From Prevotella sp. (GTDB taxonomy: Bacteria; Bacteroidota; Bacteroidia; Bacteroidales; Bacteroidaceae), in assembly GCA_017615355.1 (NCBI GenBank), contig JAGAAJ010000083.1:1-51770 (forward strand): a stretch of DNA of 51,770 nucleotides, in the 5' to 3' direction. The notes beneath the pieces are model-generated. The model did not search any database. It was not told the DNA's origin and saw only the letters and a list, made by a program, of their open reading frames with translations. Shown in pieces: positions 1 through 51,770 of this stretch. How positions within the stretch are numbered: the first letter of the stretch is position 1; each line of letters opens with the position of its first letter. Both the position numbers and the translations under genes were made by a program.

Positions 1-187
1 AAGCCCGTCTCATCAATATCATAATTGACGGTTCGTTTCTTCTACCCAATGACTGCCACAGAAATGGCAGACATCGCTTCTTGTACTACTTCATTCTGTC
101 TATGTAAGTCTTTCAAAGATCTCTTCACTTTGCGCGGACAAGGTAGCAGCCCCTCGGCAAAAGGGGCGTTCCCTCGTTTAGCGGATG
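1..187 (-). other. Untranslated leader, possibly of an rRNA operon leaving the window
   Basis: No convincing gene is present. The stretch lies directly downstream of a strong minus-strand promoter (188-220). Read leftward, it contains a GC-rich hairpin-like segment and then, near 100-125, a GATCTTTGAAAGA motif resembling the antitermination box found in Bacteroidetes rRNA leaders. It runs off the edge without a start codon in a good context. That it is a 16S rRNA leader is inference; a stable-RNA operon of another kind would look similar. Confidence 0.35.
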
Positions 188-220
188 CAAAGGTAAGAAC
201 TTTTTCCACGCCCACCAAAA
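188..220 (-). promoter_or_regulatory. Strong minus-strand promoter
   Basis: On the minus strand TACCTTTG occupies 188-195 and TTTTG occupies 216-220, separated by 20 bp. This fits the Bacteroidetes -7/-33 consensus (TAnnTTTG and TTTG) and points out of the left edge of the window. Confidence 0.7.
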
Positions 221-401
221 CTTTTTTCTATTTTTTTCTTCTCCTTCGATATTTTTTCCAGAATATTTACAAGCCACTTATACATTATTATTATAAGACG
301 TAAACAAGACACCACTGGAAATAAATAGGCAAAAATACACTTATGACCAGAACGGCAAAAAAGCGTGCATTTTAAAACTGCTAAAAAAAATGGCCTGAAA
401 A

Positions 402-433
402 TTTGCCGTATTTCACAAAATTCATTAAATTTG
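402..433 (+). promoter_or_regulatory. Promoter of the srfB-srfC operon
   Basis: TTTG at 402-405 and TAAATTTG at 426-433 are separated by 20 bp, matching the Bacteroidetes housekeeping promoter. Transcription would start near 440, giving a leader of about 40 nt before the srfB-like ATG at 482. No other promoter was recognised before 16963, so this site may drive the whole 11-gene operon. Confidence 0.7.
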
Positions 434-481
434 CACGCTGATATCAATAGCTAAGCGAATATATAAACAAAAACAACTCAT

Positions 482-3400
482 ATGGAACACCTAATTGTCA
501 ACAGTGGAATTCAGTTCATTAGTACGGAGAAGGAATTCAACCCCTCCGAACAGCTGACATTCTCAAACGGACGCACCTTGAAGTATTCCTTCTGCGAGAC
601 GGCGGACTTCTTGTCTGGCGAGCTCATGTTCGACTTGCTCTATTACAACAGTCAGGAGGCTGTCTACATTCCTCTTGGCGAGCTGCGCGGCAGCGACAAG
701 GTAGAGCTCCGTCCCAACGGCCACGAGGAGCTGGACGAGGCGGGCATGCTGAAGATGAAGAAGGATGAATCGACCACTACGTTCTCGGCCTACAAGGATG
801 GCGATGAGGAGATATTCAACATCAACTCCCTGGCCGGCTACCGTGTGAAGTCGCACTTCGACGGCAGTGTGCAGCCCGCCTTTGAGATGCTCCTTGGCAA
901 ATGGCTGCCGATGCCGATGTTCGAGCTCGACATCGACGGGACAACGACCAACGACCCGTTCACATGGTGTCGCGTGAAGATTGAACGCGTGGGTAAGGGC
1001 AGCAAGAAGGACACTGACAGATTCCGTTTCCTGTGGGCTTTCGATACGATGCTCGGCGACAACGATCCTCTGGCCGAACACAATAATATGATTACGTTTG
1101 GCGACGATGCTGACGCCATCACTCACTATAAGCGCCCCTATTTCTACGATGACGAGGGCGAGACGAAGGAGTATCGCATCAGCAACCGCGCCGACCAGTT
1201 GCTCGACTTCATGTCGACAAGCCAGTATTTTTCGGCTTTCTCCGACTACATCTCCTCGCTGCTGGGACAGCTGGACCGCAACGAGTCGCATAAGTACATC
1301 GGCTACTATATCTATCTGGTGAATTTCATCCGCGTGATTGGCGCTGCCCCCGAGGTGATGCTGCACAACAACCAGCGCAAGCAGATCGACGTCGACCTGG
1401 TGATGGACATCGGCAACTCGCGCACCTGCGGCGTGCTCTTCGAAGAGGGTGACTTCACGAAGGCCATGATGCTGGAGATACGCGACATGAGCGACCCGTC
1501 GAAGACGTATGAGAAGTCCTTCGACATGCGCCTGGCATTCCGCAAGGCCGACTTCGGCAATGACATCGTGCTGGACGACGATGTCTTTGAGTGGCATTCG
1601 CTGGTGCGTGTCGGCGACGAGGCCAAGCGTCTTGTGTACCGTTCGCTGGAGGAGGATGGTCTGAGCGAGCGCACCACCAACTACAGCAGCCCGAAACGCT
1701 ATTTGTGGGATTTGAAGCCCTATGACGGACAATGGGAGTTCCTGAACACCGTTGACGACCCCTATAATATCCGCCTGTCTGACAATATTTATGTGCCGGG
1801 CTTGTCCGACCTCTTCGACAGTACTGGCAACTATGTGGGTCCTGACAATGTCAACGAGGGTGGCAGCAATAGCTACTCGCGCTCCTCGCTGATGACGTTT
1901 GTCCTTATCGAGATTCTGCAGCAGGCACAGTCGCAGATCAACAGCATCAAGTTCCGCACGAAGCACGGCAACATGGACTGCCGCCGCCAGCTGCGCAACA
2001 TCATCCTGACCTGTCCAACGGCTATGCCCGTACAGGAGCAGATCAAGCTGCGCCAGTGTGCAGAGGACGCCATTAACGCGCTGAAGCAGGGGAATCCCTC
2101 CTTCGGTGAGCCTACGGTGATTCCCACGTCGCAGTCGCTGAAAGTCAAGGATGACGATGACAATGAGGGCAAGCGCATGTGGAGCTTCGACGAGGCTTCC
2201 TGCTGCCAGCTGGTCTACCTCTATGCCGAGATTGCCCAGCGCTACAGCGGCGAGATACACAAATTCTTTGAGCTGAAGGGCCATGTGCGTCCTGAAGAAA
2301 AGGAAGAAGGCTACGAGGGCAACTCGCTGACTATCGGCTCTATCGACATCGGTGCCGGTACTACCGACGTGATGATATGCTCTTACCAGTGTAAGGGTCA
2401 GGGCCGCAGCCTGCTCACCCCTATCCCACTCTTCTGGGACAGCTTCTATCTGGCAGGCGACGAGATCCTGCACAACATCATCCAGAACCTGGTCATCGAA
2501 GGCAAGGATGTGGGTCTGCCCGACCAGGGTAATATCTTCAGCGCCCTCTATGCCCGTCTGAAGGATATGACCAACGAGGAGCTGCAGAAGCTGCCTTGCC
2601 TTAAAGATAATAATGTATATCAGGGCAAGATGTACGACATCGTGAACGAGATCAACGATGAGCGCCGCGAAGCACTTGTCAAGGCCTTCGCCTCGAACCT
2701 GCTGCGCGACTTCTTCGGCTTTGACAGCGCCATGATGGGCTATAGGGACCGTCGCTGCCGTGTGGACTTCAACACGCAGATCTCTGTGCCCATCGCCCAG
2801 ATGTTTATGGAGCTGCTGCGTCTGAAGCGCCCGTCACGCATCTACACCTATGATGAGATCTTCACCACCCTTGAGCCTGCCGACTACCTGCTCGACTACT
2901 TCGAGCACCACTTCGGCTTCAGCTTCAAGGAGCTGTCTTGGCGTTTTGACCCGCAGGAGGTTGCCGCCATTGTGAAGAATACGATGGAGCCGTTGATGCG
3001 CCAGCTGTCGGTGGTGCTTTACGCCTACCACTGCGACGTCATTGTTCTGGCAGGTCGTCCCTCGTCGCTCGACCCCATCACCGAGCTGTTCATCAAGTAC
3101 ATCCCCATCTCACCCGACAGGCTTATCCGCCTGAACGAGTATCGTGTGGGCACATGGTTCCCCTTCGCCGACGGTCAGGGCTACTTCTACGACCAGAAGT
3201 CGGTGGTGGCTGTTGGCGGCATGGTGGGTCATCTGGCCTCCAGCCTTGGCTTCAACGGCCTCAGCATTGATTTCAGCCGTATGATTAAGACGATGAAGTC
3301 GACAGCCTGCTATATTGGCGATTACAACTCACGTCGTCAACAGGTGCCTACCAGCTATCTGACACCGGGTCAGAGCTCTGCCACCGTGCAGTTCGTAGTA

Positions 3401-3673
3401 TTCCCGTCGTTCATCGGCTGCAAGCAGCTCGACTCCCCACTCTATCAGGCACGACCGCTCTATGCCATCTACAACAACACCAACCATCATGCACTTCGCA
3501 TCACGCTGACGCGCAACTACCACGAAAGCCGCGAAGACCTGGAGGTGGAAGAGGTGATGGACGAGCAGGGCAACACGCTGCCGAAGTCGTCGGTCGACCT
3601 GGTACTGCAGTCCATTACCGACGACGGCAAGTACTGGCTTGACAAGGGCGAGTTTGAACTCTCAGTGAAATAG
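482..3673 (+). CDS. SrfB-like actin-fold ATPase
   Basis: This 1063-aa protein is probably cytoplasmic (no signal peptide or membrane segment seen) and resembles the virulence factor SrfB family. It carries the split nucleotide-binding motifs of the actin/Hsp70 superfamily: a phosphate-1-like DIGNSRTCG near residue 310, a phosphate-2-like DIGAGTTD near 622, and an adenosine-site-like VLAGRPSS near 853 followed by VGGMVGHL. The first 300 residues form a separate beta-rich domain. It is the first gene of an 11-gene operon and lies 49 nt before an SrfC-like gene, the same pairing as srfB-srfC of enterobacteria; no SrfA-like gene is seen. Family knowledge supports nucleotide-dependent assembly or chaperone-like action; the actual role is unknown. 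The ATG at 482 follows an A-rich leader typical of Bacteroidetes. Confidence 0.8.
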   Translation: MEHLIVNSGIQFISTEKEFNPSEQLTFSNGRTLKYSFCETADFLSGELMFDLLYYNSQEAVYIPLGELRGSDKVELRPNGHEELDEAGMLKMKKDESTTTFSAYKDGDEEIFNINSLAGYRVKSHFDGSVQPAFEMLLGKWLPMPMFELDIDGTTTNDPFTWCRVKIERVGKGSKKDTDRFRFLWAFDTMLGDNDPLAEHNNMITFGDDADAITHYKRPYFYDDEGETKEYRISNRADQLLDFMSTSQYFSAFSDYISSLLGQLDRNESHKYIGYYIYLVNFIRVIGAAPEVMLHNNQRKQIDVDLVMDIGNSRTCGVLFEEGDFTKAMMLEIRDMSDPSKTYEKSFDMRLAFRKADFGNDIVLDDDVFEWHSLVRVGDEAKRLVYRSLEEDGLSERTTNYSSPKRYLWDLKPYDGQWEFLNTVDDPYNIRLSDNIYVPGLSDLFDSTGNYVGPDNVNEGGSNSYSRSSLMTFVLIEILQQAQSQINSIKFRTKHGNMDCRRQLRNIILTCPTAMPVQEQIKLRQCAEDAINALKQGNPSFGEPTVIPTSQSLKVKDDDDNEGKRMWSFDEASCCQLVYLYAEIAQRYSGEIHKFFELKGHVRPEEKEEGYEGNSLTIGSIDIGAGTTDVMICSYQCKGQGRSLLTPIPLFWDSFYLAGDEILHNIIQNLVIEGKDVGLPDQGNIFSALYARLKDMTNEELQKLPCLKDNNVYQGKMYDIVNEINDERREALVKAFASNLLRDFFGFDSAMMGYRDRRCRVDFNTQISVPIAQMFMELLRLKRPSRIYTYDEIFTTLEPADYLLDYFEHHFGFSFKELSWRFDPQEVAAIVKNTMEPLMRQLSVVLYAYHCDVIVLAGRPSSLDPITELFIKYIPISPDRLIRLNEYRVGTWFPFADGQGYFYDQKSVVAVGGMVGHLASSLGFNGLSIDFSRMIKTMKSTACYIGDYNSRRQQVPTSYLTPGQSSATVQFVVFPSFIGCKQLDSPLYQARPLYAIYNNTNHHALRITLTRNYHESREDLEVEEVMDEQGNTLPKSSVDLVLQSITDDGKYWLDKGEFELSVK

Positions 3674-3722
3674 TCCCGTATGACAGAGCAACATTCTTAA
3701 ACCAGAAGAAAACCATATTCCC

Positions 3723-6635
3723 ATGATACAGAAGATAATCAAACAGATAGAGGTCATCAATGACTCACTGGCGTGGATCAAGCAACACAAGCCTGAGCAC
3801 TACGAACAGCGCTTCATGCAGTTAGTGGAAGAACGCCGCAAGCTTCGCAAAATAGTCGAAGCAGAGAAAGACAATCCCGCCATGGCCGCCTATGGCAAGA
3901 GCCAGGTGGGAAAGTCCTACCTGATGAGCAACATGCTCCAGCGCCAGGAGGTCCTGGCTGACGGAGGCAAGGTGGTGAAGGCCTTCGAGGTGGAGGACGA
4001 AGAGAGGAAGTACAATTTCATCAACGAGATGAACCCCATCACCCACGACACTGAGGCCACCGGCGTCGTCACCCGTTTTTCTTCCTTCGTGCGCAATCCC
4101 AAGCGTCACGAGCGTAAGTACCCCATACTGATGAAGACGCTCTCCGTGATGGACCTCACACTCTTGCTGTGCGAAGGATACTTCAATGACCTGAAGGATT
4201 CTGACACGCCCGACCGTAACACCATCAACTCGATTGCCGAAGATATCTATGAGAAATACAAGTCATTCCAGCCCGCGACGGCAAATCCCATCACTGCCGA
4301 CGACATGCTGGAGATGAAAGAGTATTTCAAGCACCACATCATGAAAGCGCAGGAGTTCCGTGCCAGCAATTTCTTTGACAAGCTGGCCCTCGTCATCGAA
4401 CGCATTCCTGTATCCGACTATCCGACCATTTTCTCCATTTTCTGGCGCAAGACGGATGACAACAACGACTACCTCACCCCACTCTACCGCCGGTTGCTCG
4501 CCACGATGGGCAAGTTGCAATTCCATAGCGATGTCTATTTCGGAGTTGATGCCGTATTGCACCATGAAGAGAATGAGAACACCATCATGAGCGTACAATG
4601 CCTTGACGGGCTTGGAACAGGCGATACCAGTCATGTGTGTGATGCTCACCTCAAACAAACTGACGGAAGCTTCATCACCGTGCCTGCCATGCTTAAGTGC
4701 GAACTGTCGGCCATCTGCGCCGAGATTGTGGTGCTCATTGGTTCTGACTTCCTCGAGAGCACAGCCAGCTACTGTTTCGATGACATATCCGACAGTTCCG
4801 TGCGCTCAAAACTCACACAGGGCTCCATCAAACTAGACCTGCTGAAGCATACTGACCTGCTCGACTTCCCCGGGGCACGTTCCAGAATGGGCGGAGAGTT
4901 CAACTCACTCAGCGAAGGCAAGGTTCTCACGCGAATGCTTTTGCGTGGAAAGGTAGCCTACCTGTTCAACAAATACTCCGAGTCGCGAGTGGTCAATATC
5001 TTGATGTTCTGTCAGGACAACACACAGTGCGACGTAAACACCATACCCAGCACGCTCAACGATTGGGTGTCGCAATATGTAGGAGCAACGCCCGAAGAGC
5101 GTGCACGCACGCTACAACTTACAGGAGGTATCTCGCCACTATTCTTCGTGGCCACCAAGTTCAACATCACCATGCAAGAAGACCAGAATCCATCTGCAAA
5201 CGGACGAACGAGCATCGATGGACGATGGGGCGAGCGTTTCTCAAAGGTGCTCTACAAGGAGTGCTTCGACGTGGACAGCACCAAGTGGGCCAACAACTGG
5301 ACCAGACCGGGAGAGTTCTTCAAGAACAGCTACCTGCTGCGTGACTTCAAATACTCGGGCATGAAAGGCTCCAAGATTTATGACGGGTTCCGTGAACGCG
5401 GCAAGGAAGACAAACTGCTCGTAGACAGAGAGTACCTCAACCTGCTGCGCTCCACATTCTGCGAGAGCAAGCACACGGAAATGTTCTTCCAAAACCGCGA
5501 GATGGTATGGGATGCCACTGCCTCAATGAACAACGACGGTGCACTATACATTATTGAGCAACTGGCCAAAGTGGCTGCCGCTATGGACAAAACCCGTGAT
5601 TCCCAGTTTGCAGACTACTGCCGAGTGGCAATGGGCAAAGTGCGCGAAATCATGAAGTCCTACCATGTCAGCGACGATATTGGCGAACGTCTGACGGAGA
5701 TGATCAACAATGCCAACGCCATCATCCGTGAGATGGATTTCACCTGCAATGAGGACAACTACTTCTTCGGCCATCTGCTGCAAGCCCTGCAGATTACGGA
5801 GACACGCTGCCTGCAGGTGGTGCACTACATGATTCAAAGCGGTGAGCTAGGTCAGACGAACAACAACTTCAAGGACTATGAAATCATCTTGAAACGATGC
5901 GATAGTTTCCGCGGCTGCAAGCATTTCGACGAGTGCTGGGAGCGACTCATGAAAGTCTACGCCTTCAGGAACAAAGAAGAAGCGGAGAAATTCCTGGAGA
6001 ATCGTAGTATAGACTATCGTCTGCTCTTCTCCGGCACATTCAAGAAGAAGCTGAACTCATGCGTCATTGCCGACCGCGTCTTCGACATCTGGCAAAAGAA
6101 CATCAAGTCAGTGGAATTCATGAACCAGATCCTGGCTAACCAGCTTTTCGACAGCGTAGTAATGTCGACCCTGCTCGATGATATCATCCAGACCAGCAAC
6201 TATATGAAGCTGAACGATCTGATGGCTGAGGCTATTGCCGAATACGTGAATGTCATCAATATCTACACCATCAATGAGAGCCTTGTGGCCGACATCCTGT
6301 CGAGCAAAATCAATCACTTCATCATTGACTTAGGCTATGAACTGCTGACGGCCGACGACCGCGCCAATGCCCGAAAGGTGGCCACACAGTATCATCTGCC
6401 CATATTCGACTACATCGAGAAGGAGCACAAATCTCACTTCGAGGAGGAGGAGCTCACTGCACTCTTCGACGAGCTCACCGACAATCCGAAGGCAATGACA
6501 ACCTCCTTCGAGAACAACTACTACTCTTGGCTGGAATATATGTACGTATCGTTCATCGCCCATCTCGACGTGCCCGACTACGACAAGGAGGCCAATCACC
6601 AATTATCAGAAATTATCAACAACATTGAACAATAA
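3723..6635 (+). CDS. SrfC-like P-loop GTPase
   Basis: This 970-aa soluble protein has a Walker A motif (GKSQVGKS) at about residues 58-65 and a DFPG motif near residue 380 that would serve as the G3/Walker B element. The long separation between them suggests an inserted domain. The remaining C-terminal 550 residues look mostly helical, as in dynamin-like or SrfC-type proteins. Position immediately after the SrfB-like gene is the main support for the SrfC assignment; the sequence is longer than I expect for enterobacterial SrfC. No membrane segment is seen. The next gene starts 3 nt after its stop, so translation is probably coupled. A dynamin-like membrane-remodelling role is possible but is inference. 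Confidence 0.72.
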   Translation: MIQKIIKQIEVINDSLAWIKQHKPEHYEQRFMQLVEERRKLRKIVEAEKDNPAMAAYGKSQVGKSYLMSNMLQRQEVLADGGKVVKAFEVEDEERKYNFINEMNPITHDTEATGVVTRFSSFVRNPKRHERKYPILMKTLSVMDLTLLLCEGYFNDLKDSDTPDRNTINSIAEDIYEKYKSFQPATANPITADDMLEMKEYFKHHIMKAQEFRASNFFDKLALVIERIPVSDYPTIFSIFWRKTDDNNDYLTPLYRRLLATMGKLQFHSDVYFGVDAVLHHEENENTIMSVQCLDGLGTGDTSHVCDAHLKQTDGSFITVPAMLKCELSAICAEIVVLIGSDFLESTASYCFDDISDSSVRSKLTQGSIKLDLLKHTDLLDFPGARSRMGGEFNSLSEGKVLTRMLLRGKVAYLFNKYSESRVVNILMFCQDNTQCDVNTIPSTLNDWVSQYVGATPEERARTLQLTGGISPLFFVATKFNITMQEDQNPSANGRTSIDGRWGERFSKVLYKECFDVDSTKWANNWTRPGEFFKNSYLLRDFKYSGMKGSKIYDGFRERGKEDKLLVDREYLNLLRSTFCESKHTEMFFQNREMVWDATASMNNDGALYIIEQLAKVAAAMDKTRDSQFADYCRVAMGKVREIMKSYHVSDDIGERLTEMINNANAIIREMDFTCNEDNYFFGHLLQALQITETRCLQVVHYMIQSGELGQTNNNFKDYEIILKRCDSFRGCKHFDECWERLMKVYAFRNKEEAEKFLENRSIDYRLLFSGTFKKKLNSCVIADRVFDIWQKNIKSVEFMNQILANQLFDSVVMSTLLDDIIQTSNYMKLNDLMAEAIAEYVNVINIYTINESLVADILSSKINHFIIDLGYELLTADDRANARKVATQYHLPIFDYIEKEHKSHFEEEELTALFDELTDNPKAMTTSFENNYYSWLEYMYVSFIAHLDVPDYDKEANHQLSEIINNIEQ

Positions 6636-6638
6636 GCA

Positions 6639-8606
6639 ATGAAGAAAATTTATTTTGGCTCGAGTGAAGCCCCCACAGACGGCAAAGCGCCGTTCTGGAA
6701 GCCGTGGGGCTTAGGAGGCTGGCTGCTGCGTCTCCTGGGATTCCTCATCCTCTTGTTTGTCCTTGGTGTCCTGCTGAGTCTCTTCAAGAGCTCAAGAAGC
6801 AACCAGACGGCAAACGCGGATATTCCCGACCAGATCATCAATCCTGTCACACCTGATCCGGGCAGAGTGCCCCTTCCTGGTGACGAAAATTTTCCGCATG
6901 ACATTCAGAACCCGGGCGAGAACCTTCCGCAGCCCGGTGACAACAACATCCCGCCCTACGACGATGATGACATCACCAGCGACGATGGGCGGCAGATCGT
7001 CGGCGACCGTCTGAATGTCATCCTTGATGCAGCCGACGACCAAACCTTCAACCAATGGGCCGATGAATTCAAGGCACTCTACCCTGGCGACGACTACAAA
7101 GTGGTGTATTACGACAGAATGACCCAGTTGCTACAGGTGCAGATTCCACAGGACGAACGCGACCAAATCATGCAGGCCCTGCCCACGCAGATTACTGACA
7201 TCTCATTCTACGTGTTCCCCGAAGGACTGATGGGCAGTCTGGGCTACAAGCCCAACGACCTCGTCTTCGACTATCCTGAGACGTCATGGTATTTCGAGCC
7301 CATCCAAGCCTACGATGCATGGGAGATTACCAAAGGCAGCCCCGATGTCATCATAGCCATCTGCGACAGCTACTTCGACCTGAACCATGACGACCTGAAC
7401 AGCGACCGCATCGTAAAGCCCTACAGCGTAGTACGACGCACAAGTGACGTCAAACCCGCCAGCGGCTGTGACGAGACCTCGTTCCTGCACGGTTCAATGG
7501 TGGCTTCACAGGCCTTGGGCAACATGGACAACCAGCGCGGTACGGCAGGTATCGCTCCGGGCTGTAAGTTCATGCCGGTCAGCATGGGACACCAGATGAC
7601 ATCTATGACGGTGTTGCAAGGATTGCTCTATGCCATCTATCAGGGTGCCAGCGTGGTCAACCTCTCTGTGGGCGATGTCTATGATGACGCCATCTCGCGA
7701 CTCAGCGTTGAGGAGCAGATTCAACTGAGCCAGACGATGAGCCTGGCCGAGCAGGCTGTTTGGGACTATGTAGCTGAGATGGCCCGCGAACGTAACGTGA
7801 CTATCGTATGGGCAGCAGGCAACGAGAATGTATTCACAGCCCTCGACGCCGGCAAGCGCGGCAATGCTACCATCAAAGTATCAGCTGTAGATACGCAGCT
7901 GCACAAGGCAGAGTTCAGCAACTTCGGAAACTTTGAGGAATACGGACTTGTGGAGTCTACCATCTCCGCCCCGGGTGTTGACATCCTTGGCGCTAAACCC
8001 TACAACACCTACGACATTGGCCCAGGCACCAGCTTTGCTGCTCCTATCGTAACAGGAGCCGTGGCCCTGATGAAGAGTATCGACCCCACGCTTTCCACGG
8101 CTGAGATTATTGAGATACTGCAGGCCACCGGAAAGCCTATCGAGGGCGACGCTACCATCGGCAAACTCCTTCAGATCAAGGATGCCCTGTTGATGGTGAA
8201 GAACAACTTTGCCAACTTCGATGACATCATGTCTGACCACGAGAAGTTCGTCGGCCTGTGGCGCAGTACTACGTTGCAAGAGATCACTACCAACGGTCAG
8301 CCTACAGGCAAGAAGTGCCGCTGCTATTACGACATCACCAGTACGCAAGGCGGCAGTGCCTTTATCTATGCCACTGATACGCAGAAGGACTACAGCACGA
8401 CACTGAACATTGAGTGGAAGCCCAACGAGATTGTGCTGAAAGAGATGGGGAACAAGACAAACCCAACCGACAACACCTACAGCTTCGTTCCTCTCACTGG
8501 TGTGTGCACGGCCGACTCAGCCAACATCCTGAAATGCAAACTTACCGACGCTAACGGCACCTCCACCACCATCCATCTGCGCAAGGTGACCCACAGGCAG
8601 GATTGA
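6639..8606 (+). CDS. Membrane-anchored subtilisin-like serine protease (S8)
   Basis: The 655-aa protein begins with a short basic segment and one membrane helix at about residues 25-48, then a low-complexity Pro/Asp/Asn linker, a region resembling a fervidolysin-type propeptide (about 110-200), and a subtilase domain. The catalytic triad is visible as Asp243 (in CDSYFD, where most subtilases have D-S/T-G), His284 (in HGSMVAS) and Ser465 (in GTSFAAP), with oxyanion Asn395 in AAGNEN. A separate beta-rich domain of about 115 residues follows at the C terminus and may be lipocalin-like. It sits 3 nt behind the SrfC-like gene. The single N-terminal anchor suggests it acts at the inner membrane, probably on the periplasmic side. 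It may process a partner encoded in the same operon; the substrate cannot be inferred. Confidence 0.88.
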   Translation: MKKIYFGSSEAPTDGKAPFWKPWGLGGWLLRLLGFLILLFVLGVLLSLFKSSRSNQTANADIPDQIINPVTPDPGRVPLPGDENFPHDIQNPGENLPQPGDNNIPPYDDDDITSDDGRQIVGDRLNVILDAADDQTFNQWADEFKALYPGDDYKVVYYDRMTQLLQVQIPQDERDQIMQALPTQITDISFYVFPEGLMGSLGYKPNDLVFDYPETSWYFEPIQAYDAWEITKGSPDVIIAICDSYFDLNHDDLNSDRIVKPYSVVRRTSDVKPASGCDETSFLHGSMVASQALGNMDNQRGTAGIAPGCKFMPVSMGHQMTSMTVLQGLLYAIYQGASVVNLSVGDVYDDAISRLSVEEQIQLSQTMSLAEQAVWDYVAEMARERNVTIVWAAGNENVFTALDAGKRGNATIKVSAVDTQLHKAEFSNFGNFEEYGLVESTISAPGVDILGAKPYNTYDIGPGTSFAAPIVTGAVALMKSIDPTLSTAEIIEILQATGKPIEGDATIGKLLQIKDALLMVKNNFANFDDIMSDHEKFVGLWRSTTLQEITTNGQPTGKKCRCYYDITSTQGGSAFIYATDTQKDYSTTLNIEWKPNEIVLKEMGNKTNPTDNTYSFVPLTGVCTADSANILKCKLTDANGTSTTIHLRKVTHRQD

Positions 8607-8647
8607 TACGCTACAAAAAGCTTACACATTATTATATTATAGGAGAT

Positions 8648-9643
8648 ATGGCAAGCAACAACGACTCAAACGGCAAGATTACCATTGCCAATATCATAGC
8701 TGTGTTCGGCATCGTGCTGCTCATGGCCCTGTTCTTTTTAGGCTTCCTCTATACGGGCGACACCTTGGGCATCAGCATCCTGAAAGGCGTAGGCTTAGGC
8801 TGTGCCTTCGCACTCCTACTATGGATTATGATCAAGGCCAAGTCAAAGACCAACCTTGAGGACAAAGGCAAGTGGCTCATCACAGAATATACAGCACTTG
8901 CACTGTATGTTGGTTTGGCAGTGGTGAGTTGCAACTGGATGACACAGTTTGTCAACGTCTATGCAGCGAAGAACGACATCAAGACGTCTATCAACAAGGA
9001 TCTTGAGGCCATCAATACTGTGATTGGCGATTTCAAAAGCAATGAGCGCACAAGAATATCGGAACTATCCACCAACCTTAGCACTGCAGTGACTGAGGCA
9101 CGCATGGACAGATCGGTAGAAACGCTGCTATGCGAGTTACTCGGTGTGCGCAACCTTGAAGATGTCAGTGCCTCCAGCATTGACAACAACATCTACCAGC
9201 CATATGCCGACTCCATTGCAGATATCAGCGAAGCTAACGGATGGGATACAGAGATCAGTATATGTGAGAAGGAAATAAGCAAGTGGAACATCCTGCGTCT
9301 ACCACAGTTAATTGAGAGAATCAACGACCTGGGCTCAGACGTCACTGAGAAACTGAATGAATATGCTGAACACATCCCCCATTATGCCGTTCACGACAAT
9401 AGCAACGAGCATGCCTATCATGCAGAGGAAGAATCTGCTGACACCTATGAGGTCGAGGTAGAAACACCAAGCATGGTGAAGAACCTTAAGACCTCGCCTT
9501 GGGGTTATGGTGCCTGTGCGCTTATCCATCTGCTCATCCTGTTCAACTATCTCGTGACCAAACGGAGTAATAAGATTCGCAACCGCAAGACAAATGAAAC
9601 CGCTATGCAAAGCGGCCGCATGTTAAATATCGATAACAACTAA
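8648..9643 (+). CDS. Multi-pass membrane protein of the SrfB/SrfC operon
   Basis: This is a 331-aa protein of no family I recognise. Three hydrophobic segments lie in the first 95 residues, a helical, charged segment with many Ser, Asp and Glu follows, and one more hydrophobic segment lies near the C terminus (in WGYGACALIHLLILF). The four helices would leave a helical domain of about 200 residues on one side of the membrane. I chose the ATG at 8648 because AGGAG lies just before it; an in-frame TTG at 8603 overlaps the protease gene and gives a less likely longer form. The next gene begins 3 nt after the stop. Confidence 0.7.
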   Translation: MASNNDSNGKITIANIIAVFGIVLLMALFFLGFLYTGDTLGISILKGVGLGCAFALLLWIMIKAKSKTNLEDKGKWLITEYTALALYVGLAVVSCNWMTQFVNVYAAKNDIKTSINKDLEAINTVIGDFKSNERTRISELSTNLSTAVTEARMDRSVETLLCELLGVRNLEDVSASSIDNNIYQPYADSIADISEANGWDTEISICEKEISKWNILRLPQLIERINDLGSDVTEKLNEYAEHIPHYAVHDNSNEHAYHAEEESADTYEVEVETPSMVKNLKTSPWGYGACALIHLLILFNYLVTKRSNKIRNRKTNETAMQSGRMLNIDNN

Positions 9644-9646
9644 GAT

Positions 9647-11503
9647 ATGCTCTTAACTCAGAAACAAATCGACGACCTCAACAAAGTCGCTAATAAGCTG
9701 CCCATGCAGCGCCTTATCAGCTACGCTAAAGACGGCACTATCACAGAAGCCGTCCTTAACCAGCTCACTACAATGAACTCTGAGCGCCGCTCACAGTTGC
9801 TGGCTATTATCAACGAGCCTAAGCCCAATCCTGCCGAGCAACAAGAGTGGGCCGCCATTGCACCACGCCTCGCACAGAAGGACGAGTCACTACTACCTAC
9901 CCTCAATGCATATATCAGTCATTGGGAAGGCACCATGCCACTGGGTAATCACATTGATGAGGCACGTGTGGTGATTACTGAAATTAATAGTCTCTTGGAA
10001 ATCAAGGAGTGGGAAGAACTTGACAAAAACAGTGCCGAGGCATTGGCCAACTACCTTCGCAAGCATCCTGGCACCAGCCACCTGCCCGATATTGACAATT
10101 ATCTTTGGGCTACAGTTGAACAAAAGAGTGACGAGCAGCAGAAAAAGACAGCCGCACGCCTTTATCTTCAGATGCTTCCTCAGGGCATGTACCAACAGGA
10201 AGCCAAGGACATTATCGTGCCACCTACATCTAACCCTACACCGTCACCAAATCCAACACCCGGCCCTACACCCAGTCCAATACCTAATCCGACACCTTCA
10301 CCCAAGCCTATAATACCGCCATCCATCAGCTCACTCGACATCGTGGAAACGTGGGACTGGATGGCCGCCAATCCCTACGATGCAAACTACGACGTAGCCT
10401 ACCAGCACTTCATCGAACTGAAGGAAAAAGAGTTTCTCACCATGCGTGAGGAGCTATCGGCCTACTCACCCGACCGTGTATTCTCCCTTTTAGAGAAAGG
10501 CATTATCAGCGAGGACGAACTGCTAAACTCCGGACTGGCTACGCCTGAGTCGCTGAAAATCCTTCGCGAGCGCGATGAAATTATCGAATCGCTGCCTGAC
10601 ATCAATGTCGAGATAGCCAAATGCCGCAAGGAGTGTGCCGAAGACCACACCGATGTATTCCTCTTCGGTATTCCTTCCACAGGCAAGACATGTATCCTGA
10701 TGGGACTTATCGGCTCACCCAACATCAACATCAACACGGTACGCGCCGGCGGTCCCTACGCCTGCGTGTTGGAGCAGTTCCTCGATGCCGGCCTTACCAT
10801 CGGCCAGACGCCCAAAGACTTCGTTGCCACTATCGAGGCTTCCATTCAGGACGGCAAGAACAGACACCTGCTCAACCTGGTGGAAATGGCTGGTGAGGAT
10901 TTCGCTTTCAAGATCGCCGACAACGAGGAAGGTGTCGTGTCCTTTGAGGACATCGGCGCTGGAGCTACCCAGCTATTGTGCAACAACAACAAGAAGTCGT
11001 TCTTCATCATTGTCGACCCAACTGCCAAGCGTGTAGCCTTCAACCATCTTGTGAATGAGACCGATGCCGAGGGTAATGTCCGTACTTATCTGGTACGCAA
11101 GAACGTCAATCAGAAAATCATACTCAAACGTCTGGTCGACCTGCTGGCACAGCCCGAGAACAAGAAGATACTGAAGAACGTAGACTCAATCAGCATCGTC
11201 ATTTCAAAAGCAGATCTTCTTGGCAATGAACAAGAGCGCGAAGATGAGGCTTATCGCCGTTTCATGGACCAGCATAAGAACATCATCAGCCCGCTCGTCG
11301 AGCTTTGCCGGGAGAATGGCATTAATGCCTCCACCAACGGTCAGCCCATGCTCTATACCTTCAGCCTTGGTCGCTTCTACGTGGGCGGTGTCTACCAATA
11401 TGACTCCACCGATGCCAACAAGCTCATAGAGGTGCTGAAAGGCAATACCGAGATTACCAAGAAAGGCAGTTTCGGCGGCAAGTTCAAAGACATCTTCAAT
11501 TAA
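9647..11503 (+). CDS. P-loop GTPase with proline-rich linker
   Basis: In this 618-aa protein, residues 1-185 form a helical domain and residues 186-222 a Pro/Thr/Ser/Asn-rich spacer made of repeated NPTPSP-like units. After a short helical region comes a GTPase-like domain. Its Walker A is GIPSTGKT at residues 341-348, a G3/Walker B-like EMAGED sits near 417, and a G4-like SKAD at 520-523 replaces the classical NKxD. It therefore resembles TRAFAC-type GTPases of bacterial multi-component systems rather than housekeeping GTPases. No membrane segment is present. A second P-loop GTPase in the same operon as the SrfC-like one suggests two nucleotide-driven steps. A frame-consistent ATG follows the upstream stop by 3 nt. 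Confidence 0.75.
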   Translation: MLLTQKQIDDLNKVANKLPMQRLISYAKDGTITEAVLNQLTTMNSERRSQLLAIINEPKPNPAEQQEWAAIAPRLAQKDESLLPTLNAYISHWEGTMPLGNHIDEARVVITEINSLLEIKEWEELDKNSAEALANYLRKHPGTSHLPDIDNYLWATVEQKSDEQQKKTAARLYLQMLPQGMYQQEAKDIIVPPTSNPTPSPNPTPGPTPSPIPNPTPSPKPIIPPSISSLDIVETWDWMAANPYDANYDVAYQHFIELKEKEFLTMREELSAYSPDRVFSLLEKGIISEDELLNSGLATPESLKILRERDEIIESLPDINVEIAKCRKECAEDHTDVFLFGIPSTGKTCILMGLIGSPNININTVRAGGPYACVLEQFLDAGLTIGQTPKDFVATIEASIQDGKNRHLLNLVEMAGEDFAFKIADNEEGVVSFEDIGAGATQLLCNNNKKSFFIIVDPTAKRVAFNHLVNETDAEGNVRTYLVRKNVNQKIILKRLVDLLAQPENKKILKNVDSISIVISKADLLGNEQEREDEAYRRFMDQHKNIISPLVELCRENGINASTNGQPMLYTFSLGRFYVGGVYQYDSTDANKLIEVLKGNTEITKKGSFGGKFKDIFN

Positions 11504-11545
11504 GACACTGACAGCAAGCCCACGCCATCCGCGGGCAACTGACAA

Positions 11546-12676
11546 ATGGAAAATAACAAAATATCCTTAGCCATCTTTGGCAACCAAAACAGCAACAGCG
11601 GTTTCCAGCCCCTTTACTGGATCAACAACCCGCCGCAGCAATTGGAGAACATCGTGCCACCAGGCATGGATGAGAATCCTTATTTCTTCACACTGCAAGT
11701 GTTGCCTGCACACACACAGTACACGCTGATTCACAACCGTGTGAGCAGCTATATGTCGGTAAGACCAGGTGTGCTGAAGATGGCTATCGCCATTCCTAAA
11801 GGCTACACTATACGTGACGGCGTCAGTCCGCTGGAGGTGCTCCTCGATGTTCGTCAACAGTTTATCGAGACCTGCATGACTTTGCGCGATACGCAGACAG
11901 ATGCCTACAACTATAAGGAGAAACTGGCTGATCCTGACATCTTTGTCAAGATTGTGGACAGCTATCAACTGGTGCCCGACAGACGACCGCACTTTCCGAT
12001 GAAAGGCACAGAGGATGCCGTGATGCTACTCGATGACATGGCCATCTCAGAGCTTTTTGTGGCTCCGCAACATCCTGAGTTTCAACAATTCAAAAGCATC
12101 GTCATTGCAAACAAGGGCAATGTATCCGTCTACAAAACCCAGTTCAATGGAATCATGGCTTCCGCAATTCCGGCAAAGGCTGAAACACCGACGGAAAAAA
12201 CAATCTCATCTAGAGAGTCAACCGCTCCTACCACCAAGGCAAGCGTTTCCAAGGACAAATCTGCACAGCAGAAGAAATTCCTGATAATACTACTGTGCAT
12301 CCTACTCATCATTGGCGGTGCAGTTTTCCTTTTGAGGCCAAAATCTGACAAGAAAGCAAAGAAGGAAGATGTGATAGAAATAGCAGAGAATAACCAAAAG
12401 GACGATGTGGATGATGATATAGAGGCGAATAAAGAGGAAGCTGATCAAGAAATCAGCGACATTGAGGATTTGTCTGACATGGAAATAGACAAAAAGGAAA
12501 TGGAAGACTCTAAGCAGCCCGTCAACGCCACTAACGCCATCCCAGCAGGAGACGAGCCCGCGGCTGTATCTGAGTCACACAGGCATGTTGACAAGCCACG
12601 CCAAGAGGAGAAAAGAGAACGCATTACCGTTGTAGATAACAAGGACGGCAAACCTACAGCAGAAGATGACCGCTAA
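11546..12676 (+). CDS. Single-pass membrane protein with acidic tail
   Basis: This 376-aa protein is not recognised. Residues 1-205 look like a globular domain without a signal peptide, then comes a Ser/Thr/Lys/Ala-rich linker. One strong membrane helix (about 247-266, in LIILLCILLIIGGAVFLL) follows, and the last 110 residues are very acidic and Lys-rich, with no predicted fold. The topology suggests a cytoplasmic N-terminal domain that could dock on the ATPase or GTPases of the operon, and a tail on the far side of the membrane. It follows the GTPase gene by 42 nt on the same strand. Confidence 0.68.
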   Translation: MENNKISLAIFGNQNSNSGFQPLYWINNPPQQLENIVPPGMDENPYFFTLQVLPAHTQYTLIHNRVSSYMSVRPGVLKMAIAIPKGYTIRDGVSPLEVLLDVRQQFIETCMTLRDTQTDAYNYKEKLADPDIFVKIVDSYQLVPDRRPHFPMKGTEDAVMLLDDMAISELFVAPQHPEFQQFKSIVIANKGNVSVYKTQFNGIMASAIPAKAETPTEKTISSRESTAPTTKASVSKDKSAQQKKFLIILLCILLIIGGAVFLLRPKSDKKAKKEDVIEIAENNQKDDVDDDIEANKEEADQEISDIEDLSDMEIDKKEMEDSKQPVNATNAIPAGDEPAAVSESHRHVDKPRQEEKRERITVVDNKDGKPTAEDDR

Positions 12677-12703
12677 AATCTATTAAAAATTGAGCAAAGA
12701 CGT

Positions 12704-13534
12704 ATGAAAGCATTGAAACTCATTATTATAGCCATCATCATGGCAGGAGCATTAGGCGGACTGATGTTCCTTAGTCTTGGTGGCGATAGCGAAGAGAAAT
12801 CCACGCCGGAGCAGGAGGCTCTATACAGCAAGCTCAAGACAAAGATTGAAGACCACTGGGACGACGGAGGCTGGAGCCTGTCAAAATTCAACGATGACTA
12901 CATCATGCTCAACAAGCAAAAAGACGAACTAGGCAGACAGTACTTCACTTCGCTCAGCGACCAGCTCAATACCGTAGGTAACAGAGCCCTCTATCAGGAC
13001 TTAAAGGCCGCCTATGCAAGCCCAACCTGTAAGCGGACTGACATCGAACCTTTCATGTCAGACATGGACCGTTTCCTACAGAAAGCACCCGGATTCGACA
13101 AGGACAAACTGATAAAGGAGATGCAGGCCACCTACACCCTCTATAACCAAGTATTGGCACTCGCAACAACCAACTTCACTCGCACACCATCCTTCAACAT
13201 GGCCAGCAACAGTTTCTCACCTTCATTCCATACCTTCAAGAATGCGCAACTGAAGCTGGCACGTGACATTCAAGGCTCCGAATACTTCGACAACATCGAA
13301 AAGATCAACGAGGTGAAAGAGGCACTCAACAGTGTGCCGTCGCGTCTTGATGATGCTGAGAATGTCTTCATGAACAAATTGGCCAATCTTATTGTGAACG
13401 CCTACGAGACAGACACACTCAGCGACCGCCGCAGTCGCTTTGTCAGTATCCGCAAAAAATACAATGACGAGTTCAACCCGAAGAGCAACTCACGCATAGA
13501 GCTCTACCTGCGCTCGCTGCCTCTCTCGGATTGA
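12704..13534 (+). CDS. Membrane-anchored helical protein, unknown
   Basis: In this 276-aa protein an N-terminal hydrophobic segment (about residues 5-25, Gly/Ala-rich with no clear signal-peptidase site) probably anchors a helical domain in the periplasm. No catalytic motif or known family is apparent. It lies 27 nt after the acidic-tail membrane protein and 22 nt before the next exported protein, inside the SrfB/SrfC operon. It may be a structural or adaptor subunit; this is inference from context only. Confidence 0.65.
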   Translation: MKALKLIIIAIIMAGALGGLMFLSLGGDSEEKSTPEQEALYSKLKTKIEDHWDDGGWSLSKFNDDYIMLNKQKDELGRQYFTSLSDQLNTVGNRALYQDLKAAYASPTCKRTDIEPFMSDMDRFLQKAPGFDKDKLIKEMQATYTLYNQVLALATTNFTRTPSFNMASNSFSPSFHTFKNAQLKLARDIQGSEYFDNIEKINEVKEALNSVPSRLDDAENVFMNKLANLIVNAYETDTLSDRRSRFVSIRKKYNDEFNPKSNSRIELYLRSLPLSD

Positions 13535-13556
13535 TGAACCAGATAGTTTAGAAGTT

Positions 13557-14513
13557 ATGAGAATAAAGTTAATCATACTGCCACTGCTTTTTTTCAGCGT
13601 AAGCCTTTGTGCTTCTGCTCAAGACGACTCTGCGGATAATAGCCAGCAAAAGCCGAAGAAGGAAAACGCCAAAAAGGCTTTAAAGGAGCTGCAGAAGCAA
13701 TACGAGCAACTCCAGAAAGAGCACTTGTTGCTTGAGGAAGCCTACAAGACGCTGCAGGCAGAGGATAGTACGATACAAGCAGATATACGAGCACAAGAAG
13801 AGGCACGTCGGCAACAGGAAAGCTATTACCAGCAATGCCGTCAGAACCTGTATCAGGAATATACCGAATACCTTGATGTGCCCTTCTCGACCATCTCGTT
13901 GCAGAAGATTAGCAACATCAAGGACTTCGCAGAACGCTATGCAGAGATGGACAGCAATGCTCCTACCCTACTGGCACGCGCCAACGCCTGTCTGAAACAT
14001 AAACAGGACTACGATGACATGATTACCTTGTTGTCAAAACCCTATAATGCTACCGACATTAAGAAAAACCGCGACAAGCTGCTTATCTTACGCATCATGG
14101 TCGATGAGAACAGATGGGACGAGCTGGCTATGAGTAAGAGTCAGTGGCAGGAAACAGACAGCATCGACGTTTTCTACGCCCGCTATCAGCCAGGCCTCAA
14201 ATGGCTGCAGGGCGTGATGAAAAAATGCGAGGAACAATACAGAAGCGACGGTCTAAGCGCCAGCAACCGTACCGACGTGGTGCTGAGCAAAGACATCCGT
14301 CAAGACATCGTAAACGATGCGGACAAACGACAGATTGAGAGCGTTAGCCGACACATCAGTCCGCAAGGCAACATTGCCGACTACATCCTACTCATCCCGT
14401 GGTTGCGTGAGCGCTACAATATCTTCATCAGCGAGTCCAACCCGCTGAAACCCTCGGAAAAGACGCGCAAAGCCATGAAGGAAGTGTTAGATATCAATAC
14501 CGGATCACATTAA
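13557..14513 (+). CDS. Exported coiled-coil protein
   Basis: The 318-aa protein starts with a signal peptide (hydrophobic residues 4-19, cleavage likely after SLCASA). A long Lys/Glu/Gln-rich coiled coil spans about residues 30-95 and is followed by a helical domain. No enzyme motif is seen. Within the SrfB/SrfC operon it would be a periplasmic component; the coiled coil suggests oligomerisation or a spacer role. It ends 14 nt before the next gene. Confidence 0.68.
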   Translation: MRIKLIILPLLFFSVSLCASAQDDSADNSQQKPKKENAKKALKELQKQYEQLQKEHLLLEEAYKTLQAEDSTIQADIRAQEEARRQQESYYQQCRQNLYQEYTEYLDVPFSTISLQKISNIKDFAERYAEMDSNAPTLLARANACLKHKQDYDDMITLLSKPYNATDIKKNRDKLLILRIMVDENRWDELAMSKSQWQETDSIDVFYARYQPGLKWLQGVMKKCEEQYRSDGLSASNRTDVVLSKDIRQDIVNDADKRQIESVSRHISPQGNIADYILLIPWLRERYNIFISESNPLKPSEKTRKAMKEVLDINTGSH

Positions 14514-14527
14514 ATACTGAACACTAT

Positions 14528-15880
14528 ATGGAAATAAAAAATGTCAGAGTCAATGAGATTCACTGGTCTATCGGCTGGAATGCATCTCAAGAAGCCAACA
14601 AGCGCCTTAAGGACAAGATTGGCGAGACAAGCAAGTATTTCGCCCAGCTAAAGGTAGGCAATGCTACCTACAACTGGATGGTTGACACCGTGGGAAAGTG
14701 GCGTCCCATGGGTATGGCACCCGACAGCGACAAGGCCGTCATCATGGAAAAGGCAGAGGAAATCCGACAGGAGGTCTTTGACAAGTTACCCGGTGAGGAC
14801 AGTCTGGCTACAAAGATCTGTCAGGTGCCCAACTATGAGGAGTACATCTTCTATAAAGACAACGGCGACAATACCCTCGACGTCATCATCACCGGCTGGG
14901 GTTTCCATAATTTCAAGAAAGCCGGTCCATTCATCGAGACCTGGCCTCCACGTCCCATCAAGCACACCACCACCATCGCCTTTGTCATCGACGGTGTGCG
15001 CCAGCCACAGCGTCCCTTCTCTATCGTCACACCGAAGATGCAGAAGCCTGATGTCACCGACGAGCAGGGCATTCGCAGCTACAAGGAATACGCTGGTTTG
15101 AACATCACCATTATCGACGATGCCACACAGCGCCAATTCAACTTCACCACTGAGGATAAGGACACAGAGCTGGAGTTCGACGTCACTACGAAGGCGACTG
15201 TCACCGTGCGCGCAACTATTGACGGCGAGCCTCTCGACGGTGAGACGGTAGGCATCGACTACGACGGACAGCACTTCGACGTGCAGCTTACCAACGGCGA
15301 AGCCACCCTCTCTGACCTCTCATATAAGAGCGGAATCAGCTGCAAGGCCACCCTTCGCGATGAGGAGCGCAGCGAGCCGCTCAGTGGCAACACCGCCACC
15401 GTTATCACCTTCGATTTCAAAACGCCGCCTGTCATCGAAGAACCGGTTGTCGAAGAAGAGCCGGTTGTTGAAGAAGAGCCAGAGAAGGAACCCGTCATAG
15501 CCACCATCACAGTGCTTGACGCACAGGGCCAGCCCATGAAGAACGCGCAGTTCCGTCTGCAGCAAGGCGAAAAGCTTCTCGAAGGACAGCTCGACGAGCA
15601 GGGTGCTGCACAGTTCATGGTGGAGACCTTTGCCATCGACCAGCCTTTGCAGGCACATATCACCACTGAGGATCAGCATCAGATAGAGCCCATCGAGTTC
15701 ACGCTCGAGGCCGATGAGAAAGAATACGTATTGCAGGAGAATGCTCCCAAGAGCAGCGGCAGCATCCTCGGCTTCCTCGTATTCCTGCTTATCCTAGCAG
15801 CCCTTGCCGCTTTGGTTATCTTTGCACTGAAGCCCGGCACGGAAGAATTAACAAAAATCATCAACAAAAACTTTTTCTAA
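14528..15880 (+). CDS. Tail-anchored protein with Ig-like repeat domains
   Basis: The 450-aa protein has no signal peptide. Residues 1-190 form an unrecognised domain rich in Trp and Tyr. Two beta domains follow, of the carboxypeptidase-regulatory/Ig-like type (about 210-300 and 325-405), separated by an acidic E-E-P-V-V repeat linker. A strong membrane helix (about 417-440) lies near the C terminus. The arrangement of a C-terminal anchor and a large N-terminal part without export signal suggests a cytoplasm-facing tail-anchored protein, although Ig-like folds are more usual outside the cell. It is followed by the next gene after 3 nt. Confidence 0.68.
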   Translation: MEIKNVRVNEIHWSIGWNASQEANKRLKDKIGETSKYFAQLKVGNATYNWMVDTVGKWRPMGMAPDSDKAVIMEKAEEIRQEVFDKLPGEDSLATKICQVPNYEEYIFYKDNGDNTLDVIITGWGFHNFKKAGPFIETWPPRPIKHTTTIAFVIDGVRQPQRPFSIVTPKMQKPDVTDEQGIRSYKEYAGLNITIIDDATQRQFNFTTEDKDTELEFDVTTKATVTVRATIDGEPLDGETVGIDYDGQHFDVQLTNGEATLSDLSYKSGISCKATLRDEERSEPLSGNTATVITFDFKTPPVIEEPVVEEEPVVEEEPEKEPVIATITVLDAQGQPMKNAQFRLQQGEKLLEGQLDEQGAAQFMVETFAIDQPLQAHITTEDQHQIEPIEFTLEADEKEYVLQENAPKSSGSILGFLVFLLILAALAALVIFALKPGTEELTKIINKNFF

Positions 15881-15883
15881 GCT

Positions 15884-16183
15884 ATGGATCACCAAACCAT
15901 CAAGTTCATCTCAGAGAACATGCTATACTTGCTGGCCACGCCATGCATCCTTACTTTCCTGCTCTTTGCCTGGGACAAGCACCTGGCACACTACCAGCGT
16001 AGCCGCGTACCCGAAGCCGTGCTGTTTTTCTTCTGCTTCCTCTACGGAGCCTTCGGTGGTCTTTGCGGCATGATCTTCTTCCGTCACAAGACAAAACACA
16101 TGTCGTTTAAGATTATCGTACCTTTGCTGGCTATTATCCAAATTGCCGCCATCGTCTATTTCAAAGTTCAAATCGAAAAATAG
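15884..16183 (+). CDS. DUF1294 family small membrane protein
   Basis: This 99-aa protein has three hydrophobic segments and matches DUF1294 by pattern: DK following the first helix, an R-x-P-E motif, a GG-x-x-G turn in the second helix and the RHKTKH segment before the third. The function of the family is unknown. Its place between two anchored Ig-like proteins in the SrfB/SrfC operon is unusual, because DUF1294 proteins commonly occur as solitary genes. Start and stop are separated from the neighbours by 3 and 9 nt. Confidence 0.8.
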   Translation: MDHQTIKFISENMLYLLATPCILTFLLFAWDKHLAHYQRSRVPEAVLFFFCFLYGAFGGLCGMIFFRHKTKHMSFKIIVPLLAIIQIAAIVYFKVQIEK

Positions 16184-16192
16184 CATCATACC

Positions 16193-16963
16193 ATGAAAGT
16201 ATTAAGTTTTATTCTATTTTCCATCTTCGCCGGACTGATTATTGCCCTTCTACTTCTTCAGCCGAAAAAGCCGGCAGAGCCGGAAGAGATGGATGCCAAG
16301 ATTGTGGTGGTTGATGAAGACACCGAGGAGCCTATTGAAGGTGTCAAGATAAAGATCACGACCTCCGATGACTCAGAGGTTTCACTCATCACCGACGAGA
16401 ACGGCGAATGTGCCTTCACCTACACCGACAGCGATGCACAGATTACCATCCTCAGAGCCACCAAATCAGGCTATGAGCGTGTAGAGATAGAAGACTATGA
16501 CCTGTCAAAGTTTGAGGACGATGACCTCGTCATTCCCATGAAGAAACAGAACATGACGAACCGCGGACAACAGATTGGAGCCAGCGGTGCGCTGAAGATT
16601 ACTTTGATGTGGGACGATCCAAGCGTTGACCTCGACCTACATGTCATTGAACCCAACGGTTTCGAGATTTGTTATCTAGGTGGACACGATGGACAGATGC
16701 ACGACCCCGACACTGGCGGCAAACTCGACGTTGACTGGCAGCCGAACAACAACAGTCCAGAGAACATAGGCGAAAATGCCGTATGGCAGACATCCCCGCG
16801 AGGCACTTATAAGGCTAGTGTCGTCTTCTACGGTCCTGAGGGCGTCGGTCCCGTCGACTGCACTGTTGTCGTTTACCAGGAGAACCAGCCTGAGCAGACG
16901 TACACACTAACCCTCAACGGACAAGGCGACACAAAGGAAATTCCTGATATAGTGGTACCATAA
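16193..16963 (+). CDS. Membrane-anchored protein with DUF2135-like domain
   Basis: The 256-aa protein has an N-terminal hydrophobic segment (about residues 3-23) that anchors it or directs export. A carboxypeptidase-regulatory-like beta domain (about 33-115) contains the typical V-x-D-x-x-T-x-x-P-x-x-G-V start. A C-terminal domain resembles DUF2135, with the LMWDDPSVDLDLHVIEPNG signature and a later SPRGTYKASVVFYG segment. DUF2135 domains usually occur in secreted or surface-exposed proteins. This is the last gene of the SrfB/SrfC operon; the 48 nt to transketolase hold no clear terminator, so read-through is possible. Confidence 0.75.
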   Translation: MKVLSFILFSIFAGLIIALLLLQPKKPAEPEEMDAKIVVVDEDTEEPIEGVKIKITTSDDSEVSLITDENGECAFTYTDSDAQITILRATKSGYERVEIEDYDLSKFEDDDLVIPMKKQNMTNRGQQIGASGALKITLMWDDPSVDLDLHVIEPNGFEICYLGGHDGQMHDPDTGGKLDVDWQPNNNSPENIGENAVWQTSPRGTYKASVVFYGPEGVGPVDCTVVVYQENQPEQTYTLTLNGQGDTKEIPDIVVP

Positions 16964-17011
16964 AAAGTTAAAAACATTAACCCATTTTATAAATACAAAT
17001 TCAGTAGTTTT

Positions 17012-19024
17012 ATGAACGACAACAAAGTGATGAATCGTGCAGCCGACAATATCCGAATCCTGGCTGCAGCAATGGTTGAAAAAGCAAAAAGCGGACACCC
17101 TGGCGGAGCTATGGGCGGTGCTGATTTTATTAACACTCTCTATAGCGAGTTCCTCGTCTATGATCCTGAGAACCCCGCATGGGAGGGTCGCGACCGTTTC
17201 TTCCTCGACCCAGGTCACATGGCTCCGATGCTCTATAGCCAGCTCTGCCTCATCGGCAAGTACGAGCTGGAAGACCTGAAGAACCTGCGCCAGTGGGGCT
17301 CAGTCACACCTGGTCATCCTGAGCGCGAGATTGAGCGCGGTATCGAGAACACTTCCGGTCCCCTCGGACAGGGCCATACCTTTGCCGTGGGTGCTGCCAT
17401 CGCTGCCAAGTTCCTTAAGGCCCGCCTTGGCAACGTGATGAACCAGACCATCTACGCCTACATCTCCGATGGTGGCGTGCAGGAAGAGATTTCGCAGGGT
17501 GCAGGCCGTATCGCTGGTAATCTCGGTCTCGACAACCTCATCATGTTCTACGATGCCAACGACATCCAGCTCTCCACACGCACCGAGGTGGTGACCTGCG
17601 AGGACACCGCCAAGAAATATGAGGCTTGGGGCTGGTACGTGCAGAAGATTGACGGCAACGACGTTGACCAGATCCGGGAGGCCATCAAGAAGGCCCAGGC
17701 TGAGAAGGAGCGTCCTTCACTGATCATTGGCCACTGCATCATGGGCAAGGGTGCCCGCAAGGCCGACGGCTCGTCCTACGAGAGCAACTGCGCTACTCAC
17801 GGTGCTCCCCTCGGAGGCGACAACTTCGTGCAGACCATGAAGAACCTGGGTGCTGATCCTGAGAATCCCTTCGTTATATTCCCCGAGGTGCAGGAGCTTT
17901 ATGCCAAGCGTCGTGAGGAACTGAAGAAGATTTGCGCTGAGCGCTACGCCGAGAAGGCTGAGTGGGCCAAGGGTCATCCCGTACAGGCTAAGCAGCTTGA
18001 GGAGTGGTTCAGCGGCAAGGCTCCCGTTATCGATTGGAGCAAGGTGGAGCAGAAGGCTGGCAGCGCTACCCGCAGCGCATCGGCCGCCGTCCTCGGACAG
18101 CTTGCTGAGCAGGTGCCCAACATGATCTGTGCTTCTGCCGACCTGTCGAACTCTGACAACACCAACGGCTTCCTGAAGAAGACCAAGGACCTCGTGAAGG
18201 GTGACTTCTCGGGTGCCTTCTTCGAGGCTGGTGTAGCCGAGCTCACAATGGCTTGCTGCTGCATCGGTATGGCCCTGCACGGTGGTGTCATCCCCGCCTG
18301 CGGTACCTTCTTCGTATTCTCCGACTACATGAAGCCCGCCGTCCGCATGGCTGCCCTCATGGAGCTGCCCGTGAAGTTCATCTGGACCCACGACGCCTTC
18401 CGCGTTGGTGAGGACGGTCCTACCCATGAGCCCGTTGAGCAGGAGGCACAGATCCGCCTGATGGAGAAGCTGAAGAACCACCACGGCAAGAACAGCGTCC
18501 TCGTTGTCCGTCCCGCCGATGCTGAGGAGACCACCGTCTGCTGGCGTATGGCTATGGAGAACGTCGATACACCTACCGCTCTCATCTTCTCTCGTCAGAA
18601 CATCGAGATGCTGCCCGAGGGCAACGACTACAACCAGGCTACCAAGGGCGCTTATGTTGTAGCAGGCTCAGACGAGAACTACGACGTCATTCTGCTGGCT
18701 TCTGGTTCTGAGGTTTCTACCCTTGAGGCTGGTGCCAAGCTGCTTGCAGCCGACGGCATCAAGACACGCGTCGTCAGCGTTCCTTCTGAGGGATTGTTCC
18801 GCAGCCAGTCAAAGGAGTATCAGCAGAGCGTGCTGCCCGCTGGCAAGAAGAAGTTCGGCCTGACCGCTGGTCTGCCCGTCAACCTCGAAGGTCTGGTAGG
18901 TGCCGACGGCACTGTATGGGGTCTTGAGAGCTTCGGCTTCAGTGCTCCCTACAAAGTGCTCGACGAGAAGCTCGGCTTCACTGGCCAGAATGTCTACGAG
19001 CAGGTGAAGAAACTTCTTGCATAG
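17012..19024 (+). CDS. tkt: Transketolase
   Basis: Transketolase transfers two-carbon units between sugar phosphates in the pentose phosphate pathway, using thiamine diphosphate. The 670-aa length is normal. Visible motifs are AKSGHPGGAMG near residue 25, the GPLGQG loop near 114, the ThDP-binding GDG-like region (here SDGGVQEE near 151) and DGPTHEPVEQ in the pyrimidine-binding domain near 470. Codon use is more G/C-rich and regular than in the flanking operon, as expected for a highly expressed gene. A strong terminator follows the stop codon. I see no Bacteroidetes promoter in the 48-nt gap before it. Confidence 0.95.
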   Translation: MNDNKVMNRAADNIRILAAAMVEKAKSGHPGGAMGGADFINTLYSEFLVYDPENPAWEGRDRFFLDPGHMAPMLYSQLCLIGKYELEDLKNLRQWGSVTPGHPEREIERGIENTSGPLGQGHTFAVGAAIAAKFLKARLGNVMNQTIYAYISDGGVQEEISQGAGRIAGNLGLDNLIMFYDANDIQLSTRTEVVTCEDTAKKYEAWGWYVQKIDGNDVDQIREAIKKAQAEKERPSLIIGHCIMGKGARKADGSSYESNCATHGAPLGGDNFVQTMKNLGADPENPFVIFPEVQELYAKRREELKKICAERYAEKAEWAKGHPVQAKQLEEWFSGKAPVIDWSKVEQKAGSATRSASAAVLGQLAEQVPNMICASADLSNSDNTNGFLKKTKDLVKGDFSGAFFEAGVAELTMACCCIGMALHGGVIPACGTFFVFSDYMKPAVRMAALMELPVKFIWTHDAFRVGEDGPTHEPVEQEAQIRLMEKLKNHHGKNSVLVVRPADAEETTVCWRMAMENVDTPTALIFSRQNIEMLPEGNDYNQATKGAYVVAGSDENYDVILLASGSEVSTLEAGAKLLAADGIKTRVVSVPSEGLFRSQSKEYQQSVLPAGKKKFGLTAGLPVNLEGLVGADGTVWGLESFGFSAPYKVLDEKLGFTGQNVYEQVKKLLA

Positions 19025-19036
19025 ACAGATACTCAC

Positions 19037-19057
19037 GTCCTTTTCAGACAAAAGGAC
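19037..19057 (+). other. Perfect 8-bp hairpin after tkt
   Basis: GTCCTTTT (19037-19044) pairs with AAAAGGAC (19050-19057) around a 5-nt loop, 12 nt after the transketolase stop codon and upstream of the main terminator. It may protect the mRNA 3' end or assist termination. Confidence 0.5.
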
Positions 19058-19070
19058 ATAAGCACATAAG

Positions 19071-19110
19071 AAAATCCCCCGCAGTCCGTTATGGATTGCG
19101 GGGGTTTTCT
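19071..19110 (+). terminator. Rho-independent terminator, probably bidirectional
   Basis: A 12-bp stem (19076-19087 with 19093-19104, CCCCCGCAGTCC against GGATTGCGGGGG, one G-T pair) closes a 5-nt loop and is followed by TTTTCTTTTT. The minus strand also has a short T run after the stem, so it can serve both transketolase and the convergent metallo-hydrolase gene. Confidence 0.92.
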
Positions 19111-19128
19111 TTTTCAGATTATCTGTTG

Positions 19129-19932
19129 TTAAACAAGTTCGAAGATGCCGGTGGGCACAGTGCGTTTAAGCACGTCAAGCTGAATATCCTTGCCAGCGAT
19201 GATACCATAGCTGCGAAGGGTAGCCTCCACCGTTTTGCGCGCCAGCTCAGGATGGTTGTTCTCCTCCGAGAGGTGACAAAGCCATACATGGCGCAAATCC
19301 TCGCTCATGTGCTGGGCAATAGCCTCACCACAGGCGTTGTTGCTGAGATGCCCCGTTCCACTGCTGATACGTTCCTTGAGATGAGCAGGATAAGGACCTG
19401 CCATCAACATTTCGCGGTCGTGATTGGCCTCGATGACGAGATAGTTGGCCTTTGAGATATATTGGGCCATCTCTTCAGTGATACGTCCGGCATCGGTGAT
19501 GATGCAGAAACTGACACCGTCGGCCTCAATCATATAGCCTACGTTGTCGCTACTGTCGTGGGGCACGGAGAATGGTGTCATTATGAAATCGCCCATTGAA
19601 ATCGTCTCACCGGCAATCACGAAATGCCTGTCGATGGGGTCCACCTTTCTCGTCACGCAGTAGTTGCGGTCGATTCCTTGATGCACTTCTTCGGTTGCAT
19701 AAACAGGTAGATGCAGGTCGTGGCTAATGCTGCCCACGCACTTGATATGGTCGGCGTGGTCGTGGGTGATGAGCAGGTGATGCACCTGTGTGAGGTTCAG
19801 CCCATAGTCCCTGAAATGTTTCTTCAGCGTGCGCACACCAACGCCCGCATCGATCATCAGACCGTCGCTGTCGGTATAGAGGAAATAACAATTTCCGCTG
19901 CTTCCGCTACCAAAAGAAATGAATCTCAGCAT
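19129..19932 (-). CDS. MBL-fold metallo-hydrolase (YycJ/WalJ-like)
   Basis: The 267-aa protein opens with the LRFISFGSGSSGNCY start characteristic of YycJ/WalJ-type metallo-beta-lactamase-fold hydrolases. The metal-binding motif THDHADH lies near residue 58, and further His/Asp ligands include the HDSSDNVGY segment and DAGRI. Family members are thought to be 5'-to-3' exonucleases linked to DNA repair or cell-wall signalling; the exact substrate is not certain. I chose the ATG at 19932 over a TTG at 19947 because a -7 promoter box sits at 19956-19963 and the family N terminus begins at this Met. It converges on transketolase with a shared terminator. Confidence 0.85.
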   Translation of the reverse strand: MLRFISFGSGSSGNCYFLYTDSDGLMIDAGVGVRTLKKHFRDYGLNLTQVHHLLITHDHADHIKCVGSISHDLHLPVYATEEVHQGIDRNYCVTRKVDPIDRHFVIAGETISMGDFIMTPFSVPHDSSDNVGYMIEADGVSFCIITDAGRITEEMAQYISKANYLVIEANHDREMLMAGPYPAHLKERISSGTGHLSNNACGEAIAQHMSEDLRHVWLCHLSEENNHPELARKTVEATLRSYGIIAGKDIQLDVLKRTVPTGIFELV

Positions 19933-19955
19933 GTGCCTTGTGTTCAATTTTGCTG

Positions 19956-19963
19956 CAAAGGTA
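19956..19963 (-). promoter_or_regulatory. Promoter -7 box of the metallo-hydrolase gene
   Basis: TACCTTTG on the minus strand, ending 23 nt before the ATG at 19932. The expected -33 TTTG is not clear, because the upstream DNA is a simple repeat (GATAAGTGATAAGTGAAAAG) on the plus strand. Confidence 0.5.
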
Positions 19964-20064
19964 GAAAAAAGAAGTGAAAAGCGATAAGTGATAAGTGAAA
20001 AGTTACTCTCACTTGTTATTTTTTAACGCTTACACACACCTCTTCATTTTCCATCTTTCATCAA

Positions 20065-22335
20065 TTAGAACGGCAGGCCGACGGCGAAATGAAAGGCGTA
20101 GTCGCGGCTGAAGCGCGGATGTAAGATGGGATAGTGCTCGTCCTCAGCTTCCTCGAAAGCAGGATTGATAGCCTTCATGCCGAGGTCGAAACGCAGGATG
20201 AAATAACCCATATTGAAGCGTACGCCCAGGCCGTAACCCACGGCCAACTGCTTGTAGAAGTCGTTGAACCGAAACTGTCCGCCAGGCTGGATGTCGTACT
20301 GGCGCAACGTCCATATATTACCTGCATCAATAAAGGCGGCACCGTCAAGTTTCCAGAAAAGGTGAGTGCGATATTCGGCATTGAGGTCAAGCTTCATATC
20401 GCCCGTCTGGTTGATGAAGTTGATGCGGCCGTCGCGCTCCTTGAACTTGCCAGGTCCCAACGAGCGCACGCTCCATCCTCTGACGCTGTTGGCACCACCG
20501 GCGAAATAGCGTTTCTCAAAGGGCAACACCGACGAGTTGCCATAGGGATAGGCGATGCCGAAGCCCAGGTGCAGCACCACCTGATTGCTCTGATCAATAG
20601 CAATGGAGCGGGTGATGTCGAAATCGGCTTTCACATACTGTGCAAAGGCGATATTAAAGAGACGATAGTGTCCGTTGGCATCCTTCTCGGCACCAAACAC
20701 ATTGGAGCCCAGCTGCAACAGGTTGCCCGACGTCTCAATGTTCGTTTTCAGTGCCACAGGTCCGTTAGCGTAGGAATAGCCGAAGCCCAGCTTGGTAATG
20801 AAGAGGTCTTCATAGTTGTAGCGCAGGATGGCGTTGCGTGACGTCTCACTCTCTAAGTATTCCCTCTTGAATGTATCCGAGATCCACGGCATGAATACAT
20901 AGTTGATGTCGATAAGGTCGAAGAGGAAGTGGTCGTGCCGCTGTGGCAGCTCCCAGCGATAACGCCATGCAGCAGAGAGTACGCGGCGGTGGAACTCAGG
21001 GCGGTCCTGCAAGTCGTAGAGCAGCGACACCTCACTGGTTGCATTGTATGAGCGGAAGAGGGATTGTGGAAAGAGAAATGAGGGTGCAACTAAACGAGGG
21101 AACTGTAAGCGCGTCTCAAGCGAATACTCTGTGAAGTCCTGATTGCTATAGCCCTCCAGCCCTCGGATAGCCTCATAGGCACCACGCAGCTCTACGCTGA
21201 GCACCTCACTGCCCCGAAAGAGGTTACGGTTCTGATACGTCAGCGAGGCGGCAGCTCCCAAGTCACCGGCGGTGTTCGTACCCTCAGGCTGGAAGCTCAG
21301 CGTCGATGGCTTGTTCGTCTGTATCTGGATGTCGCAGTCGAGCATCCCATCAGCTTGGGGAGATAATAGCAAGGGATTAACGGGTGTCAACTGGATATTG
21401 GTGTAGCGCACGGCCTGCAAGCGTCCGAAGTGGTTGTATGTATTCTTCAATCCTGTGGCGCTATAAGGATGACCCTCAGCAAGATGCGTACACTCCTCCA
21501 ACACACTTTTACGTAGTCGGATACCGCTCTCATCCCCACCTAAAGAGGAGTCGGTGGAGGCATCGCTGCTAGAATAAGTGATGTTGCGTATCGTATAGCG
21601 GGTGTGAAGTGTATCTGGACGGTTGTTCTGCCTGAACAGCGAGAGATGCAGCGTCAGGTTGACCAGGTTCGACATGCCGACGGTGTCAGCGTGATAGGTA
21701 ATAAACTCCTTATGGAAACGGTAGTAGCCGCTGTCGGCCAGCAGAGCGGTGATACGCTTACGCTCAGCGTCCAATCGGCTTACATCAAAGCGCATACCCT
21801 CATGCAAAAGACGTCGCAGACTGTCATTGCCCAGCACCTCGGCCACCTGCGGGTCGTCAATCTGATAATGCAAGTTATGGATGAAGTACGGCTGTCCAGG
21901 CTGCAACCAGTAGGTGATGTCAGTTTTCTTTCCGCGCTGCCGCATCTCATAAACCACCTCGGCATTGAGAAAGCCCTCATTGCGTAGCTGCTGACGCAGA
22001 TCACTTCGCGAGAGCTCCGCCTTCAACGTATCGAAGAGCACAGGCGGCTCACCAATAGCCCTCAACGTGCGGTTCACCCATTTCGTGGTGTCGGCACCCG
22101 AGAGCGAATAGGTGTGCAGAGGCAGACGAAAGATAGAGAACCAACGTGCGTTAGGCTGCTGGCGCACATAGTTGCGTAGCGTGGCGGTATTCACCTGCGG
22201 ATAATCGCCCAACGTCTTCACGCTCACCGAGTTCAGTAGTGTTCTGTCGTCGGGTACATAACGTGTCGTGCTGCACGATGCCAGCACCAGCATCATACAG
22301 CCCAACAAAGCCTTTATCAGCGTCCCTTTCCGCAT
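20065..22335 (-). CDS. tamL: TamL-like lipidated Omp85 outer-membrane assembly protein
   Basis: The 756-aa protein starts with a lipoprotein signal peptide whose lipobox ends in LVLASC (Cys near residue 21), followed by POTRA-like repeats (about 40-330). It ends in a large beta-barrel with the Omp85 features FAGGANSVRGW and a C-terminal aromatic residue (GLPF). This matches the Bacteroidetes TamL architecture, a TamA homologue with a lipid anchor that helps insert proteins into the outer membrane. The TamB partner is not in this window. The start at 22335 is fixed by the lipobox distance and by a promoter whose -7 box lies only 10 nt upstream. Confidence 0.88.
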   Translation of the reverse strand: MRKGTLIKALLGCMMLVLASCSTTRYVPDDRTLLNSVSVKTLGDYPQVNTATLRNYVRQQPNARWFSIFRLPLHTYSLSGADTTKWVNRTLRAIGEPPVLFDTLKAELSRSDLRQQLRNEGFLNAEVVYEMRQRGKKTDITYWLQPGQPYFIHNLHYQIDDPQVAEVLGNDSLRRLLHEGMRFDVSRLDAERKRITALLADSGYYRFHKEFITYHADTVGMSNLVNLTLHLSLFRQNNRPDTLHTRYTIRNITYSSSDASTDSSLGGDESGIRLRKSVLEECTHLAEGHPYSATGLKNTYNHFGRLQAVRYTNIQLTPVNPLLLSPQADGMLDCDIQIQTNKPSTLSFQPEGTNTAGDLGAAASLTYQNRNLFRGSEVLSVELRGAYEAIRGLEGYSNQDFTEYSLETRLQFPRLVAPSFLFPQSLFRSYNATSEVSLLYDLQDRPEFHRRVLSAAWRYRWELPQRHDHFLFDLIDINYVFMPWISDTFKREYLESETSRNAILRYNYEDLFITKLGFGYSYANGPVALKTNIETSGNLLQLGSNVFGAEKDANGHYRLFNIAFAQYVKADFDITRSIAIDQSNQVVLHLGFGIAYPYGNSSVLPFEKRYFAGGANSVRGWSVRSLGPGKFKERDGRINFINQTGDMKLDLNAEYRTHLFWKLDGAAFIDAGNIWTLRQYDIQPGGQFRFNDFYKQLAVGYGLGVRFNMGYFILRFDLGMKAINPAFEEAEDEHYPILHPRFSRDYAFHFAVGLPF

Positions 22336-22344
22336 TTTAGAGTG

Positions 22345-22376
22345 CAAAAGTACGAATAAGTGAGCGAAAAGCAAAA
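22345..22376 (-). promoter_or_regulatory. Promoter of tamL
   Basis: Minus-strand TACTTTTG at 22345-22352 and TTTTG at 22372-22376 are separated by 19 bp. Transcription would begin only a few nt before the ATG at 22335, so the leader is extremely short. Confidence 0.7.
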
Positions 22377-22422
22377 GAAAAAGGCCATTTTCTTTCGCTT
22401 TTTTATCCTTGTATGAGCGGTA

Positions 22423-22545
22423 TCAACACCTGCGGAAGTGCCACAGGCAATAGATAATGTAGCCCATCAACCCAAAATAGCTTACCGTCAGAGGAATAGT
22501 AAACCAGAGGGGAAGCGATAAAAAATCGTTGATGTAGTCTGCCAT
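22423..22545 (-). CDS. Small 40-aa membrane protein
   Basis: A short open reading frame beginning MADYINDFLSLPLW encodes one hydrophobic helix (about residues 13-35) and ends in a basic HFRRC tail. Support comes from its own upstream promoter-like box (TATCTTTG, minus strand, 22571-22578) and its position in an otherwise empty gap between two divergent genes. I do not recognise a family. The short Trp/Tyr-rich helix with a positive tail would insert in the inner membrane. It could be an accessory peptide of a membrane complex or a regulator. Confidence 0.5.
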   Translation of the reverse strand: MADYINDFLSLPLWFTIPLTVSYFGLMGYIIYCLWHFRRC

Positions 22546-22570
22546 TGTTGTGTTCGTTTATAATTTGTTG

Positions 22571-22598
22571 CAAAGATAAAGAAAAAAGAGACTTACAA
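22571..22598 (-). promoter_or_regulatory. Promoter-like boxes before the 40-aa ORF
   Basis: Minus-strand TATCTTTG at 22571-22578 with a TTG at 22596-22598 (spacing 17 bp, slightly short). Transcription would start about 20 nt before the ATG at 22545. Confidence 0.5.
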
Positions 22599-22673
22599 GT
22601 GTCGAAAAAATGAAGATGGTGTCAGTTTTTTGGCAATTATGTGTCTACAAAATGCGTTTTTCTGACATTTTCC

Positions 22674-22704
22674 TTTGCTTTTTATTAGAATTGTCGTACC
22701 TTCG
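22674..22704 (+). promoter_or_regulatory. Promoter of the membrane AraC-type regulator
   Basis: TTTG at 22674-22677 and TACCTTCG at 22697-22704 are separated by 19 bp. The -7 box has one change from TAnnTTTG. It ends 4 nt before the ATG at 22709, which would make the transcript nearly leaderless if that start is used. Confidence 0.55.
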
Positions 22705-22708
22705 CAGC

Positions 22709-23854
22709 ATGATTACGATAGGCGAGATGCAGATTAGTGGCACGCTGACAATGCTGATGTTGTCGGTGATGATGATTCTATGCGTACCCCGCCATTCCAG
22801 GCACAGCGGAAGCTTTGCCAAGGCGCGGTGGATCATGGCAGCCGGCACAGGACTGATATCGCTGCAGTTCCTGCTGCAATACATCATCGGCTTCCGCCAG
22901 ATGGGCATCACTCAGGGGGTGCTCTTGAACCTGCTGCTGTTCATGCCCGCCTCCATGCTCTGCTGCATGGCCATCCTCTACGTGCAACTGCAAGGACATG
23001 TTGCACGAAAAAACTGGATAGTAGGCGGAGGCATTTGCGGCTTATCTGCACTAATACTGATAAGCACAGTGCTGCTCGACGGCATACCCTTGCAGCAAGA
23101 ATCGAAGGTGCTTAGAATGACCGAGTACATAGGGGCAGTGCTCTATGTGGTGATGCAGACTTACGTCTTTGTCTTACAACTGAAAGCTTACAGGACACTG
23201 AGTCAGGCAGTGGAAGAATACTATGACAGCGAGCGCCGCGACCTCTTCAACTGGATGGGACTGAGCATGAAGGCCATGACCCTGCTGGCATTCCTCGTAC
23301 CTCTTATCATCTTCATGGACGGCAAGCCACTGGTACTGTTCTCATTAGCCTATTTCCTCTGCATCTCCTACATCGCCATCAGCTTCTATAGCTATGGCAT
23401 CAGCGAAAATATGATGTACGTAGAGGAAGCAGAGAGCGAGAGCGTCAACGATATCCTCAACGCCAACGAAAACTGTGATATTGACGGAGGTAACAACAGC
23501 AACAACTTAACGAAGTCGGACCAGCAGCGACAGCGCGTGGAGGAGGCGTTGAAACAATGGACGGACAGTGGGGCATACAGGGAACACAACCTAACCATAG
23601 CCGTTGTGGCGCGACAGATGGGTTTGCCTCAGAAACAGCTGCAGGAGTGGCTGCGTCAGTCGGAATACAAGAAACTGGCTGGCTTGGTTACCACACTCCG
23701 CATAGAGGAAGCCAAACGTGTGCTGAAGGAGCATCCCGACTGGTCGGTGGAAAGTGTTGCCGACCACTGCGGTTTCAACGACCGCAAATATTTCCACCAG
23801 GTTTTCCTACAATACACCGGCACTACCCCTGCAAAGTTTCAGCAGGAAGAATAG
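22709..23854 (+). CDS. Membrane-bound AraC-family transcription regulator
   Basis: The 381-aa protein has a hydrophobic N-terminal half with about seven membrane helices (residues 10-230), an acidic/Asn-rich linker, and a C-terminal AraC-type double helix-turn-helix (about 285-380). The latter is recognisable by NLTIAVVARQMG, the RIEEAKRVL helix, and the ending SVADHCGFNDRKYFHQVF. This layout suggests a membrane sensor that binds DNA directly. A longer frame opens at 22610, but the promoter overlaps it, so 22709 is preferred. Its last 32 bp overlap the end of the convergent phosphopantetheinyl transferase gene. Confidence 0.82.
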   Translation: MITIGEMQISGTLTMLMLSVMMILCVPRHSRHSGSFAKARWIMAAGTGLISLQFLLQYIIGFRQMGITQGVLLNLLLFMPASMLCCMAILYVQLQGHVARKNWIVGGGICGLSALILISTVLLDGIPLQQESKVLRMTEYIGAVLYVVMQTYVFVLQLKAYRTLSQAVEEYYDSERRDLFNWMGLSMKAMTLLAFLVPLIIFMDGKPLVLFSLAYFLCISYIAISFYSYGISENMMYVEEAESESVNDILNANENCDIDGGNNSNNLTKSDQQRQRVEEALKQWTDSGAYREHNLTIAVVARQMGLPQKQLQEWLRQSEYKKLAGLVTTLRIEEAKRVLKEHPDWSVESVADHCGFNDRKYFHQVFLQYTGTTPAKFQQEE

Positions 23855-24401
23855 CGTATGTAAGAACGTAGTCGGGAGTGAACTCATAGCTGACCGCTAC
23901 GACCTCATCTCTTTTTTTGTTCTCTATCTGCATCATGCCCTCGCCAATGGAGAGAACACGCATGTCGAAGAAAGCGAGGCGGTCTTCTGAAAATAGTTTG
24001 TAGACGGCTTCCTTGGCCGACCAAAGCAAGAGCTTCTCATCGGTGGATTCAACCTGCTCGTCAGGACGGATGAAACGTGAAGCGATGCGCTCCACACGAT
24101 CAGAACGATACTCGATGTCCACCCCTACCCCACTATCTTCGGAAATCAGCATAACGACATAGCCTCGGGTGTGGGAGATGGAGAGGTGTGAGGTGAGAGG
24201 TGTGAGGGGTGAGGTGAGAAAGGGTTTGCCGCTAGGCTCATGATCGATGGAATAGGAAGTGTCGCCATCCATCATTGCCGTCAACAGAAGCTGCTCAGCC
24301 AGGCGCTCACGCTGACGGGGCGTACCTTCCTGCGGCTCATCCATACGCCAAAGGCCCAAACGAGTGTGCGGAGAAAGCTGACGGATCTCAAGTAGTGGCA
24401 T
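23823..24401 (-). CDS. 4'-phosphopantetheinyl transferase (Sfp type)
   Basis: The 192-aa protein attaches the phosphopantetheine arm of coenzyme A to carrier proteins. The Sfp-type signatures are GVGVDIEY (Mg2+-binding Asp-x-Glu) near residue 92 and LLWSAKEAVYK near 125. Residues about 60-78 (in TSPLTPLTSHLS) are encoded by a GAGGTGAGAGG-type simple repeat and look like a repeat expansion inside the gene. It overlaps the end of gldE by 14 bp, so translation is probably coupled; gldE next to a PPTase is a conserved Bacteroidetes order. Confidence 0.85.
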   Translation of the reverse strand: MPLLEIRQLSPHTRLGLWRMDEPQEGTPRQRERLAEQLLLTAMMDGDTSYSIDHEPSGKPFLTSPLTPLTSHLSISHTRGYVVMLISEDSGVGVDIEYRSDRVERIASRFIRPDEQVESTDEKLLLWSAKEAVYKLFSEDRLAFFDMRVLSIGEGMMQIENKKRDEVVAVSYEFTPDYVLTYAILPAETLQG

Positions 24402-25704
24402 TTCCTACAACAACCTTGATTTTGGAGATGCGGTGACCGTCAATCTCAACAATCTCAAACTTGAACTGGTTGTACTCGATGCGCTCATGCTGCTTGGGGA
24501 AGTCGCCCTTCAGCTCGAGCAGCAGGCCAGCGAGCGTGTCGGCATCGCCCTGCACCTCGTCGAAGATGTCATCGTCGAGATTGAGATCGCGACAGAAATC
24601 AGTCAGCAGCGTCTTGCCCTCAAAGACATAGGTATTGGCATTGAGGCGTACGAAGTTCTTCTCTTCCTCATCGTATTCATCGTTGATCTCGCCGACGATT
24701 TCCTCCAAGATATCCTCCAGGGTGATGATGCCGCTGGTGCCTCCAAACTCGTCGACAACGATGGCGATGTGCACCTTGTGCTCCTGGAAATCGCGCAGCA
24801 GATCGTCGATTTTCTTCGTCTCAGGCACGAAATAGGGCGGACGGATAAGCGACTGCCACCGGAAAGAAGAAGGCTTTGAGAGGTGCGGAAGCAGGTCCTT
24901 GATATAGAGGATGCCGCGAACCTTGTCGAGGCTACCCTGACAGACGGGTATGCGGGAATAGTTGTTCTCAACGATGCAGCTGATGACGTCGGGGAAGGTG
25001 GAACGGAAATCGAGGCTGACGACATCCTGACGCGAGGTCATCACCTCCTTTGCCGTCTCGTCGCCGAAACGGACGATGCCCTCCAGCATGTTCTTCTCCT
25101 CCTTCAGGTCAGCCTCGTCGGTCAGCTCCAGAGCCTGCTCCAGGTCATCAACGCTGAGCACGTGGTTCTCTTTCTGCACCACCTTGCCAGCCAACACGCC
25201 GGAACGGATGAGGATGGCAGACAACGGACGGAACAGACGGCTGAGCACCGTAATGGCAGGTGCAAATCGACGGCAGACGCTGAGCGCGTGCTGACCACTA
25301 TATACCTTGGGGATAATCTCTCCGAAGAGCAGCAACAGGAAGGTGAGCAGCACCGTGACCACAACAAACTGCAACCAGACAGCATGACCAAAATCGACCA
25401 AGTGTGCAAAGAAATAGTTGCACAGCATGATGATGGTCACGTTGACCAGATTGTTAGTGATGAGAATGGTGGCCAGCGTGCGCTCTGAATCTTTGCGCAG
25501 CCGCTGTATCTTAGCATCGACGTCGTTCTTTTCCTCGTCAAGCTCATTAATGTCGTTGGGCGACAAAGAGAAGAAAGCTATTTCAGAACCCGATGCAAAG
25601 CCGGAAACAAAAAGCAGGATGAAAGCCAGCACAATGGCAACAATAGCTCCCATCGTAGGGGTGAGCCATTGCACCTCGCTGAACAAATGTTGAAGATAGT
25701 CCAT
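24388..25704 (-). CDS. gldE: GldE-like DUF21/CBS/CorC transmembrane protein
   Basis: The 438-aa protein contains a DUF21 membrane domain with four hydrophobic segments in residues 15-160, a CBS-domain pair (about 195-335, with DEFGGTSGIITLEDILEEIVGE at its end) and a C-terminal CorC/HlyC-type domain. In Bacteroidetes, genes of this type next to ssb are annotated gldE and linked to gliding in motile species. In non-gliding Prevotella-like bacteria it is more likely a divalent-cation transport or homeostasis protein. The start at 25704 lies 23 nt after ssb. Confidence 0.85.
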   Translation of the reverse strand: MDYLQHLFSEVQWLTPTMGAIVAIVLAFILLFVSGFASGSEIAFFSLSPNDINELDEEKNDVDAKIQRLRKDSERTLATILITNNLVNVTIIMLCNYFFAHLVDFGHAVWLQFVVVTVLLTFLLLLFGEIIPKVYSGQHALSVCRRFAPAITVLSRLFRPLSAILIRSGVLAGKVVQKENHVLSVDDLEQALELTDEADLKEEKNMLEGIVRFGDETAKEVMTSRQDVVSLDFRSTFPDVISCIVENNYSRIPVCQGSLDKVRGILYIKDLLPHLSKPSSFRWQSLIRPPYFVPETKKIDDLLRDFQEHKVHIAIVVDEFGGTSGIITLEDILEEIVGEINDEYDEEEKNFVRLNANTYVFEGKTLLTDFCRDLNLDDDIFDEVQGDADTLAGLLLELKGDFPKQHERIEYNQFKFEIVEIDGHRISKIKVVVGNATT

Positions 25705-25757
25705 TGTTAGCTATTGGCTGTTGGCAATTAGCTGTTAGCCATTGGCTGTTGGGGCTT
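25705..25757. repeat. TTGGCTGTTAGC-type short tandem repeat at the ssb 3' end
   Basis: Degenerate copies of an ATTGGCTGTTGGC/ATTAGCTGTTAGC unit fill the gap between gldE and ssb and extend into the last codons of ssb. They belong to the oligonucleotide-repeat tracts seen at several gene ends in this window. Confidence 0.7.
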
Positions 25758-26081
25758 GGGAGTGAGCATCTCCATATTATCTGCCCAAATCTCGGTGTAA
25801 TACTGCCGTTTGCCCTGCTTGTCGTCATAGGAGGCATAGTGGATGCGTCCCTCGATGTAGAGCTTGTCACCCTTGTGCACATACTGCTCCACTATCTCGG
25901 CCAGCTTGCGCCACATGATGATATTGTGCCACTCGGTACGGTCAGGCACCTGCGTACCGTTCTGCAGCGTATAGCCTCGCTCGGTAGTAGCCAGCGTCAG
26001 GCGGGCCACAGGCTGCCCCTGGTCTACATAACGCACCTCAGGCTCCTTGCCCACATTACCTATCAGCATTACCTTGTTCAT
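25728..26081 (-). CDS. ssb: Single-stranded DNA-binding protein
   Basis: The 117-aa protein has an SSB-type OB fold with the start MNKVMLIGNVGKEPEVRY, the TEWHNIIMWRKLAEIVEQYV core and the GDKLYIEGRI strand. It binds single-stranded DNA in replication, repair and recombination. The start at 26081 is set by homology; a longer frame to 26180 overlaps the upstream gene. The usual acidic tip (D-D-x-x-P-F), which recruits partner proteins, is missing: the protein ends in a KPQQPMANS tail encoded by a simple repeat. It may be a secondary SSB, or one whose tail was eroded. Confidence 0.9.
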   Translation of the reverse strand: MNKVMLIGNVGKEPEVRYVDQGQPVARLTLATTERGYTLQNGTQVPDRTEWHNIIMWRKLAEIVEQYVHKGDKLYIEGRIHYASYDDKQGKRQYYTEIWADNMEMLTPKPQQPMANS

Positions 26082-26106
26082 ACCAACAACCGTTAAGCAA
26101 TAACCA

Positions 26107-26664
26107 TTATCCTTTGGCAGCTCCCAGATAGACGTATTTGAAGTTCTTTCCCTTTGGCGAGGGGAACTGACTGCGATCATCCACGCGAGAACGCAGATGC
26201 TCGACGATACGGTTGTAGCAATCCTGGGGAGAGATTGCCTTCACCTGTGCCACGAAGAGCGTATCACGATACTGGAACTTTCCCGTACCCGGAGTCATCA
26301 GCACCCTCTTGAAATTGAGCGTACCCTCATACCATCCGGGACGTTCCTCATTCAGCTTCATCAGCGTCTGCTGCGCCGAAGAACGTTCTTTCTGCTGCAT
26401 ATTTTCGTCTTCATGTCCACGCAGCGCCTTCTTCTCCTTGAAGTCCTGCATGCTAGCTGCCTCGGTCTTTATAATAATAAAGTACACGCGCGAACGAACC
26501 TTATAGCGCTTGGGATAATAGACGTCGCTGGCAGCATACTCACGAATATCCTGCTCCAGTTCGGGCGTCATGCCTATTTCATCAATATTGGCAAGGAAAG
26601 AAATAGCATCGTCGACACTTTTAACAAGCGTCTCTTTATTGAAATACCTTAAGTAGAGATTCAT
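26107..26664 (-). CDS. Conserved protein of unknown function
   Basis: The 185-aa protein has no signal peptide or membrane segment. It is mixed in charge, with a central Lys/Glu/Gln-rich helix (about 70-105) and a C-terminal part ending KGKNFKYVYLGAAKG. I do not recognise a family. It lies 25 nt upstream of ssb and may be co-transcribed with ssb, gldE and the PPTase gene. In many Bacteroidetes mutY occupies this place, but no MutY motif is visible here. The ATG at 26664 is preferred over TTG at 26670. Confidence 0.7.
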   Translation of the reverse strand: MNLYLRYFNKETLVKSVDDAISFLANIDEIGMTPELEQDIREYAASDVYYPKRYKVRSRVYFIIIKTEAASMQDFKEKKALRGHEDENMQQKERSSAQQTLMKLNEERPGWYEGTLNFKRVLMTPGTGKFQYRDTLFVAQVKAISPQDCYNRIVEHLRSRVDDRSQFPSPKGKNFKYVYLGAAKG

Positions 26665-26714
26665 TGTCAAAAAATTAGTTGATGTTTTTTAACATGCCTT
26701 GGCAACCAAAAAAG

Positions 26715-26787
<73 letters not shown>

Positions 26788-26815
26788 AACTGCCAAAAAA
26801 AAAGTGGTAGAAATG

Positions 26816-26899
26816 TGAAGAGGAGGAGACTCGAACTCCCACGTCGCAATTGACACTACCCCCTCAAAGTAGCGCGTCTACCAATTCCGCCACCTCTCC
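26816..26899 (-). tRNA. tRNA-Leu (GAG)
   Basis: An 84-nt class II tRNA. Acceptor GGAGAGG pairs with CCTCTTC, anticodon stem CTACT/GGTAG encloses TTGAGGG (anticodon GAG), and it has a long variable arm and T-arm GAGTTCGAGTCTC. CCA is not encoded. Confidence 0.92.
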
Positions 26900-26928
26900 A
26901 ACATTTATTTTCACAAGGAAGAAAAGAG

Positions 26929-27010
26929 TGCCCAGAACAGGACCCGAACCTGCACGCCTCGCGGCACACGCACCTGAAACGTGCGCGTCTACCAATTCCG
27001 CCACCTGGGC
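26929..27010 (-). tRNA. tRNA-Leu (CAG)
   Basis: An 82-nt class II tRNA. Acceptor GCCCAGG pairs with TCTGGGC, anticodon stem CACGT/GCGTG encloses TTCAGGT (anticodon CAG), and the variable arm is long. CCA is not encoded. Confidence 0.92.
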
Positions 27011-27064
27011 ATTTTATCGAACAGAGGGCCTACCCTGCTGCTCGCTCTTTAGTTCAACATGTGG

Positions 27065-27137
<73 letters not shown>

Positions 27138-27182
27138 AACTTCTTCCGCAACTCGGAAGGCATCTCTCTCGATTGCGGGTGC

Positions 27183-27214
27183 AAAGGTAACACTTTTTTC
27201 TAAACCGACAAAAC
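27183..27214 (-). promoter_or_regulatory. Promoter of the tRNA cluster
   Basis: Minus-strand TACCTTTG at 27183-27190 and TTTTG at 27210-27214, 19 bp apart. It matches the Bacteroidetes consensus exactly and sits upstream of the four co-oriented tRNA genes. Confidence 0.8.
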
Positions 27215-27293
27215 TTTTTCCCGTTTTTTTTCAAAAAAACTATCTGCAAGAGCGGCAGACTGGTGTTCAGCGGCTAAAAACTCCTGGTAAGAA

Positions 27294-28022
27294 CTACTCA
27301 GCATCCAAGCTTGACGCCACCGACTGATAGGCCTGCGCCATCGTGGCCTGTATGTTTTCAGGGCCCTGACCGACGGGATAGATGGGCTGATGAATGGTGA
27401 GACGCAGACGATGCCAATGCACGAAATGCCCGTCGCGGGTGCGAGGCATCACGTGGAAGGAGCCGTTGATGGTGATGGGCACCACAGGCAGCTGCAGCTC
27501 GTCGGCCAGCGCGAAGGCACCTTTCTTGAAGGGGCCCATCTCGCCAGTAAAGGTGCGGGCTCCCTCAGGGAAGACGGTGACGCTGGTGCCTCCCTGCAGG
27601 GTGCGGCGGGCATCCTCGTACGTCTTTTTGATACGCGAGGCACCGCTCTTGTCTACAAAGATCTGCTTCGACTTCGCACAAGCCCAGCCCACGAAGGGAA
27701 GCTTGCGCAGCGACTGCTTCATCATCCACTTGAAGTTGCGGCCCAGATAGCCGTAGATGAGGAAAATGTCGAAGGCTCCCTGATGGTTGGCCACGAAGAC
27801 ATAGGACTGTTTCTTCTCAATCTGGTTGCGTCCCTCCACCTTGACAGGCAGCAACAGCAGCCAGAGGATGACGCGTCCCCAGAGATGACCTGGATAGTAA
27901 CCCCAGAAATGGCCTTTGCCAATAGAGCATCCCACAGCGGTGACGATAGCGGTGATGAGTGTAGCTATCAGCCCCAACGGCAGGGCGATGAACAGTTGGT
28001 AAATGTAGTAGATATATTTCAT
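27294..28022 (-). CDS. plsC: 1-acyl-sn-glycerol-3-phosphate acyltransferase
   Basis: The 242-aa enzyme acylates lysophosphatidic acid to phosphatidic acid at the inner membrane. A hydrophobic N-terminal region (about residues 5-35 and 45-60) is followed by the acyltransferase motif HQGAFD (HX4D) near residue 79 and the substrate-binding FPEGART near 153. A further VPITINGS block is also typical. It lies 22 nt downstream of the metallophosphoesterase gene and is probably in the same operon. Confidence 0.92.
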   Translation of the reverse strand: MKYIYYIYQLFIALPLGLIATLITAIVTAVGCSIGKGHFWGYYPGHLWGRVILWLLLLPVKVEGRNQIEKKQSYVFVANHQGAFDIFLIYGYLGRNFKWMMKQSLRKLPFVGWACAKSKQIFVDKSGASRIKKTYEDARRTLQGGTSVTVFPEGARTFTGEMGPFKKGAFALADELQLPVVPITINGSFHVMPRTRDGHFVHWHRLRLTIHQPIYPVGQGPENIQATMAQAYQSVASSLDAE

Positions 28023-28044
28023 AGACTCATGGTTTTCATTATGG

Positions 28045-29031
28045 TTAACGTTTCCGTTTCAGCGTGACGACCACGACCTCCCCGGTAGTACCGAAGCGGA
28101 TGGGAACAACGCCGCCAACGCCCTTCGACACATAGAGACTGCGGTCACCCTCATTGAACAGACCGTAATAATCTTCGAATTTCAAGATGGCAGGCGACCA
28201 CCCCAGCAAGGTTATCTGCCCAGCATGAGTATGGCCACTCAACGTGAGCTGGGCATGACTATGCGGAAGAATCCTATTTCGCCAAGAGGTAGGATCGTGT
28301 TCTAGCATGACGACAAACTCATCACGGCTGACACCTCGAAGGGTCTTGTTGATATCGCCTTTCTGCGGTGAGCGGTCGCCAGGACCGTCATTCTCCATTC
28401 CTGCGATGACGATATGGGCCGAATCGCGAACGATATTGACATGACTGTTCATCAGCACCGTCCATCCCATGTCACGCTGCGCCTCTACGGTGCGTCCCAG
28501 GCAGAGGTAGCGCTCGTACTCGTCGATGGCTGTGGTGTCGATATAGATGGGATAGTCGTGATTACCCAAGACGGAGATCACGCCGTCGCGTGCCTTGATT
28601 CCCTTCAGGATGTCCTGACAGGCAATAATCTCGGAAGCCTCCTTGTTCTGCATGTCGCCGGTAAAGACCACCAAATCGGCATGTTGGGCGTTGATGCTGT
28701 CGACGAGGGCCTGAAGAATGCAACGCCGGCTGCCTGTATAGGTGCCCACATGGGTATCGCTGAACTGTACGATACGATAGCCGTCGAAGGCCTCGGGCAA
28801 ATCGCGGCTCGCAAATTCCAGATGTGTGATCTCCACTTTCCTGAATCCCACGTAGGTGCCCCAAAGGAAGATGTGCCAGCACAACAGCAGGGGAATGATC
28901 AGCGTCCAGCGCAGCCAGCGGCGATGCGTGCGCCAGCAAACCAGTCCAACGACGAGCGAAAGAAGCGCCAACGCTCCCCACCCTATATAAATATAGGTAT
29001 CAGGCGAGAGGAGGATGAAAAGCAGCAGCAT
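28045..29031 (-). CDS. Membrane metallophosphoesterase (calcineurin-like)
   Basis: The 328-aa protein has two or three N-terminal membrane helices (about residues 1-62) and a complete two-metal phosphoesterase set. The motifs are SDTHVG near 93, GDMQN near 126, GNHDYP near 158, HDPTSW near 245 and SGHTHAGQ near 264. It resembles the YkuE/YpbG group, whose substrates are poorly defined. The operon context between plsC and dihydroorotase does not settle its substrate. Confidence 0.88.
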   Translation of the reverse strand: MLLLFILLSPDTYIYIGWGALALLSLVVGLVCWRTHRRWLRWTLIIPLLLCWHIFLWGTYVGFRKVEITHLEFASRDLPEAFDGYRIVQFSDTHVGTYTGSRRCILQALVDSINAQHADLVVFTGDMQNKEASEIIACQDILKGIKARDGVISVLGNHDYPIYIDTTAIDEYERYLCLGRTVEAQRDMGWTVLMNSHVNIVRDSAHIVIAGMENDGPGDRSPQKGDINKTLRGVSRDEFVVMLEHDPTSWRNRILPHSHAQLTLSGHTHAGQITLLGWSPAILKFEDYYGLFNEGDRSLYVSKGVGGVVPIRFGTTGEVVVVTLKRKR

Positions 29032-29034
29032 TTA

Positions 29035-29075
29035 TCAACTATGAACTATGAATTATGAACTATGAATTATCTGAA
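29035..29075. repeat. AACTATGAATTATG short tandem repeat
   Basis: About three degenerate copies of TGAACTATGAATTA lie between the metallophosphoesterase start and the dihydroorotase stop codon. It is one of the simple-repeat tracts at gene junctions in this window. Confidence 0.7.
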
Positions 29076-30470
29076 TTGAACGGGCTGGCCGAACATTTCG
29101 TTTTCGCTCCGACGGGCAAACCGCCGGACACCGTTTTCGTTTTCGTCTTCGTATTCGTCTTCGTTTTCGTAAACGAGATGCCCGTTGCAGAGCGTCTTTT
29201 CTACGCGCCATTGGAACTGCTGGCCCTCGAAGGGACTCCACTTGCATTTGCTCTCGATGATATCCTCAGTCACCGTCCAAGGAGCATGAGGCCTCACGAT
29301 AGTGATGTCAGCCTGATAGCCAGGCCGCAAGAAACCCCTGTTGCGCACCTCGAAGATACGGGCAGGGTTGTGCGCCATCAGCTCCACCAGCCTTTCGATG
29401 GTGAGCACGCCCTCGTCGACAAGCGAGAGCATGGCAGGCAAGGCAAACTGGATGGACGGCATACCGCTGGCGGCACGTGCACAGCCTCCCTCCTTCTGCG
29501 ACAGCAGATGCGGAGCGTGGTCGGTGCCTATGGTGCTGATGCGTCCGTCGGTCAAACCCTGTCGCAGCGCCTCCTGGTCGATGACGCTCTTGATGGCGGG
29601 ATTCACCTTGATACGTGTGCCCAGCCGCTGATAGTCGACGGTCGAGAAGAGCAAGTGTCCTACGGTTGCCTCAGCAGTGATAGAGTGCAGGCAATTAGCG
29701 GGAATCATCTCAAGCTCTTCCTTTGTGCTGACATGGGCGATGTGCAGACGCGTCTGGTTTTTCACAGCCAGCTCGATGGCCTTCTGCGTAGATGCCATAC
29801 AGGCATCCTCGCTACGGATGAGCTGGTGGGCCCACACGGGAGGATCATCCCCGAAGCGCACCTTGAAGACCTGCATGTTCTGGTTGATGATGGCGGTGTC
29901 CTCGCAATGTGCCATCAGCGGCAGCGGTGTCTCGCTGAAGATGCGCTGCAGGGCCTCGTCGCGGTCTACCAGCATGTTTCCCGTCGAGCTGCCCATGAAG
30001 AGCTTGATGCCTGGTATGCGGTGGATGTCGAGCTGAGGAAAGAGCGACGTATTATCGTTGGTGGCGCCGAAGAAGAAGCTGTAGTTCACGTGGCTCTTGC
30101 GGCTTGCCAGCTCGAATTTCTGCTCCAGCGCCTCCAGCGTAGTGGTCTGCGGATTGGTGTTGGGCATGTCGAAGAACGTCGTCACGCCTCCTGCCGCTGC
30201 TGCCCTCGACTCACTCTCAATGTCGGCCTTCTCCGTCAGACCTGGCTCGCGGAAATGCACGTGTGAGTCAATCACACCAGGCAGGACGTAGCAGCCTGTG
30301 GCATCGATTATTTTTTGAGGTGAGAGGTGGGAGGTGAGAGGTGAGAGATTACCCTCTGTAGGCTCAGTCATTTCTCTCACCTCTAATAGTCTTTCCCCAT
30401 CAATAACAATAGAGCCAACAAAGGCTTTGCCTTCATTGACTATTGTTCCTCCTTGAATGATGGTTTTCAT
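29067..30470 (-). CDS. pyrC: Dihydroorotase
   Basis: The 467-aa zinc amidohydrolase closes the pyrimidine ring (carbamoyl aspartate to dihydroorotate). Its motifs are DSHVHFREPG near residue 64, DMPNTNP near 100, and GTDHAPH near 320 with the catalytic Asp. It is somewhat longer than usual for two reasons. Residues 41-52 (in NLSPLTSHLSP) come from a GGTGAGAGGTGAGAG repeat, and the C terminus has an acidic Asn/Glu/Asp-rich extension encoded by a TTTTCGTCTTCG-type repeat. Both look like expansions in surface loops. An allantoinase or other dihydroorotase-fold enzyme is less likely. Confidence 0.88.
   Translation of the reverse strand: MKTIIQGGTIVNEGKAFVGSIVIDGERLLEVREMTEPTEGNLSPLTSHLSPQKIIDATGCYVLPGVIDSHVHFREPGLTEKADIESESRAAAAGGVTTFFDMPNTNPQTTTLEALEQKFELASRKSHVNYSFFFGATNDNTSLFPQLDIHRIPGIKLFMGSSTGNMLVDRDEALQRIFSETPLPLMAHCEDTAIINQNMQVFKVRFGDDPPVWAHQLIRSEDACMASTQKAIELAVKNQTRLHIAHVSTKEELEMIPANCLHSITAEATVGHLLFSTVDYQRLGTRIKVNPAIKSVIDQEALRQGLTDGRISTIGTDHAPHLLSQKEGGCARAASGMPSIQFALPAMLSLVDEGVLTIERLVELMAHNPARIFEVRNRGFLRPGYQADITIVRPHAPWTVTEDIIESKCKWSPFEGQQFQWRVEKTLCNGHLVYENEDEYEDENENGVRRFARRSENEMFGQPVQFR
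29128..29175. repeat. TTCGT hexamer-type repeat in the pyrC 3' end
   Basis: Imperfect tandem units of GTTTTC/GTCTTC/GTATTC run for about 45 bp and encode the acidic NEDEYEDENENG-like tail of the dihydroorotase. Length change by multiples of 6 bp would keep the frame. Confidence 0.75.
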
Positions 30471-30473
30471 GAT

Positions 30474-31229
30474 TTATTCGGCGCTGGGCTCTGCTGTCGC
30501 TACGGGTTCGTCCTGTATCTCTCCCCTCAGGCGTGCCATGATCTCCTTGGCTTTGGAGTAGTATTCCTTGACATAGGGGTCGTTCTTGAATTTGTCCGTA
30601 GCCTTGCCCATGATTTCCTCAATCTGTGGCGTGAGCTGTGGATAGGGATAGTTGATGGTGAGCATCTGGAAAGCGCAGGGGCCAAGGACATTGTCCATAT
30701 TGCCCAGGATAAAGGCGGTTTCCAGGCTGTCCTTCCTCACCAGCAGTTCGTCTTCCTCGGCCATGAGCTTCTTCGAGATGGTCCGCTCGTCGATGCCTTC
30801 AAAAATCATCTGCGCCTCCTTATGGCCCAGCTCCATGCGAAGATTCTCCAGCTGTATGTGCTTGTCGATGTAGTCGTAGAGCTTCTCGTTCAGCGGTGTG
30901 CCGCTCACCTTGTTGCCCGTCTTGTCGATGGACACTTTGATGTCGCCCCTCTCTATGACGATGGGCATACCGCCGTCGCGGATGCTCAGCATAGCCAGGC
31001 GTATGGAGTCATACTGTCCTGTAAAGCCAAAACCGCCATGCACCACCTCGCACGAATCGATGTTCTTCAGCTCACCGCCTGCCAGCACTTTCAGGTAGAG
31101 CTTGCTACCATCCAGCACCGACACCGACGAGGTGCCTTGTATGTTGTACATTTCGGAATTTTGCTCTGCACATGCTGTAATCATCGTGACCACGACAAGG
31201 GCAGCATACAAGATTTTGTTTGTAGACAT
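30474..31229 (-). CDS. DUF4369 domain lipoprotein
   Basis: The 251-aa protein has a lipoprotein signal peptide (Cys near residue 20, in MITAC). A DUF4369 domain follows, with the LYLKVLAGGELKNIDSCEVVHGGFGFTG pattern spread over residues about 45-75. DUF4369 usually precedes a thioredoxin/AhpC domain in Bacteroidetes, but here the C-terminal 130 residues are helical and no CxxC motif is present. The protein is probably attached to the outer or inner membrane facing the periplasm. It ends 3 nt upstream of the dihydroorotase start, so the two are likely one operon. Confidence 0.8.
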   Translation of the reverse strand: MSTNKILYAALVVVTMITACAEQNSEMYNIQGTSSVSVLDGSKLYLKVLAGGELKNIDSCEVVHGGFGFTGQYDSIRLAMLSIRDGGMPIVIERGDIKVSIDKTGNKVSGTPLNEKLYDYIDKHIQLENLRMELGHKEAQMIFEGIDERTISKKLMAEEDELLVRKDSLETAFILGNMDNVLGPCAFQMLTINYPYPQLTPQIEEIMGKATDKFKNDPYVKEYYSKAKEIMARLRGEIQDEPVATAEPSAE

Positions 31230-31253
31230 GTTCGTTTTCTTGACTTTGGCCTA

Positions 31254-31261
31254 CAAAAATA
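31254..31261 (-). promoter_or_regulatory. Promoter -7 box before the DUF4369 gene
   Basis: Minus-strand TATTTTTG ending 24 nt before the ATG at 31229. No clear TTTG lies at the expected distance upstream, only a T-rich stretch. Confidence 0.4.
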
Positions 31262-31319
31262 CAACGATAGTTTGAAGTACGAAAAAAATTTTGCGCAATT
31301 TAAGCAATTACGCTCCCTT

Positions 31320-31721
31320 TTAGCGTTTTTTTGCCTCTTTTTTCAATTCGGCGTCAATTCTGAAGACAGTATAGAGCTGAATGACAGCCGCCAGCAAGAG
31401 CAGCACCATCCAGTTGTTGTGGATGTAGTTGAGCCACGTCAGATGGTCGAGGCCGAAGGGGTTGCCCTCGTCGGCAAACATCAGGGCGGCGGTGAGAATC
31501 AGCAGCACATCGCTCATCAGCATGATGCGGCGCAGACGCTGGATGGTGAAGTTGTCGCCCTCGTAGCGCTGCTGCACCTGCATGGCCACAAACGCCAGCG
31601 CGCCGACGGCGAAGAGCCAGGGTGCCAGGCCCTTGAACATCATCCACAAGGCGGCACCTGCTACCATCAACACCGCACCGCTGATGAAGATGGCGTTCTG
31701 AAAACTATTCAACTGTTTCAT
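31320..31721 (-). CDS. Small four-helix membrane protein
   Basis: The 133-aa protein has four hydrophobic segments (about residues 10-30, 33-50, 67-84 and 98-120) and a basic C-terminal tail. I do not recognise a named family. Its start overlaps the end of the FtsB/DivIC-like gene by 17 bp, and the order dnaX, divIC, then this gene suggests one operon. Confidence 0.75.
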   Translation of the reverse strand: MKQLNSFQNAIFISGAVLMVAGAALWMMFKGLAPWLFAVGALAFVAMQVQQRYEGDNFTIQRLRRIMLMSDVLLILTAALMFADEGNPFGLDHLTWLNYIHNNWMVLLLLAAVIQLYTVFRIDAELKKEAKKR

Positions 31722-32067
31722 TGCCGGTCAGTGTCTGTGGCGTGGGGTCATCATCGCTCAGCACGAAGACATCCTCATCGTCCATTTTCATAAAGTGCTG
31801 CTCGCGAGCCACATGCTCTACGACTTTCATGTCGGTCTGCAGCCGGTAGATCTGCTCCAGGTTGGCTTTCGTCAGCGCCTGGTGCTGCTTGATCTCGGCC
31901 TTCAGCTCGTTCATGCGGCTCTTGTTGCGCAAGTGGCCGACGACGCTGTTTTCGCCAAGGAATCCCACCAGCAGGACGCCGATGGCCACCACCACCAGAT
32001 ATTTGTTCACATGAAGGAGGGTCTTGCCCACCTTCTTCGCTTTCTGTATGAATTCTTTCCTAGTCAT
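31705..32067 (-). CDS. Septum formation initiator (FtsB/DivIC-like)
   Basis: The 120-aa protein has a short basic cytoplasmic start, one membrane helix (about residues 24-42) and an extracytoplasmic coiled coil (about 50-95). The coiled coil is followed by the conserved EHVAREQHFMK segment (E-x-x-A-R-x-x-x-x-x-x-K) of FtsB/DivIC proteins. It would act in the FtsL-FtsB-FtsQ subcomplex of the divisome. It lies 24 nt downstream of dnaX. Confidence 0.88.
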   Translation of the reverse strand: MTRKEFIQKAKKVGKTLLHVNKYLVVVAIGVLLVGFLGENSVVGHLRNKSRMNELKAEIKQHQALTKANLEQIYRLQTDMKVVEHVAREQHFMKMDDEDVFVLSDDDPTPQTLTGNETVE

Positions 32068-32091
32068 TCCTAATTCTCAATTATCAGTTTC

Positions 32092-33909
32092 CTAAGCCAG
32101 TATCAGGTCTAAGTCCTTGCACAGTTTCACCACCGAACGGTTCTGCTGGCCCATCACCTCGAGCTGCTGGCTTCGCGTCAGCACCTTCTCCTGCTCCTGC
32201 TTTTCTGCCACGCGCAGCAACAGGCTGATGTCGCTGTTGTGCAGATGGATCTGCAGGGTCTTGACGATGCTGCCCTTGATGGCATCCATCTCCGCCTTGA
32301 TGATCTCGTTGGGCACCACCACCTCTACGACGGGAGCCACTCCCTCCGAGGGCGGCGTGTGGATGATGGGGTTCATGTTCTTCATCCTGGCGCCGATACC
32401 GCTGAGACGCTGCGGCATGCGGTTGCACATCGACATCCACTGCAACTCCAGCTCGTCCTGCGTGAAGGGCAGCTTCTCGATCACCTCACTCCCCTTTCCA
32501 CTCTCGTCGAATGTTCCGGGCAGTATCTGCATCTTGCGCGACTGGCTCTGCGCACGCAGATTGCTCCACGATGTCGTTATTCCCGACAGTTTCAGTTTAC
32601 CACTCTCCTCTTTCCTCTTTCCACTTTCCTCTAATCCCACAGCCGCGGCTACCTGCGGGGCCGACTTCATTTCGGGCTGTGTCGATGGCTGCTCTCTCCT
32701 CTTTTCTCTTTCCTCTCTCCTCTCTCCTCTTTCCTCTCTCCTCTGAGGCGCTGCCATCAAGTTCTTAAACAGGTTTTTCAGTCTTCTGGGCTTGCGCCCA
32801 CTGCCCACGCCGTCGTCGGGCTGGGTAATCTGCGCTATCTCTATGAGCGTCAGCTCCACCAGCAGCCGTTTGTTCGACGATGCTCTGTAGCCCATGTCGC
32901 ACTGGTTCATCAGCCGCAGGGCCTGATAGAGGAAACGCGTGTCGGCCTTCTTCGCCTGCTCCTGGTAGCGCACGCTCTGCTGCTCGCTCACCTCCAGCAG
33001 GGGCAGCGTCTGCGGGTCTTTCGCCATCAGCACGTTGCGCACATGCTTCGCCAGGCCCTGAATGAGCAGACCGCCGTCGAATCCCTTGCCGATGATGTCG
33101 TTGAGCAAGACCATCAGCTCCGACACATTATTATTTATAGAGAGGTCGACGATGCGGAAGTAATACTCCGAGTCGAGCACGTTCAGGTCCTCAATCACCT
33201 TCTTGTAGGTGATGTTGCCCTGACAGAACGAAGCCGCCTGGTCGAAGATGCTCAGCGCGTCGCGCATGCCGCCGTCGGCCTTCTCGGCGATGACGGCCAG
33301 CGCCTCCTCCTCATAGCCGATGCCCTCCTTCTCGGCCACCTCCTTCAGGTGGTTGATGGTGTTCTGCACCGTCATGCGCTCGAAGTCATAGATCTGGCAG
33401 CGGCTCAGTATCGTGGGCAGAATCTTGTGCTTCTCCGTGGTGGCGAGGATGAAGATGACGTGTGCGGGCGGCTCTTCCAGCGTCTTCAGGAAGGCGTTGA
33501 AGGCTGCCGTCGACAGCATGTGCACCTCGTCGATGATAAAGACCTTGTACTTGCCCACCTGCGGCGGTATGCGCGTCTGCTCCATCAGCGTCTTGATGTG
33601 CTCCACCGAGTTGTTCGAGGCAGCATCAAGCTCGAAGATATTCAGCGACCGCTGCTCGTTGAACGACTGACAGCTCTCGCACTCGCCACAGGCCTCGCCC
33701 TCTGCCGTGGGGTTCTGGCAGTTGATGGCCTTGGCGAAGATGCGTGCGCAGGTGGTCTTTCCCACGCCGCGAGGGCCGCAGAACAGGTAGGCATGTGCCA
33801 GCTTGCCGCTCTTCACCGCGTTCTTCAGCGTGGTGGTCAGCGCCGTCTGGCCCACCACTGTGTCAAACGACATAGGGCGGTATTTTCGTGCCGATACGAT
33901 ATATTCCAT
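32092..33909 (-). CDS. dnaX: DNA polymerase III subunit gamma/tau
   Basis: This 605-aa clamp-loader ATPase has Walker A GPRGVGKTT near residue 44, the zinc-module cysteines (CGECESC near 76) and Walker B DEVHMLS near 125. It also has sensor 1 LATTEKHK near 155 and the SRC arginine-finger motif near 168. The C-terminal region corresponds to tau. Residues about 388-440 (RREERGERREER and EESGKRKEESGK) are encoded by CCTCTCTCC-type tandem repeats and form a charged linker. Its own promoter lies at 33932-33963. Confidence 0.95.
   Translation of the reverse strand: MEYIVSARKYRPMSFDTVVGQTALTTTLKNAVKSGKLAHAYLFCGPRGVGKTTCARIFAKAINCQNPTAEGEACGECESCQSFNEQRSLNIFELDAASNNSVEHIKTLMEQTRIPPQVGKYKVFIIDEVHMLSTAAFNAFLKTLEEPPAHVIFILATTEKHKILPTILSRCQIYDFERMTVQNTINHLKEVAEKEGIGYEEEALAVIAEKADGGMRDALSIFDQAASFCQGNITYKKVIEDLNVLDSEYYFRIVDLSINNNVSELMVLLNDIIGKGFDGGLLIQGLAKHVRNVLMAKDPQTLPLLEVSEQQSVRYQEQAKKADTRFLYQALRLMNQCDMGYRASSNKRLLVELTLIEIAQITQPDDGVGSGRKPRRLKNLFKNLMAAPQRREERGERREEREKRREQPSTQPEMKSAPQVAAAVGLEESGKRKEESGKLKLSGITTSWSNLRAQSQSRKMQILPGTFDESGKGSEVIEKLPFTQDELELQWMSMCNRMPQRLSGIGARMKNMNPIIHTPPSEGVAPVVEVVVPNEIIKAEMDAIKGSIVKTLQIHLHNSDISLLLRVAEKQEQEKVLTRSQQLEVMGQQNRSVVKLCKDLDLILA
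32580..32752. repeat. CTCTTTCC simple-repeat tracts inside dnaX
   Basis: Two tracts (about 32600-32640 and 32695-32748) made of imperfect CCTCTTTCCTCTCTCC units lie in frame and encode the Arg/Glu/Lys-rich linker between the ATPase core and the tau-type C terminus. Confidence 0.7.
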
Positions 33910-33931
33910 AGCTTGTTTCAGTTTCAGGCCA

Positions 33932-33963
33932 CAAAGTTACTAAAAGTCGAGAAAAATACAAAA
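33932..33963 (-). promoter_or_regulatory. Promoter of the dnaX operon
   Basis: Minus-strand TAACTTTG at 33932-33939 and TTTTG at 33959-33963, 19 bp apart, placing the transcript start about 15 nt before the dnaX ATG. Confidence 0.75.
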
Positions 33964-34042
33964 GAAAAATGCTTTTTTATTTTTATTTCCGAGTAACTTC
34001 GCTACAAAGTGGCATAGTTACGAAAAATGAAGAATTTGTCAG

Positions 34043-34426
34043 CTACTTCTCCTTTTCATATTTGATGCCTTGATAGAGTTCAGGCTTGCCCTTGCTGCTT
34101 TCCGGCAGGAAATGAAGGCGGACGCCGCGGATATGCTTGCGAGCCTTGAAGTCCTTGGGCTGGTCAACCTTTTCGCTCTCAATCTCAAGCTTCATCAGGC
34201 CCCAGTCGTTGAGCCGCACCTTGTCGCCGCGGCGCAGGTGGCGGTTGATGACGGCGGCGAGGCCCATCATCACCGTGATGACGGCATCCTTGCCAATACC
34301 GTCGCGCTCGGCCACCTCTTTGATAATCTGATTTGTATCAACGGTTTCGTCGTGAACGGCCACCGCCTTGTACTTGCCGAAAGTAGAGAGTGTCGGCTTC
34401 GTTTCTTTCTTAAGTGTATATTTCAT
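34043..34426 (-). CDS. HU-like DNA-binding protein (Bacteroidetes HU-HIG type)
   Basis: This 127-aa basic protein has the helix pair and beta arms of the HU/IHF fold: an NQIIKEVAERDGIG helix, then VMMGLAAVINRHLRRGDKVRLNDWGLMKLEIES. The R-G-x-x-V-x-L-x-x-x-G pattern is typical of HU proteins. Its 30-residue N-terminal extension and C-terminal tail match the large Bacteroidetes group often paired with VirE/VapE-like genes. I chose the ATG near 34426; the longer GTG frame to 34534 would translate the 74-bp inverted repeat and is unlikely. It lies just outside the left arm of that repeat. Confidence 0.8.
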   Translation of the reverse strand: MKYTLKKETKPTLSTFGKYKAVAVHDETVDTNQIIKEVAERDGIGKDAVITVMMGLAAVINRHLRRGDKVRLNDWGLMKLEIESEKVDQPKDFKARKHIRGVRLHFLPESSKGKPELYQGIKYEKEK

Positions 34427-34451
34427 ATTGTATAGGATTTTTTTTGTTTTA

Positions 34452-34525
34452 GGGTGCACGGGTGACACAATGCCGATAAACACGGGCGGTGCACCCTGTT
34501 TTTTAGGGTGACACGGGTGACACAA
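34452..34525 (-). repeat. 74-bp inverted repeat, left arm
   Basis: The segment beginning GGGTGCACGGGTGACACAAT at 34452 matches, with 5 mismatches in 74 positions by eye, the reverse complement of 36922-36995. It contains several GGGTGACAC units and an internal AGGGTGCAC/GTGCACCCT inverted repeat (34451-34459 and 34490-34498). A hairpin GTGACAC-AATG-GTGTCAC overlaps its end. Confidence 0.9.
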
Positions 34526-34530
34526 TGGTG

Positions 34531-36708
34531 TCACACCGTGAGTGCCACTTCGTAGCGACGCCTTTGGCGTCCTTCGCCTTTTTTAAAGCCGTTCCGATGG
34601 AGGTAACCTCCTAAGAATGTGGCATTTGACTGCGTCACCACGTTGACGTGTTTTTCATCCTTGATATATGTAAGGATCTCGGTGGGACTCATCATCTTCA
34701 CTTCATCGCCTGCTTGCGGACGGTGGAAGAGGTCCTCGAACAGGCCGATGACATTGGGCATCTCGTAGTAGTCGGCATTCTGCTCTGCAATCTGCCTTTC
34801 GCGCTCGCCGGTGAATGCATATTCTTCTCCCTGCTCTATCTCGTGACATATCTGTGCATACAGCTGCGGATAGTCGATGGCCTTGTCGCCCTGCGTGTCG
34901 GTGTCAATCTTGTCGCTGACCTCCACCACCATGTATCGGCGCGAACCTGACTCGTCCTTCAGCGGCATCAGCGAGTTGGTGGTGGCGCAGAACACGGCGT
35001 AGCGTTGCTGCTGTTCGAAAACGGTGCTGTAGAGCTTGCGCTCCTTCACGTCCGTACGCTGAATGAGATGTTTGAGGAAGGCTGATTGCGACTTCGATAT
35101 CTGGTCGTATTCGTCGATGTTGATCAGCAGGAAGCGATGTAGTGCCTGCAGGGCCTCCTTGCGGTTGGTGAAGTCGATACGGTCGATGTAGAACGGCGAG
35201 AGCTCCGGTGGCAGCAGCATCCTCATAAAGGTAGACTTTCTCGTGCCTTGGGCACCCACCAGCATCAGCACCATCTGAGCACCGTACATCGTGTCGGTGC
35301 CGGCCCGCCACTGGCTCACCATCGAGCGCATCCACACGCGGAAGTTCTCCGTCCATCCTGGCGTCTGCGTTTTTACACGCGAGGCCAGCTCGCCCAGACG
35401 GTCGCGACCGTCCCATTTGGGCAGCGCCGACAGCCATTCGCGCACAGGGTCGTACTGCTCTGTATGCTCAGAGACGAGGATGCGCTCCAGATCCTGTGGC
35501 CAGACTTTGATACCCTCGCGGATGGCCGCATTGTTGATGTCGTTGCGGGCAGCCTCGGTCAGCGGCTTCCACCACAGCTTATATTGGTATTTCTCCTGAA
35601 ACTCCACCTCGCCCGTCACGCTGTTGCGACGGAACATATAGCGGCGTTTCAAAAACTCCTCCAGCAGCTGCTGGTGCATCATCGTCCTCTCAACAGGCTT
35701 CTTCAGGCCCAGGCGGTGTTTGCTGTAGGCATTGGTGAAGGTCGAGCGCACCAGCGTGTCCTTGTCGCGGAAGTCTATCATGTCAGTGGTCAGCTGAATG
35801 GCCAGCTCCTGGTCGATGCCCATCTTTCGACACTCGGTAGCCAGTTTCATCAGGTACAGCTCGGGCTCCTCCTGCTGCTTGAACGAAAGGTTGCGGCAAA
35901 TAAAGTTGAAGTTCGTGATGTCCATCTCACGTCGAGTGTAGCCTGGCAACACCTCCGTGTCGAGCTTTACTTCCGTAGAGCCGTTTGCCAGCGGCGCCGT
36001 CATATCGGTCAGCTCTTCCGTCGGCTGCTCCATTCTGATGGGCAGGGCATCGGGGTTATAATAGGCCCGTTCATCGGAAGAAACGAAGAAAAACTCGTTT
36101 CCGTCGTGCAGCGATTCCTCTGCACGGAAGCCAGTAGAGTTCAGCACGTATTCTGCTGCACGCTTATACGCATAGTTCTGGAACAGAGCCACTTGTCTTG
36201 CGTCTTCGGGCACTCCGCCGCCTGTCAGCTCGTAGGGGATCAGCACCTTCAGCGACTGTCCGTCAGCACCGATGAATGACAGCAGCGTCTGCGGCCAGAC
36301 ATTGACTTGCCGACGCAGCTGCTCCAGTACATTCATCCCTTGTGTCATTTGCAGCGACAGCAGCACCAAACCTGTATAGCTCGGCATTGTCACACTTTTT
36401 TTGCTGTTTCCGCCGTTCGATGCACCCTTTGCAGGGAAGACATGCGGCAAATAGTCAGCTGCCACAGCCCCGTTGGCCATACCTATCTCCGTTGGCACAA
36501 CCTCACCTCCGCGAACAGCCTCCACACGCGTCTTGTATTTTCCCTCGCGTATCCTGCTCGCTACTTCACTCAGCGTCACATATTTCTCCCGCCACTCATT
36601 GCGGTAGCGGTATTTCATCAGCACTTTCACATCATTTTTCATAGGTTGGTGATTTTCCATAGATTGACAGTTCTTTATAGATGATAGATTGTTTTTTTTC
36701 GCAGGCAT
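34531..36708 (-). CDS. VirE/VapE-like ATPase (mobile-element associated)
   Basis: The 725-aa protein has an N-terminal VirE_N-like region (about residues 90-230), a central region (about 250-420), and a superfamily-3/VapE-type ATPase domain. The latter carries Walker A GAQGTRKST near residue 482, Walker B-like FLLINIDEYD near 525 and a CATTNS sensor motif near 579. The C terminus resembles DUF3874 in Bacteroides proteins. Such proteins are helicase- or primase-associated ATPases of prophages and mobile elements. It is framed by the 74-bp inverted repeats; the HU-like gene follows 104 nt downstream. The start at 36708 has AGCAGGA upstream; internal Met17 or Met23 are alternatives. Confidence 0.8.
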   Translation of the reverse strand: MPAKKNNLSSIKNCQSMENHQPMKNDVKVLMKYRYRNEWREKYVTLSEVASRIREGKYKTRVEAVRGGEVVPTEIGMANGAVAADYLPHVFPAKGASNGGNSKKSVTMPSYTGLVLLSLQMTQGMNVLEQLRRQVNVWPQTLLSFIGADGQSLKVLIPYELTGGGVPEDARQVALFQNYAYKRAAEYVLNSTGFRAEESLHDGNEFFFVSSDERAYYNPDALPIRMEQPTEELTDMTAPLANGSTEVKLDTEVLPGYTRREMDITNFNFICRNLSFKQQEEPELYLMKLATECRKMGIDQELAIQLTTDMIDFRDKDTLVRSTFTNAYSKHRLGLKKPVERTMMHQQLLEEFLKRRYMFRRNSVTGEVEFQEKYQYKLWWKPLTEAARNDINNAAIREGIKVWPQDLERILVSEHTEQYDPVREWLSALPKWDGRDRLGELASRVKTQTPGWTENFRVWMRSMVSQWRAGTDTMYGAQMVLMLVGAQGTRKSTFMRMLLPPELSPFYIDRIDFTNRKEALQALHRFLLINIDEYDQISKSQSAFLKHLIQRTDVKERKLYSTVFEQQQRYAVFCATTNSLMPLKDESGSRRYMVVEVSDKIDTDTQGDKAIDYPQLYAQICHEIEQGEEYAFTGERERQIAEQNADYYEMPNVIGLFEDLFHRPQAGDEVKMMSPTEILTYIKDEKHVNVVTQSNATFLGGYLHRNGFKKGEGRQRRRYEVALTV

Positions 36709-36760
36709 TCATTCCTGCTTTTCTACAAATCCTTCCAGCAAAAATCGTGCCTCTTTAAAG

Positions 36761-36782
36761 TTGAATTCTCGAGAGAATTCAA
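36761..36782. promoter_or_regulatory. Palindromic site A
   Basis: TTGAATTCTC and GAGAATTCAA form perfect 10-bp arms around a 2-bp GA spacer. The site lies 53 bp upstream of the VirE-like start codon. It is probably an operator or a recombinase-binding site; a second copy lies 60 bp away. Confidence 0.6.
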
Positions 36783-36824
36783 CCATAAACGAACGCCTTA
36801 CAATCGTCAGGAGCCTCTTTATGC

Positions 36825-36846
36825 TCAAATTCTCTCGAGAATTCAA
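36825..36846. promoter_or_regulatory. Palindromic site B, inverted copy
   Basis: The reverse complement of this 22-bp segment differs from site A at a single position (near one end), so A and B face each other. Two near-identical dyads in opposite orientation suggest cooperative repressor binding. Confidence 0.6.
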
Positions 36847-36921
36847 TACTCTCCGCTTCGTTCGCCATCATGAATGGTCGAGTAAATTCGGCCAATAGGT
36901 AAGTATGCCAATGTGTCACCC

Positions 36922-36995
36922 TTGTGTCACCCGTGTCACCCTCAAAAATAGGCTGCACCGCCTGTATTTATCGGCATTGTGTCACCCGTGCACCC
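36922..36995 (+). repeat. 74-bp inverted repeat, right arm
   Basis: Reverse-complement partner of 34452-34525, ending in GTGCACCC at 36995. It carries four TGTCACCC units, giving it an iteron-like look. Another TGTCACC unit lies just outside at 36913-36919. Confidence 0.9.
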
Positions 36996-37115
36996 AAAAT
37001 CGCAAAAAATCCCATATCAACAATTTTGGATTGAAATTTGTTTGCTTCAATTTGATGCACAATCCATCCGATCTGTGCAAAATTGCGGGGTCGAATGAAA
37101 AAAAACAGTCAATAA

Positions 37116-37147
37116 TTTGGTTATATAAGAAAAGATGTATATATTTG
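37116..37147 (+). promoter_or_regulatory. Promoter of the tubulin-like operon
   Basis: TTTG at 37116-37119 and TATATTTG at 37140-37147 are 20 bp apart. The predicted start near 37153 leaves a 5' leader of about 280 nt before the ATG at 37437, much longer than any other leader in the window. Confidence 0.75.
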
Positions 37148-37231
37148 CAGTCAAGTTTAACCTAAAGCGAAGTGCATATGACATAAAATCAAACATACAA
37201 TAGAAATTGAAGCGTTAGCTTATATTCTAGC

Positions 37232-37348
37232 TCACCGATAATTGGGGAATTTGAAGGAGCACACGAGAGTAAAAGTGAACGGTTCACGCCTCTGGCGTGG
37301 GCTTTTACTCGTTGAAGTGTGCAATGGTTATCCCCAATACCTCGGTGA
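37232..37348 (+). ncRNA. Structured leader RNA or ncRNA, unknown class
   Basis: Nested pairing is visible along one axis. TCACCG (37232-37237) pairs with CGGTGA (37343-37348), ATTGGGGA (37241-37248) with TCCCCAAT (37331-37338), GCACAC (37259-37264) with GTGTGC (37317-37322), and GAGTAAAAG (37267-37275) with CTTTTACTC (37302-37310). At the tip lies a CACGCC-TCT-GGCGTG hairpin (37285-37299) or a competing TGAACGGTTCA hairpin. All four main helices are perfect. It lies in the leader of the tubulin-like gene. It could be a regulatory leader, a separate ncRNA, or a structured DNA site; I do not recognise a known class. Confidence 0.65.
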
Positions 37349-37436
37349 ACGTAGACGAAGTAAACTAGTCCACGTTTTCTTTTTCTGTCTATCTGAAAAC
37401 TAACAACTATGAAGATAACCAATAACAATATTAAAA

Positions 37437-40400
37437 ATGAACAAATCAAGTTTCTGTAACAGCAACCACATTCTAGTGGGATTGGGAGGTACAGGAGGTA
37501 AGATTCTCCGTGCTTTCAAAATGAGAATGTTCGAAGAGTTCCACGACGATGAGGAAAGGAAGAAGCAGCCTGTGGCCCTTCTCTATGTGGATTCAACTGA
37601 CGAGATGATGCCCCAAGACGGCAAGGCACGTCCCGATTTCCGCGTGATGGGAAAGGATGCATCCTTCACCCGTAATGAATTCCTAAACATCAAGGCTGTG
37701 GATGTAGAGCACATCCTCGACCACATCGGGAACTATCCTTCTGTGAAGGGTATTATTAATAATGTGACAGCCGTCAAGTCGGCAATAGGTTCTTTGGGTC
37801 AAGCCGCAGGACAGAAGCGTCGTGCTGGTCGTCTGCTATTTGCAGCCAATGCTGTGGGCTATGTCAACAGTCTCCGCGATGCATACGCCCGTTGTGAGAA
37901 GATTTCTGGCGATGCCAGTAAAACCAATATCCACATCTTCGCAGGACTTTGTGGTGGTACTGGCTCAGGTTCTGTTGTTGATGTGATTATTCAGACGCGC
38001 AAGACCTTCCCTGATGCCAAGATATCCGTCTATGCCATGATTCCTGAGATGAATCTGCCCAAGAGCGATATGGATCAGGGCCGCTATTATCAGAATGGCT
38101 ACGCAGCTTTGAACGAGCTGAATGCCTTGCAGGCTGGCCGCTGGTTCCCACAGGATGTGACAGGAGTTGGAGAGGCTCATTATTACAACGACCGCGTAAA
38201 GGGTGTGGCCGACGGCCTGACCATCTATAGTAATGTGAATGAAAATGGTTTGACAATCAACTCACTCGAGGAATTGCCGAAGATTGTCAGCGATTATATC
38301 TTTGCACGTATTTTCTTCATCAACGAGGAAGACCAGATCAACAGCGACATCATCCGTGCCTACAACTTCGAGAATATGGACGACTTCGCTTTGGAATATG
38401 ACGAAACGGCCAATCCCGGGCCAGACGGGCGTATTCCTGTGGCTCGTACTAAGAAAGTCAATTCCTTTGGCATCAAGCGTGTGATGTATCCTGAGCTCCG
38501 TGTCCTGAAGCACATCACCTATACTGTCGGCGAGAGTGTGCTTTATCAGTTTAAATACAATAACTGGCGCGAGAATCTGGGCTATATCAACGAAGAGCGC
38601 AACAAGGACTATCGCAGGGACTATCTGAACAGCGACAACCTGCAGAAATGGATGCTCGACGACCTGCATCTGACTTATGAATTGAAGGTGCTGGAGTCGG
38701 ATACCGACTATCCTCGTTTCAACGACTATTGGCACGGCAAGGCGATTGGCTATGCTGAAGAGGCAAAGAAGGCCAGCAATCCGCTGAACGACCTTGACAG
38801 TATCATGAACGATTTCTATACCAACCACTTCCGAGAAGAGGGCGTTGAAACCTTCTTTAATAGCAAGGAGAAGGCCCTCCCTGAGATTGCAAAGGAAATC
38901 CGTCATACTGTCGAGAATGAACTGTATGAGAAATGGAAGGTGGGCGATGTCTCTGTCGTTGAGCTTCAGAAAGTATCCAAGCTCCTGCTTGAGAAGGTTT
39001 CAGACATACGTGCCGAACTGGAAAACAAGTCAAAAGCAGAGAAAGAGAATTTTGAGGCAGTTGATCTGGACAGGACCAGCAATGTTTCGGAATGGAGCCG
39101 TTTGAATGTGCTTCAGCGTATGGTAGGTGCAGGTGCTCGCCGTTATGCCGAGCATCAGGAAATCCTTACAGACTACTACACCTCGAAGACCATGCTTGCT
39201 GCCTGGGAGTTTGCCAAGAAACTGGCGGCCCGTGTCTATGTGGAGTTAGGCAAGATGGATGCCGACATCTCCGCTTTCGGACAGAAAATCAACGATGCCA
39301 TTGATGAGACGGAGCGATTGGTGACGGCCCAGCGCAAGGTGAACAAGGGACTCGAAGACATGAAGGGCGCTATCATTGAGGTCAGCGAAGATGAGACGAT
39401 GAGTGAGTTTGAGGTTGAGCTCAAGGTTGACAAGGTGGACATGCCGAATATCGCCCGCCAGATTCGTGAAAGCATCTTGCCTGAAGGCGATTTCGTCAAT
39501 TTCGGCAAACTGGCTACCGACATTAATGTAGATGACATCAAGGATGCCTTCGACATCAAGCTGTCGCAGATTGTCAAGACCAAGCACGACGAGAAGGCAG
39601 AGAGTGAAAAGAAAGTGCTGGGCCTGAATATCCTCACACAGCTCCAGCAGAAACTGAAGACCGAAGATGACATCAAGGCTTTCGCCTCGAAGATTGTCAA
39701 TCAGAGTGGTGTCTACCTGAAATTGAACAACGACCAGATACAGCTTCATCTCCGTAACAATGAAGGCAACCTGAGTCCTACCAACCCTGCAAGCATCAAC
39801 AAGAAGACCATACTTGTTTCCATTCCTTCGCCTGACGACAACGAGGGATTGAAGAAATTTGCAGATAAGTTGGAGGATGCCTTCAAAAACTCATTCAATC
39901 AGAGCACAGCACGTACTACAATTGTCGTGAATCGCAAAAGCCCACGTAAGGACGAACTTTCAATCATCACTGTTGCCTATTGCTTCCCCATCCGTGCCAT
40001 TGACTGGATGAAACCCTACAAGGAGCGTTATGAGCGTTTCTTGAATACTGGAAATCCTGCGACTGATGCAGGAAATGCCATTCTACTGCATTGTGAGGGC
40101 GACGGGAAACAGCTGCCGTCACTTTTCGCTGTTGACAATGCCGAGGAAATTGCTGCTCAGGCCGCAATTGCTGCACAGGCCGCAGCAAATCCGCAGGTTG
40201 CAGCTCCAATGCCACAGGTAGGCCCAGCCGTTCCACCGCCTATGCCTGGAGCCGCACCAGTGCCTCCACCCATAGCTCCACAGCAGGAAATCAAGCTGTT
40301 CCTTGCTGTCAATGGTCAGCAGTATGGCCCTTATGATATAAATATGTGTAAGCAGATGGTACAAGGCGGACAACTCACCGCTCAGACGATGGTATGGATG

Positions 40401-40529
40401 GAGGGTATGCCATCATGGAGCCCTGCCGGTCAGGTTCCTGCATTGCAGTCCCTGTTTGCCCCACCGGCCCAGCCATCAATGCCACCGCTTCCTCCAATGG
40501 GTGGTGTAACGCCTCCACCAATCATGTAG
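37437..40529 (+). CDS. Tubulin-like GTPase with C-terminal GYF-like domain
   Basis: In this 1030-aa protein, residues 10-300 match tubulin/FtsZ-like proteins of the Tubulin_2 type: a GLGGTGGK nucleotide-binding loop at the start and the tubulin signature GLCGGTGSGS near 180. A long, charged, helical middle (about 330-880) contains coiled-coil-like parts. An Ala/Pro-rich linker (about 905-950) follows, and a GYF_2-like domain with YGPYDINMCKQMVQGGQL and MVWMEGMPSW lies at about 955-1010, then a Pro-rich end. GYF domains bind proline-rich peptides. It heads a second operon. It probably polymerises or switches with GTP; partners are likely the zinc-ribbon and exported proteins that follow. Confidence 0.85.
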   Translation: MNKSSFCNSNHILVGLGGTGGKILRAFKMRMFEEFHDDEERKKQPVALLYVDSTDEMMPQDGKARPDFRVMGKDASFTRNEFLNIKAVDVEHILDHIGNYPSVKGIINNVTAVKSAIGSLGQAAGQKRRAGRLLFAANAVGYVNSLRDAYARCEKISGDASKTNIHIFAGLCGGTGSGSVVDVIIQTRKTFPDAKISVYAMIPEMNLPKSDMDQGRYYQNGYAALNELNALQAGRWFPQDVTGVGEAHYYNDRVKGVADGLTIYSNVNENGLTINSLEELPKIVSDYIFARIFFINEEDQINSDIIRAYNFENMDDFALEYDETANPGPDGRIPVARTKKVNSFGIKRVMYPELRVLKHITYTVGESVLYQFKYNNWRENLGYINEERNKDYRRDYLNSDNLQKWMLDDLHLTYELKVLESDTDYPRFNDYWHGKAIGYAEEAKKASNPLNDLDSIMNDFYTNHFREEGVETFFNSKEKALPEIAKEIRHTVENELYEKWKVGDVSVVELQKVSKLLLEKVSDIRAELENKSKAEKENFEAVDLDRTSNVSEWSRLNVLQRMVGAGARRYAEHQEILTDYYTSKTMLAAWEFAKKLAARVYVELGKMDADISAFGQKINDAIDETERLVTAQRKVNKGLEDMKGAIIEVSEDETMSEFEVELKVDKVDMPNIARQIRESILPEGDFVNFGKLATDINVDDIKDAFDIKLSQIVKTKHDEKAESEKKVLGLNILTQLQQKLKTEDDIKAFASKIVNQSGVYLKLNNDQIQLHLRNNEGNLSPTNPASINKKTILVSIPSPDDNEGLKKFADKLEDAFKNSFNQSTARTTIVVNRKSPRKDELSIITVAYCFPIRAIDWMKPYKERYERFLNTGNPATDAGNAILLHCEGDGKQLPSLFAVDNAEEIAAQAAIAAQAAANPQVAAPMPQVGPAVPPPMPGAAPVPPPIAPQQEIKLFLAVNGQQYGPYDINMCKQMVQGGQLTAQTMVWMEGMPSWSPAGQVPALQSLFAPPAQPSMPPLPPMGGVTPPPIM

Positions 40530-40545
40530 TCTCATTGGAACGCTA

Positions 40546-40574
40546 TAAGTTGTTTAAGTTGTTCAAGTTGTTTT
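40546..40574. repeat. AAGTTGTTT 9-bp tandem repeat
   Basis: Three near-perfect 9-bp units (AAGTTGTTT, AAGTTGTTC, AAGTTGTTT) lie in the 66-nt gap between the tubulin-like gene and the zinc-ribbon gene, another example of the oligonucleotide repeats at gene junctions. Confidence 0.7.
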
Positions 40575-40595
40575 ATTTTAATAAGTATAAGAAAT

Positions 40596-41288
40596 ATGGC
40601 AAGTTCAAGAAATACAGACCGTATTCGTTTCAGATACGGTATCTGTCTCAATGATAATTGTGAGAAATGTAAGAGTAAGGAAGTGCAGGAAATCCCAGCC
40701 CGCAAGGATTTTGTTTGCTCTGAGTGTGGCAAGCCCCTCCGTGAGTGTCCGCCTCCAAAGAAAGGGGTGAATAAGAAATTGATTGGCATCATATTAGGCG
40801 TTGTTGCCTTGGCCATCGTTGGTGCTGTACTTTTGTTGGGTGGTAGTGGTGACAAGGCAGCTCCATCCCAGCAGGAGGCGGCTGTAGCACATATTGACAG
40901 CGACAGCATCAAGGCCGCACAGCTGGCTATGGAGCAGCAACGTGTGCAGGACAGTCTGCAGGCTGTGGCCGACTCGTTGGCAGCTTTGGCAGCCAACCAG
41001 CCGAAACCACAGGTTGAGACTCCGGTTGCTGCTTCTGCCCCCAGGCAAACAGCAACCTCTGGAAGCAAGGATTTGGGCTATGCCACCTTTAAGGGCAGCT
41101 GGCCCGACGATGTGAATGGGCGTCTTGTCTTTAAGACAGACCATCAGATTGACAGCCGCGATTCCAAGGCACGTATGGCCGAGGCTGGCGATTATGTCAT
41201 AGGTGAATTCTCAGAAGGCCACTTGGTGCAAGGCATCTGGTATGGTGCCGATGGCGTTGTGAAGGGAAGTATCATTATAGGTAAGTAA
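40596..41288 (+). CDS. Zinc-ribbon membrane protein
   Basis: The 230-aa protein has an N-terminal zinc ribbon with Cys17, Cys22, Cys25, Cys41 and Cys44, one membrane helix (about 60-82), an Ala/Gln/Ser-rich helical linker, and a C-terminal domain (about 165-230) with MORN-like GRLVFKTD and G-x-W-Y-G-A-D-G motifs. The zinc ribbon would face the cytoplasm, where it could meet the tubulin-like protein. Similar ribbon-plus-helix starts are known in other Bacteroidetes envelope proteins. Confidence 0.75.
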   Translation: MASSRNTDRIRFRYGICLNDNCEKCKSKEVQEIPARKDFVCSECGKPLRECPPPKKGVNKKLIGIILGVVALAIVGAVLLLGGSGDKAAPSQQEAAVAHIDSDSIKAAQLAMEQQRVQDSLQAVADSLAALAANQPKPQVETPVAASAPRQTATSGSKDLGYATFKGSWPDDVNGRLVFKTDHQIDSRDSKARMAEAGDYVIGEFSEGHLVQGIWYGADGVVKGSIIIGK

Positions 41289-41298
41289 ACGGCAATTT

Positions 41299-42246
41299 AT
41301 GTTCAGGCGTTTCTTCATTCTATGCATGTTGATGCTGTGTTGCGACATAGCGTCTGCCCAGCTGTTTAGCCTCGAGACACGCAAGGCTGCGGGTGGGAAA
41401 CGCTATGCGATGGAGTTCCTGGAACGCTATTTCGTTGACCTGCTCACCCAAAGGGATGTGGCCATAGAGCGAAAGATGAAAGACGACAAGGTGCATTTCC
41501 GCAAGGGCAGTATTAGCGACCTGAGATTGCTGAGCGACACCATTCCTTATTCTCTTGAACTATGTGGCAACTACTACGACGCGAAATGGCTGCGCAATGG
41601 CCAGCCATTCGTCAACATCGTCTTCCCTGCACAGTATGACCTCCTCCTCGGCATGGATCAGGAGGAGGCCCAGCAGAAACTGAAGGGAGCCATCCTGGCA
41701 GCTCCGGCCAGAGACACCGTAAGAACTGTCCCTGACAAGAAAGAGCTCCGTCTGCAGAGTACAGGTGTCTGGATGCTGAAGACAGACACCTTCCAGCTGG
41801 CCAGTCTTCACAACGGCACCTATTATTACAATAATGTGAAACCCGTGTTCGATGACAGGCATCTGGAATACTCTGCCGCTAATCTCTTTGCCGGCCTGCT
41901 GACCAATACAGACTACCACGTCTATGTGGAGCAGTCTGTCTATGGTCTGCAGACCGTCAATTACAGCATTATGCTCAGCCAGTGGCTCAACTACTGTGCT
42001 GAATGGGGATTGAAAACTTTCTTCGCCGTTGAGGAACAACGCGAAGACGGCCTGCTGGCCCTTATCATCGCTCGTAGTGAGGAGCTCGGATTCAACCATC
42101 TGCTGTCGGTAGTCATTCCCGACAAGTTCACTACCGACAAGAATGTGGTGCTGAAGGTACGTCTGACGCCCTATATCCCTACGCATAACCTGAAGAATCT
42201 TTATCAGCAACCATCATCTACCCACCGTAAAATCAAATGGCAATGA
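41299..42246 (+). CDS. Exported protein of unknown function
   Basis: The 315-aa protein has a signal peptide (hydrophobic residues 5-17, cleavage likely after DIASA) and then a globular, mostly alpha/beta region without a recognised family. It starts 10 nt after the zinc-ribbon gene and its stop codon overlaps the next ATG (ATGA). It is probably periplasmic; its role in the tubulin-like operon is unknown. Confidence 0.7.
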   Translation: MFRRFFILCMLMLCCDIASAQLFSLETRKAAGGKRYAMEFLERYFVDLLTQRDVAIERKMKDDKVHFRKGSISDLRLLSDTIPYSLELCGNYYDAKWLRNGQPFVNIVFPAQYDLLLGMDQEEAQQKLKGAILAAPARDTVRTVPDKKELRLQSTGVWMLKTDTFQLASLHNGTYYYNNVKPVFDDRHLEYSAANLFAGLLTNTDYHVYVEQSVYGLQTVNYSIMLSQWLNYCAEWGLKTFFAVEEQREDGLLALIIARSEELGFNHLLSVVIPDKFTTDKNVVLKVRLTPYIPTHNLKNLYQQPSSTHRKIKWQ

Positions 42247-42980
42247 AACGACTACTGCTAAGTATCTCATTTTTTATTTCTTATTTCTCATTTAGCGTAG
42301 CGCAAACCCCTGCCGCCACAAAGGAAATCAACGCCATCAAGCGCGACACCACCTGTATCTATGCTGAGGCCACCATGAAAGATGTCAACGAGGCAATTAT
42401 TGGAGCTAAATCCATTTTGGAGGTGAAGGTCGGCGACTGGATACGCTCGCGGCATCCTAATGAGGGCATCGAGGTGTGCATCGCCAAGGCCAAGGAGCAC
42501 AGCTTTGAGGTGCAGACACGTCGCGGCGACTATTATCGTGCCTTCGTCTATGTCAGGAAAGGCGACATTCTGCCTGTGTCAGACAAAAGCGAGGTGGTGG
42601 TGTTCCAAGTCCAGCCAGACAGCATCAAGCCTTTGACTACTCCAGAGGAAGTCATCTCAGAGGAAACACCTGTGGAAACATCTGCTCCTGCCGTTACCCT
42701 GACCACAGAAGAAGAAAAGATGGTGGTCATTGCCAGTTTTTATGATATTGAGCCCTATATCAAGGGAATGCGAGACAAGAACAAACTGGAGGCCTACGGC
42801 AAATATGCCACTCTTCCGGCTGACTCTGCTTGCCATCTCTTTGTCTATGACCAGCAAGGGCAGGTCAAGGCTGTGCTACGGAAGACTTCAGACGCACAGA
42901 TTAATTTGAAGACCCTGAAAGAAGATAATGTAAAGAATTACAGAAACTGCGGTGCCATCTGGTTCCGACTGAAAAAATGA
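42243..42980 (+). CDS. Exported protein of unknown function
   Basis: The 245-aa protein has a signal peptide (MKRLLLSISFFISYFSFSVAQ-like start), a small beta-rich N-terminal domain (about 30-110), a Val/Pro/Glu/Thr-rich linker and a C-terminal beta domain. The start at 42243 is preferred because its ATG overlaps the preceding TGA by ATGA; an ATG two codons earlier is possible. Its signal-peptide DNA is nearly identical to that of the next gene, which suggests duplication of this segment. Confidence 0.7.
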   Translation: MKRLLLSISFFISYFSFSVAQTPAATKEINAIKRDTTCIYAEATMKDVNEAIIGAKSILEVKVGDWIRSRHPNEGIEVCIAKAKEHSFEVQTRRGDYYRAFVYVRKGDILPVSDKSEVVVFQVQPDSIKPLTTPEEVISEETPVETSAPAVTLTTEEEKMVVIASFYDIEPYIKGMRDKNKLEAYGKYATLPADSACHLFVYDQQGQVKAVLRKTSDAQINLKTLKEDNVKNYRNCGAIWFRLKK

Positions 42981-43006
42981 CCATTGAACAATAATCATTG
43001 AACATT

Positions 43007-43978
43007 ATGAAACGAATACTACTAAGTTTATCATTTGTTTTTTTAGCTTTCTCATTTAGCGTAGCGCAAATCTCCGTTACCATTACCGATGGTATCGACA
43101 ACCAGGCTGTGAAGGCGAAGATGGAACGTAGCATTGCCGCCATCCTGAATGAGATCAATGCGGCCCAGGCAGCTGACCGTAATCTCAACTTTGCGGCGAT
43201 GGGTGTCAACACACGTGTACAGCAATCGATGGCGATGCTTTGGGAGAACACCCCTTTCATGTGTACTGATGATGAGATTGTGGAACATTGCATCACCACA
43301 GGCACGGGCTACCAGATTCGTAACATTCCCCTGATGATGAAGCCCACGGCCACCCGTGCCTTCAATGAGGAGGAATATCAGGAGGCTGTCATCAGCTTCG
43401 ACCGTCAGGGCGAGGTGGAGAGCTTTTACCTCTCTATCTCGATGAACCTTTATATGAATGTGATCAAGAGCAATTTGGAATTGACAGATCTGCGCCGTCG
43501 CCAGATGATCCTCGACTACGTAGAGCAGTTCCGCACGGCCTACAACCAGAAAGACATCAAGTTCTTGGAGCAGATCTACAGCGATGATGCCCTTATCATC
43601 ACAGGCAAGGTCATCATGCAGCGACATATTGAGAACGACCGTATGGTCACATCGCAGAAAATCCAGTACAACAAACAGTCGAAGCAGCAGTATCTCACAA
43701 ACCTACGTCGAATCTTCCAGAACGCCCGCTATTTCAAGGTTCTCTTTGATGATATCGAGGTGATGCGCCATCCTGTCAACCCCAATTTCTATGGCGTTAC
43801 CCTCTTACAAGGCTGGACCAACAACAGCTATCACGATGAGGGCTACCTCTTCCTGCTTTGGGACTTCACCAACGAGAACGCCCCCCAGATTCACGTCCGC
43901 ACCTGGCAGCCCGACAGAATCGGCGGCAAGCCTCTGCCCAAGGACGAGATATTTAGTTTAAGCGATTTTGATATTTAA
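43007..43978 (+). CDS. Exported protein with NTF2-like domain
   Basis: The 323-aa protein has a signal peptide (cleavage likely after FSVAQ). Residues about 165-310 resemble a SnoaL/NTF2-like domain, with FRTAYNQKDIKFLEQIYSDDALIITGK, then the cone-shaped fold's later strands (TLLQGWTNN and GYLFLLWDFTNE). NTF2-like domains bind small ligands or form dimers. Start at ATG 43007 is chosen over an in-frame TTG at 42998. It is probably the last gene of the tubulin-like core operon, although the following A/T-rich genes continue on the same strand with a short gap. Confidence 0.78.
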   Translation: MKRILLSLSFVFLAFSFSVAQISVTITDGIDNQAVKAKMERSIAAILNEINAAQAADRNLNFAAMGVNTRVQQSMAMLWENTPFMCTDDEIVEHCITTGTGYQIRNIPLMMKPTATRAFNEEEYQEAVISFDRQGEVESFYLSISMNLYMNVIKSNLELTDLRRRQMILDYVEQFRTAYNQKDIKFLEQIYSDDALIITGKVIMQRHIENDRMVTSQKIQYNKQSKQQYLTNLRRIFQNARYFKVLFDDIEVMRHPVNPNFYGVTLLQGWTNNSYHDEGYLFLLWDFTNENAPQIHVRTWQPDRIGGKPLPKDEIFSLSDFDI

Positions 43979-44000
43979 TTGGATAATAATGGATTAAGTT

Positions 44001-44303
44001 ATGATTACACAAGAAAGAAAACAAATGTTGAAAAAATACAGAAAACTAATTTCAGCTGATCCTTCTTTTTCAAAAGAAGAAAAGGAAATAATATTGGATG
44101 TACTTAACAAATTATCATGGGATTTTTATAAAAAGTCTTTTTCGTTAAGAATCCAATTGCGGCAAGTGAAATTGTTATTAAACAAACCTGAACATAGCCA
44201 AGCAAAAAAACACTTCGTGCATTGTGTATATCTTTTAGGAAAGCGTGAAGTAGCTATTGACGTTTTTTCTCAATTATCCAATTGGTACAATAAACATAAA
44301 TAG
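44001..44303 (+). CDS. Small helical protein, unknown
   Basis: The 100-aa, Lys-rich, all-helical protein has no signal peptide. It is the first gene of an A/T-rich segment whose codon choice is clearly different from the genes before 43978. No family recognised. It ends 6 nt before the next start. Confidence 0.6.
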   Translation: MITQERKQMLKKYRKLISADPSFSKEEKEIILDVLNKLSWDFYKKSFSLRIQLRQVKLLLNKPEHSQAKKHFVHCVYLLGKREVAIDVFSQLSNWYNKHK

Positions 44304-44309
44304 AGATAC

Positions 44310-45737
44310 ATGAAAAGAATATATTTTATTTTATTCATTATTGTAAATGCCCAATTTGTTATCGCCCAAGACATTGAGGTGAAGAAGTTCGAATTGTTGA
44401 AGGATGACCAGACAGCAGCGACGTACAGAAATGACCAAAATGGAAATCCCTGTGCATTACTAATAGTCCAATCATTGAAAGAAGGATTGGAGTTTGAAGG
44501 CTGGGTAGTTGGTGATGTTGAACGAAAAGAGAATGACTATTGGGTATTTATTGCAAATGGGGCAAAACATATCAAGGTAATACATGCTGACTACCATACA
44601 AAAGATGTTGTGTTTGCTGATCATGGGACAAATATATTGCAAGGAGGACAGACATATACCCTACAACTTGTAGATGATACTAAAGATATTATTAACAAGG
44701 TTATTAACAAGGTGTATAGCTTAGGATGGAATCTGAACGATATTGAAGTACCAAGAAAGGCTAAAATACTTCTAAAAATGGCAGCAATGAGAGGTGATGC
44801 GAAAGCACAAATAGCAATGGCTCAACTATCTACCATTAAAAACGGAACTTCCGTCCAAAATGAATCTGCTTATTACTGGATAGAACTACTATTGGCAAAA
44901 GGTGACAGCACCTGCTTGGATGTAATGCCAGGAGAACTGATGTACGTATATGCTATTAAGCAGGAAGAAAAGGGCCGTATTACTCATGCTTGCCGATACG
45001 AGGTTAAAGCTTGTATGAAAGGATATAAAATTGCAGGAGATCGGCTATTTTGGAATATTAACAATAGGATTAATAATAATAGTTTATTTGTTGAAGATTG
45101 TGAAAATATTATTGATATCTGTCAGGATTCTGTAGATGCAGGCAATTTAGAAGCAATGAGGTGTCTTGGTGTTATTTACGAAAGAGGTCTGTGTGGAAAT
45201 CAAAATCTTTTGAATGCTGCTAAATGGTATCGTAAAGCCTATGAAGCTTATGAAGCATTATCTACAAACCAATTAAGAGGAACATATTTAGGAAACAAAC
45301 TAAAAACAGATTTAGTTAGAGTATATGGAAATCAGTTATATCCAATAGATCAATATTCCTTGGATTATATCAAACAACAGGCAGCTGAAGGGTTACCAGA
45401 AGCTTTTTATCAGTTAGGGTATATGTATGAAGAAGGACGCAATGTCCCACAAAACATTAATATAGCAATGGATTATTATAATAAATCACAATCAGATCAT
45501 CATCCTAAGGCCGCCTACCGTTTGGCTGAAATCTATTATAACCAAAAAGATTATAAAAGGGCAGAAGAATATCTTCGTGGCATAAAAAATGATGATGATG
45601 CCCTGTATTTAAGAGCAATAAATCAATATTATCGGTTCAATGATGCTCTTAGCAGAGTAGAAGTCTTCAATACATTAAACTCTTTATCAAAAAAAGGCTA
45701 CCAGAAAGCAACAGAATTTATAAAAAATAACTATTAA
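44310..45737 (+). CDS. Exported Sel1-repeat protein
   Basis: In this 475-aa protein a signal peptide (residues 1-19) precedes an N-terminal beta domain of about 110 residues that is shared with the genes at 45749, 48282 and 48536. Sel1-like repeats follow, for example LGVIYERGLCGNQNLLNAAKWYRKAYEA near residue 290 and LGYMYEEGRNVPQNINIAMDYYNKS near 370. Sel1 repeats form helical scaffolds for protein binding. It is A/T-rich in codon use. It probably acts in the periplasm or at the surface. Confidence 0.82.
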   Translation: MKRIYFILFIIVNAQFVIAQDIEVKKFELLKDDQTAATYRNDQNGNPCALLIVQSLKEGLEFEGWVVGDVERKENDYWVFIANGAKHIKVIHADYHTKDVVFADHGTNILQGGQTYTLQLVDDTKDIINKVINKVYSLGWNLNDIEVPRKAKILLKMAAMRGDAKAQIAMAQLSTIKNGTSVQNESAYYWIELLLAKGDSTCLDVMPGELMYVYAIKQEEKGRITHACRYEVKACMKGYKIAGDRLFWNINNRINNNSLFVEDCENIIDICQDSVDAGNLEAMRCLGVIYERGLCGNQNLLNAAKWYRKAYEAYEALSTNQLRGTYLGNKLKTDLVRVYGNQLYPIDQYSLDYIKQQAAEGLPEAFYQLGYMYEEGRNVPQNINIAMDYYNKSQSDHHPKAAYRLAEIYYNQKDYKRAEEYLRGIKNDDDALYLRAINQYYRFNDALSRVEVFNTLNSLSKKGYQKATEFIKNNY

Positions 45738-45748
45738 AGACTAAAGCT

Positions 45749-47659
45749 ATGAAAAGAATCTTTATACTATTATTTTTATTAACAAACATATCCGTTTTCT
45801 CCCAAAAAGAGATTAAGGTTGTGAGTTTCAAGCAAAGCTCATCGGACATTTCTGCCCGAACTAATCAACGGGAAGACACTAAGGGTATAGCATGCGCACT
45901 AATAAAGGTCCAATTACCTATTCCCAATGCTATATTTGAGGGTGATATCATTGGACGAGTTGCACATAAAACCAATGAATATTTGGTATATATGCCTCAG
46001 AATAGCATAGAGTTAGGGGTAAAGATGTTAGGAAATCCTCTCCTATCAGTGAAATTTAAAGATTATGGAATTGATAAGTTGGAATCAAAAACAACTTACG
46101 AGCTATGTTTGTTGCAAAAAGAGCCTAATGTCCCTCAATTGTTTGATGAGGGAATGGAGGCGTTAGTCAAAAATGATATTTTTACAGCATTTGACAAACT
46201 AGAAAAATCCGCAGATGCAGGGTATGCTAAGGCTCATTTTGTGCTTGGAGAAAATATACTTTTACCTTATACTGCGGAAGAATATGCATGGAATGCATAT
46301 GATTGGACAGCTGATGCAAATGATGCTGAATCATACCAGACAGCTTACGAACATTATAAGAAAGCTGCAGATGCAGGAATACCAGAAGCTTTATATGCCT
46401 TGGGTGTTTTTTTGAGTGATTATAATCAAGCAAAACGATTCGTAGATGAAAATGATGCAAGTGACGCATGTAAAATGGCAAACATATATAAAACGAATAT
46501 TCCACAAGAATACTGCGATGATTCCTATATACAAAAGCTGTTTGAAGAAGCAGCAGATAGAGGTCTGAAGGATGCACAATGGAAGATGTGCGGTGATGAT
46601 AATTGGTGCAAAAAGAATGCTGCAAAAGGTATAGCTATCGCTGAATTTGCAATGGGACTAAGGTATGATGAAGAGTTACGCCTAGAGGAGTACCTTATGT
46701 TAACAAAAGATAAAGGATCTGGAGTAGATCTTCAAATGCTTCCATTGTTAGAATACGCATTAGAGATGAATAGAACAGAAAATTTTGAAACTGCATTTAG
46801 TTGGTATCTGAAAGCAGCAAATCATGGGTTAGATGCTGCTCAGTGGAGAATAGGAGAGATGTATGCTCGTGGTTTGGGAGTTGAGCCAAACATTGAAAAG
46901 GCAATCGCATGGAGAACAAAGGCAGCCGAACAGGGTTGTCCTGTGTATCAGTTCGTGATGGGAATGATGTATATTTATGGTGGCTTTTCCGATTATTCTA
47001 CGTATATCTATCCAGATTATTTCAAATATAGAATAGATGTACCTGCTGATATAGATAAAGCAGACAAGTGGATGCGGATGCTATCCAACAAAGAACTTAG
47101 CAAAAAAGAAAAGGATCTAATTGAAACGAATGGCAGATATTCAGCTTCCATTGACGAATTAGCTTCTTTATTACATAATAGAGGTGATTATAATAGAGAA
47201 ATCTATTGGTATCAAAGAGGAATAGACTGGGGATATCGTGATTCTTACTGTAGTTTAGGAGAAATGTATTATAAAGGATTAGGTGTCTCTAAAGATTATG
47301 AAAAAGCACGTGAACTATTTGAGAAGGCCGATATGGACGATGACCACTTTGGCGATGGATATAGTGGTGAACTTCGTAACAGAGCAAAGGCATATATAGG
47401 TGTTATTTATCGGGATGGATTAGGCGTAGAACCAAATATAATGAAAGCAAAGACATATTTAATGGCTTCTGCAAACAAAAATGACGCCAAAGGAATGTAC
47501 GAATTAGCACTCCTATTAGGAAAAGAAGGGAAATCAGAAGAAGCCAACAAACTGTTACATGAATTGAAAAACGGATGGGGGTTTGATGATATTGACGATT
47601 ATTATAAGAATAAGGCGAATGAAGCTATAAATGGTAATATGGGAAAATATGGAGAATAA
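45749..47659 (+). CDS. Exported Sel1-repeat protein, paralogue
   Basis: The 636-aa protein has a signal peptide (residues 1-18) and the same N-terminal domain as its neighbour, with the SxxxxDxxARTNQREDTKGIACALIKVQLP pattern. At least five or six Sel1 repeats follow, among them IGEMYARGLGVEPNIEKAIAWRTKAA near 370 and LGEMYYKGLGVSKDYEKARELFEKA near 505. It starts 11 nt after the preceding paralogue, so tandem duplication with divergence is likely. Confidence 0.85.
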   Translation: MKRIFILLFLLTNISVFSQKEIKVVSFKQSSSDISARTNQREDTKGIACALIKVQLPIPNAIFEGDIIGRVAHKTNEYLVYMPQNSIELGVKMLGNPLLSVKFKDYGIDKLESKTTYELCLLQKEPNVPQLFDEGMEALVKNDIFTAFDKLEKSADAGYAKAHFVLGENILLPYTAEEYAWNAYDWTADANDAESYQTAYEHYKKAADAGIPEALYALGVFLSDYNQAKRFVDENDASDACKMANIYKTNIPQEYCDDSYIQKLFEEAADRGLKDAQWKMCGDDNWCKKNAAKGIAIAEFAMGLRYDEELRLEEYLMLTKDKGSGVDLQMLPLLEYALEMNRTENFETAFSWYLKAANHGLDAAQWRIGEMYARGLGVEPNIEKAIAWRTKAAEQGCPVYQFVMGMMYIYGGFSDYSTYIYPDYFKYRIDVPADIDKADKWMRMLSNKELSKKEKDLIETNGRYSASIDELASLLHNRGDYNREIYWYQRGIDWGYRDSYCSLGEMYYKGLGVSKDYEKARELFEKADMDDDHFGDGYSGELRNRAKAYIGVIYRDGLGVEPNIMKAKTYLMASANKNDAKGMYELALLLGKEGKSEEANKLLHELKNGWGFDDIDDYYKNKANEAINGNMGKYGE

Positions 47660-47721
47660 AGAAAATAAATAGTGGCATTTGTGTCAATTATAAAAAAGTT
47701 GGGTTGTTAAATTATTGAAGT

Positions 47722-48285
47722 ATGAATGAGATAAGAAAGATTGTATTAAGTCTTTTGCATAACTCTTTTGAAGATATATATACACTCGATGGAGTCAATT
47801 TGAATGATGGAGTTTCTGAGTGGAATATTTGTGCACGTGTGGCCATGTATATGGAACAAAGAATGAGGGCATATGATTTCCTGCATAGGACTTCCTTATT
47901 TAAGAATTATTATGTTGATGTTGAATATAATAGAAGTTATGGGGGAAATCCGAAAATTGTGGATGGTTATCAAGTCAGGGTTGATTTGATAGTTCAAACA
48001 CGTGAAGAAACAAAGCCTAATTATTTGGTGTTAGAAATGAAGAAACCAAATAATCCTGAGAAACGGGTTGAAGATGAAAGAGAATTAAACCGGATGGTAA
48101 GACCAAGGCAAGAAGGATCTCTAGATTATTACAATTGTGGTTCGTATGTTGGTGTGTTTATTGATTATAATAAAGATAACTATTTTGGAAAGATCTATTG
48201 GTTCGATGCTTCAAAGAAAGAAGTCGAAATTAGGAACTTCGAAAGAAATGACATGTTAAATATTGTTGAAGAATTGTTCGGATGA
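47722..48285 (+). CDS. PD-(D/E)XK nuclease-fold-like protein
   Basis: The 187-aa protein lacks a signal peptide, unlike its neighbours. The arrangement VEYNR, then VRVDLIVQT (Asp near residue 93) and YLVLEMKKP (E-x-K near residues 109-111) fits the catalytic core of PD-(D/E)XK nucleases or their relatives. The remaining sequence is mixed alpha/beta. Such domains occur in restriction, repair and toxin proteins; a non-catalytic member is possible. Its ATG lies 62 nt after the Sel1 gene and its stop overlaps the next ATG (ATGA), so the small remnant gene is coupled to it. Confidence 0.6.
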   Translation: MNEIRKIVLSLLHNSFEDIYTLDGVNLNDGVSEWNICARVAMYMEQRMRAYDFLHRTSLFKNYYVDVEYNRSYGGNPKIVDGYQVRVDLIVQTREETKPNYLVLEMKKPNNPEKRVEDERELNRMVRPRQEGSLDYYNCGSYVGVFIDYNKDNYFGKIYWFDASKKEVEIRNFERNDMLNIVEELFG

Positions 48286-48518
48286 AAACAGTTTTTTTTC
48301 TGGTAACACTCTTTCTTGGCGCAGTTTCAATGTATGCCCAAGACATCGAAGTAAAGAAGTTTGAGCCATTACAGAATGACCAAACGGCAGTAACGAGTGC
48401 GAGGAAAGACCTCAACGGAAACACCTGCGGACTGGTGAAGGTGCTTCTGAAAGAGCCTGGGGCAGAGTTTGAGGGTAGCGTGCAGTTCACAGGAAAAGTG
48501 TATATGGTATCGGCCTAA
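48282..48518 (+). pseudogene. Truncated paralogue of the shared N-terminal domain
   Basis: The 78-aa frame has a signal peptide and the first 45 residues of the shared domain (QDIEVKKFEPLQNDQTAV, then NGNTCGLVKVLLKEPGAEFEGSV). It breaks off where the other copies continue with V-V-G-D-V and the beta domain. It is most like the gene at 44310. It looks like a decayed or deletion-truncated copy, but the intact signal peptide means a short secreted product is possible. Confidence 0.6.
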
Positions 48519-48535
48519 TAGGATAATAATGATAT

Positions 48536-50281
48536 ATGAAAGTGTTACGCCTTTTTTTATCGTTTGTGATCTCTTTGTTGTGTCTGACAAATGTAAATGC
48601 ACAGACACTCAAAGTGGAGAGCTTTGCTGCCAAGCCAAACGACCTGACAGCACGGACACAGGCACGACAAGACGTTAATGGGGTTGACTGTGCGCTTGTA
48701 AAGGTGCAGTTGGCAGCATCTGGTGCTACATTTAATGGGAATGTCGTCGGTGATGTGAAATACAACACGAGTGAGTATTGGGTCTATATGGCCCAAGGAA
48801 GTAAACGCCTGTCCATAAGACTAGAAGGCTATCTTCCCTTGGAAGTCAATTTTGAAGATTATGAGGTTAAACCATTAGAATCTAAAACAGTTTATATTTT
48901 GGTTGTCTCAGGAATTACCACCTCTCAAACGATAGAGGCTCCACGCATCAAAACGGGATGGATAATTCTTGAATCTGATCCCACTGGCGCTTCCGTTTAT
49001 ATCAATGATGAATTTGTAGGAAATACGCCACTTACTAACTATAAACAAGCGTATGGAACCTATTCCTATCGTGTGGAAAAGCCGAACTATCACCCCTCCA
49101 CAGGAGCAATAGAACTGAATTCTGCCAAACTCGAAAAGAAGATAGAGCTTAAACCGGCTTTTGGCTCTATTACCATTACCAGTAGCGTTGCAGGTGCAAA
49201 CATCCTGCTTGATGGAAATGCCACAAATAAGACAACGCCATGTACATTGGAGGGAGTGCCTTCAGGACAGCACACAATAACAATACAAAAAGACAAATAT
49301 TCTCCACGACAGCAAAGTGTTACTGTGGAAGATGGACAAACCGCACAATTGTCGCTCTCATTGGATGCTCGTTTCGCGCGAGTAAGTATAACCACTTTGG
49401 AAGGTGCACAGATATACTGCAATGGTGAATTAAAGGGGAAAACCAGGCATGTTGAAGACCTGATGGAGGGATACTATGATATAGAGGCCCGTTTGGCTCA
49501 TCATAAAGCTATTACCAAACAAATTCAAGTGAAGGTTGGACAAGCTCAAGAGATAACAATAAATCCCACTCCTATCTACGGTTCACTGGATGTGACGAGT
49601 ACTCCACACGACGCTGATGTCACAATAGATGGGAAACAATACGGCAAGACACCACTGACTGTTGAGCAGCTTCTGGAAGGTGGGCATCAAGTAGTTCTTT
49701 CGAAGGAGGGCTATTTCCCTGAAACGAAGAAATTGAACATACAAGGCAATGAAGAGGCTACTATAATTGCGGAATTGAAGGAAAGAAAGAATAATATCAT
49801 ATATCTAAATGAAGGTGAATCGTTGCAGTCCAAATTAGATTCAATTACTATATCAGGGACACGATTAAAAGTTATGGGACAAGCGCAATTTTCAAATTTA
49901 GATTGGGATTTGTTAAAGAGTTTTTGTGTAAGGAATCAAATTACATCTTTAGATTTAAAAGAACTAAATGGTCTTACAAAAGTGTCTCTGAGGGGGTGGT
50001 TCAATTTAACCTCAATCAGCATCCCCAATAGCGTAACAGTAATAGATGAATATGCCTTTGTTGGCTGTTCTAACTTAACCTCAATCAGCATCCCCAATAG
50101 CGTAACTGAAATATATTATCAAGCCTTTGAAGGGTGTTCTAACTTAACCTCAATTCACATCCCCAATAGTGTAATGACAATAGGAACAGGAGCTTTTAAA
50201 GGATGTTCTGGTTTAACCTCAATCAGCATCCCCAATAGTGTAACAGTAATAGGTATTAATCCTTTTTTCAATTGTATTTAG
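48536..50281 (+). CDS. Exported PEGA-domain protein with BspA-type leucine-rich repeats
   Basis: The 581-aa protein has a signal peptide (cleavage after NVNA) and then the shared N-terminal domain (about 25-125). Three or four PEGA domains follow (about 140-415, with GASVYINDEFVGNTPL and DADVTIDGKQYGKTPL), then four 23-residue leucine-rich repeats of the BspA/LRR_5 type (about 490-575, NLTSISIPNSVT). PEGA and BspA repeats are typical of surface proteins that bind host or cell-wall ligands. The repeats end abruptly at a stop after one partial unit, so the protein may be truncated or length-variable. Confidence 0.85.
   Translation: MKVLRLFLSFVISLLCLTNVNAQTLKVESFAAKPNDLTARTQARQDVNGVDCALVKVQLAASGATFNGNVVGDVKYNTSEYWVYMAQGSKRLSIRLEGYLPLEVNFEDYEVKPLESKTVYILVVSGITTSQTIEAPRIKTGWIILESDPTGASVYINDEFVGNTPLTNYKQAYGTYSYRVEKPNYHPSTGAIELNSAKLEKKIELKPAFGSITITSSVAGANILLDGNATNKTTPCTLEGVPSGQHTITIQKDKYSPRQQSVTVEDGQTAQLSLSLDARFARVSITTLEGAQIYCNGELKGKTRHVEDLMEGYYDIEARLAHHKAITKQIQVKVGQAQEITINPTPIYGSLDVTSTPHDADVTIDGKQYGKTPLTVEQLLEGGHQVVLSKEGYFPETKKLNIQGNEEATIIAELKERKNNIIYLNEGESLQSKLDSITISGTRLKVMGQAQFSNLDWDLLKSFCVRNQITSLDLKELNGLTKVSLRGWFNLTSISIPNSVTVIDEYAFVGCSNLTSISIPNSVTEIYYQAFEGCSNLTSIHIPNSVMTIGTGAFKGCSGLTSISIPNSVTVIGINPFFNCI
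50007..50275 (+). repeat. 69-bp tandem repeats (LRR-encoding)
   Basis: Units starting with TAACCTCAATCAGCATCCCC-like sequence begin at 50007, 50076, 50145 and 50214, exactly 69 bp apart. Each encodes one 23-residue leucine-rich repeat. The exact in-frame period makes recombination or slippage likely. Confidence 0.85.
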
Positions 50282-50373
50282 AGACCTCAAAACAACTATA
50301 AACAACGAAAAACACATAGAGGTAAATCGTTGTATTTCAACTACTTTTAGATTTTAACACTTCAGACTTGTTT

Positions 50374-50405
50374 TTTGGTAGTTCTCAAAAATCCGCTTAC
50401 CTTTG
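50374..50405 (+). promoter_or_regulatory. Promoter of the helix-turn-helix gene
   Basis: TTTG at 50374-50377 and TACCTTTG at 50398-50405 are 20 bp apart, a full match to the Bacteroidetes consensus. Confidence 0.75.
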
Positions 50406-50454
50406 CAACGCATTTCTACCGCGGAGAATTTTGAGGGCTTTTATTTTGCCATCT

Positions 50455-50500
50455 CGTGGACAGGGTTGACAAAGGTTGACAAGAGTGGACAACGGTTGAC
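50455..50500 (+). repeat. GTTGAC/GTGGAC direct repeats at 10-bp period
   Basis: GGTTGAC at 50464, 50474 and 50494 and AGTGGAC at 50484 are exactly 10 bp apart, and a further CGTGGAC lies at 50455. One-turn spacing on one DNA face is typical of iteron or multimeric protein-binding sites. Confidence 0.75.
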
Positions 50501-50564
50501 TGAAGACGGAGAGAAAAAAGCAAGGAAGTGACCTCATTTGAATAATGTGACATCGTGGAATGAG

Positions 50565-50581
50565 TTGACAAACATTGTCAA
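50565..50581. promoter_or_regulatory. TTGACAA inverted repeat
   Basis: TTGACAA (50565-50571) and TTGTCAA (50575-50581) form a dyad around 3 bp, and ATTGACG follows at 50584. The half-site is the same as in the upstream iterons, so the same protein may bind both. Confidence 0.55.
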
Positions 50582-50650
50582 TGATTGACGAAGGTTCACT
50601 CCGTGGCGGTTTGCATGAATGATTGTAAAACCACATAAAAAAGGAGTCAA

Positions 50651-51625
50651 ATGAGAAAGACAAGAAAATGCGCCTTCTGCGGAAAGGAGTTTACTTGTAA
50701 CAGCGGTTCGCAGAGGTATTGCTCAGAACAATGTGCCGAGGTAGCAAAGACTCAGCGCAAGAAGAAGCAGCAGGACTTTTTGAAGGCAGTCCAGCCAGTC
50801 ATAGACATCGCAAGCCAGGAGTATCTTACATTCTCCAAGGCTGCCATCCTCATGGGATGCTCCCGTCAGTATGTTTACAAGTTGGTAAACGAGGGTAAAC
50901 TTCCCGCATCACGAATCAGCAGCCGGATGGCATTCGTCCGCAAGGCGGATATCGAGAAGATGCTTGCAGGCAATCCATATCATAGAGTCTTGCCAACATA
51001 CAAGCCTATGACTCCTTCTTCCCTTTCGTTGAAGAAAAGACAAGATTCAAGTAAGCCAGCGAGAAAAGAAGATTCAGTTCAGAACATCGAACCACTTGAA
51101 TACATTTCTGGTGAGGATGTCATGGCTACCTACAAGGTTAAGAAGTCTTGGCTCTATGTATCAGCCAAGAGAAACAACATACCCATATGTAAGATTGCCG
51201 GAAAGAACTATTATAGCCGAAAGCACATGGATGCACTCTTCGGAGTTACTGCCGAGATAGAAGCTCTGACAGAATGGCTCACCACCGAGGAGGCAGAAGC
51301 ACTCTATTCCACAACCAAGGAATCATTGCGTACCCAAGCCTATCGCCGCCATATCCCCACTAAGCGAGAATACGGCAAGACCTATTATTCAAAGATACAT
51401 CTGGATGAAATCTTCCGTCCCGACCTGAAGGCGAGTGATGCATATTACACCACAGCAGAAGCTGCCGAGAAATACGGACTGACCAAGAGCAACATCTGTG
51501 TAATCGTCAAGACGAACAACCTCACGAAGGTGAAAGTCGGTGTCCAGAATCTCATTGTCAAAGAGGAATTAGACCGAATAATGGCAAGCAGACTGGCGCA
51601 ATTCGGGGCTTACAGGCTCCAATAA
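50651..51625 (+). CDS. Zinc-finger/helix-turn-helix DNA-binding protein of an integrative element
   Basis: The 324-aa protein has an N-terminal zinc-finger-like cluster (Cys7, Cys10, Cys23, Cys27 in CAFCGKEF and RYCSEQC). Three MerR/excisionase-type helix-turn-helix units follow: LTFSKAAILMGCSRQYVYKLV (about 57-77), LTTEEAEALYSTTKESLRTQA (about 214-235) and YTTAEAAEKYGLTKSNI (about 265-285), with a related one at about 160. Proteins of this kind accompany tyrosine integrases and relaxases in Bacteroidetes mobilisable elements. It is probably a regulator or excision factor; no integrase is visible before the right edge. Confidence 0.75.
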   Translation: MRKTRKCAFCGKEFTCNSGSQRYCSEQCAEVAKTQRKKKQQDFLKAVQPVIDIASQEYLTFSKAAILMGCSRQYVYKLVNEGKLPASRISSRMAFVRKADIEKMLAGNPYHRVLPTYKPMTPSSLSLKKRQDSSKPARKEDSVQNIEPLEYISGEDVMATYKVKKSWLYVSAKRNNIPICKIAGKNYYSRKHMDALFGVTAEIEALTEWLTTEEAEALYSTTKESLRTQAYRRHIPTKREYGKTYYSKIHLDEIFRPDLKASDAYYTTAEAAEKYGLTKSNICVIVKTNNLTKVKVGVQNLIVKEELDRIMASRLAQFGAYRLQ

Positions 51626-51768
51626 TGCCCAATAATAAGCATCAACTGCGTGAAAGTGCTCAGCACCCCGGGTACCAAGCATCATCACCGTTCAATTCAT
51701 GTCTATCCATGTTGCATGGACCTAACAAGAGGAGTAAAAACACTGGGTATGATATTTTCTACAATTAA
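51625..51768 (+). CDS. Small 47-aa ORF coupled to the HTH gene
   Basis: ATG at 51625 overlaps the preceding stop as TAATG, a classical translational coupling arrangement. The 47-residue product begins MPNNKHQLRESAQH, is polar and basic, and has no membrane segment. It ends in TAA 2 nt before the window edge. It could be a real small protein of the element or the N terminus of nothing more than a chance frame. Confidence 0.4.
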   Translation: MPNNKHQLRESAQHPGYQASSPFNSCLSMLHGPNKRSKNTGYDIFYN

Positions 51769-51770
51769 TT

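What the first reader, a model, noticed from the sequence alone, without database searches (positions are those of the whole stretch)
482..16963. Eleven-gene SrfB/SrfC operon: candidate undescribed NTP-driven envelope machine
The sequence shows one uninterrupted + strand operon with gaps of 3-49 nt. It encodes an actin-fold ATPase (SrfB-like), a P-loop GTPase (SrfC-like), a membrane-anchored subtilase with an intact triad, a second P-loop GTPase, and seven membrane, anchored or exported proteins, among them DUF1294 and DUF2135-like members. SrfB/SrfC are known as a poorly understood virulence-factor pair in enterobacteria. A version with a protease, a second GTPase and an envelope-spanning set is not something I recognise. 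The layout suggests cytoplasmic sensing or assembly coupled to a periplasmic or surface effect.
Basis: partly seen in the sequence, partly recalled or inferred. Interest (0 to 1): 0.88.

Follow-up and report, generated by a model that had tools for sequence, protein, structure and literature searches.

The report
Protease-bearing SrfABC envelope operon
Eleven neighbouring bacterial genes encode a little-known membrane machine, kept together as a set in related bacteria, in which a poorly understood trio once called virulence factors has gained a built-in protein-cutting enzyme and an extra molecular switch.

Summary
The 11-gene + strand operon (482-16963) is real. SrfB (PF07520, 3e-173) and SrfC (PF10139, 3e-106) are secure. 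In 20 of 24 Bacteroidota loci with enough sequence past SrfC the order SrfB-SrfC-subtilase-g4-GTPase is kept, SrfB identity falling to about 30%; a Runella plasmid has the same layout.

Main new result: the subtilase is SrfA. Proteobacterial SrfA aligns end to end with the subtilase family (hhalign P 99.7, E 2.6e-25), the S8 domain lying between SrfA's membrane helix and its C-terminal domain. The triad is intact in 25 of 25. The GTPase family is DO-GTPase-related, without GAP1. In 7 of 17 non-Bacteroidota loci of a capped scan SrfC is followed by vWA and TagTSR-like genes, a module that elsewhere reports outer-membrane damage.

Best reading: a modular trans-envelope NTPase machine responding to envelope state, acting in Bacteroidota through a periplasmic protease. 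Composition is well supported; function is inferred. No association with the nearby tubulin-like operon and no defence-island signal. No structure could be predicted. New variant of a known kind.

The parts
482..3673 (+). g1 SrfB, 1063 aa, ASKHA-type (actin/Hsp70) ATPase by motifs DIGNSRT (309), DIGAGTTD (622), LAGRPS (857)
   Evidence: PF07520 E 3.3e-173; most motif residues invariant or nearly so in alignments of 17 and 15; fold not tested
3723..6635 (+). g2 SrfC, 970 aa, P-loop GTPase (GKSQVGKS, DFPGARSR)
   Evidence: PF10139 E 3.3e-106; G58, S60, Q61, G63, K64, S65 and D381, P383, G384, R386 invariant in 15 of 15
6639..8606 (+). g3 SrfA-type protein with an inserted subtilase: short cytoplasmic N-end, TM 29-47, propeptide-like stretch (by eye), S8 domain 236-497, SrfA C-terminal domain
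   Evidence: PF00082 E 1.6e-35; SrfA profile vs family P 99.7; SrfA-C profile built without the window or its clade hits g3 at 2.1e-7, best shuffle 1.5; triad 25 of 25; PDB subtilisins, best 1.3e-18
8648..9643 (+). g4 membrane protein; in 14 of 17 family members four TM segments pass the scan (three near the N-end, one after a ~190-aa loop), two in the window's; partner of g5
   Evidence: hydropathy; found by HMM before g5, in 17 loci directly and in 3 after one inserted gene
9647..11503 (+). g5 second GTPase: N-terminal TPR-like repeats, C-terminal TRAFAC-type GTPase domain related to DO-GTPase1/2
   Evidence: alignment; DO-GTPase1 in 6 of 15 members (best 6.1e-6) and DO-GTPase2 in 6 of 15 (best 1.3e-5), window member itself no such hit; TPR region CpoB E 3.5e-5
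11546..12676 (+). g6 single-TM protein; 376 aa here against 722-762 aa in four clade I relatives
   Evidence: no significant family in Pfam, NCBIfam or PADLOC
12704..13534 (+). g7 exported or N-terminally anchored protein
   Evidence: g7 vs g7b P 99.5
13557..14513 (+). g8 exported protein, probably coiled-coil (by eye)
14528..15880 (+). g9 SrfA-N-like domain + Ig/MG4-like repeat + C-terminal TM
   Evidence: MG4 E 9.1e-7; SrfA-N vs g9 family P 89.7; window g9 1.6e-4 (best shuffle 0.073) with relatives' g9 in the profile, not found without them
15884..16183 (+). g10 DUF1294 small membrane protein
   Evidence: PF06961 E 1.3e-19; after g9 in L130, L131 and L132, just before SrfB in L053-L057
16193..16963 (+). 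g11 anchored exported protein: CarboxypepD_reg-like + DUF2135-like domain
   Evidence: CarboxypepD_reg E 7.7e-7, just under its cut-off; last domain hit by a profile of three SrfA C-terminal domains at 1e-11, 0 of 550 shuffles

Best explanation
This is the Bacteroidota form of an SrfABC machine. SHOWN: SrfB and SrfC are encoded with an SrfA whose outer part carries an intact subtilase, and with a conserved membrane protein plus a DO-GTPase-related switch. INFERRED: SrfB (ATP) and SrfC (GTP) form a cytoplasmic core at the inner membrane; SrfA-type adaptors (cytoplasmic SrfA-N domain, one TM, exchangeable periplasmic domains) join that core to the periplasm; exported proteins g7, g8 and g11 sense or scaffold envelope state. 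INFERRED: in Proteobacteria the sensing module is vWA + TagTSR-like proteins, which elsewhere report outer-membrane damage; in Bacteroidota it is replaced by g4-g5 and the protease. On a signal, an NTP-driven rearrangement through the SrfA helix lets the tethered subtilase precursor mature and cut periplasmic or surface proteins at the affected site.
For: Family profiles. Order SrfB-SrfC-S8-g4-g5 in 20 of 24 Bacteroidota loci with enough sequence, plus the window; an equivalent on a Runella plasmid, by annotation and by my reading of g4/g5. SrfC in 31 of 33 SrfB-positive genomes; of the two misses, G109 has SrfB at a contig edge with a SrfC fragment and G272 a shortened SrfB. g5 GTPase domain in 18 of 19 SrfB-positive against 7 of 282 SrfB-negative genomes, p 2e-22 not corrected for relatedness. 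SrfA = subtilase protein end to end; DUF2135-like domain in place of S8 in G441, and at the end of SrfA in Sinorhizobium and Tistlia; SrfA-N shared by SrfA, S8-SrfA, SrfA-vWA and g9 sets, no other set matching it above P 15 among those compared. Triad 25 of 25. Tag-like modules, whole or in part, after SrfC in 7 of 17 non-Bacteroidota scan loci and in two plasmids that I picked. Sheath gene VipB in 0 of 33 and T6SSiii TssC in 4 of 33 SrfB-positive Bacteroidota genomes, so SrfB does not go with T6SS there. Published: SrfA, SrfB and SrfC of Xenorhabdus co-precipitate (PMC6950479, abstract and passages); TagQRST-PpkA reports outer-membrane damage (PMC11881912, passages).
Against: No experiment bears on the Bacteroidota version. 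No structure could be made, so neither the SrfB fold nor SrfC's class is shown. The window's g3 lacks the SrfA-N domain; here only g9 carries a weak version, which the strict profile misses. T6SS absence was tested in Bacteroidota genomes only, whereas the Tag-bearing loci are nearly all proteobacterial. SrfB and SrfC lie on different contigs in at least G174 and G057, without SrfC beside SrfB. 'Sensor' for the Tag genes is borrowed from T6SS, and TagTSR identity rests on Pfam classes and published neighbourhood names. g4-g5 also occur without SrfB. Which element senses and which acts is a guess; precursor release rests on a stretch before the protease that looks conserved by eye and that Pfam does not recognise.
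Confidence: 0.45

Rival explanations
1. A membrane-remodelling or cytoskeletal system: SrfB polymerises like an actin relative and SrfC works as a large membrane GTPase to shape or repair the inner membrane, in the way proposed for the FtsZl1-vWA-GTPase system; the protease trims partners.
For: ASKHA-type motifs plus two GTPases plus many anchored proteins. A Tubulin_2 operon of the FtsZl1 kind lies in the same window (PMC2875224, first two of five parts of the text). PDB profile hits of SrfC include GBP1 at E 0.24, not significant.
Against: Tubulin_2 and SrfB do not associate: both in 3 of 301 genomes, 2.5 expected, p 0.72. No dynamin or filament signature was shown.
Confidence: 0.2
2. An anti-phage or other conflict system: the DO-GTPase-related switch and SrfB are a triggered chaperone-type module and the protease is the effector.
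For: g5 family is related to DO-GTPase1/2 of the GTPase-centric conflict systems, some of which include HSP70 or tubulin (PMC7159879, one section and passages). Patchy spread, own genome counted each time: 19 of 301, 14 of 198 and 2 of 395 genomes. SrfB relatives on 142 plasmid records. Runella copy sits directly after a BREX cluster on a plasmid.
Against: GAP1-M in 0 of 33 SrfB-positive genomes. PADLOC on ten of the eleven proteins: a generic subtilase model (5.7e-12) and weak hits only. Flanking genes of family loci: 53 PADLOC families among 132 proteins, the 25 rows shown each hit by one protein and naming 4 systems; control regions 3 families among 93 proteins; 4 of 132 against 3 of 93 gives p 1. 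The window's SrfB has no match in 50,697 phage records.
Confidence: 0.17
3. A secreted or injected toxin complex, as SrfABC is described in Xenorhabdus, acting on eukaryotic cells.
For: SrfA, SrfB and SrfC of X. stockiae harm cultured cells (PMC6950479, abstract and passages); the operon was first found in Salmonella (PMC3608642, passages).
Against: SrfB and SrfC show no N-terminal hydrophobic segment and keep nucleotide motifs; SrfA has a membrane helix; SrfABC operons of one form or another occur in Runella, Fluviicola, Methylococcus and Terasakiella (their free-living habit is recalled except for Runella, source freshwater); further anchored or exported partners are kept with it.
Confidence: 0.08
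4. Merely adjacent genes with unrelated roles.
For: g4-g5 also occur without SrfB in another operon (L125-L127), and SrfB/SrfC can lie apart.
Against: Order kept in 20 of 24 loci across wide divergence; SrfA homology ties the protease to SrfB/SrfC.
Confidence: 0.03

Closest known systems
SrfABC operon of enterobacteria (SrfA family NF040486, SrfB PF07520, SrfC PF10139)
   Same: SrfB and SrfC over Pfam cut-offs; SrfA homologous end to end to the subtilase protein family; SrfA-SrfB-SrfC without further Srf-type genes in 5 loci here
   Different: Gene order SrfB-SrfC-SrfA instead of SrfA-SrfB-SrfC; SrfA carries a subtilase; g4, DO-GTPase-related g5 and g6-g11 added
SrfABC + TagQRST/PpkA neighbourhood of host-associated Deltaproteobacteria (PMC3608642)
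   Same: SrfB/SrfC core with a periplasmic multi-gene module; a like module found here, whole or in part, after SrfC in 7 of 17 non-Bacteroidota scan loci and two plasmids
   Different: The window's operon has no vWA, ABC transporter or FGE-like gene; it has protease, g4 and g5
DO-GTPase (GTPase-centric) conflict systems (PMC7159879)
   Same: GTPase family related to DO-GTPase1/2 with a glutamate at the Walker B position, TM partners; some of those systems include an HSP70
   Different: No GAP1 (GAP1-M 0 of 33 genomes); SrfB is not named in that paper's main text
FtsZl1/Tubulin_2-vWA-GTPase predicted membrane-remodelling system (PMC2875224)
   Same: Large cytoskeletal-superfamily NTPase with GTPase and anchored proteins
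   Different: Tubulin rather than ASKHA; no genome-level association
T6SSiii TssR
   Same: TssR-like vWA protein (E 3e-24) upstream of SrfB in one Bacteroidota locus, L070
   Different: That genome (G056) has no TssC or VipB hit

Membership tests
SrfABC system | SrfB (PF07520) present over cut-off | tested here: met
   3.3e-173
SrfABC system | SrfC (PF10139) next to SrfB | tested here: met
   3.3e-106, 49 nt after SrfB
SrfABC system | SrfA present | tested here: met
   g3 family vs SrfA P 99.7, E 2.6e-25; window g3 C-terminus 2.1e-7. Window g3 lacks the SrfA-N domain; NF040486 not over cut-off in any of ten window proteins scanned, only a 0.15 hit in g6
SrfABC system | SrfA, SrfB and SrfC form one complex | not testable with these tools
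   reported for Xenorhabdus (PMC6950479, passages)
Subtilase S8 | Asp-His-Ser triad and oxyanion Asn | tested here: met
   25 of 25 sequences incl. window
DO-GTPase system | DO-GTPase domain | tested here: inconclusive
   6 of 15 family members hit DO-GTPase1 and 6 of 15 DO-GTPase2, best 6e-6; window member none
DO-GTPase system | GAP1 protein | tested here: not met
   GAP1-M 0 of 33 SrfB-positive genomes; other GAP1 domains not searched in genomes
FtsZl1 system | Tubulin_2 protein in the operon | tested here: not met
   No tubulin match among the eleven proteins; Tubulin_2 lies 20 kb away, not associated
Type VI secretion with TagQRST pathway | Sheath genes in the genome | tested here: inconclusive
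   Own genome has TssC on another contig; 4 of 33 SrfB-positive have TssC, 0 of 33 VipB
Known anti-phage defence system | PADLOC-DB 2023 models match core genes | tested here: not met
   Generic subtilase model 5.7e-12 and weak hits; g10 was not scanned
ASKHA (actin/Hsp70) fold for SrfB | Phosphate-1, phosphate-2 and adenosine motifs; fold | tested here: inconclusive
   Motifs conserved (motif names recalled); PDB profile best E 1.1 FtsA; fold prediction unavailable

The most novel reading that the evidence does not exclude
SrfABC is not a toxin but the core of a widespread class of modular trans-envelope alarm machines: an ATPase-GTPase pair in the cytoplasm reads interchangeable periplasmic modules (vWA-TagTSR, TssR-like, DUF2135-like, subtilase) through SrfA-type adaptors, and in Bacteroidota it fires a tethered protease precursor at sites of envelope attack, with a DO-GTPase-type switch setting the threshold. 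It would be a regulated periplasmic protease weapon or repair tool driven by cytoplasmic NTP cycles.
Probability: 0.2. Interest if true: 0.85.

Novelty: new variant of a known kind. Interest (0 to 1): 0.64.

Why it matters
SrfB/SrfC carry the name virulence factor, yet a paper that studied their neighbourhood calls their function unclear (PMC3608642, passage). Showing that SrfA is a modular membrane protein that can carry a protease, and that the same core is coupled to modules of the envelope-damage type elsewhere, turns an orphan label into a testable proposal: a trans-envelope NTPase machine. Domain exchange on SrfA gives direct experiments (catalytic serine mutant, domain swap, pull-down with SrfB/SrfC). 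In nine full-text searches on Srf terms (open-licence PMC only, lists capped) no listed title or abstract start pointed to a subtilase SrfA or to this operon; I did not read those papers beyond the ones cited.

Tried and rejected
Actin-tubulin partnership with the operon at 37437-50281: rejected, SrfB 19 of 301, Tubulin_2 39 of 301 over cut-off (45 of 301 at E 0.001), both 3 (I take the 301-genome draws to be the same set because the handles agree).

Defence island: flank test not positive. The flank table lists only 25 of 53 PADLOC families, so its count is a lower bound; the set was 132 of 134 ORFs picked. The Pfam scan of the same flanks showed mostly ordinary genes in the 25 of 95 families listed.

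T6SS partner: not supported in the Bacteroidota genomes.

Phage origin: no phage record.

First HMM rounds drifted: profiles for g3, g9 and g11 hit each other and SrfA. Those labels were not used for the counts; the overlap was resolved by hhalign on hand-picked sets. The strict SrfA-N profile without any g9 of the window's kind does not find the window's g9. The set counts (19 of 25 S8-SrfA and so on) come from a profile built from four of the five sets that it finds, so they match by construction except for SrfA-vWA.

g5 as an exclusive marker: the whole-length profile hit 120 of 301 genomes; in 95 of these the hit does not reach the GTPase domain. I counted only hits that cover it.

PDB searches gave no useful structure for SrfB, SrfC or g5's GTPase domain. 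Promoter and terminator scans are at chance level.

Rows dropped: the SrfB tree of 51 rows leaves out L081 (same contig as L070), L094 (same as L065), the fragments L047, L051, L065, L098, and L100. Its S8 label needs 5 changes because rows marked 'other' lie among the S8 rows. The 20 of 24 count is out of 35 distinct Bacteroidota loci beside the window; 11 end too soon after SrfC or have no SrfC beside SrfB: L047, L051, L055, L065, L066, L067, L069, L071, L076, L077, L100.

Full report
WHAT IS THERE. The window is one contig (C15) of a 3.25-Mb draft genome. A relative in its family (G272) has an 8,915-base contig that matches in length and ORFs one of a Phocaeicola MAG (L065 and L094), so the family is most likely Bacteroidaceae (name by my knowledge). 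The eleven genes lie head to tail with gaps of 3 to 49 nt. Pfam gives SrfB 3.3e-173, Virul_Fac (SrfC) 3.3e-106, Peptidase_S8 1.6e-35, MG4 9.1e-7 in g9 and DUF1294 1.3e-19 in g10, and CarboxypepD_reg 7.7e-7, just below its cut-off, in g11. NCBIfam gives nothing over its cut-offs for the ten proteins scanned.

IT IS ONE CONSERVED SYSTEM. SrfB was found, the own genome included each time, in 19 of 301 genomes of the family, 14 of 198 of the order and 2 of 395 of the phylum: patchy. Nineteen family loci were fetched and twelve from the order. Of 35 distinct Bacteroidota loci beside the window, 24 have sequence reaching well past SrfC. Twenty of these keep SrfB-SrfC-S8-g4-g5 in that order, L063, L064 and L079 with one gene between g4 and g5, L078 with two between SrfC and S8, L052 with doubled SrfC and g5. 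Two (L070, L075) have S8-SrfA but no g4/g5 in view, one (L062) has an SrfA without S8 plus g5, and one (L068) has none of these. In the window's own clade DUF1294 and a g11 homologue follow g9 in L130 and L131, so the whole set recurs there; L132 shows g9 and DUF1294. In clade II (L053-L057) DUF1294 lies just before SrfB instead. The transketolase gene that follows in the window was not found after the operon in L130-L132. The Runella sp. SP2 plasmid pSP2_1 carries annotated SrfB, SrfC and S8 peptidase, then a 312-aa membrane protein and a 401-aa P-loop GTPase (my reading), directly after a BREX cluster. SrfC is present in 31 of 33 SrfB-positive genomes. Against strict linkage: in G174 and G057 SrfB and SrfC lie on different contigs and SrfB has no SrfC next to it.

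THE SUBTILASE IS SrfA. In 666 pairwise profile comparisons of 37 protein sets, ten proteobacterial SrfA proteins matched the 25-member subtilase family with P 99.7, E 2.6e-25 over 448 columns, SrfA 6-461 against 4-895. So the order is SrfA-N, helix, inserted S8 domain, SrfA C-terminal domain. Domain by domain: SrfA-N to S8 N-end P 99.1; SrfA-C to clade II S8 C-end P 98.4, to clade I only P 61.8. A SrfA-C profile made without the window or its clade hits the window's g3 at 2.1e-7, first among 561 sequences of which 550 are shuffles, best shuffle 1.5. The triad and oxyanion residues are conserved in 25 of 25. The window's g3 lacks SrfA-N. A weak SrfA-N lies in g9 (family P 89.7; window 1.6e-4 only when relatives' g9 are in the profile, not found by the strict one). 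In one search the SrfA-N sets (SrfA, S8-SrfA, g9, g9b, SrfA-vWA) matched one another at P 88 to 99 wherever a match passed P 15, and no other compared set matched them. The outer end of SrfA is exchangeable: G441 (L062) has a DUF2135-like domain where others have S8, and SrfA of Sinorhizobium (L091) and Tistlia (L093) ends in the same domain. A profile of these three hits the window's g11 at 1e-11 with no shuffle hit. Pfam's DUF2135 touches only L091, at 0.063.

THE SECOND GTPASE. g5 has a TPR-like N-part (CpoB 3.5e-5) and a GTPase domain with G-x-P-S-S-G-K-T, E-M-A-G-E and T-K-x-D consensus motifs. Six of 15 members hit DO-GTPase1 and six DO-GTPase2 (best 6e-6); the window member does not. 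DO-GTPases are described as TRAFAC GTPases with a Walker B glutamate in GTPase-centric conflict systems, some with HSP70 and tubulin (PMC7159879: section 27 and passages). Their partner GAP1 was not seen (GAP1-M 0 of 33). The GTPase domain occurs in 18 of 19 SrfB-positive and 7 of 282 SrfB-negative genomes (Fisher 2e-22, relatedness not corrected). Three of the seven (L125-L127) show g4-g5 together in a different operon, in L126 with a lipase-like gene and three large proteins without Pfam match. So g4-g5 is a portable pair.

OTHER SrfABC FORMS. Five enterobacterial ones (L082, L084, L085, L086, L090) are SrfA-SrfB-SrfC without the modules below; two of them have an ABC ATPase on the other strand nearby. 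In L087, L088, L089, L092 and L097 SrfC is followed by a TM protein, a vWA protein, an ABC ATPase, an FtsX-type permease and an FGE-type protein; L093 and L099 have part of this; L095 ends after vWA; L091 has none; L083 and L098 are short. In L096 (Phycisphaerae) SrfB and SrfC are split by three genes and a P-loop GTPase follows. Plasmids of Cereibacter and Enterobacter sp. 638 have the module annotated. Pfam on L092 confirms VWA, ABC_tran, FtsX and FGE-sulfatase. The same neighbourhood was reported as SrfABC with TagQ-T and PpkA in host-associated Deltaproteobacteria, function unclear (PMC3608642, passages). TagQRST-PpkA passes outer-membrane damage on to the H1-T6SS of Pseudomonas aeruginosa (PMC11881912, passages). 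One Bacteroidota locus, L070, has TssR-like vWA (3e-24) and an ABC gene before SrfB together with S8-SrfA; its genome has no VipB or TssC hit. In the SrfB tree (51 rows, quick method, SH-aLRT only; many rows of unlike letter make-up and L096 on a very long branch) the 33 Bacteroidota rows form one side of a branch with support 100, and all 26 S8-type rows are among them; the 7 others there are mostly cut short.

HOW IT MAY WORK. Shown: composition, conservation, homology of the protease to SrfA, intact catalytic and nucleotide motifs. From the literature: the three Srf proteins of Xenorhabdus co-precipitate (PMC6950479, abstract and passages). Inferred: SrfB and SrfC are a cytoplasmic NTPase core; SrfA-type adaptors cross the membrane; exchangeable periplasmic domains decide input or output; in Bacteroidota the output is proteolysis, gated by g5 through g4. 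A stretch before the S8 domain looks like a propeptide (by eye on sequences printed), which would let the protease part from its anchor; Pfam does not recognise it. Rivals are membrane remodelling, conflict or defence, toxin, and chance adjacency; evidence for and against is given in their sections.

LIMITS. Many loci come from fragmented genomes. Gene calls are mechanical ORFs. The literature library is open-licence only. Names such as TagT, TagS and TagR for the proteobacterial genes rest on Pfam classes and the published neighbourhood, not on alignment to the Pseudomonas proteins.

Noticed in passing
window 37437-50281 +: A second multi-gene cluster led by a Tubulin_2/GYF_2 protein (FtsZl1 type), GC 43% against 54% at 17-34 kb, with exported Sel1-repeat proteins, a zinc-ribbon-like anchored protein and a PEGA/LRR_5 protein; three of its exported proteins share an N-terminal domain. 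Not associated with SrfB across genomes.
   Followed up: partly
L154 10058-19308: In G379, downstream of the srf operon, a 480-aa protein with a tubulin-like GGTGSR motif precedes a 1171-aa protein and, further on, a 252-aa protein with a MotB-like start (by eye); may be another tubulin-type system.
   Followed up: no
L125, L126, L127: The g4-g5 pair without SrfB/SrfC, followed by large proteins (about 1020, 535 and 832 aa in L126); those three and the first of L127 have no Pfam match; in L126 a lipase-like gene precedes.
   Followed up: partly
L062 9943-11847: SrfA-type protein with InlB-like repeats and a DUF2135-like domain in the place of the subtilase.
   Followed up: yes
L052: In G353 SrfC and g5 each occur twice in tandem, one copy shorter.
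   Followed up: no
L053 8168-10954: In G228 the S8-SrfA reads as two ORFs (775 and 130 aa), so it may be interrupted.
   Followed up: no
L134 1-16718: BREX cluster on Runella plasmid pSP2_1 directly before the srf operon.
   Followed up: partly
L068 13185-14501: A DUF444 gene directly before SrfB in G036, where SrfC is followed by unrelated genes; no homologue of it among the ORFs of the loci searched.
   Followed up: partly
L067, L068, L070, L075, L076: A protein of 325-341 aa, coiled-coil by eye, sits between SrfB and SrfC in one Bacteroidales group.
   Followed up: no
family genomes: The TPR-like repeats of g5 recur in 95 further genomes in which the hit does not reach the GTPase domain.
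   Followed up: no
L137-L161 flanks: Single flanking proteins match PADLOC models PDC-S05, PDC-S23, AriA and PD-T4-6; which genes they are was not shown.
   Followed up: no
window 34531-36708 -: VapE-like/BT4734-like protein of the mobile-element type between a tRNA cluster (26714-27137) and the tubulin operon.
   Followed up: no
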